64,000 bases of DNA from Ulva prolifera. Lineage: Eukaryota; Chlorophyta; Ulvophyceae; Ulvales; Ulvaceae. Position 1 is the stretch's first letter. Each line of letters begins with the position of its first letter. Positions 1 through 64,000 of the stretch are shown here, one piece after another. The notes under the pieces are model-generated. The model was given only the letters and a program-made list of their open reading frames with translations. It was not told where the DNA came from and made no database searches. The stretch is from contig CM041196.1 of the NCBI GenBank assembly GCA_023078555.1, positions 9,566,985-9,630,984 of the forward strand, written 5' to 3'. The position numbers and the translations under genes are program-made.

Positions 1-98
1 CTTGCGCCTGGCTGTTTCGCGGGGTGTGGGTGGGGGTGGGCGTGTGGGTGTGCTTGTGGGCATGGGGTGGACGGCTTGTGTGCGGTTGTGTGGGTGTG
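1..98 (+). mobile_element. Outer retroelement copy, 5' part
   Basis: A GT-rich tract from about position 25 resembles the start of the copy at 44957 (both contain GTGTGGGTGTGCTTGTGGG). It is interrupted at 98 by an inverted insertion and resumes at 412, ending at about 515 in CTTTGTCCTTGTAAC. No protein is supported; the long open frames here come from low-complexity GT/CA sequence. The true left boundary lies at or before the window edge. Confidence 0.5.
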
Positions 99-398
99 CG
101 TTACAAGGACAAAGCAAGCAAGGCAGGTAGCACTGCAAGAAAGAACCAGGGGAACCGCACACAACGCAGCAAGCCACACGAAGCTCACACCAAAACACCC
201 ACGCAACGGCAGCACACAGCCACACAGCCACACAGCCACACACACACCCACGCCCACACGCCCAACCCCACCCGAACTCCGCCCACCAGCCAGGCGCACG
301 AGCCCCGGAAGCACAAGCAGCCAAGGCCGCCCAGCAAACAAACAGCGAGACCGCAACAACAACCCCCAGCCCGGGGAGGCCCCCGCCTCCCCCAGCAC
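99..398 (-). mobile_element. Nested inverted copy of the same retroelement
   Basis: Read on the minus strand, this 300-bp insert ends in the family 3' end (TTGCTTGCTTTGTCCTTGTA), preceded by the same CGGTTCCCCTGG block seen in the other copies. It is flanked by the 13-bp direct repeat TTGTGTGGGTGTG at 86-98 and 399-411, as expected for a target-site duplication. The site is GT-rich, so chance repetition is possible, but orientation and 3' end agree with the other copies. The insertion splits an older copy of the same family. Confidence 0.55.
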
Positions 399-411
399 TT
401 GTGTGGGTGTG

Positions 412-515
412 TGGCTGTGGCCGGCGCGGGTGCTGCGTGTGGCTCGTTGTATGGTGTGAGTTCCTCTGGTTGTTGCTCGCGGTGCTACCTGCCTTGCTTG
501 CTTTGTCCTTGTAAC
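412..515 (+). mobile_element. Outer retroelement copy, 3' part
   Basis: This is the continuation of the interrupted outer copy. It contains the shared blocks CTGTGGCCGG, TTGTATGGTGTG, TGGTTGTTGCTC and the 3' terminus TGCTACCTGCCTTGCTTGCT followed by TTGTCCTTGTAAC. Confidence 0.5.
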
Positions 516-1382
516 ACACACAGAAAGGGCTCTGATGAACTTTGCATGGATTCACAAATGCTTCAGCATGCACATCTGGGTGACAGGAACCATCAGCGAA
601 GTTACATAGGCTGCCATCGCCACACCAGTGCTTCTCTCGATACTCGCTATCATCATGCAGCGGCATGGTTTGCACCATCTAGTCAATCCTCCCAGCCCAC
701 AAAGAAGCTCTGCCTCCGACCCTTGGCACCCATGCCGGAGCAGATCAGGCCGGAATAGCTAGTTTAGAAATGACAGGTCAACAGCAGATCCTGATTATAG
801 GGCGTGCAGCCCCTAACAATCATAAGCGCTACCATGTTCCACCACCGCCGGCACATAATCGCAGATACAGTCTGTATACAGACGATATATGCCTGCTTCT
901 GCTCGCATGCATGGCGGTTGCTGCTGTGATTCAGGCTGCGACGCCGGGCCAGGCGCAGCAGCCGCAGCCGTCATGTATCAGGTCAGGCACAGGCTGCTAA
1001 CCGAGGCGGCTTCTCAGGTGCCTCTGCACCACGCCATCGAATGACAGCGCAAACGCATCAAACCCGCCGTGCAAACCCCTCAACGTCCTCTAGTTGCGAC
1101 CTAAATCCTAGATCCTGCCACCCTCTACACCCCCTCGCATATCTGCCGCAATATATTCCCAGACACCCACATGTCCGGCAGAAGCCCCAGGTTCAGCAGT
1201 GCGCTGCGACGCACACACGTGCCCTGCCGCATCACACATGTGGTGCAAATTACTCCCTCGGCATCTGGCATCAGGCACTACGACCTTAGCACAGCACACG
1301 TCGTAGTAGATTTAGCTGCAGCTGTAGATCTATATATATCTGTAGCTGCAACAAATGACTGCACTGTCCGCTGGCGCACGCA
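516..1382. other. No gene recognised; 3' flank of LCB2
   Basis: This stretch lies beyond the stop codon of the minus-strand LCB2 gene and probably includes its 3' UTR. It holds short AT tracts such as the ATCTATATATATCTG palindrome near 1328. No open frame shows coding character or homology I can recognise. Confidence 0.4.
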
Positions 1383-4300
1383 TCAGACCTTCAGCGTGAC
1401 CTTACTTGGCACCGCATCGATCGGCGCCAGCCCTACATCCGCCGGCAGCGGCGGCAGCGACCGCAGCGCCGCCCGCTGGTACAGCGCGCCCGTCGCACGC
1501 CCCACGTCACACAGCACGCGCAGCGCGTAATCCAGGTCCGCCTGCGTGTGCGCCGCACTGATGCACACGCGCGCGCGCGCCGTCAGCAGCGACGTCGCCG
1601 GGAACCCTACCACCACAACCGCGACATGCCGCTGCAGGCACATGTCACTGAATCGGCGCAGGAGGCCGGGCAGGTAGAGCATGACGGGCATGACGGGGGA
1701 GTCCCAGTCGCCGAGGACATGGAAGCCCGCACGCATGAGGTGCGCGCGGAAGTAGTTGCTGTTGCGCTTCAGGGCCGCGATCTTGTCGGCGCCGCGGGAG
1801 GTGCCGTCGGCGCCGGTGATGAGGTTGAGGGCGCTCAGGGTCTGCTGTGCGGCGAGTGGGGACATGCTGGTCGCCTGCAGCCACGGCGGGCGGTGAGACA
1901 AGCAGCTTCGCAGGGGGAGGAGGTAACGCGAGACAGAAGGGAGGGCTGGGGCTGTGAGCATGAGGAAATGGTGGTACACGTTGAGTGATGTGCACTACAT
2001 GAACTGTCCACATCCTGTGCAGGATCTCGTGAACTTCGGGTGAACAGGGCCGACATGTGCCAGCAGCGGGACGCAGTGTCTGCTGCCACGGGGGTCGTGT
2101 GTGAGCACCAACCTGAAATGTGGCGATGCTCTGCGCTGGGTGCGTGCTCCGTTTGCGGCGGAGACGCGGGTGCAGGGGCTGCCGCTGCACCGGGCTGCTG
2201 TGCATGCACCACCACAGCAACGGCTCTGCAGGGGCTCCGTGTGCAACACAGCAGCACCTGGCGCCCCACCGGCCGCTGTACGGCGGTTGAATGCAGCAAT
2301 GCCGCTGCCGACTGGACACGGACCGGGACGCCGAGCCCTGAGGCAGTGCATGGAAACGTTGATACTGTTGTGTTGGCTGCACCAAGCGAGCGCACAGGCC
2401 CTTCCATTGCAGTGGCGAGCCAGTCAAGCGCACACCATGATCCTGGCATCCCCAGAGTCACGTTCAGGTGCATGTACTGCAGATAGCAGGACACCGCTGT
2501 TGTGAAGGGGGGGGGGCGCACGAGGCTGTGGGACGGGCTGTTGTCACGCAGGTGCTGGATCGCGGCCGCGCTCGACGCGAGGTACCCCCCCGCCGAGCCG
2601 AACGACTTGGTGAAGGTGCCCATGAGCACGTCGACGTCGGCGGTCGGCACGCCGCAGTGCTCGCACGCGCCGCGGCCGGTCGCGCCGAGGGCGCCGATGG
2701 AGTGCGCCTCGTCGAGGTAGAGGTACGCGCCGTACTTCTTCTTCACCGCGACGATTGCGCGCAGGTCGCACACCTGCAGGCCATGCATGGGGGTGGGTCA
2801 GTTACGCAAGGTCACGCAAAGGAAGGCATGCATGCAGGTCGCACAACGCTCCCGCAAAGCAGGCACGGGGAGGGGGCAGGACAGCTTTGCGGGGGGGGGG
2901 GGGGGGGGGGGGGTCAGTGTGGGGAGAGTGCATCTGAGAAACCTGCAGGGCCTCGCGCGAGCGCATGCAGACGGGAGTGCATGCCGACTGACCAGCGGTG
3001 AAAAGCAAGCATAGTGGACCGGCATGGGCACCTGTGGTTAGGGAGCCATGTGCTCAGCAGTGTTTGGCTGTCAGGGGCAATCGCATTAAACATATCCGAA
3101 TTATTAGGTCAAATTTTAAGATGGCAGCCCTGGACATGCTTCAAGGCAACCAAACACTGCTCCTCGGTGCCTAGGAAGCGGTTCAGTTGATTGGGTGGGG
3201 AGGGAGCAGGGGGGTGCATTGCTGAGCCTCGCGAGAGAGCATGGTAATACAGGTGCTGAAGCGGATGTGGCGTGGTGGTGTGCTGGTGGGTCAGTGCGGA
3301 TGGGCGGTGCATGCGGAAGGGCGGTGCATGGGGTACGCAGTGGTCATGCAGGCAAATGTGGACCCGGCCTGCAGGGAAACCAAGGGTTGGGAGTGCAAAG
3401 TTTCTGCTGTATGGACGTCAGCGGTGCATGCTGCAAGGGCAAAGGCAGATTGTTTACCGGCTCCACTTCGAAACGAGCGAGACTGCATGATTTTTAACAG
3501 AGGGCATGCCATGCCATCACCCACATTGGGGGTCGCAGGTGGTAGACGAGAGTGTAGCGGATGGCTGCAGACCGCATGTCTGCATTGTTGCAAGGTGATG
3601 GAGCAGGTGTGACAGCCCATGCCCAACCGGGCTGCGGGCGAGTGACGTCTGGATACGTGGTGGATGCTGCCATGGCCATGGGGACCAGGCGTTGTTCACA
3701 CCGGGACATGTGTGAACTGCTGACGGCATGACGACCGCAATGCCCTCGACCGCTCAGCAGAGCTCCCGCTAACACCCGGGGGCGAGATGCCATGTGTGAG
3801 TGCTTTAGGGATCGCTGCACCATATTGCAGGAGTGCGCTTAGTGTGGTTCATGTTTTGCACGTTGAACGGTGGTACACGTACGGCGGTGAGATGACACAA
3901 CGCCTTACAATGCCAACGTGATACGAGCATAGTCATTTGCTTCATTTGGTTGCCATTTCTCATTTGGAGCCATCAAGGCGAGGGTCGAGGCTGAAAGCCG
4001 GACAGACAGTGCCAGTGTCAGCGATGACTGCCGCAAGTAATCCGAGCTGTCACTGGCGCTAACACGGGAGCTTTGCCGGTTAAAATGGAACAACATTTCA
4101 AAAAATCGTTATGTCACATACACGCAGCGAATGTGGCAGCGGCACCGTCCAACGCAGGCAGATAGATGAACTGCACTGAATCTCGTGATCACAGTTCGCA
4201 TCATCTCCAGGTACATTTGCATTGCGCATCGGCACCTGCCATGTGGTGTTGCAAAGCGTAACACGTAGCTTTTAGAGACTCGCCGATGTGGCTGTTCGAT

Positions 4301-5370
4301 CGGACACGACGGCCTCATGCACTGCGCGCGCTGCCTCCTCTCGGATCAACATCTTGGTATCAACGACACCCAGGACCCCACAATAAACAAAAAGCTGCAC
4401 TCGAGGAGTTTTGGCGCTCGTACCTCGCCTTCCATGCTGTAGATCCCTTCCACGATGACCCATATTCTACGCCAAGGCCGGTGGCTTCTTGGCTGGCCCT
4501 GCGCGATGGCCTGTCGGAGGACGCGCTCAAGGTGTTGAGCGTTATTGTGTTTGAATATCTTCACAGATGCACCCGAACCGCGCACCCCGCGCAATATTGA
4601 CGAGTGGTTCAACGCGTCGCTTACGATCAGGTCTCCTTTGCGACACAGGACCGGAATGATTGTCGAATTGGTGGCATAGCCCATGCCAATAACGAGAGCA
4701 TCTTCTTTATGCAGAAATCGCGCAATGGCACGTTCGAGTTCAACATGCACAGCCGTGGTCCCCCCACTGACACGGGCAGCGCAAGTGCTGATACCCATGT
4801 TTTCCATTGACTCCTGGCATCTAGGCGTACAATATTCGTCCTGAAAACATTTTTAGCCGCACTGTCAACTCTAGAGCAGAGACAATAGCAACAGCGGTAC
4901 GGAGCAGGGCCGCTTGACAACAAGGCACCAGTGTTGACTCGAAAACACATACACACCTGACTTGCGAAGCCAAGATAATTATATGAACCCAGATTAATGC
5001 ATTGCCGTAGTTCTCCTGTCTCCTTCGGCTCGGATAGGACGTCTACTGTACGCCTCAGCGCAACAGCCATGACACGGTCTGGTGGGCCGTACACTGGTCG
5101 GGAAAAGCATTCCACGACACGGTAATACGCTCTACGTGTGTAGAAATCTTCGTAATCTTGTCTCAGTGGAGCGTATCCCTTCTCATCGTCGCTTCCACCT
5201 GCTGCCTGATGTGCTCCTAGCCAAAAGAGGTGAGCAAGAATGTCACGAACATGACCAACAAGGAACAGAACAGTCCATGACCAGTACGTGCACAAGGCGA
5301 CCAGAAACGGGACCTCCTTCAACTCTGTCATGCTTGGCGCAACGTTTACCGCATGATCAGGGACACACAA
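1383..5370 (-). CDS. LCB2: Serine palmitoyltransferase subunit 2 (LCB2), 4 exons
   Basis: Pyridoxal-phosphate enzyme of the alpha-oxoamine synthase family. With LCB1 it condenses serine and palmitoyl-CoA to 3-ketosphinganine at the ER, the first step of sphingolipid synthesis. Exons (minus strand): 5370-4957, 4840-4424, 2773-2522, 1874-1383, all phase 0, giving 524 aa; the second Met (residue 14) fits plant LCB2 starts better. An N-terminal hydrophobic helix ([17 protein letters not shown]) precedes [15 protein letters not shown]. Motifs in order: [27 protein letters not shown] (green/plant type), [29 protein letters not shown] (D298, H301) and the PLP lysine in GTFTKSFGS (K333). The C-terminus has [20 protein letters not shown]. 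At the exon 3/4 junction the protein reads HSLATS where the family has HLYATS, so one residue is missing or the splice site is slightly different. Intron 3 is 1.65 kb and carries a hAT MITE and a C tract. Confidence 0.92.
2891..2913. repeat. G23 homopolymer (C23 on the transcribed-sense strand)
   Basis: An uninterrupted run of 23 G inside LCB2 intron 3, which reads C in the direction of the gene. Length is subject to sequencing and assembly error. Confidence 0.9.
3058..3159. mobile_element. hAT-type MITE copy (old), in LCB2 intron 3
   Basis: This 102-bp element starts CAGTGTTTGGC and ends GCAACCAAACACTG, inverted ends of the same family as the copies near 10.6 and 11.6 kb. Internally GAATTATTAGGTC and GGCAGCCCTG match the family. 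The flanking 8-mers GTGCTCAG and CTCCTCGG agree at 5 of 8 positions, suggesting an old insertion. Confidence 0.55.
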
Positions 5371-6246
5371 ACGAAACTGACACGATCCGAAGCACCATAT
5401 GATACAAGATTATGCATCACTGCCGTCCTGATGTGGACATAGTGTCCGCGGCTGTCAAGTGGTTGCGTAACAAAAATACACGTTGATGGTGTGTCTACAG
5501 GTGCTTCCATTCAACCTGTTTAGGCGCGCGCGGCTTCCCGCCGTAGTCAGCTTCAATCCAATATTGAGTAATTCAGAGGAATGCGAAAAATGGCAAGCGT
5601 CTTGAACTATGGTGATACAAAGACCATGTTCGAGAGGCAGGCAGCGCCGCGGTCGTGCACTATGATGTTGCATACAAATTGAAATTTCGGAAAGTTTCCA
5701 TGGTTCCGGGGGTCTCATACGCTCAGCATGTTGCAACACCAGCTGTGTGCATACCTGATATGCATGCCTCTCGCGGCAGCACGATATCGATTCGGTTGCC
5801 CAGAATAGCTGGAGCAGACAAAGGAAGCAGAGCGCCCCGCGGACCTGGATGCATCGGGGGGAAATTTTACATGCAATTATTTTTTAGTGCGGTATTGGCC
5901 GTTCAGCATTTTAGCTGATCTGTGCACGCCATAGATGTGTTACAAGGACAAAGCACGCCATAGATGTGTAGCACTGCCTTGCATGCATCGTTCTCACAAG
6001 AGCCAGTGGACGCGCTGCCCGTTCGCTGTCCCCTTCCCACGGCAACAAGGTCGGAAATGTTCAGACCAACTCCATACGCTCTAGCTGCGTTTTTGCAGCC
6101 AATTGCGCCGAGCCGCGGTGTCAATATAATTAGCGGGCTTGCGTTGGCTAGTTCTGGTGGAATCTGTGTCCACTGCGCTCAGCAGAGATAAGAATGAAGC
6201 AAGTAGAAGAAGTATGTACGGCTGAATCGTTGCATGCTCCTCGTGA
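5371..6246. other. Divergent intergenic region between LCB2 and kinase A
   Basis: About 0.9 kb between two divergently transcribed genes, presumably with both promoters. No gene seen. It holds one mini-insertion of the retroelement family (5941-5952) but no recognisable TATA or other regulatory motif. Confidence 0.4.
5924..5969 (-). mobile_element. Extremely 5'-truncated retroelement insertion with 17-bp TSD
   Basis: The 17-mer GCACGCCATAGATGTGT occurs at 5924-5940 and again at 5953-5969. Between them lie 12 bp, TACAAGGACAAA, which is the reverse complement of the extreme 3' end (TTTGTCCTTGTA) of the family at 99-398 and 44957-45195. The pattern is what target-primed reverse transcription aborted after about 12 nt would leave. 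Confidence 0.65.
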
Positions 6247-7966
6247 ATGAAACTCTGGCATGTGATCACCATCTCAGCCTGGTACATCCACGGCTCACCA
6301 GTGTCGGGACGTGAAGGCATGACCTTGGCGCTCACGGACTGCACAGAAGTAGGCAATGCAAGTGAAATTGTTTTCCACATGGCGCTCCGGCAGTCGCTGG
6401 ACGCATGCTACAGCGTCAGGAATCACTCGTGCGCTTTCACCGCCTGTTCTTCGACCACTGCGCTGTCAGCCTCTGTTAGCGACCATGTGACGAGGCGAGT
6501 ACTTTGAATCACAAACCATATTCAACCGTCGATGAAACACATCGTCCTCTGCGTTGTTCCATGCGTTTCCGCAAAACGGGCGATGCTCTGGCCTTAAGCG
6601 CAGGTTACAGCCTGGCGTACCGGCTAAACCAAAATGCTGCACGGGGACTCAGAAGACCAGATCGGTTGACTGAGTCTAATAAAACTCTATTTTACAAGAT
6701 AAAATGACTTTCCTTGCAGGGAAATTTCGTTTCACGACGTCATGCCTATGGCAGTCAATGAGCGCTCTCGGGTTACAGTCTGGTGTCATGGAGCAACTAT
6801 TGACCTACACAGCAGTATAGGGCTGCACTATATTTCTCCTTCTGGGGTGCTCGAACTTCACGGCTGCGGGATTGTTGATTCGCAGGACTCATCGTGTGTC
6901 AGCGCCAGCGGCAAGCCTGCGGGCCCTGCGATACACGCTGCAGGCTCAGGCAGCGTCCTGCTGACTGACGGCCAGATGCAACTGCGTTGCAAGGTACGGA
7001 ATCTCCAGACGACAGACTCATCAGCAGCACCGGCAGCAGCAGCCACCACAGCACCAGCATCATCTGTTACGTCCGTTCCCAGTTATGGGCACACGGCTTC
7101 CACTAGCCTGCTCCTCCTGCTGAAATCAGCCATAAATCTGCTTCAGCACACTGGCTTCACCAATTCAACAGAGCAGAAATGTTGCGACAGCTCATGGTCG
7201 GTGCTGGTGTGCCCACGAGGCTGCCCTCCTGTAGCAGCACAGCTTGCAGACGACCTTAACATCCTGCCTGGATCCCAGTCAAATCGCTTCTCATGCCGCT
7301 GTTGATGTCTATCCACATCTTGAAGACATGCAGCAACTCTCGATTTGCTTAGCAAGCAAGTGCATGTCAGCAATTGCGAGTAGGTTTCCACAGTCACCTT
7401 CCTCACTGACTCAGCATCCGCGTGGTCACTGAACGCCGGTAGACCTCCATGCTGACGCCGAGGGGAGTCTGAAACTGGCACGCGCTGTGCAGCTCCCGGA
7501 ATAGTGATTACCATGTTTCGTGCCACAGTTGGCACCTTGAATGGCTGTGCTGTAGGACGGGCTGAACGGCACGAGCCTGCTCCCGGAAGAAGCCATGCAC
7601 GCTGTCTCTGCAAGCACCCTGGTCAACACACCTGCAGCCTCCGCACAGCAAATCCTCAACGGCTTCCTCCACATCTCGAGGCACCCGCCACCATTCCGCA
7701 TAGACAGCGAGCCAGCAGCCCCACTCATTGAGCTGCGGAATCAAACCGCCTGGGCCGCCGGCAGTGCGCCCGCGGCGTCCGCGGCCATATCCGCCGCAAG
7801 ACGCGTGGCCCATGCATGTGGCGGGGCTCCGCCGGCGCCGGTGCTCGTCCACAGCGCCGCCGCAGCGCGGGCCGCCGCGGACATCTGCATGCGGGCGCCG
7901 AGTATACGTGCAGCCGGATCGGTGGGTTCCTGGGGGGTGCCGCTCATCGCCTGCATCCTATGTACG

Positions 7967-7999
<33 letters not shown>

Positions 8000-10900
8000 T
8001 GGGGCGCCGCCTCCTGACGTCAGTGTCTGCCTGTGGTAATTTTGCACTGCTACCCCGCTCGTCTGTGAAGCCATGCTACAGCTGTTTGGATGGGTAATCG
8101 GCGAACTTACTAATCACAGAAGCCGGGTATCGGGGGTGACAGCTGTGACAGCTGTGACAGCTTGTGTGACGTGGCCTGCCGCATTCCTAATGCTCTCCCG
8201 GGCGCCGTGCACTGCCGCAACGCGGTCACCGAAGCCGCTGCCGTGTATGCCCACAAAGTCCAGTGTCGAAGCCCCTCCTAGCTGCCGGACTGCTCCGCAG
8301 CATAGCGCAAGCACGTGCGTCCATGCGCAGGTTTCTGCGGGGCCGTCGCGTGTGTCGCGCTTTGCATGCGCTGGCGCAACGCACGCTACGCGGACCTTGA
8401 CCGGCAGCCGCCCTACAAGACAAGCAGTGCCGGCAGCCCTGAGGCGACCCCCGCGTCCCCTCCGCAACCCTCTGAGAGCGAGGTGGCGCTGGGGGACTGG
8501 ATCACGGTGCCGCTGGCGCCGTTGGGGCCGGAGAGCCCCAACGTGCCAGCGCGTACGAGCGCGGACTCCCGGTGCGAGGTGCCGGGGGACCGGCGGGAGC
8601 TGGAGAAACGGCTGCAGGAGGCAGACGCGCTGCAGCGGCTGGAGCTGGGGAAGGGGAAGGGGGCCGGCACGGGGGCGGCGTACGCACAGGCCGGGGAGCC
8701 CGCGTCGGCGAGCGATGGCTTTATTCCGCCGCTCGCAGTGCCGGCGATCTGGCCGGGGGGCGTCGCCGCCAGCTCCGCCGTGGCGGCCGCGGCGGCGGGC
8801 GGAAGCGGCAAGGGCGCGCTGTCCGGGGTGACAGCTGTGAGCGACGGCGATGGGACTGGCCGCGTCGCGGCCGGACCGGGGGTGGCGGGGGCGGAGTCGC
8901 CGGTAAGCACGCGCGGGCGCGCCTCGCAGGGGCGGTCGAAGTCCCTGAAGTCTACCGTGCGGAGCACGACCGGCCTGCTGCCGGGCCCGGGGGACAGCAC
9001 AGGGGGGGTGCTAGCGGGCCTCGACAGCACGCAGTCCCGCGGCACTTCCGTGAGCAACTCCGGCACGGCGTCGCTGGTGCAGGAGAGCGTCGCGGCGGCG
9101 GTGCGGAAGCTGCAGGAGCGGCTACAGGAGGACCTCCAGGCGGACCACCTCCACCTGCACGCCGTGCTGGGGCGTGGCGGCTTCGGCATCGTGCACCGCG
9201 GTGCGCCCCCCGCATGCATGGGCGCCATGCGTCATCACCACCGCTGCCTTTTTTTTTAAGGCTGCGTCCGTACCGCTGGTCGTGCACTGCACGCAGCGGC
9301 CATGCACACGCATTTGCCCACCGCGGGTGAGAATCAATGTGTGCTCAGCTCATGTGTTACAGCTGGGCCACGGGTGAGAATTTCGCGCCGCTGGGTGCGC
9401 TGCATATCAGCGGCCTGCTCTCTCTGTGTGGGAGGCAGCCCCCGCACAGCACCTGTGCCGGACGCGTGTTGGATCCGGAGCTGATGGCCGTCATGCATGT
9501 CAACTGTCACCGTCACTGGCACATGTGATTCGCTAGCCGCGCTCTCGCAGCGGTGGTGCAAGCGCCTTTGTCCATCGCGGGAAAGCATTCCTCTTGTTTC
9601 TCGACTTGGGGCCCGTCCATGCTGTGTGCTGCGCGTGCAGGGGAGTGGAGGGGCCTGCCGGTGGCGATCAAGACGATGGACTTCCGGGCGGACGGCCCGA
9701 ACAGCGTCGCGGAGGACACGGCGCCGCTCGCGCAGGAGGCCGCCATCGCGATCAACCTCGTGCACCGCAACCTCGTCGCGACGTACTACACCGACGTGCG
9801 CCAGGTGCGTGACACCCCTCCGCCCCCGGCCGTTTCGATTTGGCCTCACTTGGGTCATTTCGATCCGGTCACGTTTGAATCAGACACCTGCGACGCATCG
9901 GGGCTGACTCCTCGTAACTGGAGCCAAACAACATCAAGTACTCATGGGGTGCACGGGCCCTACGCCGCAGCACACACAGCACGCCTAGCCTACACAGCAC
10001 GCAGCGCGAGAGCCCGGCCGTTTTCAATGCTGTCGCGCGTGTGTGTCTGTCGGTTCGGCTGTGTATGCATGGCGTGCTGGGGGTGTGGGGCTGTCGCGCC
10101 TTTTGAATGGGGGCAGTCAGGGCCAGTGTGAGGCAGAGCTGTGGCTTGCAGTGCCACAGCAGAGAGTGGCTTTCAGCTGGGCAGGCTTGTGGGCAGGCTG
10201 CTGACTGCTCCTTGCTGACGGTGTTCACGGCGGCACATGGCCCTTCTTACTAACATTAGCTGAAAGCACTGTTCGACCGCACCGAGGCTCTGACGTGGCA
10301 CATGTGTGACAGCGATGAATCACCTGTGGTGTGCGGTGGTGAGGATTATCAGAGAGCCTGACTGCTGATGCTCAGGTGGTGCATCAGTACCCCCTGCAGG
10401 GGGCCCCTGCAGCTTTTCCTTGCTGCTCCTGTGGCTGCAGTCGCCCGTGCAGTGACTAGAGCTCAAAGCGGCCCATGCACCACTAGTCACCACAGCAGCC
10501 CATGCATTCACTAGCAGCGAAAGTAGTCAAACTGCACAGTGCTAGTTTGGGCACGAGTGGTAGAGTGGTAGGTGACGAGCGCACGCCATGAGTCACAGGC
10601 TGCAGCAGTTTTCTCAGCCATCTGGGCTGTCAGGCAGTGTTGGGTCGCTTTGCAGCAATTTTTCAGGGATGGCACCCAAAAAATAGACCTGGATTCTCGG
10701 AATTGTTCCATGTGATCGGGCCCGATGACCCAACGCTGCTGTCAGGTGCCTGCCTGGCCGCCACAGTGGGCGGTGTGCCTTGCAGGCTGCATGCAAATGA
10801 ACGCATTGGACATGTGCTGTTTCGGTGGTGTCTGACGCCGACAGCCGCACAAAGCCGGTCCTCTTCTGACATGCACGGCTGTTGCCGTAGGACTAGCTGT

Positions 10901-12190
10901 ACATGTCAAGAGTAGAAATGCACAGGTACGAGGACATCAGGCAAGTCCGGCGCTTCAAGCTCATCACCAGCCTGGCCGTCGCATGTGTCTCGTCCTATCA
11001 CCAACTTGGAATACAACAGGGTACACACCTGCTTTGCAGGTCGCCTTAGCACGTGGTCATGCAATTTGCCTGCAGGCGCAAGTCACATCGACACTGCCCC
11101 GAATGAAGTCGTCACTCTGGCGTCCGACATGCCGTGCATGCATGCATGCAGGTTGACGATGGAGGGGACTCCCAGGAACAGAACTCACTAGCACCCGCAC
11201 CGGCCACGGCCACGGCCACGGCGGCGCCAGGGGCGCTGCTTCCGCTGCTGCGCTTCTACTTGGTACAGGTGCGCAGCCCCTGCTATCAGCGTCGCTTCTC
11301 TGCGTCCCTTCGCAATCGCTGATCCGGTCGACTGCACCTGCGGCCTCAGTCCGCGCCTGCGCTTGCGCTTTTGTTCATTTGCAGTGGAGATCCTCCCGTG
11401 TCCCTGACTGCGGTCAGCAGTGTGCTGTTAGAATTGCCCGCATGCTCGTAGCATGGGTGAGGGTGCAAGAGCACGATGACATTCCGCGGATCCAGTCGAC
11501 CTTTCAACAGACACCAGGCCGGCCACTGGACACCACCAGGGTTCCAACATGAGGATGAGGTATGGCTGTGTCACGGTTTTGCCACCAGTGTTGGGTCGCT
11601 GTGCAGCATTTCCAGGGCTGCCACCCAGAAATTAGACCTGAGTATTCGGAATTATTACATATGATCGAGCCCACGACCCAACACTGTTTGCCACAGACGT
11701 GCCACGGCACCGGGCATGGATGCAGCGGCTGTGACAACACTGCGAGAGTAGCTTATCACCACTGCTCATGCCGGTGCAGGAGTACTGTAATGGGGGCAGC
11801 CTGCGGGATGCGATCGGCCTCGGCTTCTTCACCATTGATGTCATGCCGCGTCGCTGGGGGCCGATCATGATGATCCTCGGCGATATCGCGGCCGGCATGG
11901 CGCACATGCATGCGAAGCGTATCTGCCACGGCGACCTCAACCCCTCCAACATCCTCCTCAAGGTGCGGCCCCGGCTGCTGCTCTGATCTGTCCGTCCCTT
12001 GGGGTGCCCAAGTGGTGAACATTTGATCGAGGCCGGACACTTGCTGTTTGGGGGGGGGGGGGGGGGATCCTTCAGTAATACGTGCGCAGCACACAGCCGC
12101 CCTCAATGCCCCCGCTTCCCCCACTGCTCCCGCTGAAGCTGCACTCGTATGAAGAGGCATGTTCAGCTGCCTGAAATGGAGTATAGCCAG

Positions 12191-12224
<34 letters not shown>

Positions 12225-14605
12225 AACGCATATATCATGCACAATGCTGAATGATTGCCATGTTCGGTCTCTTTCAAACTGGAGGATTTGTGTGGCAGAT
12301 GCACAGCCTGTGGCATCCCTAGGCTGACCCCACAGATACCTCATTCATGCACCACCATGATTACGTCTCTTTTGTAACAAAACCATGATCACGTCCACTG
12401 CACCACTGCACCACTCGTGGACACGTACAGCAGGCCTGGGAACAAGTTCCAGGGTGCAACACCTACCTGCATGACCTCTGGAGTGATGCAGTGTCATCCA
12501 GTTGCAGTCTGAAGCCATTGATCGTCCTGTCCTTGCAGTGACCACGCCCTCGCATTGATCACCCGTCACAGTAGCATCACCTGGCGTCAGACGTAACGTA
12601 ACGGCAGCACGCAGCTGCCTGAAGACGGCATAAATATGCATGGCGACTGTTGTACCGTCGGGCAGGTACAGAACGCGCAGGCGCATTCACCTCGGTGACG
12701 GCCTGGGAACCGTGAGAGCTTGACCCATGCGCCCTGCGCGAGGTCCTTGCCATACGTGGCCACGCGTGGTGCTCGATGAATTCATCCTGGCTGTGCCACC
12801 ACCATGTCGCACTGCGCCCCATGCAGGGCCCTGCAGCTGCGCGCCGACGGTTACCACCGACTCGCTAGCTTTCACCACCATTCAGATTTGCTTTACTGTG
12901 TTTTACCACGCCGAGACCTCACCCTATGTCACAGAGGAGTGAATGGGCGTATGCAAACACGGCAACATGTTGCAGAGTCTCTTCCGAATCAACAGCCACA
13001 CACGCACGTCCACGCCACAGCAGCGCACGCACTCACTCCGTCGTTCACACGAACACACGTCAGATCGAGCTAGGCACGTAGCCGCATCCAGCCAGGTGCT
13101 CGCTGGCCCACAGCCCCTCCATCAGACGCGCTGCCTGGCCGATGGCAGGGTGCCGTGCAGTTCGAGGCCGTGGCGTGTTCGGACGTCCGAGAGGCGCTGT
13201 CGCAGAGCGCTGTCGTCGCGAAGCTGACCGACTTCGGCATGGCGGCGCGGCTGCGCGACGGCGAGCAGTACGTGGCGAACGTGCGCCAGGGCACGCCCTT
13301 CTACATCGCGCCCGAGGTGGTGCGGGAGCACCGGCTGCACACAGCCAGCGACGTGTACGCCTTCGGCGTTATCATGTGGGAGGTCATGCGCGGCTGCTTC
13401 TCATACACGCGCGGGTGCGCTCCTCTCTGCATCTGCATCTCCAGAATCATGACGATGGGCTTCGAGGAGCCGGTGCTGCCGGACTGAGGCACGGGCGCCG
13501 CTGTAGTGTGGCCTTGTGCATGTGGCTGGTGATTCGGGCGAGATTTTTTTGTTTGGTCTGCCAATTCCCGTGCACTGTTCTGTAATAAAGATGGCCACGT
13601 AAGAGAATACATATCATATCACATGATGTGAATTTGCAAAGCTGCTTCACATCATATCTCTGGACAGCGGACTGAGCCTTACGAGTTGCGAGTTTCACGG
13701 GCTTCGAAGCAGGATCTCTCGCTTGCTTGAATTGTGTGGGTGTAAGCTAGCTTGAATTGTATGGCGGGATGCATGTGGACCACCGCAGGTGCAGTGCAGT
13801 GCAGTGCAGTGCAGTGTGGGCTGCTGTGTGTCACACAGTGCTCAGGGTATGGGGGCTTGTGTGTGTATGGCTGTGCGGGTGCGGGGTGTGTTGGTATGTG
13901 CATGGGTGTGTTGATATGTGCTGCGGTTCCTGCGGTGTGTGTTGCTGTGCTGTGCGTTGCGTGTTGCTGGTTGCTAGTTGCGTGTGCGGTTCCCCCTGGT
14001 TGTTGCCCATGCTACCTGCCTTGCTTGTTTTGTCCTTGTAATTCCAGGGCAGCTTCTCATCCCCCTTGTCACAGCAACCTTGTCACATCATCTGGCGCTA
14101 TATGCATGGGCAAAGATCATGTTTGCTGACTGGCTAATCCTATATAAAGACTCTAATCAGGTATAAATAGTGTATGATGGCAACTACCACTGTGTTAACA
14201 GATTGAACAGCTAGTAACAGAACTGTAGCTACATAGTTGCTGGGGCCTTAAGAGGAGTGGGTGTCTGCCTGCAGTCCCCCACACTCCCGGCACCAAGCGC
14301 GCAGGCCCACATCTCCAAGAGAACCCCCCCCGGCCGGCGCCCCCGCCGACGCCGACGAGGCGCAGGACCAGCGGAGCCGCGAGCCGCCGCGGCGCAAGGC
14401 CCTGACGCGGCAGCCGGACTTCCCCGGCCTGCCGTCGAGCGTGCCGCTGACGTACACGCTCGCGATGAAGGCGTGCCTGTCGCGGGAGCCGCGGGAGCGC
14501 CCGACGTTCCCGCAGCTCCAGACGATCTTCGTGGACCTCAAGGATGAGGTGGCGCGCGGGCACTACATCAACGGCAACGGCCGCGCTCAGGTGCGCAGCC
14601 CCCCT

Positions 14606-14636
<31 letters not shown>

Positions 14637-16713
14637 GGTACTGCCGCGAATGCATGCGATCGCTTGTTAGCGTGCGTATGCTGGTGCATGTGTGTGCAGG
14701 TGCGCAAAGTAGCGCAGCCTCACCAGTGTCCGAGTGTGTGTGCGCTTCAAACCCTGTGCATCCCATCCGCTTGCTGGCTGGCAGGCGTGCAGTTGTTCGT
14801 ACTGTTGCTTGAGCCCGACCACGTACAACATGCCGAAGTATTCAGGCATCACAGATGCAGCTGTCCAGCCTGATCCTTACGGAGTCAGCGTGATTGCCAG
14901 TAACGTATTTTGTACTGTGTTTGTTGGCAATGAGGCCACTTTGCCTGTGATGCAGGGGAGCGTCGCAGCGCAAGGCATGCCATGTGACACGTACGAGAAC
15001 ACATGGGACCCGGAGGTGCCTGAGACCTCTGTCGACGGCGACACCGGCTCCCACGCACCGCTCTCCTCCCACATGCTGCGCTCCAGCGCACACTCCATCG
15101 TGTCCATGCTGCCATCCATTGCCAACATCGGCACTGACATCGGCACGGAGGGGATCACGGAGCCCTCCGAGTCGATCGCCGAGCCGGGGGGGCGGTCCGG
15201 GTCGATGCCCTTCTGCCACCCGCCGCCGTTCGGAGATCCGAGGCGCACGCCGGCGTTCCGGGGGACGCGGATGTGGGGCGGGGAGGCCGCGCGCGCAGTG
15301 CCGGCGGCCACCGGCAGCGACGGGTACGGCGCGCCGATTGCGTCGCGTGACCGCGCGACTTCCGCGCCGGCGGACATCATGGCGACGCTGTCAGTGCAAG
15401 GGGTCGCGGCGCGCAATACGCCCGTCACACAGCGCAGCGGCACAAGTACGCTCATCACGCCACGCCCCGGCCGTAGTACAGACCTTGACGACGGGGGGTC
15501 GCCGGGGGATGACTGGATACCATCGGTACCGCTCAGCTTGACTCAGGGTGTATACAGCCCCGGACGCAGTGAAGGCTCGTCGAGCCTAGATTACGAGGTG
15601 CGTATCTTTTCGCCTTCACATAGCACGTGAAGGATGTGAATGTAAGTGATTCTTGTTTTTTGCATGCATGCATGCATGTGCGTGTGGTGCCCCTGTAGAC
15701 ACAATACCGGATTGCAGGATACGGAGGTAGCGCGGACGCCTGACGGCCGCTTCGAGCTGCCAGCGATCGCGGAGCTCGCGACGCTGAGTCAGCGCAGCAG
15801 CGACGCGGGCGACACTCTGCTCGTGGCCGGGGTACAGTCCCGCGCGATGTCGGGGACGGCCGCACTCATCGCCGCCGGCAACGCCCGCGCGCTCGCCTCG
15901 AACTCCCACTCCACCAGCGAATGCCCCCCGCAAGACGCGACCAGCCTCACGGACGCGCCCTCGGACATGATGATCGACCGAGAGAGCTCCCTCGCCGACG
16001 CGGAGCCGCGGGGGGTCGTGCACAACCACTGGTCTGAAACCTCAACGGTGACTCTGCGGCGGACGGACAGCCAGCGGCGCGAAGCGGAGCGGGCACTCGA
16101 GGACGACAGCGTGGACCGCGGCGCCGCGGTGCACCCTGGCGGCGGGTCCCCGGACTTTACGGCGCTGCTCGGCGGCTGGCGCCCGGCGGTGTCCCCGCAC
16201 GGCGGCGCTCTCGAGCTGACGATGCAACACGAGCCGCCGACGGCCGCCGACGTGGCCGCTGCGGCCGCTGCCGCGGCGGGCGCCTCGTTCATGGCGCCCG
16301 CACCGTGGGCGCTGTCCGCGACGGCGTCCCACGTGTCCGTCCCGCTGTCCGCACGCACCATGGGCAGCGTGGAGGCGGCGGGGGGCCCTCGCCACATTTT
16401 TCTTGAGCGGGAATACGAACAGGCATCGCAGCGCGGCGACGGCGCGGCGGTGGCTGAGGGGGTCACCGACGGCCATCCGGGGGGGTTTGTCCGGCGGGGG
16501 GAGCTGGTTGGCAGTGGGCCGGGGGACTGTGTGGGGTACCAGCTGGACGAGGGGCCGCCCGGGGCAGCGTGGAATCAGCACACGGGGCCGAAACCGCTGC
16601 AGCTGGAGCCCTCGAGGCCGGGGCGAGCGTACCAGGACCGCTCGCGGAGGTCGGGCGCGGACACCGGCGGCCGGAGGCTGCGGGACCGTCAGGGATCGTC
16701 GCGGCGCACGTGA
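6247..16713 (+). CDS. Receptor-like protein kinase A, about 11 exons
   Basis: Predicted single-pass receptor kinase, about 1467 aa. Exons: 6247-6428, 6720-6993, 7556-7961, 8331-9200, 9641-9804, 11152-11268, 11780-11962, 13161-13414, 14275-14590, 14956-15597, 15718-16713; every junction keeps phase. Exon 1 (DCTE...ACYS) is assigned by similarity to paralogues B and C; its signal peptide is weak, so the start is the least certain part. Exon 2 encodes VTVWCHGATIDL...GVLELHGCG, a Cys-containing beta-helix-like unit. TM is about 279-300 (GVPLIACILC joined to FCGAVACVALCM across an intron), followed by a Gly/Ala/Ser-rich juxtamembrane region. Kinase: GRGGFGIV, VAIK (K588), HGDLNPSN (721-728; Gly replaces the HRD Arg), DFG (756), APE (782), DVYAFGVIMWE. 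A disordered tail of about 545 aa follows. Unlike B and C it has an extra intron after TDVRQ. Kinase activity is likely; ligand and pathway unknown. Confidence 0.82.
7967..7999 (+). repeat. C33 homopolymer just after a 5' splice site
   Basis: Kinase A intron 3 begins GTACG at 7962 and runs directly into 33 C residues. Confidence 0.9.
10635..10738. mobile_element. hAT-type MITE with perfect 8-bp TSD
   Basis: A 104-bp element with inverted ends CAGTGTTGGGTCG and GACCCAACGCTG. The direct repeat CTGTCAGG lies at 10627-10634 and 10739-10746. The 8-bp duplication and CAGTG termini are characteristic of hAT non-autonomous elements. It lies inside kinase A intron 5 (9805-11151) and has no coding capacity. 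Confidence 0.8.
11586..11686. mobile_element. hAT-type MITE with perfect 8-bp TSD
   Basis: A 101-bp element with ends CAGTGTTGGGTCG and CGACCCAACACTG (perfect 13-bp TIRs). TTTGCCAC is duplicated at 11578-11585 and 11687-11694. Located in kinase A intron 6, about 95 bp before exon 7. Confidence 0.85.
12050..12222. repeat. G17 and C32 homopolymers in one intron
   Basis: Kinase A intron 7 contains G17 at 12050-12066 and C32 at 12191-12222. The G run is the only antisense-oriented long tract found in an intron here. The two could pair as a long G:C hairpin in RNA. Confidence 0.85.
13838..14040 (+). mobile_element. Retroelement copy in kinase A intron 8
   Basis: GT-rich body followed by the family 3' block: GTGTGCGGTTCCCCCTGG, TTGTTGCC, GCTACCTGCCTTGCTTG and TTTTGTCCTTGTAA. 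Same orientation as the gene. I could not define a target-site duplication. A GCAGT microsatellite precedes it at about 13790-13817. Confidence 0.5.
14606..14632 (+). repeat. C27 homopolymer shortly after a 5' splice site
   Basis: Kinase A intron 9 starts GTGCGCAGCC at 14591 and reaches 27 consecutive C residues within 15 nt. Confidence 0.9.
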
Positions 16714-17999
16714 TGAGAACTGCCTGGAAGGCATGATTTGTTGCGCTGTGAGGGGGGCCTGCGCAGACGCACAACCCCACAATCCGCGTTACTGGGCAAT
16801 GCGCGCGGTGATGCCTACCTCCTCACCGTCTGCCTTGCTAATTACCCGCGTATGCCGCCTGCGGTGCGATCGGGCGAGGGCGCTAGGGGTAGGTATGGAT
16901 CGGCAACGACGTGGCGCACGGCAGACATGCTGCGGCGGCCGCAGGTTTTCGCGGTCACAAATGGCGGGGAGACTTAGTGGTGGACAGGACCAAGCGAGAG
17001 TGCCTGCCCAATTCGAAAGCAGGCGACGGGACGTGCCTCGACAATTGTTGCACGCGGCCCACTACATGTGGAGCTCTACGTGCTCCCCGGAAGTAGGTGG
17101 GACACCGTGAGAGGGCATCCCCTCTCTGTAGCATCCACTTTGCTCAATTGAATGGACTGTGGAACGAATAATAGGAAGTGGGGGCCATGGTGTGGCAGGA
17201 CGAGACAGGCTGCTCAGGTGAGTGGTTTGTGGGGTGATTGCTGATTGTATTCCATGGAGGTGGTGACTGTCACTGCTTGTCTCAGCCAGCCACCAAGTCC
17301 AGTGTAGCCTCTGGTCACTGACCATGCAAATCGGTGCGGACACCGTACGTGTTCGGGCCATGCGGGGAGGGCCCCCGAATCTCCCCGCTGTAGAATACGA
17401 CCTCACTTGATGAAGGCCGAGGCCCGCTTGTGGGCTGGGGGCTAAAATGTTGAGGGTTGGACATTCAGATTGAGTGGCCGGATGTTCCTATTGCAAGCAG
17501 CGGTCGCGACATAGCGCACGCCAGGCGTTGGTGGTAGTGGTACCGGCCGCTGGCGAGTTCACTGGCATCACCGTGCAATGCCGGTGGTGCCCTCTGCTTC
17601 TTCGAGCTTGTGCTACTAAGTTACAAGTTGTTACACATGCATACAAGCGTCGCTGGCATTGACAAGTGCTGGTTTGTCCAGCCCGATCGCATACAGCAAT
17701 TCACCAATTCACCGAGCTCGATCACAAACAGCAGAACATGTAATGCATGTCATGTATTTTCACATGTGACTTCTCATGGCATCTCCGAACATGCTGCAAG
17801 GCGACCCATCATGGGCTAACAGGGCAAACGGTCTCCTGGAGCCGCTCTCTGTGCTGAGTCACGCAAGATTCCATGACACTGAAGAGGACAAAAGATGCAG
17901 TCGTCACAGGAGCTTCCATGCATCAGCACATGCAGTGCAGTTGTGCCGTTGATGACGTGAAGTCAAGCGAGCGCATGAATCCAGATCTGGCGTGTGCTT

Positions 18000-18076
18000 G
18001 GCTGGATCTCCATGGAGATCCAGCCACTATTTCGCACGGCAGATCACACGGCAGATTGCAATCTGCCATGCGAAAT
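18000..18076. repeat. Palindrome cluster
   Basis: A perfect 26-bp palindrome centred on CCATGG spans 18000-18025. It is followed by an interrupted hairpin with outer arms ATTTCGCA (18029-18036) and TGCGAAAT (18069-18076) enclosing the perfect 18-bp palindrome GGCAGATTGCAATCTGCC (18050-18067). Confidence 0.85.
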
Positions 18077-18140
18077 ATTAAAATATGCCCTCTGGGTGGG
18101 CACAGCTTTGCCATGGCAGGGATAGGCGCGTCGTGCCCAC

Positions 18141-18243
18141 CAGTGTTGGGCCGCCGTGCCGGATCATTTGTATCAATTCTGAAGATTAAGGTCTGATTTT
18201 CGGGGCGGCAGCCCTGAAAATGCTGCAAAGCGACCCAACACTG
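18141..18243. mobile_element. hAT-type MITE copy
   Basis: A 103-bp element beginning CAGTGTTGGGCCG and ending GCGACCCAACACTG, with internal GGCGGCAGCCCTG as in the 3.1-kb copy. No flanking 8-bp duplication is visible, so it is old or rearranged. Confidence 0.6.
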
Positions 18244-21233
18244 CCTCACGCCATGCAGCACGGCACCGCTGGTATGCCAGGTCCCCGAGGCCGCAGCTGT
18301 GCTTCGTGGTACTGAGGTGCTTGCCTGTAGCATGTACTGCAGTCCCGCACGCGCTGCAAACCGAGCCTGCATCATGGAACGTGTCTGTAAGGACATGCTG
18401 CATATATACATACGGTGCACATGTATCGACAGCACAGCAACGTGAGCAGGCCAGCCGGAACAAGTTGCACGGGGCCATTCCGAAACAAGACAGGGGCAAC
18501 CATGAATCGCTGGCGACATCTGATTCCGCGGTTTGTTGCGTGCTCCGGCATTGCTCATTCATGACCCAAGTGAGAAGGTGGGCTCGGCAGGGGCCGTCCG
18601 GGATCTCTTCGCTCTGCCAGTGGCCAAGGACGCCCATGTATCATGATGGTGGGGTGGTCAGCAACCCACTGGTTACCCCCAATGGTGTGACGGGGCAGGG
18701 CGTGGTGGGGCAATGTGCCAGTGGGTCAAAGCTGCTCACGCAGTCAGTGATGCAGGCTGCTCCATTCACACAAGAGGCTCTGACTCTGGACATGCATCGT
18801 GCCCAGGCCGCAGCGGGCGGTCCGCTGGGTAGGGGTGTGCCTGCTCTGCGCTGTGCACACAATTGCCCTGGAACAGCGTTGCCAACCTTTTCCCAACTGG
18901 AGTTGGAAATACTTGCAATTACGCCGAGCCAGTTGATGATTCTGCCACATTGATGCAGAGGACCTCAGCGGCGGAGTCTGTGAAACTATAGGCCACCTCG
19001 AACCGGCAGCCGGCAGCCGGCAGCTGACAGCTGTGCCCTTGTGACCAGCAATCAACGAACCAATGCGGGTGAGGAGGGGCGGCTCGTACAATCAATCTAA
19101 GATTGCTTTGCTGTCAGCCTGTTGGCTGTTGCTCTGGACTGTGTGCCAGTGGCAGAGTCTTGGATCCCTGTCTTGGTAGAGCAGCAGCTGGTGGCCTGGC
19201 AAGGTTGTCACATGTTTTGATATGGTAGCATGCTGGTAGACATGTCCACTGGCGCAGCCCTCAACAGCAGCCCTCAACAGCAGTCATCAACAACGTCATC
19301 AGCACCATCTGCACTCAAAGAGAGGCCATCCTGAACCTGCATATGCAGCTTGCAGCAAGCAGGTCAGATCTGTATACAAGCTTAGGTCTGTATGCAGGTA
19401 CATGCATATTCATCACACAAAAGGCACCAGCATGGATGTCCAAGTGAGCCAGAGAGCCAGGTACGTAGAGCTGCTGAAGACAAACTGAAGGAAGAGCATA
19501 GCTAGATTTTGGGTGTGCGAGTGTGCAGCTGCAGGTCAGGGCTAGTTTGTGCACCTGCCGCGCTCTGGTGCTTGCTGTTGGAGGTAGCAAACTGCGCATC
19601 ATTGACTGTCTTCCTCCCATCCATTCAGGCAGACAAGAGAAAGCTTAACTGTGAGCACACACACATAGCCAAGCTAAATAGTAGATGGGCTGTGTGTGCT
19701 CTTGCATGCAGTGCAGTCCTCAGCGTTGCCAATCTGAGGTTTTGCAGGGCACGTCTGTGCAATCCGTTGTGGGCTGCCCCTCAGTTGCAGAGGACCAGTC
19801 AGCTGTTCAGTTATATAATGGCATCTTGAGACGCCATGCGAGTCAGGGAACTGAGATCAGTGAAGATTGCCAGTTCTTAGGTTGATCGGGAGCAGCAGCC
19901 ATGGTGATGCATGTTTCCGAGGCTATGCTTGCACAAAGCATAGCTGATGTGGGCACAGGGCTACATCCAGAACTGGGTACTGCGGGCATGCACTATGCTG
20001 CTAGGTAGAACGGAGACTGAGTTAAGAACGGTGCTGCTTTGGCATGGCTACAAAGCCATTGCCTAGCAACACTGCCTCAGAAACGGCTGCGCATTGAGAC
20101 AGAATGATCGGCTTTCATTCATAGCCGTTGCTGCCCACTTTTGAAACACATCTTGTTGTTCAGGTTTCTGTGGTAGTGCCCTGTCTGCCCTGTATCCGGT
20201 CAGGTCCCTCTCGCGCACCGTGGCCTGCTTGCTAGCCTGGGCACGCAGTATACAGCGCTGCGGCGCCGCAGTCGACAAAAATGTGGCATATATAGTTCTG
20301 CGGCTGGAGCTCGAATCAAGATGGCACATTGTATGCATGCGCGACGTGCCTGCCGCATCTGGCCCAGTCTGATTTGCAGCTGTCAGTCACTGCATACCTG
20401 CAAACATGCGAGTGAGGCACGCTGGATAGCTGAAACGCAGCGTAGCTGCAGCACCATACCGTCCAGGCTGTGTTTGCTTGTCTGTGCATGCCGGCCACAC
20501 TGTTTTGCCCGACAAGCATTGATGGAACAATGCGAGCTCATTGCAGCAATTGGCTGCCCTAATGAGTTTGTGACGGACAAATTGTCTGAGAGAAAAACTC
20601 GAAGTGACTGGGCGGCTGGAAATCATGCAAACACGATTCGATACATCATCCTGGTGCATGCCCCGGAAGCTGTCGCCGTCGCGGCTTCAGCAACTCACAC
20701 ATAATCACTCGCATTGGCCACCAGAACTCACTTCAGCTGCGGAGCAGTGGTTGCGAGAATGGTTCGGAGAGCATTGTGCTGCTACCGCGACGTCCTCGGG
20801 GCTGTGCATGTGCCTTAGCGTCACTGGAATCCGCACTGCACTACGTGTAGTGTGCCGGTGGACATCACGTTTGGTAGCGGGGGAAGTGTAAACTCACGTT
20901 GCTTCTGTTCAATTACACGCCCTTGAATATGATCAGCAGTATGCACATGCATCATACTGTTTCTCCTCGCTTTGATTTTCAAGCGTGTCGAACGTAGTTT
21001 CTGTCGCAACACCTTTCTTGCACCTCGTGTCCTCATCACAGCTGGGTTCTAGGGCTAGATTAAAAAAATCTGTGAAGCATTATTCTGTTGATTTAATGTG
21101 CTAGGGCAGCAGGGGAAGGTGTAACAACAAGCGCATGGCAGGAGCACTTGGTCCGACTATAGCAAGCTCCAGGCCAGCGGGGATGGCGGATCAATGCCAG
21201 TTTAGCATACCATAGGCCTTGTCTGGCGTGGCC

Positions 21234-24200
21234 ATGCAGCCGTCCAAGGAGGCATTCTGGGTCGCGTTGCTTTGCGCTTCGCGCTCAGGCTTGGCGCTGG
21301 CCAATGTCAGCCCTGCCTCAAACAGCGCCTGTTCAGAGATCAGCTCTGCAAGTGAGATCATCCAGACGATTGAAGTGGCTGAGGAAGACTACATCACACT
21401 TTGCGCTGCACCTGATGCTGCCAGGTGTGTTGCAAACATCTAGTCGCGAGCCCGCTGACCGCTGGTGCTGCCCTGCTGATGGTCGCGGACTTGACAACGC
21501 CAGTGTCAGCCGTACGAGATCCAAGCTGGAGTCGTGGAATATTTTGCCGCTGCACTATCGTCGCGAGCGGCCATGTCCAGGCCCAGAGCCGGTAGTGTAC
21601 ACGATGACTCATACCGATCGCAATTGTTCACTCCGAGGCACAGCTCAGTCTTATGTGCATATACTTTGTGAAATTGTCATGTTTGTTGTGCTGCTAGAAT
21701 TACGTCTGGGCAGCATCAATGGCGTCAGCGCTTCCATTATAATGGGATGATGCCGGCCACTGCCCGCGACTTCCACCTGTTGAGATAGACGTCTGCCGCA
21801 CGCACAGCCTACATGTGCATACCGCTTGCGTCCAACGGGCTGCTGCAGCAGATTTCACGTGCCTGCATGGCTGCTGCACGGCTGTTTGCGTGCACGTCCG
21901 CAGCTGCTCCCTCGTCGCTGCCCACTGACCAAGCCCGTTTTCTCGACCTTTGCGGCACATGTCTGCATCCTTGAGGCGACGCCCTCCAGCATGCGATTTG
22001 AATCGCCACGTCGTTGCATTATGCCGTCCTGCCACGGTCCGCACAAACGTTCATTCGTCACATCGAATGCGGGTCGCACCTATAGCCATACTCAAGCAGC
22101 ACGATGTCGCCTCGTCAAGTCATCCGCATGCACAGCTGAAGCGCGCCACGCCGGCTGGGCGCGCCCGCATACAGTCATTCGATAACCGGGCAGTCACTGA
22201 GTCCCGGAGTACCGTTTCCATGTCTCTGTGCAACGCCCACACAGCCAAGCTCTCAGCGTGTTTGACCGTTCACATGCCTATTTCCCGCAAGGAGCTCGCC
22301 CCGCGGGCCGTGTAATTCGCCACTGGTGGCACTGGTATTCCTTGCCGCCTCTGAGTATCTGCCACTGACTGCGGCTGCCAGTGGCACGCCCATGGTCGCC
22401 TCTACATGTGCCCTTCTTGCTTCAGCAACGACCTCCGGCACAATCGTCCACTGCCTGCTCACCTGCCACAGATCCTCACACGGCAACACAGATCTCATTT
22501 CGGAACACATCAGATGCTCTGCCAGGTGTCGATAGCCAGTTCCACGACTCTCGGATATCTAGACAGATATCCGTCACGTTGGCCCTCGTCACCGAAGCAT
22601 GGCGGCGGCATGCTGCCTTCATGGTCCTGTTGACAGAACCTTGTTGACATCATGCTCGTGTGCTAGCAATATAGGGCTTCATGACGGCATGATCACCCCT
22701 CGGCATGCTGTACAGACGTCCTGGTAGCCACGTAGTGCCGGCGGCGGGCGGCCTACAGACATCAGTGCTGCCTAGACAGCTCTGCGCTGTCCCAGACCCT
22801 TCCATGCAGCTACAAATAGTTTGACCAGGCCGAGCCGAATCTACTCGTGGCGCTCACGATGTGCCCAGGCCACTCGATGTAAGCTCCGAGGACCCGGATG
22901 CGTCACTGTCCGGTAGTGTTGGGTCGCTGCCACCTAACAAATAGACCTGGATATTCGGATTTTTTCTAGGTGATCGGGCCCGATGACCCGACACTGCTGC
23001 CCGGTGCAGGCCAAGCACACGTCAATCCGGATCCACTCGCACACCTCGGAACGCTCAAACACCCGATCTGCATGCAGCGTGCTCAGCTTCGTGGCCGCGC
23101 CACCCCTGGCCGTCCCGCCCGCCGCCGCCGTGGACCTCTCCTGCGGCGGCCGCCTCCTTCGCACGCACAGTGCCGCCGGCGGCTCGCTCAGCCTCGGCAC
23201 CGGCGCGACGCTGTCCATGCACGGCTGCAACTGGGACTCGTTCGAGGACGACGCGGCGAGCCTCGACGACGCGTCTCTGGCCGGGGACGCGTTCCCGGGC
23301 GCCGAGATGTCGCCGGAGGCGGTCATACACATCAAGGATTCCCTCCTGCGCCTGCCGTGCTCCGTGTGCCCCTCCCCGCCCCGCCCCGCCCTCCTTCCCC
23401 TCGATCCCACATATAGCTGTATAGCCGTATATCCTGTGGCACAGCACTAAGCAGCAAGCTCCTTTGCCGACTGTTCGCATCTCTGCGCCATAGCTGCAGG
23501 GTTGCCGTGTGAGATGTCATATAGCTGAATGCCATGGCACAGCACTCACCGTAAATCTGCTCTGCTGAGTGGACGGATCTCTGCTCCATGGATATCCTGC
23601 GCCGCGTGTTGCAGCCGGGGCTGTCCGGACGCGGTCCGATTTCGAGCGTGGGTGTTGTCAAATGCACCGCGCATCAGGGTGCTGCATCGGCCATCTGGCG
23701 GCTGTGAACGATGGCCATGCTGCGTGTGCAGAGGCTGCTCGGGCCCCCGTCGCCCCTCGCGCAGCCGACGCGCATCGCGATCTCTGGGCCGCTGGAACAG
23801 GGCACTGACCCCAGCCGGGGCATGCCGCAGCCGTCCGCGATCACCCTCCTGGAGGCAGAATACACCCTCCGCTCCTCCGACGGCGGGCCCGCCGGCGCCG
23901 TCCGCATCCGCAACATGACCATCTGGTGTGGCGTGTCGTGGCTACAGGCGGAGTCAGTGGCCGTGGCGGCGATCAGCAAGGCCGCGCCAGCGCTGCGGCA
24001 GGGGTCGGCCCCGACGGCGGCGGCTCCGGCGGCTGCCGCCGCGGCGACGCCGGCGCCGGCCGGCGCGGCCCCGTCAAGCGCGAGCGAGGACAGCCGGAAC
24101 TTCCTCATCGGAACCCTGTCGGTCGCGTGTGTCGGTGCGGACCGCGCCACCTGTCGTGCCTTGCTGCTCTGCCACCTGCTGGCACTTGGGTGCACCGCAT

Positions 24201-27200
24201 TCACTGGCGAGGCATTTGTCCGGCCGAGGTCCGCTGCGATTTGTTCTGGCTTACAGGGTGGACTGTTATATCATGTGTCCCGTGCATATTTGTGCCCCAA
24301 CTCATCCATGGCGCCATGCCGCTGCGGGTGACTGGCGATCGATTCGGCGCCCCAGATGCAGATCATGCGTGCAGCGGCGCTGGTGGTCATCGCCGGCGCG
24401 ATCTTCATCGTGCGCCGCCGCATCAGCTGCAGCTCGGAGGAGCGGCATCACCCGGAGCTCCCGCCGATGTCAATGAGCCTGCCAGGCACGCCCGCGCGCG
24501 CGGCGCCCGGGTGGTGGATCCACAACGCGGCCGGCCCCCACGCGGACTTCAAGGCCCACTCCAACCAGGCCTACCTCACCGCGGCCGCGTACCCGTCCCT
24601 CATGCCGCAGTCGGATGGTGCGTTGTACGCGGCGCGGCACATGCACCACTCACCGTCCCCGCCGGTGAGTGCAAAAGACGCGGTGTTGTACAGCCCGCAG
24701 CGGCCGAGCAGCCTCGGGGCCGCGACGATGGAGCCGCGCGCCTCAAGCTCCCTCGGGGGCGCGACGTTTGACCCGCGGCCGAGCAGCAGCATGCTGCGGG
24801 GGTGCAGCCCCCGCGGGGGGGGCCCGAGCGGCGGCCCGAGTCTCGACGACTCGAGCATGTTCACCGGGCGCATGCAACCGAGCGGCCTCCTCGGCGGCGG
24901 CAGCCGCATGGCGCTGATTTCGCCGAAGGCCGCGCACAGCGACGCGGCCGCGTCGGCGTCGCCGGGCGGCTCCGCGCCGGCGTCGCAGGCGACGAGTGGG
25001 GCCGGGGGCCTCGGCGTGCTCGCGCCGGCGACGCCGGGGAGCGTCGGCGGCGGCGCGGGCGCGTCGGCGGGGACAGTCAGCGGCATGGTCGGCGCGCGCG
25101 GCGTCGGCAGCCTGCGGCACGAGGTCGCCAACGCCGTGCAGCAGCTGCAGGAGGCGCTGCGCATGGACCTGCAGGAGGAGGCGCTCGAGGTGTACACGCT
25201 CCTCGGCCGCGGCGGCTTCGGCACCGTCTACCACGGTGCGCTGCGCATGCTGGGCGTGCTGCGTGTGCTGTGGGGAGTGCGCCCCCCGCTTGTGCAGTGG
25301 CCTGTGCACGGCGTGCTGCGTGTGCTGTGCATGGTGTGGTGCGATGTGGCTGATGCTTTTGGATGGCAGGCGGGGTGAGGTTTGTCTGCATGTGGGTACG
25401 GGCCAGGGGCCGTGCGCGATGCTGCACTTGTGCTGGGGTCGCTGCGGCAGCAGCATCACGGTGATCCCGGTGCTGGTGATCTCTCTCAGGGCAGTGCGAT
25501 GCGGTGTTGTTCTCCGTCGGCACGCGGCGCTTCGCTGCGCTGTGGGCTGTTTGCTGTGTGCTGTGCTGCGCGCGGCGGCGATCGAAACGCCGGCGCTGCG
25601 ATGTGCAGGGCAGTGGCGGGGCCTGCCGGTGGCCATCAAGACGCTCCTCTTCCAGAGCAGCGACGCCGACAACCAGACCGCCAAGGTGGCGTCCGAGGTC
25701 GCGATAGCGAGCAACCTCGTTCACCACAACATCGTCGCCACCTATAGCCACGACATCTGCCACGTCAGCGACGCGAGCACCTGCGAGCTCGACATCTACA
25801 AGTTCTACCTCATCCAGGTGCGTGGCCGCCGTAGCCACTATAGCATACTCTCACAATACGATTGCTTTGTGCAGCTATGGCCACTTTGACCCCTGCTCTG
25901 GCGTCCTCAGCTTGAACCATAGGTCTGGAGTCACTTGTATAGGCTGCTGTCAACAGATCGCCACACAGGTAGAACATCTAGAGGCACCAGTTCGCCGCGG
26001 GCATTGCATTCCCGATGCACCGGTCTCTGTTTACAGGTAGCAATCCCGGTGCCTGCCAGGTATCACTTTCACGTGGTTTCCTGGTCTGTTGACATCCAGT
26101 TGTTGTTGTAACGATGGATTGTTGACCATCACCCCCCACGCTGACCTGGGGCCGTGCGCCGTGGCTGCAGGAGTTCTGCAACGGCGGCAGCCTGCGCACC
26201 GCGATCAACAGCGGCAAGCTCAAGACGCCTCACATGCCGCAGCGCTGGGGCCCGCTCATCGGCGTGCTGCGCGACGTGGCTGCCGGCATGAACTACATGC
26301 ATGCGAAGCGCATCTGCCACGGCGACCTTAATCCCTCGAACATCCTCCTCAAGGTGTGTGGGCGCAACCCTCGCGGCAACACAACACTTTACAACACAGC
26401 AAAAGCGCTGCAGGATGTCGCGATCATACATAGCAGTTTTTTTTTTCTTTTGGGCATAGAGCGGGATCGACGTGTCCCTGCTGAATCTTGACACCCGCCG
26501 GCACCACCCGCACACCTCCGCAATGACCTATGCAGTCACTGCACGCATGGGCCACATGCATGTATCCCAAACAGGCCAAAACCAAAGAGTGTACGAACGA
26601 TGAAAACATCGCGATCGAGGGTGTGCAGTATGACGAGGTGAAGCACCGCGGCGTCGGCGCGTCGCTGGTCGCGGCCGACGCTGTCTGCAAGATCGCAGAC
26701 TTCGGCATGGCGCGCCGCATGAACCGCGGCAAGTCGTACGCGAGCAACGTGCGCCAGGGCACGCCGTTCTACATCGCGCCCGAGATGCTGCACCACCACC
26801 AGCTGCACCGCAGCAGCGACGTCTACGCGTTCGGGGTCATCATGTGGGAGGTCATGATGGGCTGCTGCGTCTACGTCGCCAAGTGAGCCCCCCGCCCCAC
26901 TTCGCTCTCGAATCATTTATGCTGTTCTCACTCATCTGTCGGTTTTCCCTCCGCATGCTGCTGTTTGTTTGCGCCTGATTGGGCCACCTGCAGACCCGAG
27001 TGGCTCCAGCACTCATGCACCTTGGTGGCAGTGTGGGGCGTACCTTGCGCTGGTGCTCTGCCATACCACAACCCGAGATCGTGTAATATTGTCCGCAGCA
27101 GTACACATGCATGCATTGCCGTGCGCTGCACTGCGCCTGCGCGCCATCCTCTCAACCGGCACGCGTGCATGAGCAGGCCGTCGCGTAGCCGCCGCAGTTC

Positions 27201-29516
27201 GCCCTGCAGCAGCGAACCCGGCAGCCCGGCCGCCGACGCCGACGAGGCCAGGGGCGCCCATGACATGCATTACGAGCGGCACCCAGCCTACCCCTCCCTG
27301 CCTACCAGCGTGCCCCTGACGTACACCCTGACGATGACGGCGTGCCTGAGCGAGCGGCCGAAGGACCGCCCGACCTTCAGCCACCTCCTCGTCATCCTGG
27401 AGGACCTGGTGCAGGAGGTGGCTAGGGGGTCATACATCAACTCGGACGGGACGCCGCAGGTGTGCTGTGCGTGCTGTGCTGTGATCGTGTGGGAGACCCA
27501 TGCTGGGCCACTGCGGCCGTCTCATGTGGATGCTTCGGGGCCAGCACCCTGACGCCTGTGGGGATCATGCTGGCGTGTGTACATGCATGCATGCGTGCCA
27601 TGCTTCCTCGCATGTGAATCGTGTCATGAGCGTGCGGGCGGGCGTTCTCGCATGCAGGCCTAGAGACAACGCCGGAGCACCGCTTAGGCCGCCCCTCATC
27701 GTTGCACGTCATCATTCACACCGCTGACTTCATGTCTGCAGGCGAGCACGGCCGTTCAGCGCATGCCAACAGAGGCCGTGCCGCCGCTGCCGATCCCCGC
27801 CAGGGAGCCCGTGCTGCCCCCCCGCGGCCCCCGTGGCGACCGCACCCCCTCCGGCATCCTCATCTCCCCCCGCGACGCAGCCTCGGTCGAGGCCGCCGCC
27901 GGCGCCGCGCGCCCGTCCCCGCGCACAGACGCCACCACCGTCTCCCCCCTCGCGTCTATGACCGAGGACACGTTTGATCCCGCCTTTGACCCCATAGCCA
28001 CCCTTCCCTCCAACTCGATGCCCCTCAGCCACTCGATGCTCATCTCCGGCTTCAAGAGCACCATCCAGGCGCTCTCGCGGCCGATGAGCATTCCGGAAGC
28101 TTCCGATGAGGCGCCGTCGACCATGCACAGCGGGCCGCTGCCATCCGCACCGTCCTCCTACGCGGCGCGATCCCACGGCCCCCCGTCCCACGGCCCCCCC
28201 TCCTCGCAGGCCATCCCCTCTCAGCCCATGCCGTCAGTCTCGTCAATGTCCCGGCCGCATGACAGCCCCCGCCCAGACCTCGCGTCCCCCCGCACCGGCA
28301 CGGCGTCCCCGGCCACAGCCCCGGCGTCGCCGCGGTCGCTGACGCGAGCGCCCCTGCCCACAACCTCGCCGGCGCGCTCCAGCGGCGCGGCGGCCTGCGT
28401 GCCCCCGGGCCTGCCCCGGCCGACCGCCGCGTCACCTCCGCTGTCCCCGCGGCCGGCGCCGCCGCACCAACGCCACATGTTTGCGGCCGCGGCGGCGGCA
28501 GGCGCACAGCCGCCGGTGCTGAGTCCGCGGCCCGCCGACGGCGGGGCCCAGCTGGATGAAGGGCCAGGAGGATCATCACACAGTGCGTCTCCCCTGTCAT
28601 GCTTGTTTTGTAGGCCTCCCTAACTAACATGGCCAAACACAGCTCTGGCGCACAGCAGGGAAAGCCTGTGCCTGTATGAACAGCAGAGCTCTGTGCAGTT
28701 TGGGACTTTTGACGTGACGAATGTCCTCATCTTGCTGCTGTCTTTTGCAGACCTCTGTGGCAAATCACAGCACGGCAGTTGACGCCTGAGTGCGCGAGTT
28801 CATGTACAGGCAGCAGCAGCTCGTCGTCCCACGCCCCACCGTCAGCCAGCGGCGGGAGCGCGGGAAGAACCCCGGGCGGCGGCAGGCGCAGCCCACTCAC
28901 CGGCTCCCCAGCGAACCTTGATGGCTTTGACTCGGCGTTTGAAAATGCCGCCGGGGCGAGCAGCAGCTTCATGGCGCTGCCGTTGCTCACTGCCGGCGAC
29001 CCCAGCGGAGATGGCAGCCAGATGGCCACCGTGAGCTTGTTCGCGACCGCATTGGGTCCTCCCCAAGGGGACGAGCTGCCAGACCCCGAGGCGGACGCCG
29101 CGCACGCGCGTGCGCGCATCCACGAGCAGAACCCTGCGGGCAGGGTGTGGCGGAGGCCGCCAAGTGCAGACACGGGTAGCCCCGCAGCTCAGGGGAGTCC
29201 TGGCAAAGGAACTCTAACGGGGCGGCGTGGTGAGGGCGCGTCGCCGCATGCATGCGCACGTGGGGGCGCCGATGATGGGGCAATCCGGAGCCGCACGGTG
29301 AGCAGCGAGAACACGGCTGGCGGCGGTGCGGAGGGGGTGCGGGGGGGTGCGCGCTCCAGCGCGGCAGCCGCGGCCGTAGCCGGGGCGGCGAGGGGGGTTG
29401 TTGACGGGGCCTGGGCGATCGACTGGGGTCTGGTGAGGTCTGTCACGACAACAAACGAGGAGACGTCCAGGCTTCTGCTGGGGCCTGGAGCAAATTCCTC
29501 GCAGAAGGGGCCGTGA
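21234..29516 (+). CDS. Receptor-like protein kinase B, about 10 exons
   Basis: Paralogue of A and C, about 1418 aa. Exons: 21234-21424, 23078-23363, 23732-24134, 24375-25235, 25609-25817, 26171-26353, 26629-26882, 27177-27459, 27742-28582, 28771-29516. Start: ATG at 21234 opening a signal peptide (FWVALLCASRSGLALA). Exon 2 has the beta-helix-like VDLSCGGRLL...GATLSMHGC. The TM (about 283-309) is assembled across a phase-1 intron: FLIGTLSVACV + ALVVIAGAIFIV, then RRR. Ser/Pro/Gly-rich juxtamembrane region; kinase GRGGFGTV, VAIK (K591), HGDLNPSN (700-707), DFG (735), GTPFYIAPE, DVYAFGVIMWE. The C-terminal tail is Pro/Ser/Ala-rich. The last junction (28582/28771) is the least certain; without it the frame stops at 28621. 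Cell-surface signalling is inferred; ligand unknown. Confidence 0.82.
22914..22996. mobile_element. hAT-type MITE copy (83 bp) with near-perfect TSD
   Basis: Ends TAGTGTTGGGTCG and GACCCGACACTG. Flanks CTGTCCGG (22906-22913) and CTGCCCGG (22997-23004) match at 7 of 8. Shorter than the other copies by an internal deletion. Located in kinase B intron 1, about 80 bp before exon 2. Confidence 0.7.
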
Positions 29517-32049
29517 GCACAGTGGCGTTGGGGGATTCGGCTGGAGGGGAGGGGGCAGGCTACAGGGTTGCACTGCAGAGGTGAAGAGTCTCTCAGGTCG
29601 CCAACAGTTTGCAAAGTTGGCGTTGTTCAAGTTGGCGTTGTACATGTGCGAGCCTCCCCATTCGAAGCGTGTAGCGCTGGCGATTTTTGAACGCACACAT
29701 CAACAATGCAGTTTCAGGTAGATGTATTTTTGTCAATTGCAACCTGCAGTGGCGCAGGCCTGCAGGGTTTTCATCGCCGATTGATAGCAGCTCCCTGAGT
29801 TGCAGCTGCGGCGTTGGAAGGTTTGGGGTGGGGGGTGAGGGGGAGATTGGGCAGGGTTGATGACTCGTGATCTGGGCCGGGATTGCATGTGTCTCTGAGA
29901 CAGGACGCATGCATGTATAGGGAACCTGTATCTATGGAGAGTATGCATGAGTAGCGGGTGTCGTCCGAGCCGTCCGCCGGGGCCATCACAGCAGAGCGCT
30001 TCGGGCTGCGGTGGCCGTTCACAAAAGCATGTAACAGCAGGTCGAAGCTGCTACGTACAGCGGCATGTACCCCATATATATGGGATGCTTGCAGTCACCA
30101 CGGGTGAACACATTGTCTAATGAACGCGAGCACAATCAGGCCGAACTCCTAGGGTCAGTGCTGTACTTACTGTACCCGCGTTGTGACTCACAACTCGCGA
30201 CGTGTAGTGAGGAAGTTTGTGTTGTCAACAGCATGCTAGGCGTCATGAGCTCAAGGCCTCGAGGCTTAGATATTGCCTAATGGATCGCCACATACGTTTG
30301 TGCGAGTTATGTGCCCTCCTGTCACAGGCAGCTGTCAACGTCTGTATGTGAGTGTGCGGGCTGTGACGAGGCCGAAGTTGAGAGAAGTCGTAAGCTCTCA
30401 GCTTCCGGCCGTAATCGTTCGCATGCAACCGTCGGGCGGAGCAGGGTGACACGACGAACACGCGCGCGCGCGGGCGGTGACTGGCTCGACCGGCTTGCAA
30501 ATCGCTTGTACTAGCTGAGGTAGAAAGTTCACTGGTACATGCTGTATTACATGAACATCACGGACCGACCGGCATCACATGTTTCGGCCTTGCCAAAGGG
30601 CGTGATCAGACGACCGGCTTGCAAATCGCTTCGCAATTGCCCGACCCAAGCCGCTGAGTCGACTTCGCATTAGTCCCATCGCGCACGTCGCGTTGAACGT
30701 ACGCTTGCACCCAGAGTAGCTTCAGCATGGACAGCCTGAGAAGGCAATTGCAGAAGAGTGGCACGGCCTGCAGGAGAAGGTTGTGTACATGCATGCACAG
30801 TGTACAGTGTTGCTGTTGATTCGGATGAGATTCGGTTTCAGTGTTTGTTTTCTCCCGTTCACTCTTTTGTAAAAATGTCCAGCTGTATTACCAAAGAGTG
30901 AACGGGAGAGTACAGCTGTCGTCACAGCGAGTGACGCCAGCTGCCGAGGACGTCCACGCGGCGAACACATGTCGGCATCTGCACAGCGCCCGATAGGGTT
31001 TTCTACAGGCAGGCCGCTGGATAGTGTCACAAGAGAGTGAACGGCGCTACCAGGGCAGTCCTCCCGTAACTCATACACATGTACATGTCCGGGTTGGCCT
31101 ATGCCTGGCGCCCTATATGTTGAGCGTGCGAACCGCGGGAGCCTTAATCTAAATCGAGTCAAGCCCCACCTTAGACATGGCGAATCATGCTCGGGTAGCA
31201 TGGAACGACGCCAGCTTTGTCAGTCGGGCTGACTCAGTCCACACAACACAGGGTCCCAGATTTGGAATTGCCAGTGTCCAAATGGATACGGCTGTGCGAA
31301 TCATGCATGCAAACACATACAGCAGGCAGCTATTGCCGGTAGGGCTGTGGCACACGCTCGTGCTCGGCCTAGTGCCATGCATGAGTGAGGGGGGATGCGA
31401 GTGGATTCCGAGAACCAGTTGCATGCACGGCCTTTATCCTTTGTAAGCACAGACAGCAGGCCACCATGTGTCAATATATGCCATAATTACATCAGCATCC
31501 CGTCAAAAAGCAGATGCCAAGAGCGGCAACCTGACGTTGCAGCTCTTGCCACACTGCTCATGCATTGCGCTCATGCATGCAGCGCCACCATCGATCCATC
31601 GACACACCCAGAGGCAAAGGCAAGAAAAACCTATCAATCTACGTTTCTACTGTGCTGTCACGACCGAGTCGCATTGTCAAATTGTTTGCAAGAGTGGTCA
31701 AAATTACAACAGAGACTGCACCAACGTGAAGACCCACACGAACAAACCCCACACGGCCTTCGCCTTGAGGCCATTGCAGCCTCCTTGAACGGCACCGGGC
31801 ACAGCGCACACAACCTTCACACACACAGCGTGCTACCCTGCGCGTCGGTGGATGCCGGCCAAAGACTGGCTGCGTCCGCGGCCGCGATCAGAAATGCCCG
31901 ACACTGGCAGCTGCTGAGGCTGCGGCGAAAGCCGCAGGCATCAGGCCGGGCCCCAGGGCGCGCGGCTTCACAGCACGCAGCACACACAGCACTCACCAAT
32001 GCATGCGGCGCCGTCTTCATCGCCAGGTCTGTGGTACCAGGATCCTCCA

Positions 32050-32680
32050 CTTGGCAGAGCCTGAGTTGAAGTCATATCCCGCGAGCAACGGGGCCAGGCC
32101 TGAGTCGTGTGTAACAGCGGGCCCGTCAGGACTCCCAGATCGGCGCGTCGGACGCCAGGGTTGCGGCGTCCGCGGCCGCGGCGTCGGTGACGGCCCGGCC
32201 GCGCGCCGCGTCTTCCGATGCCGCCACGGCCGGCTCCTGCTCCTGCACAGCATCCCGCCCCTTCCCATGGCACCAGAATGCATGCCCGTCTTGCACTCTC
32301 TTGGGGGACGAGCCTAAGCCGAATCAGGGTGCAGGGAGTCGACACGTTGACAGGCACAGTGGCACCTGCTGACTGGGCGCCCTCGCTACGCTGTTGGTGC
32401 AGTTCCAAACGATTGGCGGCGTGCCACATGCAGGGAAAGCAACATGCGGCTTCCACGCAACCCGTCTACCTGGGAATCTGCTGCATCTCTCGAAGCCCCA
32501 GTGGCGCCGAGACGGTGTCCGCGTCCCGGGCGAATCGCTCGTCTGCGATGATCAGGTTGCTCATCCCTAGGTCTGAGAAGTATGTCTCTGTCAGCCGTGA
32601 TGCATCGGGTGCGACGGCTCGGCCCTGCCGGACCAGGCTGCTTGTGTGTGGTGCTAGGCGCAGGGTGGCTGTGTATTTGA
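32050..32680 (-). other. Possible exon remnants, function unknown
   Basis: On the minus strand a segment from about 32690 encodes a frame with SLVRQGRAVAPDAS and YFSDLGMSNLIIADERFA, ending at a plausible donor CCCAG|GTAGAC near 32472. A possible acceptor GCTGTGCAG lies near 32250, followed by Ala/Asp-rich frames. Base use resembles the kinase exons. I recognise no family and cannot build a full gene; it could be remnants of a gene or the start of an unresolved one. Confidence 0.25.
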
Positions 32681-32721
32681 ACGCTGATACAGAGGCGGGT
32701 CTTGTGTTTGTGTTTGTCTGT

Positions 32722-32815
32722 GGCAATCCAGCGATATGGCCGCGATACCACTGGATCTTCGCACATCGCACCGTGCAAGGAGCCAGTGGTATAGCGGCCA
32801 TATCGCTGGACTGCC
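32722..32815. repeat. Hairpin element, arms about 33 bp
   Basis: Left arm 32722-32754 begins GGCAATCCAGCGATATGG; right arm 32783-32815 is its near-exact reverse complement, with a 28-nt loop. The same sequence family forms a palindrome at 43772-43810, and a half copy lies near 45490. It sits about 110 bp past the kinase C stop codon, possibly in its 3' UTR. Confidence 0.75.
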
Positions 32816-32925
32816 GCATGTCCTCAACCCGTCCATGCGGCTGTAACACCACCACCAGATCTGGAGGCAAGAATTAATTGAATCAATTTTATGGGCTCAT
32901 GATTTTCTAGATAATTATACTAAAA

Positions 32926-35900
32926 CTAGTATAAATTCAGTAAATGTGGGAACCGGCTGCGCACCTCAGGTAGCGCGCCGCCCTCAGACGCCCAGAACGC
33001 ATCCTGCGATAGGAAGTCGACGCCGAGCAGGTGCGCCACGGTGCTGTGGAACATGGCCTGACCCGGCGCCTCCGCCAGCCGCGGCGCCATGCCGTTGCTC
33101 CCCGTCGACATCCCCTGATGCATCTGCAGCGCGCACGACACAGACATATCCGCCGCGGCGGCGCCCCCGGCCGCCGCCGCAGCCGCAGCCGCGGAGTCGG
33201 AGTCCTGGCTGTCCCCCGCGAGCGCCGCGACCGCGCTGAACACGCCCGCGAGCTGCGCGGCGTCGCTGACGGTCGTGTCTAGAAGGACCGCCCCGTCGCG
33301 GTGCCCTGGCAGCCACTCAATGACGCTGCCGTCGTCCTCGTCGGGGTCCTCGTCGTCGTCGGTGCCCTCCGGCGGGAGGGGCGGGAGGCTGCGGCGGAGG
33401 AAGCCGGAGGTGCTGCGGGGCCGCGGCAGCCCGAGGCGGAGCTTCGCGGCGGCGAGGGACTCCTTGAGAGCAGACTGGGAGATGTCGGCGTCGGTGTCGG
33501 GGTCGGGGGGTGCGGCGGCGGCGGCGGGGGAGGGGAGGGGGGGGCTGAGGGAGGCGAGGACGCTGCCGCTGGAGACACGATCGGTGGGCATGCCTTGGAC
33601 AGCCGCGCTCGCCTGCATGCGCGAAAGCGGCTGACATGAGAAACGGCTGCGCGAGCGGAGACATCAGAAACAATACTCCAGCAACCGAAGCGAGACGGGG
33701 GGGGGGGGGGGGGGGGGGGACTGGGCCATCATTCAGATGCGATGTCTTCCATTGCCGAGCCGGAATGCATGTGCAACACGGCACACACTACGATGTAATT
33801 CAGAACCCTTGGGTCGGCAGAAACGTGCACATATCCGACCGGACACCGCACGTGCAGGGGGCGGGGGGGCCCGCACCCCCGCAGGGGCGGCGCACCTGCT
33901 GGAAGCCGTTGGAGTCGATGTACGTCCCTGTGGCCACCTCGTGCTCCAGGTCCTGCAGGATGCGCATCACCTGCTCGAAGGAGGGCCGGTCCTCCAGCGC
34001 GGCACTCGTCGAGGCCTTCACCGTCAGGGTGTACGTCATCGGCACGCTGCCGGGGAGGTCCGGGAAGGCGGGGTCGAGGACGTAGGGTTGCCGGGTGGGG
34101 TCCGGGGGGCTGTCAGCGCCGCCGTCGGGCCTGCACAGCGCGCGGCGTGAGGCACCGGCTGCAGGGTGCGGGGAAGGCGGTCGCGCAACTGCGATGCCGT
34201 GCCGTGTGTGCTGGTGCGACCTCGCAGGCTCCCGAACCATGCAGCGATTGAATGGTTTGGGGGCAGCGAAAAGTCTGACTTCAGCCTATGCGCTGCTGAC
34301 ACATGGCCCCGACCCGTTGGAGATCTGCGTCAACACCTCGCTGCCATGCTGTCACCCTTGCAGGGCGCACTGGGGCGTCGGCCGCTGCTGCCGGGGATGC
34401 GGTGCGGACGGCCGCAGACTCAGGTATGCAGTGGGCGAGATTCCTGTGCCCTTTTCGGTCATTGCCCTTTCACTGATCCCGGTTTAAATCAAGCCGGTAT
34501 CGTACAGTGGGCGGACAGGTTCCGTGCTGTGCTGTGCTGTGCTGTGCCGAGGGCCGCACCTCTGCATGTACACTGGGCGGCCCATCATGAGCTCCCACAT
34601 GATGACCCCGAACGCGTAGACGTCGCTCGCGCGGTGCAGCTGTCGGCTGTGAAGGACCTCCGGAGCGATGTAGAACGGCGTCCCCCCCTGCGGGCCGCAC
34701 GCGTAGCCCTGGTCACGCGTCATGCGCATCGCCATGCCAAAGTCGGTGATCTTTGCGGCCGCGGAGCCGAGCAGCAGCGAGGACACGACGTCGCGGTGCC
34801 GCACGTCGTTGCACTGCACGCATGGGAGCCATGCGTTACTCAACGCGGGAATTGAGCTCACACACAGGTACATACGTGTAGTAAGTGAGCAGACGGAGGG
34901 GACATGGCGATTGGGAAGTGGGTGCAGGTGCGCAACGCAGTGCATGTGACGCATGCATGTGTCAGGGCGGACCTGGAGGAGGATGTTTGCGGGGGTGAGG
35001 TCGCCGTGGCAGATGCTCTTCTCATGCATGTAGCCCATGCCGGCACACACGTCGCGCAGCACGCTCATGATCGGCCGCCACCGCTGCGGCAGGTGGTGGG
35101 TGCGGAAGTAGCCGCGGGAGATCGCGGTGCGCAGGCTGCCCCCGTTGCAGAACTCCTGTAGCCACCGCACACGCGTCAGGCAGCTCCACGGAGTTGCAGG
35201 TCCGTGACGTCATGCTCGAGACGGCCGATGTGGTACATGCATGGGTGCAGGACTCCGCCACGTGCGCGCAGCTGCTAGCTACCTAAACTGTCACAAAATA
35301 TACCCAACGATAATGCTGGATATCGGAGGTATCTTATGATTCGCATCACTAACTACCAGTGCCGCACGAGGACTGCCAATTGTGCACAGGTGTAGGGGCC
35401 GCGCGCCTGGATGAGGTAGAGTTTGAAGACGTCGAGGCCGGCGCGGCTCTCCGCATCGACGCTGCACACGTCGGTTGCGTACGTGGCGACGATGTTCTGG
35501 TGCACGAGGTTGCTGGCGATCGCGGCCTCAGACGCCACGACGGCGGTCTTGCTCTCGCTGTCGCTGCTCTGGAAGAGCAGCGTCTTGATGGCCACCTCCA
35601 GCCCCCGCCACCGCCCTGCACCCACTTACACCACCCGCTTACCGCCACCCGCTCACACATGCGCGCTGATGCCGCTGGGATCGAACCACGCCTGAGCTCC
35701 GTGGCCACACAGACTCTGTGCAGGGGCCACAGCTCCGCCGAGGGGGCCAAGTCACCCTCGCAATGCCTAACCTGATCTGGGTCCGGACCCATTCACCCCG
35801 TGCGCTCGAGCGTATCAGAGCGTCCAAACTTTGAAGGAAGCGTTATGACGGGCTTATCAAAGAACGAGTGTGTGCGCACGTGTATGCATGTGTACGTCAG

Positions 35901-38900
35901 GCCGCGCGGAGGGGGGGGGGAGAAAGAGGGAAGGGAGGAGAGGGCGCACCATGGTGCACGGTGCCGAAGCCGCCGCGGCCGAGCAGCCCGAAGATCTGGA
36001 TGTCCTGGTCGTGCAGGTCGTGCCGCAACTCCCGCTGCAGGTCCCGGATCGCCATCTCGACGGCCGTCTTGACATGCGCGACCGTCGCCGCGTCCGCCGC
36101 GGGGCCGCCGCCGCTGCCGTCCCCTGTCCCTGCACGCATGCGCGAACCATTCGTCGGGCTCAGCAACAGGGGCCGCCGCCGATACACACACAGTTGTATG
36201 ACTGCCGCCTTCTGTCCAAGGACGCGCAAGAACATGCAGATGCAACCACACGGATACTCAGAGCTGCAGGACACAGCAACCACAGCCAAAGACAGCAAGA
36301 CGATTCCCAGGACACGTTGTGTGCAAATTGCCTGTACGTCACGTTCACAGTTGCCAGGCCGCTACCGGAATGCATTTATGGACTAAGCAGAGCACGGCAC
36401 GGCACAGCACAGCGCAGCGCACCGTCCATAGCATCACCCATCGTCGACCCGTTGTCCTCCGGGTCCGTGTGTGCCGCCGCCGGCGTCGCCGGATCAAGGC
36501 CCCTGTGGCCACCGCTGCTGCCGCTCGCGCCTGACGCCTCCGGCTCCAGCGGTACCGCATCCCCCGCCGCAGCCCCACGCACCGGCGCAGCCTTCACCGC
36601 CGCCAGCACCGTCTTGGCACTGAGGTGGTCCCCCCACGCAGACCACTGCTTCAGCGCCGGCTCCACGTCCATCGCCGCCGCCGCCGCCGCGGACACCTTC
36701 GGGGCCTCGAGCGGCCCGACGCTCACGCTGCCGACGATGCTCACGCTTGTGCTCGTGCTGTGGCTACCAGTGCCGCCGCCGCTCGAGCGCGCCGGGGCCT
36801 CCCGGCTACAGCGGCCGCCGCGGCTCGCGCCAGCGCTGCTGCGCCGTTTCCCCTTCCGAGCCCGTTTCGACGGCCCCGCCCCGCCTGCGCTGCCGCCGTT
36901 CCTGTCGTCCCGGCTGAGATCCGGGCCGCCGCCGAAGTGCGGCGTGGCCGCACCCTGAGGCTGCGCGGCCTCGGGACCCATCGGCGGCATCGCGAGGTGC
37001 AGCCACGTGTCATGCATCGCCATCGAGCTACCCCCACCCCCACCCGCATCGCCCGACATCCCCACCAGAGCCAACTCTGCGGGCGGGAGCCTGACTCTGT
37101 GGCTAGAGGGGGCCCGCGCGGATAGCAGCGGCGACACCGCGTGCGCCGTCGCGGAGGTGCTGATTACCGAGGGTGGGTTCAGCGCGGCCGATTCGTCGTC
37201 AGCGGTGCCGGCCATGGACGCGGTGGGAGCTTCATGCGATGCGACGCGGTTCCGCGGCGGTGCGATCACGAGGTGGACGTCGGCGGGGAAGGGTTGGCTG
37301 TGGCCGGGGGCGTGTGTGGGGGTATGTGGCATGTGGCCGGCCCACAGGGCGGGCTCCGGGCGGTGGCGGAAGAAGCATGCAGCGCCGAGGCCGGCGACGG
37401 CAACTGCACATACAGCAGGGGGGGGATACTGATGCACGCTGACTTTCGCACCAGACTGCATGGAGGTCTCTGTGCGAGGTAGTGAACAGGATGCTGCGGA
37501 GGCAGGGTTCTTGGAAGAACACGGCATCAAGCACCAGGCGGATGGCTACATGATATATGTATCTAGTACACAAGAACTGCTTTGACATTCCCGGACTGGC
37601 CTCTCCAGTGTGGCGTCACGAAACACAGGTTCTGGATGCGATGGGGTGGGCTCAGGATCTGCCAGAGCAGCTGACGTGGCTCGCAGTGTGCGGCAGCCAG
37701 AACAGTACTACAACCGGGCAGAGCGCCACAGCGGCATGCATAGCTCCGTACCGAGGCTGAACACTACCACCAGCGGCTGCCAGATGCGTGCAGCGCCGCC
37801 GTTCCCGGCCCCGCCCTCAGACATCCCCGCCGGGGAGTCTATGGCCTCTGCGGCCAATGGCTCAGCCGGGACCTCCCTGCTGCCGGCGCCTACCGGACTC
37901 GCGAGCGCCACGCGCGGCTGCGCCGGCGGCCTCGGCGCCTCCGGTGGCGGCACCTCGTTCACGTCAAACCCCTGAAGTTGGACGCCGTCCTGCACGGCGG
38001 ACTTCGCCGCGGAGACCGCGGCCACGGCCGCGTCGGGGTCCGGCCCCGCCCACAGCGCCGTCGAGATGTACGCGTACTGCTGGCCGAGGTGGCGGGGGAG
38101 CTCGTAGAGGCGGAAGGTGCCGTTGAGGAAGAAGATCGCGGTCGCGGCGCCGGCGCCGGCGCTGTGCACGGGCGACGCGATGAACGCGGCGCGGGGCTGG
38201 TACAGCGCCAGGCTGTAGACCGGCTGCAGCTCGGAGATAAACTGCACCGCATGCTGCTGTGTATTGTCGACACGATGCGCTTGGCTTTGATTTACAAGCA
38301 CGAGGGCTTGTCTCCGGAGAATCAGCCGTGAGGGTCGGGCGGCTGGAGATGTGGCTGCAGTGGCACCTTGCCAGGTGCACGGCGCTGCGCTGCATGCACC
38401 ACGGCGTGTCCATGCATGCAGCCACACGCGTGGATCCGGTGAAGCGTCTCTGCAACGATCAAGCGCCGGGCGCGGGCGCGTGCGCGTGCGCTGCGGTGGG
38501 CGGAGGCTCACACCGTGTCGCGCAGGCGCGCCTCGCACTCCCGCATCTCCACCGTGATGTTCTCGCCGGGGCCAAACACCTGCAGTGCGGCATCGCGGAC
38601 GGTGCGGCCGTGCGTTATGCTGGGCATGGTGTCCACGAGGCAGCGCGCAAGGCGCAGCGTGCCTCCGGGGGCAACCGATAACGGGCCGGTGCTGCCATGC
38701 GTGAAGAGCTTCGCGCCGCGGCAGTCGATCGCCACATCAGCGCCCTGCGGCACCGCGGCCGCCGGCAGACTCCAGAGTGAGATTTCCCTGTAGCCACACC
38801 CGCGCCGCGTGAGTTCGCCGCACGCTCCCCGGGCCCCGGCTGAGCGTCTGCTACCTGCTCCGTGTGGGGGCAGTGGCGGACAGTGGAGACCTCGCCTGAT

Positions 38901-41900
38901 GCATGGTTAGCATGCATTGCGCACGGCCGCTGTTTTTCGTCGTGGCAATTGTGTATATGGATCCTGTAAGGTCCACTCACATCATATGCACGTATACATC
39001 ATGAATGGCCGTTTCAGCATGACCACAGCATGTGAATTCAGGTTGCTGTGCACGTTGTCAAAAACCACCAGTTAAAAAAACGCATCGCTGCAAGGGGTGA
39101 GGTGGGCCGAAACCGCGCCCGTTGGTGTGACTGTCTGATAGCACAAAACAGCGTACACATCATACAAGCGTGCAGCGGGCGCTGACGAACACCGGCTGAC
39201 TGGCCACTGCCGTAGTCTCCCGCACGGGCACGGCCCTCGCAGGGTGTCTAGTTCTGAGATCTGAGGGGGTTCCGGTAGTTCCACAGAGGCCTCTCTGCTC
39301 CCCGCAAGAAACGACGGCTCGTCGGCACATACGCCATCAGCGTGTGACGTGGCCATGGTGCGGCGTGCGCATATGTGTGCTGTGTGCTGTGTGCTGTGCT
39401 CGGGTACGTTGACATCCACTCGCAACAAACATGGCACCAGATTGCACAGGCTCACACTCGCCATCGATGGTTTCTCCCCTGCAGTGCTGCCCGGCCCGCA
39501 GTCTCTGTCTTTGTAATACAGGCTCACACGACTGTATGCTAGGGCACCAAACACATGTTCTCTTCTTCTTAAGGCATCGGAATCAACAGCATCCACTGAT
39601 AACGGACACGGTCGTGCGTGTGAAGTGCCCTGGGAGGACAGACAACGACGGAGCCCCGCCCCGGCGGAGCCGCCGCGGCCCTGACGCATGGGCAGATGTG
39701 CACAGGGTGCCGTGTCTAGTCAGCGGCGGGCTCACGCGGCGCTTGCGCTGCCTGCGGCTGTGGTGTGAGCGCATTGGGCTGGGGCAGAGGCAGTGTTCTC
39801 GCTGTTGTCGCGGTGGCACCCGCTCCGCCGCCTTTGTCCTTGCGACACACACACACACACACACACCTCCCGTGGCCGGCCTCCCAACAAATGACAGTGG
39901 TCGAGCTCGCAGACTCGATTGCATAGGGGCGCGGGGCCGGGCCACAGCGTGCATCTTCTCACGCGCGGAGAGGTGCGTAGATGCCTGTGTCAGAGTGTGT
40001 GCGGGCCGCGCCCCACGGCCCGCACTGGGTCCCTGTGGGAGCCGCGTCCCGGCGGGCTCGGCCGCGATCGCCAGCACGGGAGATCACCAGCACGGGTCGC
40101 GGACCCCATCGGCACCGAGGCCGCCGGGATGCGGCCCCCACAGGGACTGGCGCGGGCCGCGCCCCGCGGTGGGCTCGGTGCCTGCGGTGGCGATGCTGCT
40201 GACGGTGAAGGGTTGCAAGCAGGCTGACGGTGCTGCTGGCAGTCATCCAGCAGTGGCATTGCTGACACGGCCGGCCGGTGCGCTCTGTGGATCAACACAA
40301 CACAGTTCTGCAATTGCAAGTGTCACTGCAGCCAGTGTTCAAGGAGAAGAATCGAACGCATGCGGACAGTGTCCACGTGGGCTGTTCTAGTCGGATTGGA
40401 CGTGGCGCAAGTGGATAGTGAGTGCCCTGGTAGAGTTGAGTAGGGCTATTCGTCGCCGGGGGACTCACTATGTGCCTTGCGACAGCTACCTGTGTGGCCG
40501 GTGCCGGCGATTGGGCTACCAGCTGCATGCATGTGTTTTTGTGGGCGGCTTCTGTGGAGCTGTTTGGAGATCAATGATACATCTGGTACGTGTGGGAATG
40601 CTTTGGACTGTGGTTTGGTCACCAGACTCTGGTGTTGATAGGTGCTGCTTAAATGAATGGCGCCAGTGCTCTTCTGTTCCACAGCCTGTGCGAGTGTAAC
40701 TTGCAACCGCACGGGAGCATATCAGAGTCACATGCGTCGAGCCTGACCTCCAACCGAGCACAGTGGAAGCTGTCATGCGACTCGCTCCTTCAACGCCAGC
40801 CTCGCCGTGAAGCAGCTCATCTGGCGACGCGTATATGGCATGCAGCAAGGGCTAGCCTGACCGACGGGCTCAGACCATTCCAAGCCTTGGCACGGCACTC
40901 ACAGAAAGCGAAAACAGCATCTGCCTGAGCCATGCTTTGCTCTGACGAGACCTCAGCATGCTCGCGCGCTGCCGACATGGTATGCAGAGCCATGCTGGTC
41001 AACGATCATGGCGCTGTGCACATTCTGCGCAGCGCCCGAGGCTGCAGCCTTCTGTCCCGGATTGGACCCGCTGATATCCAGGGAGCTACTTGAGGACGGT
41101 GCGAACTTTACTTGATAAGACGGTTTAGGTCAACGAGGGCGGGCGACTCTGTGTTCAGTCGTGATCGCCATCATGGTGGCCGTCAGCGCTGGTTGGTGTT
41201 ATTATGTGCATGCGGCATGTGGGATGCACATACGGACACGCTAGGCAGTCTACTGTAATTGAGTCTCTTGTACCACTAATTGTGTGCGCTTACGCTTTCG
41301 ATAAGAAGGCTGCAGAAACACTAGTCAATCGGTTGTCTACGAGCAAGCTGTGACCGGCTCACCGGAACTTGCGAAACACAGGCCAGTGCGCATGAACGGC
41401 GTCGATAAGCTGTTATCAGGCACCATGTGTTGTCAGCGCCTCCACTAGACGTCTGAATCGCTGTTGCCGATATATGCATGTTCGGCTCGAATGCAGCAGC
41501 TTGGCGCGACACTGAAGCAATGCCATTGTGAGAGGGCCCGTTTTGAGGCAGCTGTACAAAGCAACTTCTGAGCGGCATGTTTTCGTCGTTATCGATATTC
41601 CTGGGGGCGTCAGCGTAGCTGGTGACAACTGCGCGCTGCTACACATGCAGTGAGCATTCGCATGCTGAACGACGACATGGCAAGCCAGCCACAATAAAAA
41701 AGAACAGTATCCGGGAAGGACCATACTTTCCTCCGGTGTAGCACAAGCTCAAAGCCTCGGTCCCAGCGGCCTCGATCTGCGCCCTGAGTTCCTTCGCGTC
41801 AGGGAATGCTGTGCAGTTAGGACTGCCTCCTGTCTCTGACACTGGCTGGCACCTCACGAGCGCTGCAGGGCAGCACACAAGCGACAGAAATAGTATCCGT

Positions 41901-41965
41901 GATGCAAGCTGCTGCACTGCCGTTTTTCCGTTGATTGCTACGAATCGCCTAGGCGGACGTGACAT
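32926..41965 (-). CDS. Receptor-like protein kinase C, 10 exons
   Basis: Third paralogue, about 1243 aa. Exons (minus): 41965-41727, 38787-38514, 38241-37752, 37403-36423, 36129-35950, 35615-35407, 35155-34973, 34813-34560, 34130-33896, 33612-32926, all in phase. N-terminal hydrophobic segment ILFLSLVCCPAALVRC after a basic leader suggests a signal peptide. Exon 2 has VAIDCRGAKL...GGTLRLARC, beta-helix-like. TM about 327-347 (PLVVVFSL + VAVAGLGAACFF) across a phase-1 intron. The juxtamembrane region is split into two exons, unlike A and B. Kinase: GRGGFGTV, VAIK (K732), HGDLTPAN (841-848, non-RD), TDFGMA (D876), APE, DVYAFGVIMWE. Intron 6 uses a GC donor (CAG|GCGCGC). A tail of about 230 aa contains an acidic cluster DDDEDPDEDD. 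Intron 1 is 2.9 kb. Membrane signalling role inferred. Confidence 0.85.
33697..33719. repeat. G23 homopolymer (C23 in gene sense) in kinase C intron 9
   Basis: Reads C in the direction of kinase C and lies about 85 bp before the acceptor of the last exon. Confidence 0.9.
39840..40190. repeat. GC-rich inverted and direct repeats in kinase C intron 1
   Basis: A CA run (39845-39866) is followed by imperfect inverted arms at about 40021-40055 and 40121-40155, sharing GTCCCTGTGGG and TCCCGGCGG. A direct repeat GCGGGCCGCGCCCC occurs at 40001 and 40152. No protein is supported, although long open frames cross this GC-rich tract. Confidence 0.6.
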
Positions 41966-43176
41966 GCTACGCGGCCGAGCAAAGAAGAGGCGACCACGCC
42001 CATTTGCGTCCCTTCAAACACAATACTCGCCAAGCATACATTCGAGGATGGGGACTGCCTCGCTGACGCTCCAGCGGCCGCTATCAAGGGCCCAGGTGGA
42101 CTGTACCTACGCTCGGCGTTGACATGCCACAAGCTGGCTGCGGTCAACGCTACATTCTTGGCGTCGAGAAGCAATAGCTAGAAGCTTCAGGCACTTCTTG
42201 TGCGCGCCACCATGGCCCATGCGGAGGGCGTACTGATCGGGCGGACTAGCCGCGAAATAGACACCGCATTTGCAAACTTGCGACCGAACGGCGGTGACCG
42301 CGCTGTCTCGCGCTTGGTCAAGTGGGTTTGAGAGCGCCGTGCAGTTGAATATTGCAACATCGTTCTCGATATCGCGTGTCCCATAAAATCACGCGACGTG
42401 CCAATGTGACCGGAGTGCATCGCGATCTACAGGATCTACACACATTCTGGCTCCTGTAGAGCTGGAGCTTGTACCAGTGGCCAAGCCGAACAGGGCGAGG
42501 GGTGGCGAGAGATCGTCGGACAGAATTTACAGAAGCTTCTCCCGAAGATCAATTGAACCACCATGGGTCTGAACAAACGCTTCCGCGTAGAGCAAGCTTT
42601 CGACCCTGACGCTGCAGCATGCTGCGTCCACTCATCCGCACGGCCACCGCGCAGCTGACGCTCCGCATGCGATGCAGTAAACTTCAGCAATCGAAATAAC
42701 ACTCTGCAACGTGGAGCCGACCCTCCGGCCCCTCCCGACTCAGCAAATGCCACGCGGCGCCGGCATGCAGCACGGCCGTCAGCTCTGGTTACGCGGCCCC
42801 GTCAGTCGCAGCTTGCATCGCGCGGAATCATAGTGCGCTTCGGCATTCGCGCGCGACGATACGCATTCCGGTTCGCGCACATGACGCTGCGTTCGTGCCA
42901 CTTTCTCGAGCGAGATACATATATACCCCCCAATCTCGTGCGTGTGGGTCGTGTGAGGCCAGACCGATCCGCTGCCAGTCCGGCGATCATGATATTCTGT
43001 TGTAAACATATCGCGATACTAACCCCCGCGATATATCGTATACGACAAGTCATTTCGAATGCACGCAAGCTGTGAGTGCCGCCAGCGGCTGCAGCGCATG
43101 CGGAAGCAGCCGCACCTGCCGCCACGTGGCATACGCGCCGTTCACAAATTCCACGTGGCACAGTTCGCGTCATGAC

Positions 43177-43223
43177 GCTGTGCATCATGGGCGACCCCAC
43201 GGTGCTTGCCCATGATGCACAGC
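43177..43223. repeat. Perfect 16-bp inverted repeat
   Basis: GCTGTGCATCATGGGC at 43177-43192 and its exact reverse complement at 43208-43223, separated by 15 nt. It is preceded by another short repeat, CCACGTGGCA (43151-43160). Confidence 0.85.
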
Positions 43224-43771
43224 GGCTGGGATCATACAACAGATCTCATGAGAACAGGGCGACGTACACATAGTTGCAGTCATCATATGCATGAGATAAC
43301 GTTGTGTTCGATTTGTTGAGCTGCTGCCACGTGCCAGTCCAACACGCATTCATGCATGCGTGCATGCGCCCAGGGCCCCTCTGCAGTGCACCCTAGCAAG
43401 GCTGGCTCTTGTTAACTTTCAGTGCGGGGACACAGCATTGCGGCAGGCCTGGCTATGGGCACCTGGCAGCTTCAGTCCCAATCCGAAGCACGCACCCGAA
43501 ACGGAAATTTACGTGTGTTTCGGGTGCACAGGCTATGCAATGGAACAGTCCTAGGCTGCAACATTCAGAACGTTGTGCGCAGGCATGTGCTGCATGCACA
43601 GTATGTCGCATGACAGACCACTTGGGCATTGACAAAATATTGTCGGACATGGCGATTGGTGCAAGGCCTAGGGGCGGCTGTAGGGCAGTCCAGTAAAAAT
43701 ATCACAAGAACCTGGGTCATGGCATGACCACTAGCGCACCAACGCAATTCAACCAACACATAGCAACATGT

Positions 43772-43810
43772 GGCAATCCAGTGGTATACCGGCCATATCA
43801 CTGGATTGCC
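43772..43810. repeat. 39-bp imperfect palindrome of the hairpin family
   Basis: Begins GGCAATCCAGTGGTAT and ends ATATCACTGGATTGCC around CCGG. A third arm, GCAATCCAGTGGTAT, follows at about 43861. Same family as 32722-32815. Confidence 0.75.
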
Positions 43811-44256
43811 ACACAACACCCAGCACCGACTCAAGGAGCAGTTGCTCCAGCACCAATAGAGCAATCCAGTGGTATGTCTGCTTCACTCGCGGCCTGCCAG
43901 TGGCCACGATCATGGCTGCTCGAGCAGCCTGAGGGGCAAGGCCAATCGTCAACAGCTCCCTAGGCCTGTTGAAGGACTGCATGTGCCCCTGGGCATGGCT
44001 GTCCTCTAGACTCTGAGGTCAGAGGCTGCCCCGAGCTGCCAGCAAAAGCTGTGAGGTAAATCTGGAAGTCAACACCTAGGCAATAGCTGTGTATCTGACA
44101 ATCATCATTGCGCAGCAGCAGCCACCATCGGCACCTGCATGTGCTCCACATGCATCTATATCAGTTAGCAATTATAATTGGTGGGTGTGCTGGATGACTC
44201 GGAGCACTGCCAGTGCAGTGCAGATGGGCCCGGCATGGGCCTCAGGGTGTGTTGAC

Positions 44257-44329
44257 GCAGCCTATGCATGCATAGGCTGCATCAAATCGCTGCCCGGGCG
44301 CCTATGCATAGGCGTCCGGGCAGCGATTT
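44257..44329. repeat. Two adjacent long palindromes
   Basis: A perfect 24-bp palindrome (44257-44280, centre ATGCAT) is followed 3 bp later by a 46-bp palindrome (44284-44329, same ATGCAT centre) with a single mismatched pair. Both contain CCTATGCAT. Confidence 0.85.
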
Positions 44330-44429
44330 TGCGGCTGCAGCTGCAGCTGTTTTCGTGCTTCACGGCATGTGGTCCGGGTCATACCCACCAAAAAAACCAG
44401 GTACCAGGTACCTGTGTAACGTGAAGCAA

Positions 44430-44510
44430 AGTAACACTAAATTGACTGCGTCGTATGCTATTGGACATTGACAACTCCGAGTTAACAGGACCACATATGC
44501 AGAAGGGGTG
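44430..44510 (+). repeat. Dispersed repeat Y
   Basis: Contains GCTATTGGACATTGACAACT and GAGTTAACAGGACCACATATG. Related copies: 58235-58330 (minus), 47225-47285 (plus), diverged ones near 46965-47012 (plus) and 31260-31300 (minus). In the 47.2- and 58.3-kb copies one frame encodes a peptide near LSRILLDID, hinting at origin from a coding sequence. Confidence 0.55.
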
Positions 44511-44604
44511 AACCACCTGGAACCCCCTCAGACGACCGTACGCAAATGCAACTCACAGGGCCTCCTCCTGTGCTAAGCGTACGGCCGTTTCGATTCCCCA
44601 AAGC

Positions 44605-44675
44605 GCACGCAGAATCGAACCCACGACCTCCTGAAACGGAGGTGTACTGTACTTTCCTTGACCACGGCTCCGTGC
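44605..44675 (-). other. tRNA-like sequence (possible tRNA pseudogene or SINE head)
   Basis: The 71 nt on the minus strand contain a good B-box-like block GGGTTCGATTC, an A-box-like GCCGTGGTCAAGG, complementary ends GCACGGA/TGCGTGC (6 of 7 pairs) and an anticodon-like hairpin CCTCC-GTTTCA-GGAGG. The D and T stems pair poorly and the anticodon loop is one nucleotide short, so I do not call a functional tRNA. Confidence 0.3.
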
Positions 44676-44816
44676 GAAAGAACAGAGCAGCTGCTGGTCA
44701 ACATGATGCAGTCACAATCCCATTGAACTGCGGGGCGGAGCTGTTGCAGCTCTGACCAATACAGTCCTGGTAGTAATTCAGAGAGGCTGGTGATGGTTGA
44801 GGGAAACCTGCAGTGT

Positions 44817-44938
44817 AGTTACAAAGAACAGAGGCCGGCCGGGCAACGAGCCGTTTCTCGGAATTCACATGCAAATCCACTCACTCATTCACCATATCCG
44901 TGCACGCCCACTATGGGCAAACGGCACTGCATGGATGG
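44817..44938 (+). repeat. Dispersed repeat X, copy 1
   Basis: Shares about 110 bp with 57966-58078: GTAGTTACAAAG, ACAGAGGCCGG, GCAAATCCACTC, GTGCACGCCCACTA and GCACTGCA. It lies directly before the retroelement insertion at 44957. Nature unknown. Confidence 0.6.
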
Positions 44939-44940
44939 TC

Positions 44941-45211
44941 ACACAATACCAAGCCAAGGGGTGGCCGTGTGGGTGTGCTTGTGGGTGTAGGGTGGGAGGC
45001 TTGTGCGTGTGGTTGTGGGTGTGTGTGGTCGTGTGTGTGGCTATGTACATGTGGCTGTGGCCGGTGCAGGTGCTGACGTTGCGTGGGTGTGGTGGGTGTG
45101 TTGGTGTGTGCTGTGTTTGGCTTATTGCATGGTGTGCGATTCCCCTGGTTGTTGCTCACGGTGCTACCTGCCTTGCTTACTTTGTCCTTGTTAACACACA
45201 ATACCAAGCCA
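44941..45211 (+). mobile_element. Retroelement insertion (239 bp) with 16-bp TSD
   Basis: ACACAATACCAAGCCA occurs at 44941-44956 and 45196-45211, bracketing 44957-45195. The insert starts GGGGTGGCCGTGTGGG, is GT-rich and ends CTTACTTTGTCCTTGTTAAC. This is the clearest copy for defining the family. There is no poly(A) tail and no open reading frame of note, so it is SINE-like or the 3' end of a LINE. Confidence 0.75.
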
Positions 45212-46499
45212 TACATTGCATGCATACATCTGCCACAGGGATTGTCTGCTCTCAGACTGAGCTATTGAAACTCTGCGGAATGGAATGCTCAAGTGACCAG
45301 AAGTGTACAGAGGTGCCTCCCGGGCCCTGGAACACTGATTGAACAATACCGCCGGGAGTATACCTGAGTGGAAAATCAGAAGCAGTGGTCGGGCTGTCCC
45401 ATGAGATTGCTTGTGCCTCACACGACATCCTAGGCCTGCATGGTTTGGCATGAGTTACACATGCATGCTCGTGGTGTACATGTAGCAGACAAATCACTGG
45501 ATTGCCACTGCAGTTTTGACACTTTACTGTGGTAGAGTGGCTAATGTGTCCTCTAAAGCACTAATCTGGCGTGATGCCACCGCTGCAAGTGCACACATAG
45601 CCTGTCCTGGGGTCACAAGGACAGCGGCGGCAAAGGCGGGCGGCACCGCGAAAGCAGCCTGTTCTGGGGCATGTGGTTCCTTGGACACTACATCTAGGTA
45701 GTGCTCCGTCATGGCGCGCCATTGCAACGGTGGTGCGCACTTTCACGCGCTAAGAACACATGCATCACGGCATCCACGCGTAACTGTTGTATGCGTTCGT
45801 ATGTAACAGCTGAGCTCAGCTGAAGTTCTTCTGCACCTGTGAACGCAGACTCCGGAGTTCGGTTCGTCCTAGCAATGCGGCATGCTTGGATGTTCATGTT
45901 GGAAGATCATACGCGTATCTCGAGATACTACGAGTGTAATCACGCTACGCTCAACGGCCGGCGACGTCGGTTGGGAACGTCCGGCGGGCGCAAGTCTCCT
46001 GAAAAGTCTGTAGGCTCAGAAGCAGCTAATAGAGTGCACTAGACACGTTGCGCTGGCCTTGGCAGGGCGAAGTGCATCCGCTCGTGGCCAGATTTCATGT
46101 ACGTATGTGTGGATGCTGAGATTGTGGATGTGCGCGAAGCCCAGCGCGTACACCGTCGGATGTCAATTGTGTTTGCGGCATCGCCAGCGTCTGCTTAGCG
46201 CAGACTCGCCCTGGCTACATGATGTTGTTGAATATGTATACATATTAGCCAAACGTATAATTAGCCCAAATGCAGTTTGCACAGAACAGATGTCACTCAG
46301 TCCACGCACACAGCAAGCATCATGATGCAGCATCATGATGCCAATTAGTGCTCTGACAGCTCTGACCAACTGTGTACGTTGGCTGGCAATCCAGCTTCTT
46401 AGGCAATGTGCCCCCTTCCAGCCTCTGAGAGGACTCTCCTGCCTGCAAATATTCTGTTGTATCCGACAGTGCAGCCCTTTCACCACACTATATATGGCA

Positions 46500-47179
46500 T
46501 ATGTTAGGTGACAGCGACCACATTGTGCATACCTGTGGACATTTCACCAGGTCAAAGTTAACCAGCTGTGCCCCACCGTGAAAGTCCAATGACTGCCACA
46601 GCATGAGATGCATGCTCACTGTGGAGAACAGGAGTGGCTCGATGGAGCCTGCACCTGAAGAAGACCCAATCTGAGCTGTGAGTTTCATCTGCCAGTGAGA
46701 TACAAGCAAAAGGGCTCAGGTGGCATGCATTCGGGGGACAGCATCCAGCTGCAGACACCAGCTTGCACCGAGTCAAAACTGCCAGGTCTTGTGAAGCTGA
46801 CTGTGACCTTCGTAGGCATTGGCACACCTCCCAGGGAGCAGTGCCAGTGTTCATGATGAGATTTTGGCACTGAAACCATGGCCAGAGGGTGAAACGGTGC
46901 TCCGACCTGAGCCTGAATGCTCGTTTCTGTCAGGTGAAGTCACCTAGACTAAATGCGAATTGACCATCTGCTTTGGACTAGCCATATCCTTGCTGGGCAT
47001 TGGCAACTCCGATGATCCTGGACCACCTGCATGCTGTCCTTCAGGTCACCAGTGGCAGGGGTCCAAACCTGCACTTTGCAAGGGCCAGAGTAAATAAGTT
47101 CAGCATGTCTGGGAGCGAATCTCACGGATGTGCAGCCCTGGCCAGCCACATGTGGCCACACAACGTCATCAGCAAGCAA
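46500..47179 (-). pseudogene. Possible WD40-repeat gene fragments
   Basis: On the minus strand an exon ending at a donor GCATGCAG|GTGGTC (about 47029) encodes TSVRFAPRHAELIYSGPCKV followed by QVWTPATGDL, a typical WD40 blade pattern. Further down, KVTVSFTRPGSF and LMLWQSLDFHGGAQLVNFDL look like more blades, but a frame change near 46700 separates them. It could be a decayed gene or a gene whose introns I cannot place. Base composition is less GC-rich than the kinases. Confidence 0.35.
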
Positions 47180-47472
47180 GCAGCATGCAGCAACACATGT
47201 GCAGTGTGTTCACCAAGCTGCAAGCTGCGTACAGTAAATCTGAATTTACTGAGCCGTATCCTATTGGACATTGACTCTGTTAGTGCGGCCCCCGATGGCA
47301 GACCGATGCAGACGTCAGCCTTGCTTGCCAGAGGCATTGTTCTGTGGTTTCATGCTCCAAGAGCAGGTAAGAGCAGACTGGCTGTGTGCAACATTTTGCT
47401 GTTATGTTCTGACAGGAGATGTTTGTTCTGACATCAACATGTGGTGCTGTTGTTTTGATTCAAGCCTGTCCA

Positions 47473-47595
47473 CACATCCAGTTGCCAGAGATGGGTGTGC
47501 CGTGCTGTGCTGTGCTGTGCTGCGTGGTGTGCGGTTCATCTGGTTTTTGCTCACAGTGCTACCTGCCTTGCTCTGTCCTTGCAGCACATCCAATT
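47473..47595 (+). mobile_element. 5'-truncated retroelement copy (101 bp) with 11-bp TSD
   Basis: CACATCCAGTT (47473-47483) and CACATCCAATT (47585-47595) flank 47484-47584. The insert ends GCTACCTGCCTTGCTCTGTC plus CTTGCAG, a diverged family 3' end, after the block GGTGTGCGGTTCATCTGG. Confidence 0.6.
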
Positions 47596-48840
47596 TCAGA
47601 TGTACATGCAGCAATTCACACAGGCAATTCAGGCAAACAGCACCCATCCTCACACCAAGCCTCACCGCCTGCTCACACCCTGCTGGCCTGGCCTCACACG
47701 TGGCTGGCAACAGTGGCTGACAACCATGTTTGATAACATCATGCACTCCTGCCAAGTCATTGTCACAGCACCACATGTCAACAGCTAACCCCATGCAGCC
47801 ATGGACTGACCTCAGCTTAGGCCAGATACTTTATCTGAGATAAGCTCACACCAGAGCAGGCGCAGGCTGCAGCTGCGGGGCAGTGCCCAGAAGCTGCTCA
47901 CAGTCCCTGCAGCTTCCACCAAAACACAGCACACACCCTGTCGTTGTAGGGCATCATATGCATTATATGCATGTGTATATGCATGCATGATTGTGTAGCC
48001 ATGTCCGTCGGTGTTGACAACTGCTGCCTCAACAGTCAGGTCAGGATGAGGCCCCAGGGAGTGCTGGGAGCTATCTCTGGGTGGCAGACAGGGGGACACA
48101 CTGCTGCCACCTTCACTACAGAAGAAGGGAGCTGATAGTCAGCTGTTGACTGTGCACAACCCACACTGTTTACTGTGCACAACCCACACCACACATGCAG
48201 GCCGATGGGGCCATGTCCCCATCTCATTCAGCCACTACCACCACCACCACGTGTTGTGTTCCCTGCAGCCACCGCTGCTCCGTGGGACGTCTGCAGAAAA
48301 GTGAGAAGCAAGCTCCGCCGAGCCTCACAAATTCCAAGCCACAACCCCACACACCGCTCCCCTTCCCACACACTACTCTCACCGTGTGCTGCAGCCAGGG
48401 TGTCTCAATGGCAGAGTCGGAGTGGTACGCAGGGGGCCTACGCGCACCAGAATTCCTTAAGGGGAGGTACGCTGCACACACGAGCGCCCGGCGTCACCAC
48501 ACAGGGTGTAGTTTCCGGACACCACGCACCACGTGCATAGCAATGCGAGCAGCCTTTCTCCGCCCTACTCACTGGCCACACCACAGGGGCGCTCACAGCG
48601 CCGCCGCAGGCGCCGCGCCTAGCGTTCACCGGCCTCTGCCAACCGACCGGGCTGGCGAGGATCGACTGGCCTCTATGCGAACGTGCACAACGCCACGTCC
48701 TGACGCAGCCCGACAACGTCAGGCATGCGCACAAGCATGCGCCGGGCGCTCACCCCGCATCCTGCGGCCTGAGCTTTCAGGCACCACCACACACACATGC
48801 ATGAACACACACGCGCCGGCGCCACAACCCCCACCCCACG

Positions 48841-51469
48841 TCACTGGCCCCGGTAGTACCCGGTCTGCCCCTCCGCGACCGAGTGGCACACGCCGCCGTG
48901 AAAGACGGAGAAGCCCAGCGCCCACAGCGCGCGCAGCGGGTCGCCGAGCGCGAGCTCGTCAGGGTCCATCGTCGGCAGAAGCCGCGGGTCGACGTAACGG
49001 GAGAGCGCCCGCGGCACCTCCCCCGACGCCTCTGAGTCCGGCTGCAGGTACGCCGCCGAGATCGTCCTGCAAGCCACGGCCGTGCTGTGTGCTGTGTGCT
49101 GTGAAATGTCTTGCAGCGTTGAGCACGGGCGGTCCGTGCACAGGAGCGTGGGGCAGGTGGGCGGTTGCGGCGGGCGGCGAGTGTCCAGAGGTGCGGGGGT
49201 GCGGAGGCCGCGTGCGGCACCTGGGCTGCGCCGCATGCTGTCTGCGGCCGATGTCGCATGGGCTGGCGAGGTGACTAGGTGACAGGATGTGGAGGGGAGT
49301 GGGGCGGGGTGGGGGACATTGTGGTGGGAACTCGACAAGGGGGTGTGAAACGATCACAGCGGCAGTGTGAAACGATCACAGCAGTGTGAAACGATCACAG
49401 CGGCAGTGTGACATCGGCAGACATGGGGACTATGAAACGGACTCCAAGGATACAGGTGGAACTGTGTGCGCAGGAACTGCAGGACAAGCTCCTCAGAGGT
49501 GCCCCCCTCCCCCCACCCTCCCCCCGGTGGGCATTTACGATGCGAGGCCCTGGAATCGGCCCACAAGCGCCGGACACGATGCGCCGGCAGAGCAGGCGGC
49601 GGGCAGCACACACATGTGCCTCACGGCGCCAACGGCGGCTGGAGCACCGAGGCTGTATGCGACAGCGCCGACATCGCCATGCATTGGGAGCGGGCCGGGC
49701 TGGGTGGGACATCCTGATCAGGTGAAATGACATGGGAAGATTACGTGGACAGACGGGGAAGGGCTAGGGAGGCAAGAAGATGCGAGAGCTCTAGCTATTG
49801 CATGGTAGGGCACCAGAGCAGAGAAGAAATTGCAGCCACAAGTGCGCAGTGTGTGCATGTCGGGGCGCACTGGTAGACATGCACGTCGCTGTCATGCTGC
49901 GTGTCATCGTAGACGCCGTACAGCGCGACCCGCTTCATGCTCGGGGGCACGAACTTCTCGTAGTAGCGCAGCTTGCTGCACAGTACCCCCCCGTCACTGC
50001 TGCGGCGTGGCATGTAGGCGACGGCGATCCCGGCGCGGCACAGCCGCACGGCTGCTGACGGGGCGCACTGGAGCGCCCAGCGAATTGCTGTCCACAGGAC
50101 CCAGCGCGCGACGCTGCAAGAGCCACCTGGCCACGCACAGAGCAGCACGGACATTCGCACAGCAATACGGAAACGCAGGAGGGGCACAGCAGCAAGGCAG
50201 GGGGCGTTCAGTGGCGTCAGCGCACTTCTTGGCGGTCTTCCCGAGGCGCTGCAGCTTGGCATCAAAGTCGTGCGCGACGTTGTAGCCACGCAGGTAGGCC
50301 CGGTTCGGCTCCGCGATGTCTGACTTGCGCAGCCACGCGCGCTGCGTCGCGTACCTGCGCACGCAACATGCCGCCTGTGGTGGGGGGTCTCCGCTGGTGT
50401 AGGGTTGCGGAAAGCCAGAGCAGAATGGCAAATTCTGAAGAACGAAGGAACACAGGAGGAAGAAAGATCAAAGACAGAAGATGTGGCTGGTGGGCGGGAT
50501 CGGCCCGTATCGGGCATGGGGCCCCGGCGCGTGGTGAGAGGGAAGCGCACCGCAGGAACTCTAGGCCGTACCACACAGCACGCGGCACGCCGCGCTTGAG
50601 ATTGCGGCTTCCAAAGTCCCACACTAGGCACCTGTATGGCGGCAACGGATGCAGGGCCGGGGTGGGGGGAATGCATGGTCGAAGGGGGTGTTGGGGAATC
50701 GCAAGCAGACAAACAGCTCTGTGGAAGTGTTGAGGCGGTGGAATCGTCGAGGGGTGATCCGAAGTGTAGGAGCGGGTACTCAGGCACCGGCGTGGAGGGA
50801 GGCAGTGCGCATGCATGGAGGGAGGCAGTGCACATGCACCGCTGGATGTTGGTGCAAGCATCGGCGACTGCGAGGGCATGCAGGGGGAGGCAATGGATCG
50901 CTGGAGATTGTGCAGAGAGATTGGGCATGCATCAGCGAGTGTTGTGCAGAGCAGCAGGGGATGCAGGGCCCGGCAGACGCTGGACGCGGTGCATTGCAAG
51001 GAGCAGTTGCAGGCGCACGTGTGGCCTGTAGCTAGTCCCATCATCAGCCCTGTACACACACATGAGAATTCAGCCGGACACGGCGAATGTGGGCTGGACA
51101 GTTGCATCCCACTGCAGATGTCAGGAGGCAGAGCAGACCCGAATCAGCTTCAATGATCAGATCCTCGAAGCGCTGCTGCTCGCAGTATGTTGACTGTATT
51201 CTGCATAGGCCAGGCGGTCATTGTTGATCCCATGGACCTCTTGCTAGCCTCATGTCACCGGCACCGCACCGAGTGAACTGGTACGGCAGCCCAAGCGCAG
51301 TAAGATGCGGTATCGCTTCCAGTCCATTGGTCAGGTTGACAAAGTGATAGCACGAAGCAAGAGGGGGTACGTCAATCTTCTGCTGCAGACGTGCATCCGG
51401 AACTCGTGGCGGAGGGTAGGCCTCTGCCAGACACCGCGCTGTGACACATCTACGCGCACGAAACCGCAT
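48841..51469 (-). CDS. Uncharacterised conserved-looking protein, about 6 exons
   Basis: Family not recognised. Exons (minus): 51469-51270 (start uncertain), 51200 to about 51108, 50631-50551, 50354-50226, 49975-49871, 49066-48841. Conserved-looking stretches: LASCYHFVNLTNGLEAIPHL, QSTYCEQQRFEDLI, CLVWDFGSR, RAVWYGLEFLRYATQRAW, RGYNVAHDFDAKLQRLGKTA, LRYYEKFVPPSMKRVALYGV and SRYVDPRLLPTMD; the frame stops after GYYRGQ. No TM helix or catalytic motif is evident. All resolved introns are phase 2 (donors GTGCGC/GTGCGG, acceptors CAG), and codons rejoin sensibly (FLR|YATQ, VYQ|TISA). The exon 2/3 junction cannot be joined in frame with a canonical donor, so a small exon, a sequence error or a frameshift is possible there. 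An upstream exon with the true start may be missing. Confidence 0.6.
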
Positions 51470-53293
51470 GAACGCAAGCGGTAGAGACGTTCTGAAGACA
51501 GCTGCTGTGCTGACACCGCAGCGTGGTATGTTCTATCGCTGTGGCCACTGTGCCTGGGATGACCTTCGCATCCACCGCTGCTTCAGAACAACGAGCAGCT
51601 GCAGAGGAACACACATATACAAACGTAGACGTGAAACGCTTCATAGGTGAACAACGGACCACGAAACGATGTTGCGAACGCTCTTCGACGGCGGTGTGTC
51701 TTGTGTAGGGCGCTGGCGGGCCATGGCTAGCAGTGTTATGTTATTCCGTCCTTGACTTAGTGAGATTAGGACCTATTGAGGTATCAAGGGATACAAGAGT
51801 TGCTGTGACCGGTATATTTTTGTATGGAACATAGGCCTCGCTCTGGAGTCTATAAATACTCGTGTACTGTCCAACAGCCTCGGACTTTACTTGTAAATCT
51901 CTTCTCTTTCTTTTCACTGCCTACTGAACCGTGTCCCTCTGAGCCCAACTGCTCCAATTTACATATCAAGCAGTGCCGAGGGGAGCAAGGCAGCTGGCCA
52001 TTGTTGAAACAAATGATCGAATGTCATAGAAGTGCCCATTTGCCGCAGCAATGTTCCATGGAATCTTGTGGATATTGGGATTCATAATTCGATCCAATGA
52101 TGATTGATTCGATTCTTCACGATCAATTTGCTTGTAGAGAATGTACTGCCACGATGTCTGTGCATACCAACAAATGCATTGATCCGGGCATGAGGAAGCA
52201 CATCTCATTGAACAGGCGTGGCAACGCATTTGTAACAAGTTGCTGCTTGGCGTGGTTTGACAAATGCTCATGTCCAGGTGCACAGCAAGATGGACAGGCA
52301 TAGGTGTTTGCCACAGGTCTGCCTATCAACGGCATATATTATTGGTGCTGACAACTGCGCAGGTAGGAAAGGTGCCCAGCTCATCAATGATCAATTGTTA
52401 GGTCATGTGGCCAGGCACCAGGGCCGACACTCTGCAGACCTTGCTCAGTCAGCTGTTAGCATAACTGATATGGAGGTGTCGTTCACAGTGCCTGCTGTTG
52501 CAGACTTGATCTATGTGTCTGCAGCATGAACCACAGGCACGGGGAAACCTGCTTCTGAAAGGATACACCCGGAGTACCTTCTTCCAAATAAGTTCAGCAC
52601 ATATCATTCGCCCTTTGCGCGACTCGTAATTTGTTTCCATCAGTATCGTCTTCTCGAAGTCATAATGTGTACAGTAGTAATGACCAAGCTGTTCTCAACA
52701 TAACACCGTGCTGAAGTGTGAGACTGAGTAAACAATGCGACATTTGGGTATCACGAATGTGTTCCTGAAACACTGAACTTACGACAACCTCCAGACGTTT
52801 CTGTTGTACAGACCCGAAGTGAAAAGAGTAACGGTGTTCTGACATTGATTAACTGGATCCAGAATAAGATGCAGATTGTCTCGTTACTCCCCACTCCAAT
52901 CGATTGGCGCCGGCTTTGGCACCTTCGAATGCGAAACATCATCAACCTTATTCGAAACGGACACGAGTCCTTCACAGACTAAAAATCCGCTTATTACAAG
53001 CCAAATACAACTATCAATAACAACCTGTTCAGCAACGCGACTGCGCTGACCAGAACTCATCCGGAACTCCACGCCATGGGTGACCCGCACCACTTGACCT
53101 CAAGCCTAACTTACATCTTATCTTGTCGATACCATACCACCAATACGCGATGACATCAGCGCAAGCCGAACTGGCGGATGTTCGGAAGCTGTCATGCGGG
53201 CTTGCTGTTATTCGCTGAACCGGCATACCGCCATCGTAACGACCACTGAACCATCCCCTCCAGACGACGCTGAGTGGTTCATGGAATCAGAAC
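51470..53293. other. Intergenic; no gene recognised
   Basis: 1.8 kb of lower-GC sequence. The part next to 53294 is the 3' flank of the small-protein gene and contains its TGTAA signal (TTACA at 52993-52997 on plus). Nothing else recognised. Confidence 0.4.
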
Positions 53294-53849
53294 TCAAACG
53301 GCGGATGTCGCGGCAGCTGCGGTGGCAGCCTGGCGCTTCCTGTACGCCATGACGGCGACACCAGCGACGACGGCAGCAACAGAAGCAACGGCAGCGCCGG
53401 CGATCAGACCACCAGCGGTAGCTGTAGATGCGGGAGCATCTGCAAGCACGTATTGGTCACAGAAATGATAGCAACTCCGTGATCATAATGGCCCGCGAGC
53501 TCGCATCCAGATGGGCTGTGAGACGACAAGAGTGCAGCAGACCGCAGCAGACGTCACAACAGAACAAAATCCGTACCCTCAACCATCATATCCTCCTCGC
53601 CGTAGGCACCACCGACGCCTCCGTAAGCGCCCATGACTTCGCCGTACATGCCGATGTGGTCTGCAAATCGAAGCATAAACTGACATCGCCGCTTCTGATT
53701 CAGATGAAACAGCGGCGAACAATAAACCGTCCAGATCACCGGTGCAAACAGAAATGTCTGGCGACATGACAAAGTTGAGACGCACCATCAGCACGTGCGA
53801 CAGCGGCGCTGACAACAGCGGCCGCGATAACAGCGATTGTTGAAATCAT
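53294..53849 (-). CDS. Small secreted or single-TM Gly/Tyr-Ala protein, copy 1
   Basis: 97 aa, three exons (minus): 53849-53786, 53660-53577, 53439-53294, both introns phase 1. Signal peptide MISTIAVIAAAVVSAAVARA, then a Gly/Tyr-rich acidic segment GMYGEVMGAYGGVGGAYGEE, then a TM-like helix GLIAGAAVASVAAVVAGVAV followed by the basic stop-transfer MAYRKRQ and a short Ala/Thr tail. Exon 3 is exactly as long (146 nt) as in the paralogue at 61248-61849. The acceptor of exon 2 adds four residues (HIG region) relative to the paralogue. A type I membrane peptide or a processed wall/surface peptide is plausible; no known family recognised. Conservation of the splice pattern and protein supports a real gene. 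Confidence 0.75.
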
Positions 53850-56800
53850 ATCTGCAAAACAAAAAACTGGATTAGAGACAGGGGTTGCAGATGTACGAGT
53901 GATCAGGCTCTGGATGGCCACACGATACGCCGGAAACCTATGGCAGGTGTCATCCGGCTAAATCCAGCAAGAGAACGTCGAACATAAGCTTGGAAGCTGT
54001 GATTGATGCTTCAGAAACAACTACACAAGTAGCTTGCGCCAGCATCTCGGAAAGTAATATGGGATGTTGACGCCGGTCGATCGCAATGAGAGGAGATGAC
54101 TGTGACGACAAAGCGCTTGACATCACAGCTTCGCGCGATCGGTCAGCTCGTGAGGCCCTGCACAACGAGCTACCGGACAATACGCAATAAAAGAAAATAT
54201 GAAGCATCTTTACAGCTGCAGAGTCTGACAGTTGAGACCAAAGAGCTGGCACGCGGTACTACCACGACTCGTGGTCAGCTGAAAACGACGTATGAACGCC
54301 GACGCGGAGAAATGCGAGCGGTACAGACATCTACAGGAGCACTACAGAGCTGACTGCAGCAGAGCGGGGCTGCAGTGATGCAGCAGAAGAGGAGACGGGC
54401 GTGGGACCGGAAACTGTGAACTGCTAAACAGAGACACACGGACTGAAAGCACAAACGGAACATTCAGAGCTGTCATAATCCTACGTCTACGAGCCTGGAC
54501 CGATGGCTGCGATCACGGGTTTGTGGAGCGTACTTTATAGGTGTTGTTGAAATGAAATGAAGGCTAATTAATTGCTGAATGTTCTATTACAGTCAACAAT
54601 TACTCTTGTCCCGGCACACTGCGTCCAGATGGTATATATCTGCAACACTTTCGCTGATGCCTCCAGCTGTGATGCGAGACATGCCCGCGAATGCTGGTAG
54701 ACACATTCAGAAGCTTCTGGCGGCTGCTGACAAACCTTCGGACATTCGTGTAACTAGTCCGAACAAAACCCCGTATCTGATCGATGTAAGTCTGCTGACG
54801 AATCTTGCAGAGCCTTAGCTCCGCGGAGGCGGCATCAGCCGACATCGCCGTAGTCAAGCTTGGAAGGCCCATATCGTGATCCGTTATTCTCCCAGCGTCA
54901 GGTGCGAAACTACACGCCCACCTCACCAACCCCACGACATCTAATGGCAAATGTGCACATCTATATATATCTCGGACAAGATGCCTTGCACCAGCGATCG
55001 GTTCTCCCCGTTGGACTGTGGCGAGCACGGACTCAACGTTTCTGAGGCACTCAGCCAAGGGTGATCCGCCCTCGGTAACATGAACATTCATGCAGACATC
55101 ATGCTTTGCGGTCGCGACGCATTCACGAGTTCCTGGGGACCGCGCTTCCGCAACAGCATATGCCGGCACAGGCCTGACATCTTCGAAGAAATTCGTTCAC
55201 CTGGGGGGCCTCACAATGAATAAATGCGTGCCATCTCGTCACAGCGCCCTCCGCACCCCGCCTAACATGCTCTTGCCAGCAATCTTGCTGGCGTGATGGA
55301 GCATGCGTGCGTGCCTGTGGCTATGACACGCACTGTATTGTGAGCGCATGCTGCGCATGCTGTCATCAAGCAAACTTGTAGAGACATTAGCTGACAGCGA
55401 CACTGCAAGGCGACTGCAACCTTCCCAAGCGCTTGATGGTGCTCGCTTAGCCGTGCTACACCCGACATCAATCCACGAGTGGATGATAATTGATGTGCGC
55501 TCGAAAGGTGAGACAAATAACGCGCTGGCATGTGCATGACCGTCGATTCACGATCGCTGGGCCCGTTCGCGCGGCATGCTCCACAAACACCATGCGCGCA
55601 TGCACGCGCTAGCTGTCAGATGACGTCACGAACTGCTGGACTTCGGCATTCGCATTTGTCCAGACGTAGTGCACCGCCGAATACGATGCCTAGGCCAGTC
55701 AGGCGTAGCGAAGATCTCGAGTCACAATTCGCACAAATCACCAGACTGTGCATCACACGAGCGCTTGCGGTTACCGCTGCAGTGCCGAAGGCGAGGCCTT
55801 CTCTTCATTGCAGGCACAAACAGATTCACTGATACTGTATGGGCGTCTATGTTTAGCAACATGTTGCGAGCGATTTGTCGAGCTCTAGCTGAACGACGCT
55901 AGTCTGGCACCAGCTGCAGAAGCCGTTGTACGCATCACCTCGGCCGCGATTTTGTCTACGATATATTTGTTCCTGTAGGATTGGCTACTATGTTTGAATG
56001 CTTGATCTAACGGTTCAGGAGTCTGCGTGTTGTCGTCGCGTAAATAGCATGTCTTCGACAGCTGGCAGTTCACATTTTGACACCTCGGCTGGTGCCTAAC
56101 ATGCCCCCGGCACGATTCTGCGTACAGAGGTGAACCACATCCATATCACATCATTGTGTGAGACGTGATATCGTGGACGTGTGCCTCGCTGTCGCAATAT
56201 GCCGACAGCTCGTTGGTTTGGTGAGGCCTGCCATCGCCATTAATTGTAAAGTGCAACGCCGTCCAAATCAGCAGGTTTCGCGCAAACGTTGCAGAAGATG
56301 TATTGGACACCCATGCAACGAGCCTAAGGCCAAAATCGACATCAGGCTACGGCTTTCTCTCATGGCCTGCATGAGCTCAGGCGACCGCGGCTACACATCA
56401 CCTTGGAACAGTACGGCGACATCTTGCAGTGTATCCTTGCTGCGTGATCGCTACATGATCTGTGCAGCGTGCTACTGGGCAGCTTCGATCCCACCAGCGC
56501 ATATCTGTTCACCATGAAGAGTACAGCGTAGTGCGCGGCGTGACAGCACTGACCAGCGTCAACCAGACACCTCACATGCCGCTGAATAAATGCATACCCA
56601 CAAGCACATGTGAGACATGCCAGCTCTTCAGTCAGCTGGTGCTGCTGCTGAAGGCTGAGGCATGCCTCCTTTCAGGCCGAGAAGCTTGAACCCAGGTGAC
56701 ATGAATTGGTCATGAATGTGGCCGGATAGGAGCGTAATGTGTGGGCAGATCGATTCGTGTGGCCAGACTGGGCTGCCACATGGGCTGACACTCCTGCTCC

Positions 56801-56921
56801 AAATCACTCACTGCAGAGAGCTGGCCAGGTAGCTACCAGCAATGACAGCTTGCTCAAGCTTGATGCAGGCACTACCCCTGCAGGGCCCTGACACTACTTG
56901 TGGGATCCACGCACAGATGTG

Positions 56922-57880
56922 TCAGTATGTCAGCCCCACAGCGGCCAGCGCGGGTCGCCCCACATGGGCGTTGTGCCCAGCATCGTCATCGGTGGCCAGA
57001 GCAGCCGCTGGCGCCGGCGCCGCAGCTGCCTGGGGCGGCGGCGGTGGTGCAGGCGACGCGCCCGCGGGCGACGTCGCCGCGTGCGAGGGGCCCGCCACTT
57101 GGGAGGCTGGCTGTGGCGGGTCAGGGAGGGGAGGCAGGCAGCACGGACCTGCCGCAGAGCGTTCGCACGTCGTTCGCGACGGACCCCGTTGCGCACACGG
57201 AATTCGAATGCGCGTGGATGCCACACATGCATTGGACCCGATCTCCCGCCGGCCATTGTGTTTCAACGATATTGTGGCGCTAAGTCCAGGTCCCGACATG
57301 CGTGTGCAATTCATCGTGTAGTCGAGATCATGCAGCTGTATGATCGTGCCACAGTCGCAGCGTAAGCCGATGGCATTGGGAGGGGCCGGAGGAATGCCCA
57401 AGAGATACCAGATACACAACATGAACTCAGCGTCGGTCATGCGCTGCCTGGGAGTGCTCAACCCTATGGTGGCCGCACGGCATGCCGTGTTGCGCAGCCG
57501 TGCCAAGTCGCATTCACCCTCGCGTGTGGTGACATCGTGGCTGTCAAGCAGAGCAACCCAGCGGCGCCAGGCAACCACCTTGGTGACACGCTGTTGCACA
57601 GCAGGTAACACATTGGCTATGCTGCCGCTGCTCGCTGGCCCGGGCAGCTCCGGGCAGAGCTGCTCAGCGAGGTTGACATCCTGCCAGGCTTCCTGCGATT
57701 AATGCCCGTGCAGCCAGCATAACGGCTGCATGCACTCGGGGCCTCCTGCGAATGCCTTGTGGCTCACCGCAGCTGCTGCAAGGAACGCTCCGTTGGCGAC
57801 CTCCTGCGGCATGGACACAATGCCAATGCCACCGATGCTCGCCGGGAGGTTGCTTGCGCGGCCGCCCGAGGATCGTTCTG
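56922..57880 (-). pseudogene. Non-LTR retrotransposon remnant (RT C-terminal region)
   Basis: The minus strand encodes LPASIGGIGIVSMPQEVANG followed by AFLAAAAVSHK, matching the LPxxxGGLGL...A..AF motif after the reverse-transcriptase domain of algal and protist LINEs. Downstream, a 229-codon frame (57611-56922) has LGIPPAPPNAIGLRCDCG, then HDLDYTMNC and LKHNGRREIG, resembling the Cys/His C-terminal segment with an RHN-like motif. In-frame stops before and after the first motif show decay. RT catalytic motifs are absent. Family assignment is by pattern only. Confidence 0.45.
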
Positions 57881-57965
57881 CGGGACGCGCATAAAATCAT
57901 TCGTCGCAGCCTGAACAGACCCCTCCGTCCGGCGCATGTGATCAGATCTGTGTGGCCACCCTGTA

Positions 57966-58078
57966 TGTAGTTACAAAGGACAGAGGCCGGGCATCGGGCC
58001 ATTGCTAGGAACTCACACGCAAATCCACTCGTTCACCAGATCAGTGCACGCCCACTACGGGCAAGTGCACTGCACATG
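57966..58078 (+). repeat. Dispersed repeat X, copy 2
   Basis: Matches 44817-44938 over GTTACAAAGGACAGAGGCCG and GCAAATCCACTCGTTCACCA through GTGCACGCCCACTACGGGCA. A repeat Y copy lies 160 bp further on, so X and Y co-occur at both loci. Confidence 0.6.
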
Positions 58079-58234
58079 AGAAACTTCAAAAGCGTCTTCA
58101 CAATTAGAAAAAACACAGGCATCCAGCGCAAATGCTCAGAGAGCCTGTATGTATGGATGTATGTATGTATGGCCGGACCATCCCGTTCCTGTTGCTCAGG
58201 GACTGTGGAGTGTGTCACAGCGACAATGTGGTCC

Positions 58235-58330
58235 CGGCATATGTGGTCTCAGCATATGTGGTCCCGTTAACTCGGAGTTGTCAATGTCCAATAGGATACG
58301 GCTCAGTACATTTAGATTTACTTTTACTTT
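58235..58330 (-). repeat. Dispersed repeat Y, second locus
   Basis: Reverse-complement copy of the repeat at 44430-44510 (GTTAACTCGGAGTTGTCAAT and GTCCAATAGGATACGGC on plus). It is preceded by tandem CATATGTGGTC units at 58239-58264. Confidence 0.55.
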
Positions 58331-58550
58331 ACAAAGGCGGCGGGGCGGGCAGTACCGCGAAACCACACCAAACAAGCAACGCAAGAACTCGGCCAGCAAC
58401 GCAAGAACTCGGCAAGCAACGCAAGAACACAACCACCACCCCGGTCCAGCGCACCTACGCCACAGCCGCAACCAGCTGGACTGTGGGGTGGGTAGCAGAA
58501 CGTGTGCCATTGCAGTTGGGTGCTCTGCTGGCAGGCAGGCAGCAAAGCCA

Positions 58551-58575
58551 CCCCCCCCCCCCCCCCCCCCCCCCC
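58551..58575. repeat. C25 homopolymer
   Basis: 25 consecutive C residues in sequence with no assigned gene. Elsewhere in this window such runs lie in introns and read C in gene sense, so an unrecognised plus-strand gene is possible here, but I see no coding evidence for it. Confidence 0.85.
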
Positions 58576-61247
58576 GGCCCTGAAACTCCCTGGAACTCAC
58601 GGAGTGCCCCCCACCTACAAAACGGCGCATATTGTGAGCAGATCGCAACTTCCGAGTTGAGTTGAAAGTTCGCAGCCACCGGCTTGTGTGGCATGCGCAC
58701 ATTGCATGTGCGACATGCATATGTGGTGCGTGGGTGGGTGGTGCAGGGAGGGAGGCGGCTGAGAGGCACGCCAGGGCCGCGTACGCTGCCGCAGGTGCAG
58801 GTGGGGGCTTGAGCGTGGTACTGCAATCAAGGCGAACCTGGATGTAGTGGGCTGGTATCGTTGTCGCAGCTTGACAGCTCTGTGTGACCTGGAGTGCATG
58901 TCGCGCGAGCAAACCACCTGGCTCCCCCCCTTCAGACGGATACACACGTCGCAGCAGCCTGTGCTACGAGGAGCGGTCACGCACGGCTGCTTCAATGCCC
59001 CACAATGTATGTAGGAACGGACTCAGCGAACATGAGCCTCAAGGTGGGGGTAGCTTACACACAGTCGCAGCCCCTTAGCCACCTGCTGTGCAGCCTGCGG
59101 TAACCAGGACTTTGGGTACTGTAGACACCACATCCCTGACGGACATCTTCACATTACGCCACCCGCAACCGCGTCTGCGGCTGTATGACCAGAACACATC
59201 GGCTGATGTGGAGCATGCACGCCACGGTACTACACAGCCTCAGGTGCGATCGAGTGCGGCATTCCACTTGGCCATTCCGCCAGCCAGATATACACCGCTC
59301 ACACTATGTCGAGCGACGGTGGCGTAGGGGATTACACAGGCGGCAGTTGTGTTGCGTTATCACCAGACTAGTGTGTTTGCTACAAGAGACCTGTGGTGTT
59401 ACACGTCGCCGGGATTGTTTCTGCTGTAATTTTTCTGTTGAAGATCCTCAGACGTATCACGGATGCATGCCCTTGTATGCATGCCCACGTTGCCTTCCAT
59501 GAGCTTATTCTTGGCTGAAGAGGCACAAGAACCACTCTCCCACTCCCACTTGCATGTTGGGCTTTGCCTCTTGGCTGCCTTTCATGGTGGTGCAAGGCCA
59601 GGGATGAGTGGATTGTGGCCAACATGTCTCTGGAAAGGTTGTGTGCGGCGGGCAGGATGTATGGGTGGGAGGGCAGGATTTAGGGCGAGAATCCCCGACA
59701 GTCAGGAGGTCTGCTTCGACGGGCCGAGGGAGAGGCTCAGGGCACGGCTGCGGTGCAAGCTCACGCATGTGGACTGGGAGGGGTGTGCGTGATTGTGTGG
59801 GTGTTTGAAGCCGTTGAGGATTGATAGTAATGTTTACACGAGATAACGAATGGAATACTGAGTCGAAATCCGCAGGTAACCCGTGGCGTCTTGCCTTATG
59901 TACCTATTGTGTTCAGAACAGTGTCAGCTGTGTCACCCTGGCAGCAGCCCGCAGCGCTGCAGTACTCGAGATAACGAGGAACAGCGCAGCTGCAGCGAAA
60001 TGGCATCAGGTGTTTTGGCTTCATCAAAACCCAGAGAGGGTGGTGGCACTGCCAGGACATCACACTCACACCACAGCAACCAATGCCTCCGGATGGCATC
60101 CCACATATTTTGGTGTGTGTTGTTTATGGCGCGTGTGTTTTGCATTTTGCATGTGCTGGTTGCAGCTGTAGGCCACAGTCTGCGGTTTGGGGTCATGTCC
60201 ATCGTGTGTAAAAAATTGGGGGAGTTGCTGGGTGGCCTATCTGGAACTGAGGTGAAAGCATCCATCAGTGGTGGCGTGGGTGCATTTGACTTGCAATGTA
60301 CAGAACAATGAATTATTGCTATTTCGGCGAATGGGAGGCGTAAGATTTGACCTGTGTACACATCGATGGATGTGAGAGAATTTGCTGTGGCTGAAATGTT
60401 CAACATTCCAGCATCACTAATGACACAGTGACAGCTGTAGGCATGCCTGTGCCACATGCGAAATTATTGCGACTTGGCCATCGCACATCACGACATTTAT
60501 TCAGATATATCGTTGCAGAGCAACAAGAGCATTGTACACTTATGGTAACTGACCAATCACGTGCATACTACACTCAACTCCACTGCAGAATGGAATGATT
60601 GTGTTACAGAGTACTAGCGCAGAACTTCCGAGGAACGATGTGTGAGGTTGCACCCACACCCACAGGTGGCAATCAGGCACAGGCAACCAGGCCAAGATCC
60701 CCACATTGGTCACACAACTGCTCAGCTAAGCACAGCAGAACGATACGACAGAACAGATAAAAGATTATTAAAACCACCAGGGTCATGAGGTCAGTGCTGC
60801 CAGTTTAAGCACACCACATCATGCACAATGAGTACACATCAGTCAAAAGCTGAATGTGCCAGCATCAGGTACCCTCTGCATCAGTGTTCGCTACAGCAAC
60901 ATGCCCCAGGTTTCCCATCTCGGCACCCAGAATGGACTTCAGAGAAAATGCCGCTTATTACAAGCCAAAAAATGTTGACAAAACCACCCACCCTTTCAAG
61001 GCAACAGCCCTGAGATTCGTTGGTGCTACAGACCGAAAGAAGACCATACCTATAGATGGCCCCGAGAAAAAAACAACGTTTTATCTCTTTACAATCAGAC
61101 TGCGATGACACACATGCACCCGAGCATGTGGGTGTACGGATGCTTCAACGCAGGCTTGCTGTTATTCGCTCCACAACAATCGCCTTCCTACACCTACTGT
61201 TATTAGTCCGTTCTCAAATCCGCTGGAAGCAGAAGTGTCGACGCAGT

Positions 61248-61849
61248 TTAAACAGCGGATGTAGCAGCAGATGCGGTGACAGCCTGGCGCTTCCTGTAGG
61301 CGATGACAGCGACACCGGCGACAACAGCGGCGACACCAGCGACGGCAGCACCCATGACGGCAACGCCAGCGGAAGCTGTAGCTGTAGGAGCATCTGCACA
61401 TACATGTTGGTCAGCGAGATTGCTGTATGAGCGGCGTCTGGATCGTGGCAATGGACTGATTCCGGTCGTACAGTTCAAACAGATGGACAGCCACATCATA
61501 GACACAGAGAGTTGAGACTGTCGAGATGAATCGGCACACGAGGGCTGCATGGGAAGGCGTACCCTCGACCAGCATGCCGTCCTCACCGTAGGCACCGCCT
61601 ACACCTCCGTAGGCGCCCATGACCTCACCGTACATGCCTGCACAAACAGACGCTACTTATGCCAAGGCAATCAGTTGATGTGGTTGCCACATGTGCCGAG
61701 CTCAGCTGGTGTGTAATGCTGCGGCACAGCTTGGTCATATTTGCACTAAATGGAGACAAGCGACAGAGGCAGGAGGTCGTACCGGCATTAGCCTGGGAGA
61801 CACCAGTGCTGAGCGCAGCAGCAGCGATAAAAGCGATTGTTGAGATCAT
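61248..61849 (-). CDS. Small secreted or single-TM Gly/Tyr-Ala protein, copy 2
   Basis: 95 aa, three exons (minus): 61849-61783, 61637-61563, 61393-61248, phase-1 introns starting GTACG. Signal peptide MISTIAFIAAAALSTGVSQA, then MYGEVMGAYGGVGGAYGE (identical to copy 1 over this run), acidic DGMLVED, TM-like VAVMGAAVAGVAAVVAGVAV, basic IAYRKRQ and tail ending TSAV as in copy 1. Both genes share 3' flank blocks: GCTTGCTGTTATTCGCT about 77-96 nt after the stop and a TGTAA-containing block (TTACA at 60958-60962 on plus) about 286 nt after it. Function unknown; a cell-surface or wall peptide is a reasonable guess. Confidence 0.75.
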
Positions 61850-64000
61850 TCCTGCACAAAGTGAGTGGAGGTCAGCGATTGAGCACGACCACGATATTCC
61901 CGTTGCATGACGGGCGTGGCAACAGTAATCCATAAACAAGGTGTCATAGACATAACGCCGAAACTGTCTGCTGAGATATGCATGGTTTAATCGTCAATCA
62001 CAGTGGCCTGGCCTGATCGGCACATATGTGCCGTCTGTTCAGCACATCTCCAGCTTCCTGTCAACACTTCTTGCACCAGTCTCGACATGGCTGTACTTCG
62101 CGACAGCTTCCAAGCACACCCGATTGAACCTCACAAGAAACTGCGACATGCGACAACCACAAACAACACAAGTCTGTAATTACGCTCAGGGGCTCACAAG
62201 CGTCTCCGAGGGGATGGGAAAACATCGTGTTTGATGACTTCACGACGCCGGCGAGCGTCGGTAAGAACGCTGGAAGGTCGAACATAAACGAGTTCAACCA
62301 GGGGCACCACAGGAGCGGGAACGCCTCAGACAGACACGATTCACTGACTACGGTGGTGACAGGGCAGGAAGCGACCCCGAGGAAGCGGTTCTCCTGGTTC
62401 AGCTCAGCTGATCCCCGCTTCAATCCCGCACAGAACTAACGCTTCCGTAACTATAACATACTGGCAGCAAAACTGGGAAAGGTACATGTATTGCGGCTTT
62501 CGATGTGCTCGGGACTGGGCTTCGACGAGCATGGTGAGCTGTGATCGGGGCGTACTGGGACGGGTATGGTGCTTAATGAAATGAAGACTAAATACGGCTG
62601 GAAAGGCTGTGGCAGTCGCGAAATAGTTCTGATATTTTCATGTAGCCGAGCCAGTTTATATAGAAGTTGGTGGCGACTACGGCAGACGCAGCTAGAGGCA
62701 TGCAGGAGTGCTTGTGGACACCCTCGGAAGCTGCTGGTGGGCTATGGAGAGCTGTTCCCGAAATTAGTCTGAACAAATTGCAGGTTTTGACCTACCTACC
62801 TAGACTTTACGAATCATGCCGCACGGCACGCACCAGTGACTCAACCTGGATGTCGCACAGAAAGAGGCATCTACCTCCAAACTAGCCCAATGCACACGCC
62901 AGACAAACACACCAGGTAGGATGCTTTTAAAAGGCGTGTGTGCTGTCTTGAGTGTTTGTATTGCCTCAATCGAAACTATGTCGATAGTTCGCTGTTACGA
63001 AGTACCGCTGGCTACGTGGTTATGTGCTTCTCGATCGTGCATGCAGGCATCATGCACGACGACGCAGCCATGCACGTGCGCAACACCCTTCCGCAACAGC
63101 TTTGCGGGCATATGCCTCATGCCTGCTTAGTCTTTGCAAGGCATATGATGAATACCCCAGACTAGTCAGGCAGCGTTTGCATGGGTCTGCCGTGTCGACC
63201 TCGCGGCGTCGCACAGGCAGTACACATTTGGAGCGCGCGAGCATCGACATCCCGCATGCACATGTTTGTCAGAGCTCAGCAGAGATGCAACAGCATGTTC
63301 CGGGGACACGGCCATGGTGTGCGGGACACCTGCCTCGCACGCCACCACCCTTGGCGCTTCCAGACAGTATACGTATCGAAACCGGTGCATGCGCATTATG
63401 CCAGACCTTGGAGAATGTCGGGTGCACATGACAGGGATGCAGGGAGGCGACAAGCCTATGCCAGACAATTGGATGATGCCTGACGCACGATGCAGCTGTG
63501 TATCTCCTGCTCGCTGGTGACAGCATCACGCCTGGATGGTTGTCCTGCGTTTGCATGGCCATTAAGCACTTCCTCTCGATGCGCCAGCTGTCCGGCATTG
63601 TGCCACGTATCGCCCCAAGCCATTTGTTTTAAGTGGATGCGACCGTCCGACGTTGCACATGTACAGCCATGGACGCTCTGTTGCCCGTCGCTTGCGAGGC
63701 GCCGACAGAACGCTGCGGAGATACGTGCACAGGCAACATTATTGCTGCTTTCGAGATCCTCGTGGCATCATTTGTACTTTAATACATGCACTGGATCACT
63801 TGAACGCAGGCTAGGCCTAGGCCCAGCTGTTTTACAGGTAGCGCTAGCTGTGACAGGCCAAAGCGACCTGAAAAATCACAGGAAAGTCTGCAAGCCTCGT
63901 GTATTCATGCAAGTACAACGCAAGCGTCTGTACCGTGGTTTCCGGTATCTTGGAGATACACGCGCTTGCGTTACTGGCGGTCGGCTGTGGAGAGTTCCCG
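61850..64000. other. Terminal region, no gene supported
   Basis: 2.15 kb. 61850-62600 is the 5' flank of the small-protein gene and part of the duplication shared with 53850-54570. A plus-strand frame at 62227-62439 (FDDFTTPASVGKNAG...RFSWFSSADPRFNP) is open but lacks a plausible upstream context. Nothing else recognised up to the window end. Confidence 0.35.

Follow-up and report, generated by a model that had tools for sequence, protein, structure and literature searches.

Land-plant RLK/Pelle receptors combine a signal peptide, a variable ectodomain, a single transmembrane (TM) helix and a cytoplasmic TKL-group kinase; RLKs have expanded in tandem beside kinase-less RLPs, and several immune RLKs carry a non-RD catalytic loop. 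All of these traits, the kinase-less sister forms as candidates, recur in the gene family described here, whose ectodomains nevertheless, in the three genes compared, matched none of the known RLK ectodomain families and whose kinase is nearest to MLK4 and CTR1 in the PDB. MLK and Raf-like TKL kinases are not known as receptors of this layout, and the kinase match is silent on the ectodomain. Receptor-like TKL kinases of oomycetes (Phytophthora infestans subfamilies 2-4) have likewise expanded within their lineage and carry a signal peptide and a TM helix, but that lineage is a different one; their relationship to plant RLKs is reported not to be close, and the extracellular parts of the examples described are short, long (364 aa) or of LRR type (PMC3019232). 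With respect to the ectodomain, pectate-lyase-like right-handed beta-helix proteins (PL3, PL6, tailspikes, ice-binding proteins) are among the closest known systems, but gave no Pfam sequence match; to EGFR-family ectodomains (L domains) no sequence relation was seen, and any likeness would be convergent. For chlorophytes, the table of a review lists very few RLKs, 1-4 per species (PMC10868138).

The window analyzed here is a stretch of 64,000 nucleotides from the green alga Ulva prolifera, in which a sequence-only reading had recognized three clustered receptor kinase genes, A and B on the plus and C on the minus strand. Its outer limits, the start of A at 6247 and the start of C at 41965, proved exact. 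According to the explanation we favor, and which we hold as a whole to be rather more probable than its negation, A, B and C are local paralogues within a receptor-type TKL kinase family of about 31 genes, dispersed over the genome and in part arranged in tandem, the cluster presumably being one local group among about thirty cell-surface signalling proteins of this alga. LHC antenna genes agree with its placement in the green lineage. The genes were resolved into the following features.

6247..6428, +, A exon 1: signal peptide and first Cys pair (DC...SEI...CY); open frame, A in the signal-profile training set, donor GTGCGC chosen for phase 2
6720..6993, +, A exon 2: ectodomain module 1 (C-H-G ... 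LELHGC); motif, profile, splice
7556..7961, +, A exon 3: ectodomain module 2 (ELRNQTAW) and first half of TM; splice
8331..9200, +, A exon 4: second TM half, low-complexity juxtamembrane, kinase P-loop (GRGGFG); splice
9641..9804 (3' end approximate), +, A exon 5: kinase VAIK; kinase match, splice
11780..11962, +, A kinase exon: catalytic loop HGDLNPSN; kinase match
13150..13417 (limits approximate), +, A kinase exon: DFG and APE; kinase match
14278..16713 (limits approximate), +, A C-lobe exon and long low-complexity tail, several exons; C-lobe match 14381-14599
21234..21424, +, B exon 1: signal peptide and Cys pair; profile made without B, phase 2, donor GTGTGT
23078..23363, +, B exon 2: ectodomain module 1 (C-G-G ... 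GATLSMHGC); motif, profile, splice
23732..24128, +, B exon 3: ectodomain module 2 (RIRNMTIWCG) and first half of TM; splice
24375..25235, +, B exon 4: second TM half, juxtamembrane, P-loop; acceptor picked from two candidates to keep frame
25609..25817, +, B exon 5: VAIK; kinase match, splice
26171..26353, +, B exon 6: catalytic loop HGDLNPSN; kinase match, splice
26590..26883 (limits approximate), +, B DFG/APE exon; kinase match
27180..29516 (limits approximate), +, B C-lobe exon and low-complexity tail, several exons; kinase match
41727..41965, -, C exon 1: signal peptide and Cys pair; C in the signal-profile training set, phase 2
38514..38787, -, C exon 2: ectodomain module 1 (C-R-G ... GGTLRLARC); motif, profile, splice
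37752..38241, -, C exon 3: ectodomain module 2 and first half of TM; splice
37003..37403 (3' end arbitrary), -, C exon 4: second TM half and start of juxtamembrane; splice
35950..36129, -, C P-loop exon; kinase match
35407..35615, -, C VAIK exon, apparent GC donor; kinase match
34973..35155, -, C catalytic loop exon HGDLTPAN; kinase match
34559..34813 (3' limit approximate), -, C DFG/APE exon; kinase match
32925..34130 (limits approximate), -, C C-lobe exon and tail; kinase match

Exon order is identical in the three genes, as are the intron phases (2, 0, 1; the next being 1 in A and B), with one intron splitting the TM helix in each of them. Splicing with GT-AG junctions resulted in frames without stops of 632 codons in five exons for A, 709 in six for B and 468 in four for C, the fourth exon of C being ended arbitrarily for this purpose; 3' exons and tails of all three were read from open frames only. 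The ectodomain exons named in the sequence-only reading all exist, each with C-x-G (CHG, CGG and CRG in A, B and C) and a second block (SGVLELHGC, GATLSMHGC and GGTLRLARC, respectively) in module 1. A common signal-peptide exon had also been proposed, rightly for A and C, and that of B was retrieved at E 0.0014 by a profile from which B had been left out, its donor fitting the phase. In a profile search for the signal exon motif C...SAxxI...C, the inclusion threshold was exceeded by 16 of 20 upstream stretches, with ten of them forming the training set and six, including B, being new; signal peptides were judged by sequence, not by a dedicated predictor. The TM helix expected in each gene scored 2.78 (A), 2.37 (B) and 2.57 (C) on the final splices (19-residue Kyte-Doolittle), with R/K/H behind it. 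A, B and C are thereby predicted to possess the receptor-kinase layout of signal peptide, ectodomain, one TM helix and kinase in one frame, with a long juxtamembrane stretch of low complexity between helix and kinase.

The kinase domain was confirmed in spliced C by PF07714 (PK_Tyr_Ser-Thr; E 5e-39, 134.6 bits vs. a Pfam cut-off of 23.1) as well as by Pkinase (E 2e-38, 132.8 bits vs. 31.7). The VAIK lysine, HGD, DFG and APE are kept in A, B and C; among 22 family genes with loci examined, HGDL was present in 18 of the 20 with the catalytic exon read, DFG and APE in 21 out of 21. In the PDB, the nearest kinases were MLK4 (E 2e-22) and CTR1 (E 8e-21), others being ULK, RIPK3 and BTK, and plant RLKs were absent from the best 60 of 599 matches. 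Judged by sequence, A, B and C classify as TKL-group protein kinases.

Extension to the whole genome revealed 31 kinase genes of the A/B/C type on six contigs; the cluster itself stood, the size of the family had been underestimated, and a purely local three-gene family was rejected. An ectodomain exon lies 5' of 25 of these 31 genes, on the same strand and at a median distance of 2.6 kb. Searching the genome with the ectodomain of C alone gave eight matches outside C (E up to 10), five of which, A and B among them, are located just upstream of a family kinase. The profile built from only the three window ectodomain exons detected new copies upstream of other family kinases with E values (for 4131 open frames) of 1.1e-12 to 4.5e-5 and, in one case, 0.0025. 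Its best E was 0.26 in the remainder of the window and 5.3 in the control, the 10 kb upstream of an unrelated TKL gene (C3:11274, L042), for which the iterated profile gave 0.18. Scanned with the iterated profile, the upstream stretches of 24 family kinase genes contained the exon in 18 cases, including three (L004, L006 and L010) obtained via an ectodomain match in the first place; within the stretches scanned it was absent at L045, L049, L053, L054 and L056 and weak at L048 (E 0.023). Candidate ectodomain exons of L054 and L056 were later located beyond these stretches. Ectodomain copies without a nearby kinase also occur, C9:2646430 and C6:4691544 being candidate kinase-less copies.

Compatible with this explanation, and about evenly balanced between true and false, is the view that A, B and C are local members of a broad chlorophyte TM-TKL class already contained in genome annotations and never written up. 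Among Volvocales there are predicted proteins that combine an outer beta-rich region, a TM helix and a TKL kinase. Seven named ectodomain classes account for almost 70% of RLKs and an LRR-RLK expansion is reported in green algae (PMC10834447), so that such genes could fall into the unnamed rest; the low numbers tabulated for chlorophytes (PMC10868138) would also agree. A text search of the literature found no description. Either way, about 31 receptor-type kinases with a Pfam-less domain would provide a concrete candidate set for how these algae sense walls, partners and microbes, and a profile for any algal proteome.

The ectodomain consists of two modules, with two invariant cysteines in module 1 that are 27 residues apart in C. 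Compared with Pfam at E up to 10, the whole ectodomains of A, B and C matched only the unrelated PF04273 (E 0.061, below cut-off); models of LRR, WAK, lectin, LysM, malectin and DUF26 gave no match, and neither did beta-helix families, the only other hits being sub-threshold and to unrelated families. By these comparisons, the domain matches nothing in Pfam and appears to be undescribed. In its low-confidence structural model, a further short strand comes after each of the strands at 17-21, 43-47 and 78-82, and the spacing between the first two rungs is 26. Most of the 38 matches listed in a fold comparison of this model are solenoids, judged by their titles and known folds. We consider the two-cysteine outer domain to be probably a small beta-solenoid.

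With the receptor layout left intact, the ectodomain might instead be a small disulphide-bonded beta-sandwich or another beta fold without a beta-helix, which we rate as unlikely. The low confidence of the model, the presence of SV2, pentapeptide-repeat proteins and EGFR-family domains among the fold matches listed, and weak PDB matches of the profile, at E 0.018 to a viral E2 glycoprotein and from E 0.13 upwards to many antibody light chains, would fit such a fold, whereas the 26-residue strand spacing, the cysteine distance in C, the rung-like G-x-L-x-L-x-x-C and the prevalence of solenoids among the listed matches argue for the solenoid. An immunoglobulin-like ectodomain was rejected in view of the E values of the light-chain matches; the cysteine spacing of module 1 presumably also differs from that of an Ig domain.

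Analysis of dN/dS by domain within one tandem array revealed a constrained kinase (omega 0.11-0.18 in all six pairs) and an ectodomain omega of 0.41 in the only unsaturated pair, the other five being near or at saturation. The constraint on the kinase was as anticipated, the fastest change in the ectodomain is suggested by that pair, and the interpretation as a receptor family with a beta-helix-like, fastest-evolving ectodomain is partly supported overall. Positive selection across the whole ectodomain exon was rejected at this value. The kinase exons of the C2 array show a DNA identity of 84-100%, and the introns between them are diverged (aligned identity 0.67-0.81, z -0.0 to 13.5 vs. shuffles), which may argue against long-tract gene conversion of the kinase half. 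Because of these diverged introns and a kinase GC3 of 0.89-0.96, codon bias together with purifying selection may account for the low dS of the kinase.

If module 1 folds into a short, right-handed beta-solenoid whose rungs measure about 26 residues, its variable surface could bind a ligand outside the cell. The likeliest candidates are polysaccharides or glycoproteins, either from the algal wall or from microbes nearby. Binding would pair one receptor with another or with a partner lacking the kinase, and the paired MLK/Raf-like kinase would trans-phosphorylate and feed a MAPK-type cascade. The candidate kinase-less copies might serve as co-receptors or decoys, like RLPs beside land-plant RLKs, while tandem duplication and fast ectodomain change next to a constrained kinase would broaden sensing at constant output. 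Tentatively, the family may represent a chlorophyte-own RLK/RLP-like surveillance system apart from RLK/Pelle, with a new solenoid ectodomain, about 31 MLK/Raf-like receptors plus kinase-less surface proteins, tandem ectodomain diversification and nearly identical kinase exons, a likeness that extends to synonymous sites in one array. Through the candidate kinase-less copies, such an arrangement becomes testable outside land plants.

Also unlikely is that the family serves to recognize gametes or self, as in mating, adhesion and the assembly of colonies or walls, instead of sensing foreign cues or wall damage. Beta-helices also serve in adhesion, and fast ectodomain divergence beside a constrained kinase is typical of recognition proteins as well, but 31 genes over six contigs resemble a sensing repertoire more than a mating locus.

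That ectodomain and kinase exons belong to separate adjoining genes, the receptor being a reading artefact, can practically be dismissed, since, despite the ectodomain copies lacking a kinase nearby, order, strand and spacing are kept at 25 of 31 loci, intron phases agree down to the TM-splitting intron of the three window genes, and at C4:7206935-7208587 (L046) one continuous open frame of 551 codons comprises module 1, module 2, TM helix, juxtamembrane region and P-loop.

Searching the genome (88.9 Mb in 44 contigs, with the window at C1:9566985-9630984) with the kinase of gene C returned at least 119 exon matches. Hand-sorting of these matches, with other TKLs omitted, defined a family of at least 31 genes on C1, C2, C3, C4, C6 and C10, both counts being lower bounds. 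A search with a consensus of the ectodomain, cut off at E 10, gave 32 matches, 25 of them located 1.6-5.2 kb 5' of a family kinase gene on the same strand, each at a separate gene. Of the 22 matches with E of 0.001 or lower, 19 are likewise linked upstream of family kinase genes, the chance of such linkage at a random place being about 0.001 per match. As the consensus was learned partly from stretches upstream of family kinases, the search with gene C alone provides the unbiased figure: five of eight matches outside gene C were linked to a family kinase, compared with an expectation of about 0.01. At C4:7206935-7208587 (L046), one frame of 551 codons leads from module 1 (ectodomain exon 2) via module 2 (exon 3), the TM helix and the juxtamembrane region to the P-loop; the modules are probably separated there by a poly-C intron that happens to be in frame and is read along with them. 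At the level of sequence, domain order, linkage, motifs and constraint are established, and a receptor architecture of the family is very likely.

All exon chains of A, B and C are predictions from sequence, with the later kinase exons and tails taken from open frames. Predicted splicing with GT-AG junctions yields stop-free frames of 632 codons in five exons (A), 709 codons in six (B) and 468 codons in four (C, the end of the fourth being arbitrary). Exons 1, 2 and 3 end in phases 2, 0 and 1 in all three genes, and A and B also share phase 1 at the end of exon 4. This agreement is in part by choice, since the exon-1 donor of A and the exon-4 acceptor of B were selected among candidates to keep the frame. 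A profile whose training set was ten other genes picked up exon 1 of B at E 0.0014, and the donor of that exon is in phase 2. A GTGCGC donor directly follows the P-loop exon of gene C as well. The third intron splits the TM helix in each gene; on the final splices the helices score 2.78 (A), 2.37 (B) and 2.57 (C) and are directly followed by RWR, VRRR and RHR, respectively. Further downstream, the VAIK exon of gene C is followed by the donor CAG|GCGCGC (window 35406, minus strand), which makes a GC-AG intron probable there. Long poly-C/poly-G runs occur in introns of these genes (window about 7970-8000, 12050-12066, 12190-12223, 14604-14631 and 33698-33717), and such a run at locus L046 probably allows the frame there to continue across an intron.

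Module 1 is 28-31% identical among A, B and C (24-28% on another alignment). Its three-gene profile detected copies in L004, L010, L044, L052, L006, L047, L043, L051 and L050 at E 1.1e-12 to 4.5e-5 and in L046 at E 0.0025, with L009 (the place of L052) and L005 (that of L051) counted once. After iteration, 20 such exons were aligned; the two cysteines occur in every one of them, a proline fills column 12 in 18, and a glycine fills column 43 in 16. A second cysteine pair, flanking an SAxxI motif, is found in exon 1. The signal-exon profile reached its inclusion threshold in 16 of 20 upstream stretches, ten of those 16 being its training set, and stayed below it in L004, L043, L046 and L055. By eye, module 2 carries a short motif (B, RIRNMTIWCG; A, ELRNQTAW; L052, RFRDTVVWCG; L051, YEIFNTTAHCG), to which gene C has a weaker counterpart. 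Pfam gave only sub-threshold matches of the ectodomain to unrelated families (CD52, E 0.21; PF04273, E 0.018 and 0.061).

The kinase of gene C matched PF07714 with 134.6 bits and PF00069 with 132.8 bits. Among the best 60 of 599 PDB matches, the closest chains were MLK4 (2.4e-22) and CTR1 (8.2e-21), followed by ULK, MAP3K9, RIPK3, BTK, B-Raf and others, with no plant RLK among these 60. The catalytic loop is HGD, i.e., non-RD, in 18 of the 20 family genes read (nine of the 31 had no locus to read), and HxDL was not found in C4_1560 and C4_7204 among these 20. A kinase tree, unrooted and built from 19 family genes plus one other TKL, joins B with C as sisters (bootstrap 90) and separates A, B and C from the remaining 17 sequences (bootstrap 84), as expected from local duplication.

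Seven of the 32 ectodomain matches have no family kinase downstream; besides L051 (C9:2646430) and L052 (C6:4691544), four of the remaining five lie at E above 0.05. The predicted chain of L051 runs from a signal exon through module 1 and a module-2-like exon to a hydrophobic C-terminal end, possibly a GPI anchor, with no cytoplasmic tail. That of L052 joins a signal exon to both modules and to hydrophobic segments, one of which has basic residues behind it. The 9.9 kb stretches of both contained no family-kinase match better than E 0.28, making them candidate kinase-less copies of the ectodomain.

Evolutionary rates were compared among the four genes of a tandem array at C2:4316971-4350028 (stretches L034/L064/L059, L028/L065/L060, L026/L066/L061 and L031/L067/L062). 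The sequence-only reading had proposed that the ectodomain and tails diversify fastest and that the kinase core stays conserved. The kinase exons gave dN 0.03-0.06, dS 0.18-0.36 and omega 0.11-0.18 in all six pairs; for the ectodomain exon, with dN 0.14-0.64 over the six pairs, omega (0.41) comes from the single pair with usable dS (0.34), the other five ranging from 1.39 to infinite. Across seven genes, ectodomain identity was 0.12-0.48 in 20 of 21 pairs and 0.73 in the closest, compared with 0.53-0.95 for the kinase. Long-tract conversion is argued against by introns diverged between near-identical kinase exons of the array. Codon bias accounts for part of the dS contrast, given a GC3 of 0.89-0.96 in the kinase versus 0.57-0.94 in the ectodomain and a kinase dS of no more than 0.33-0.87 even between distant family members. 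In view of this bias and the diverged introns, we claim from these comparisons a stronger constraint on the kinase than on the ectodomain, and neither gene conversion nor positive selection. The P-loop exons of the array share 98-100% DNA identity (dS 0.03-0.085 over 35-43 codons, no amino-acid changes), unlike the diverged adjoining intron and the mostly saturated ectodomain exons; candidate causes are codon bias, conversion confined to exons or some other constraint.

Functionally, the ectodomain, for which a solenoid fold is somewhat favored, would form the outer part of the receptor and bind a ligand, tentatively a wall or surface glycan. The receptors may dimerise, the kinase output would be of the MAPK type, and the kinase-less copies could have a role in the same system. 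TM-TKL kinases with beta-rich outer regions probably occur in other green algae, which lowers the claim to novelty. The listings returned by text searches of an open-access subset of the literature held no description of this family. A review gives 1-4 RLKs for every chlorophyte that it lists (PMC10868138). A survey of 350 genomes, defining RLKs by TM and kinase, assigns almost 70% of them to seven named ectodomain classes and notes expanded LRR-RLKs in green algae (PMC10834447), and receptor-like TKLs are described from oomycetes (PMC3019232).

The antenna family PF00504 had 38 matches in the genome, the best aligning along its length with PDB chlorophyll a/b antenna chains; judged by these genes, the source of the DNA is a green-lineage phototroph. 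A MITE-like repeat of roughly 100 bases with inverted ends (AGTGTTGGGTCG) occupies introns and intergenic sites of the window. In the genome it had 851 first-look candidates, and 40 places were scored at 90-100% identity, the first being the query itself.

MITE-like repeat sites in the window
about 10636-10740, MITE-like repeat
about 11587-11685, MITE-like repeat
about 18142-18242, MITE-like repeat
about 22915-23000, MITE-like repeat

At about 1800-5410 of the window (minus strand), open frames resemble, by eye, a PLP-dependent acyltransferase of the serine palmitoyltransferase or ALA synthase type.
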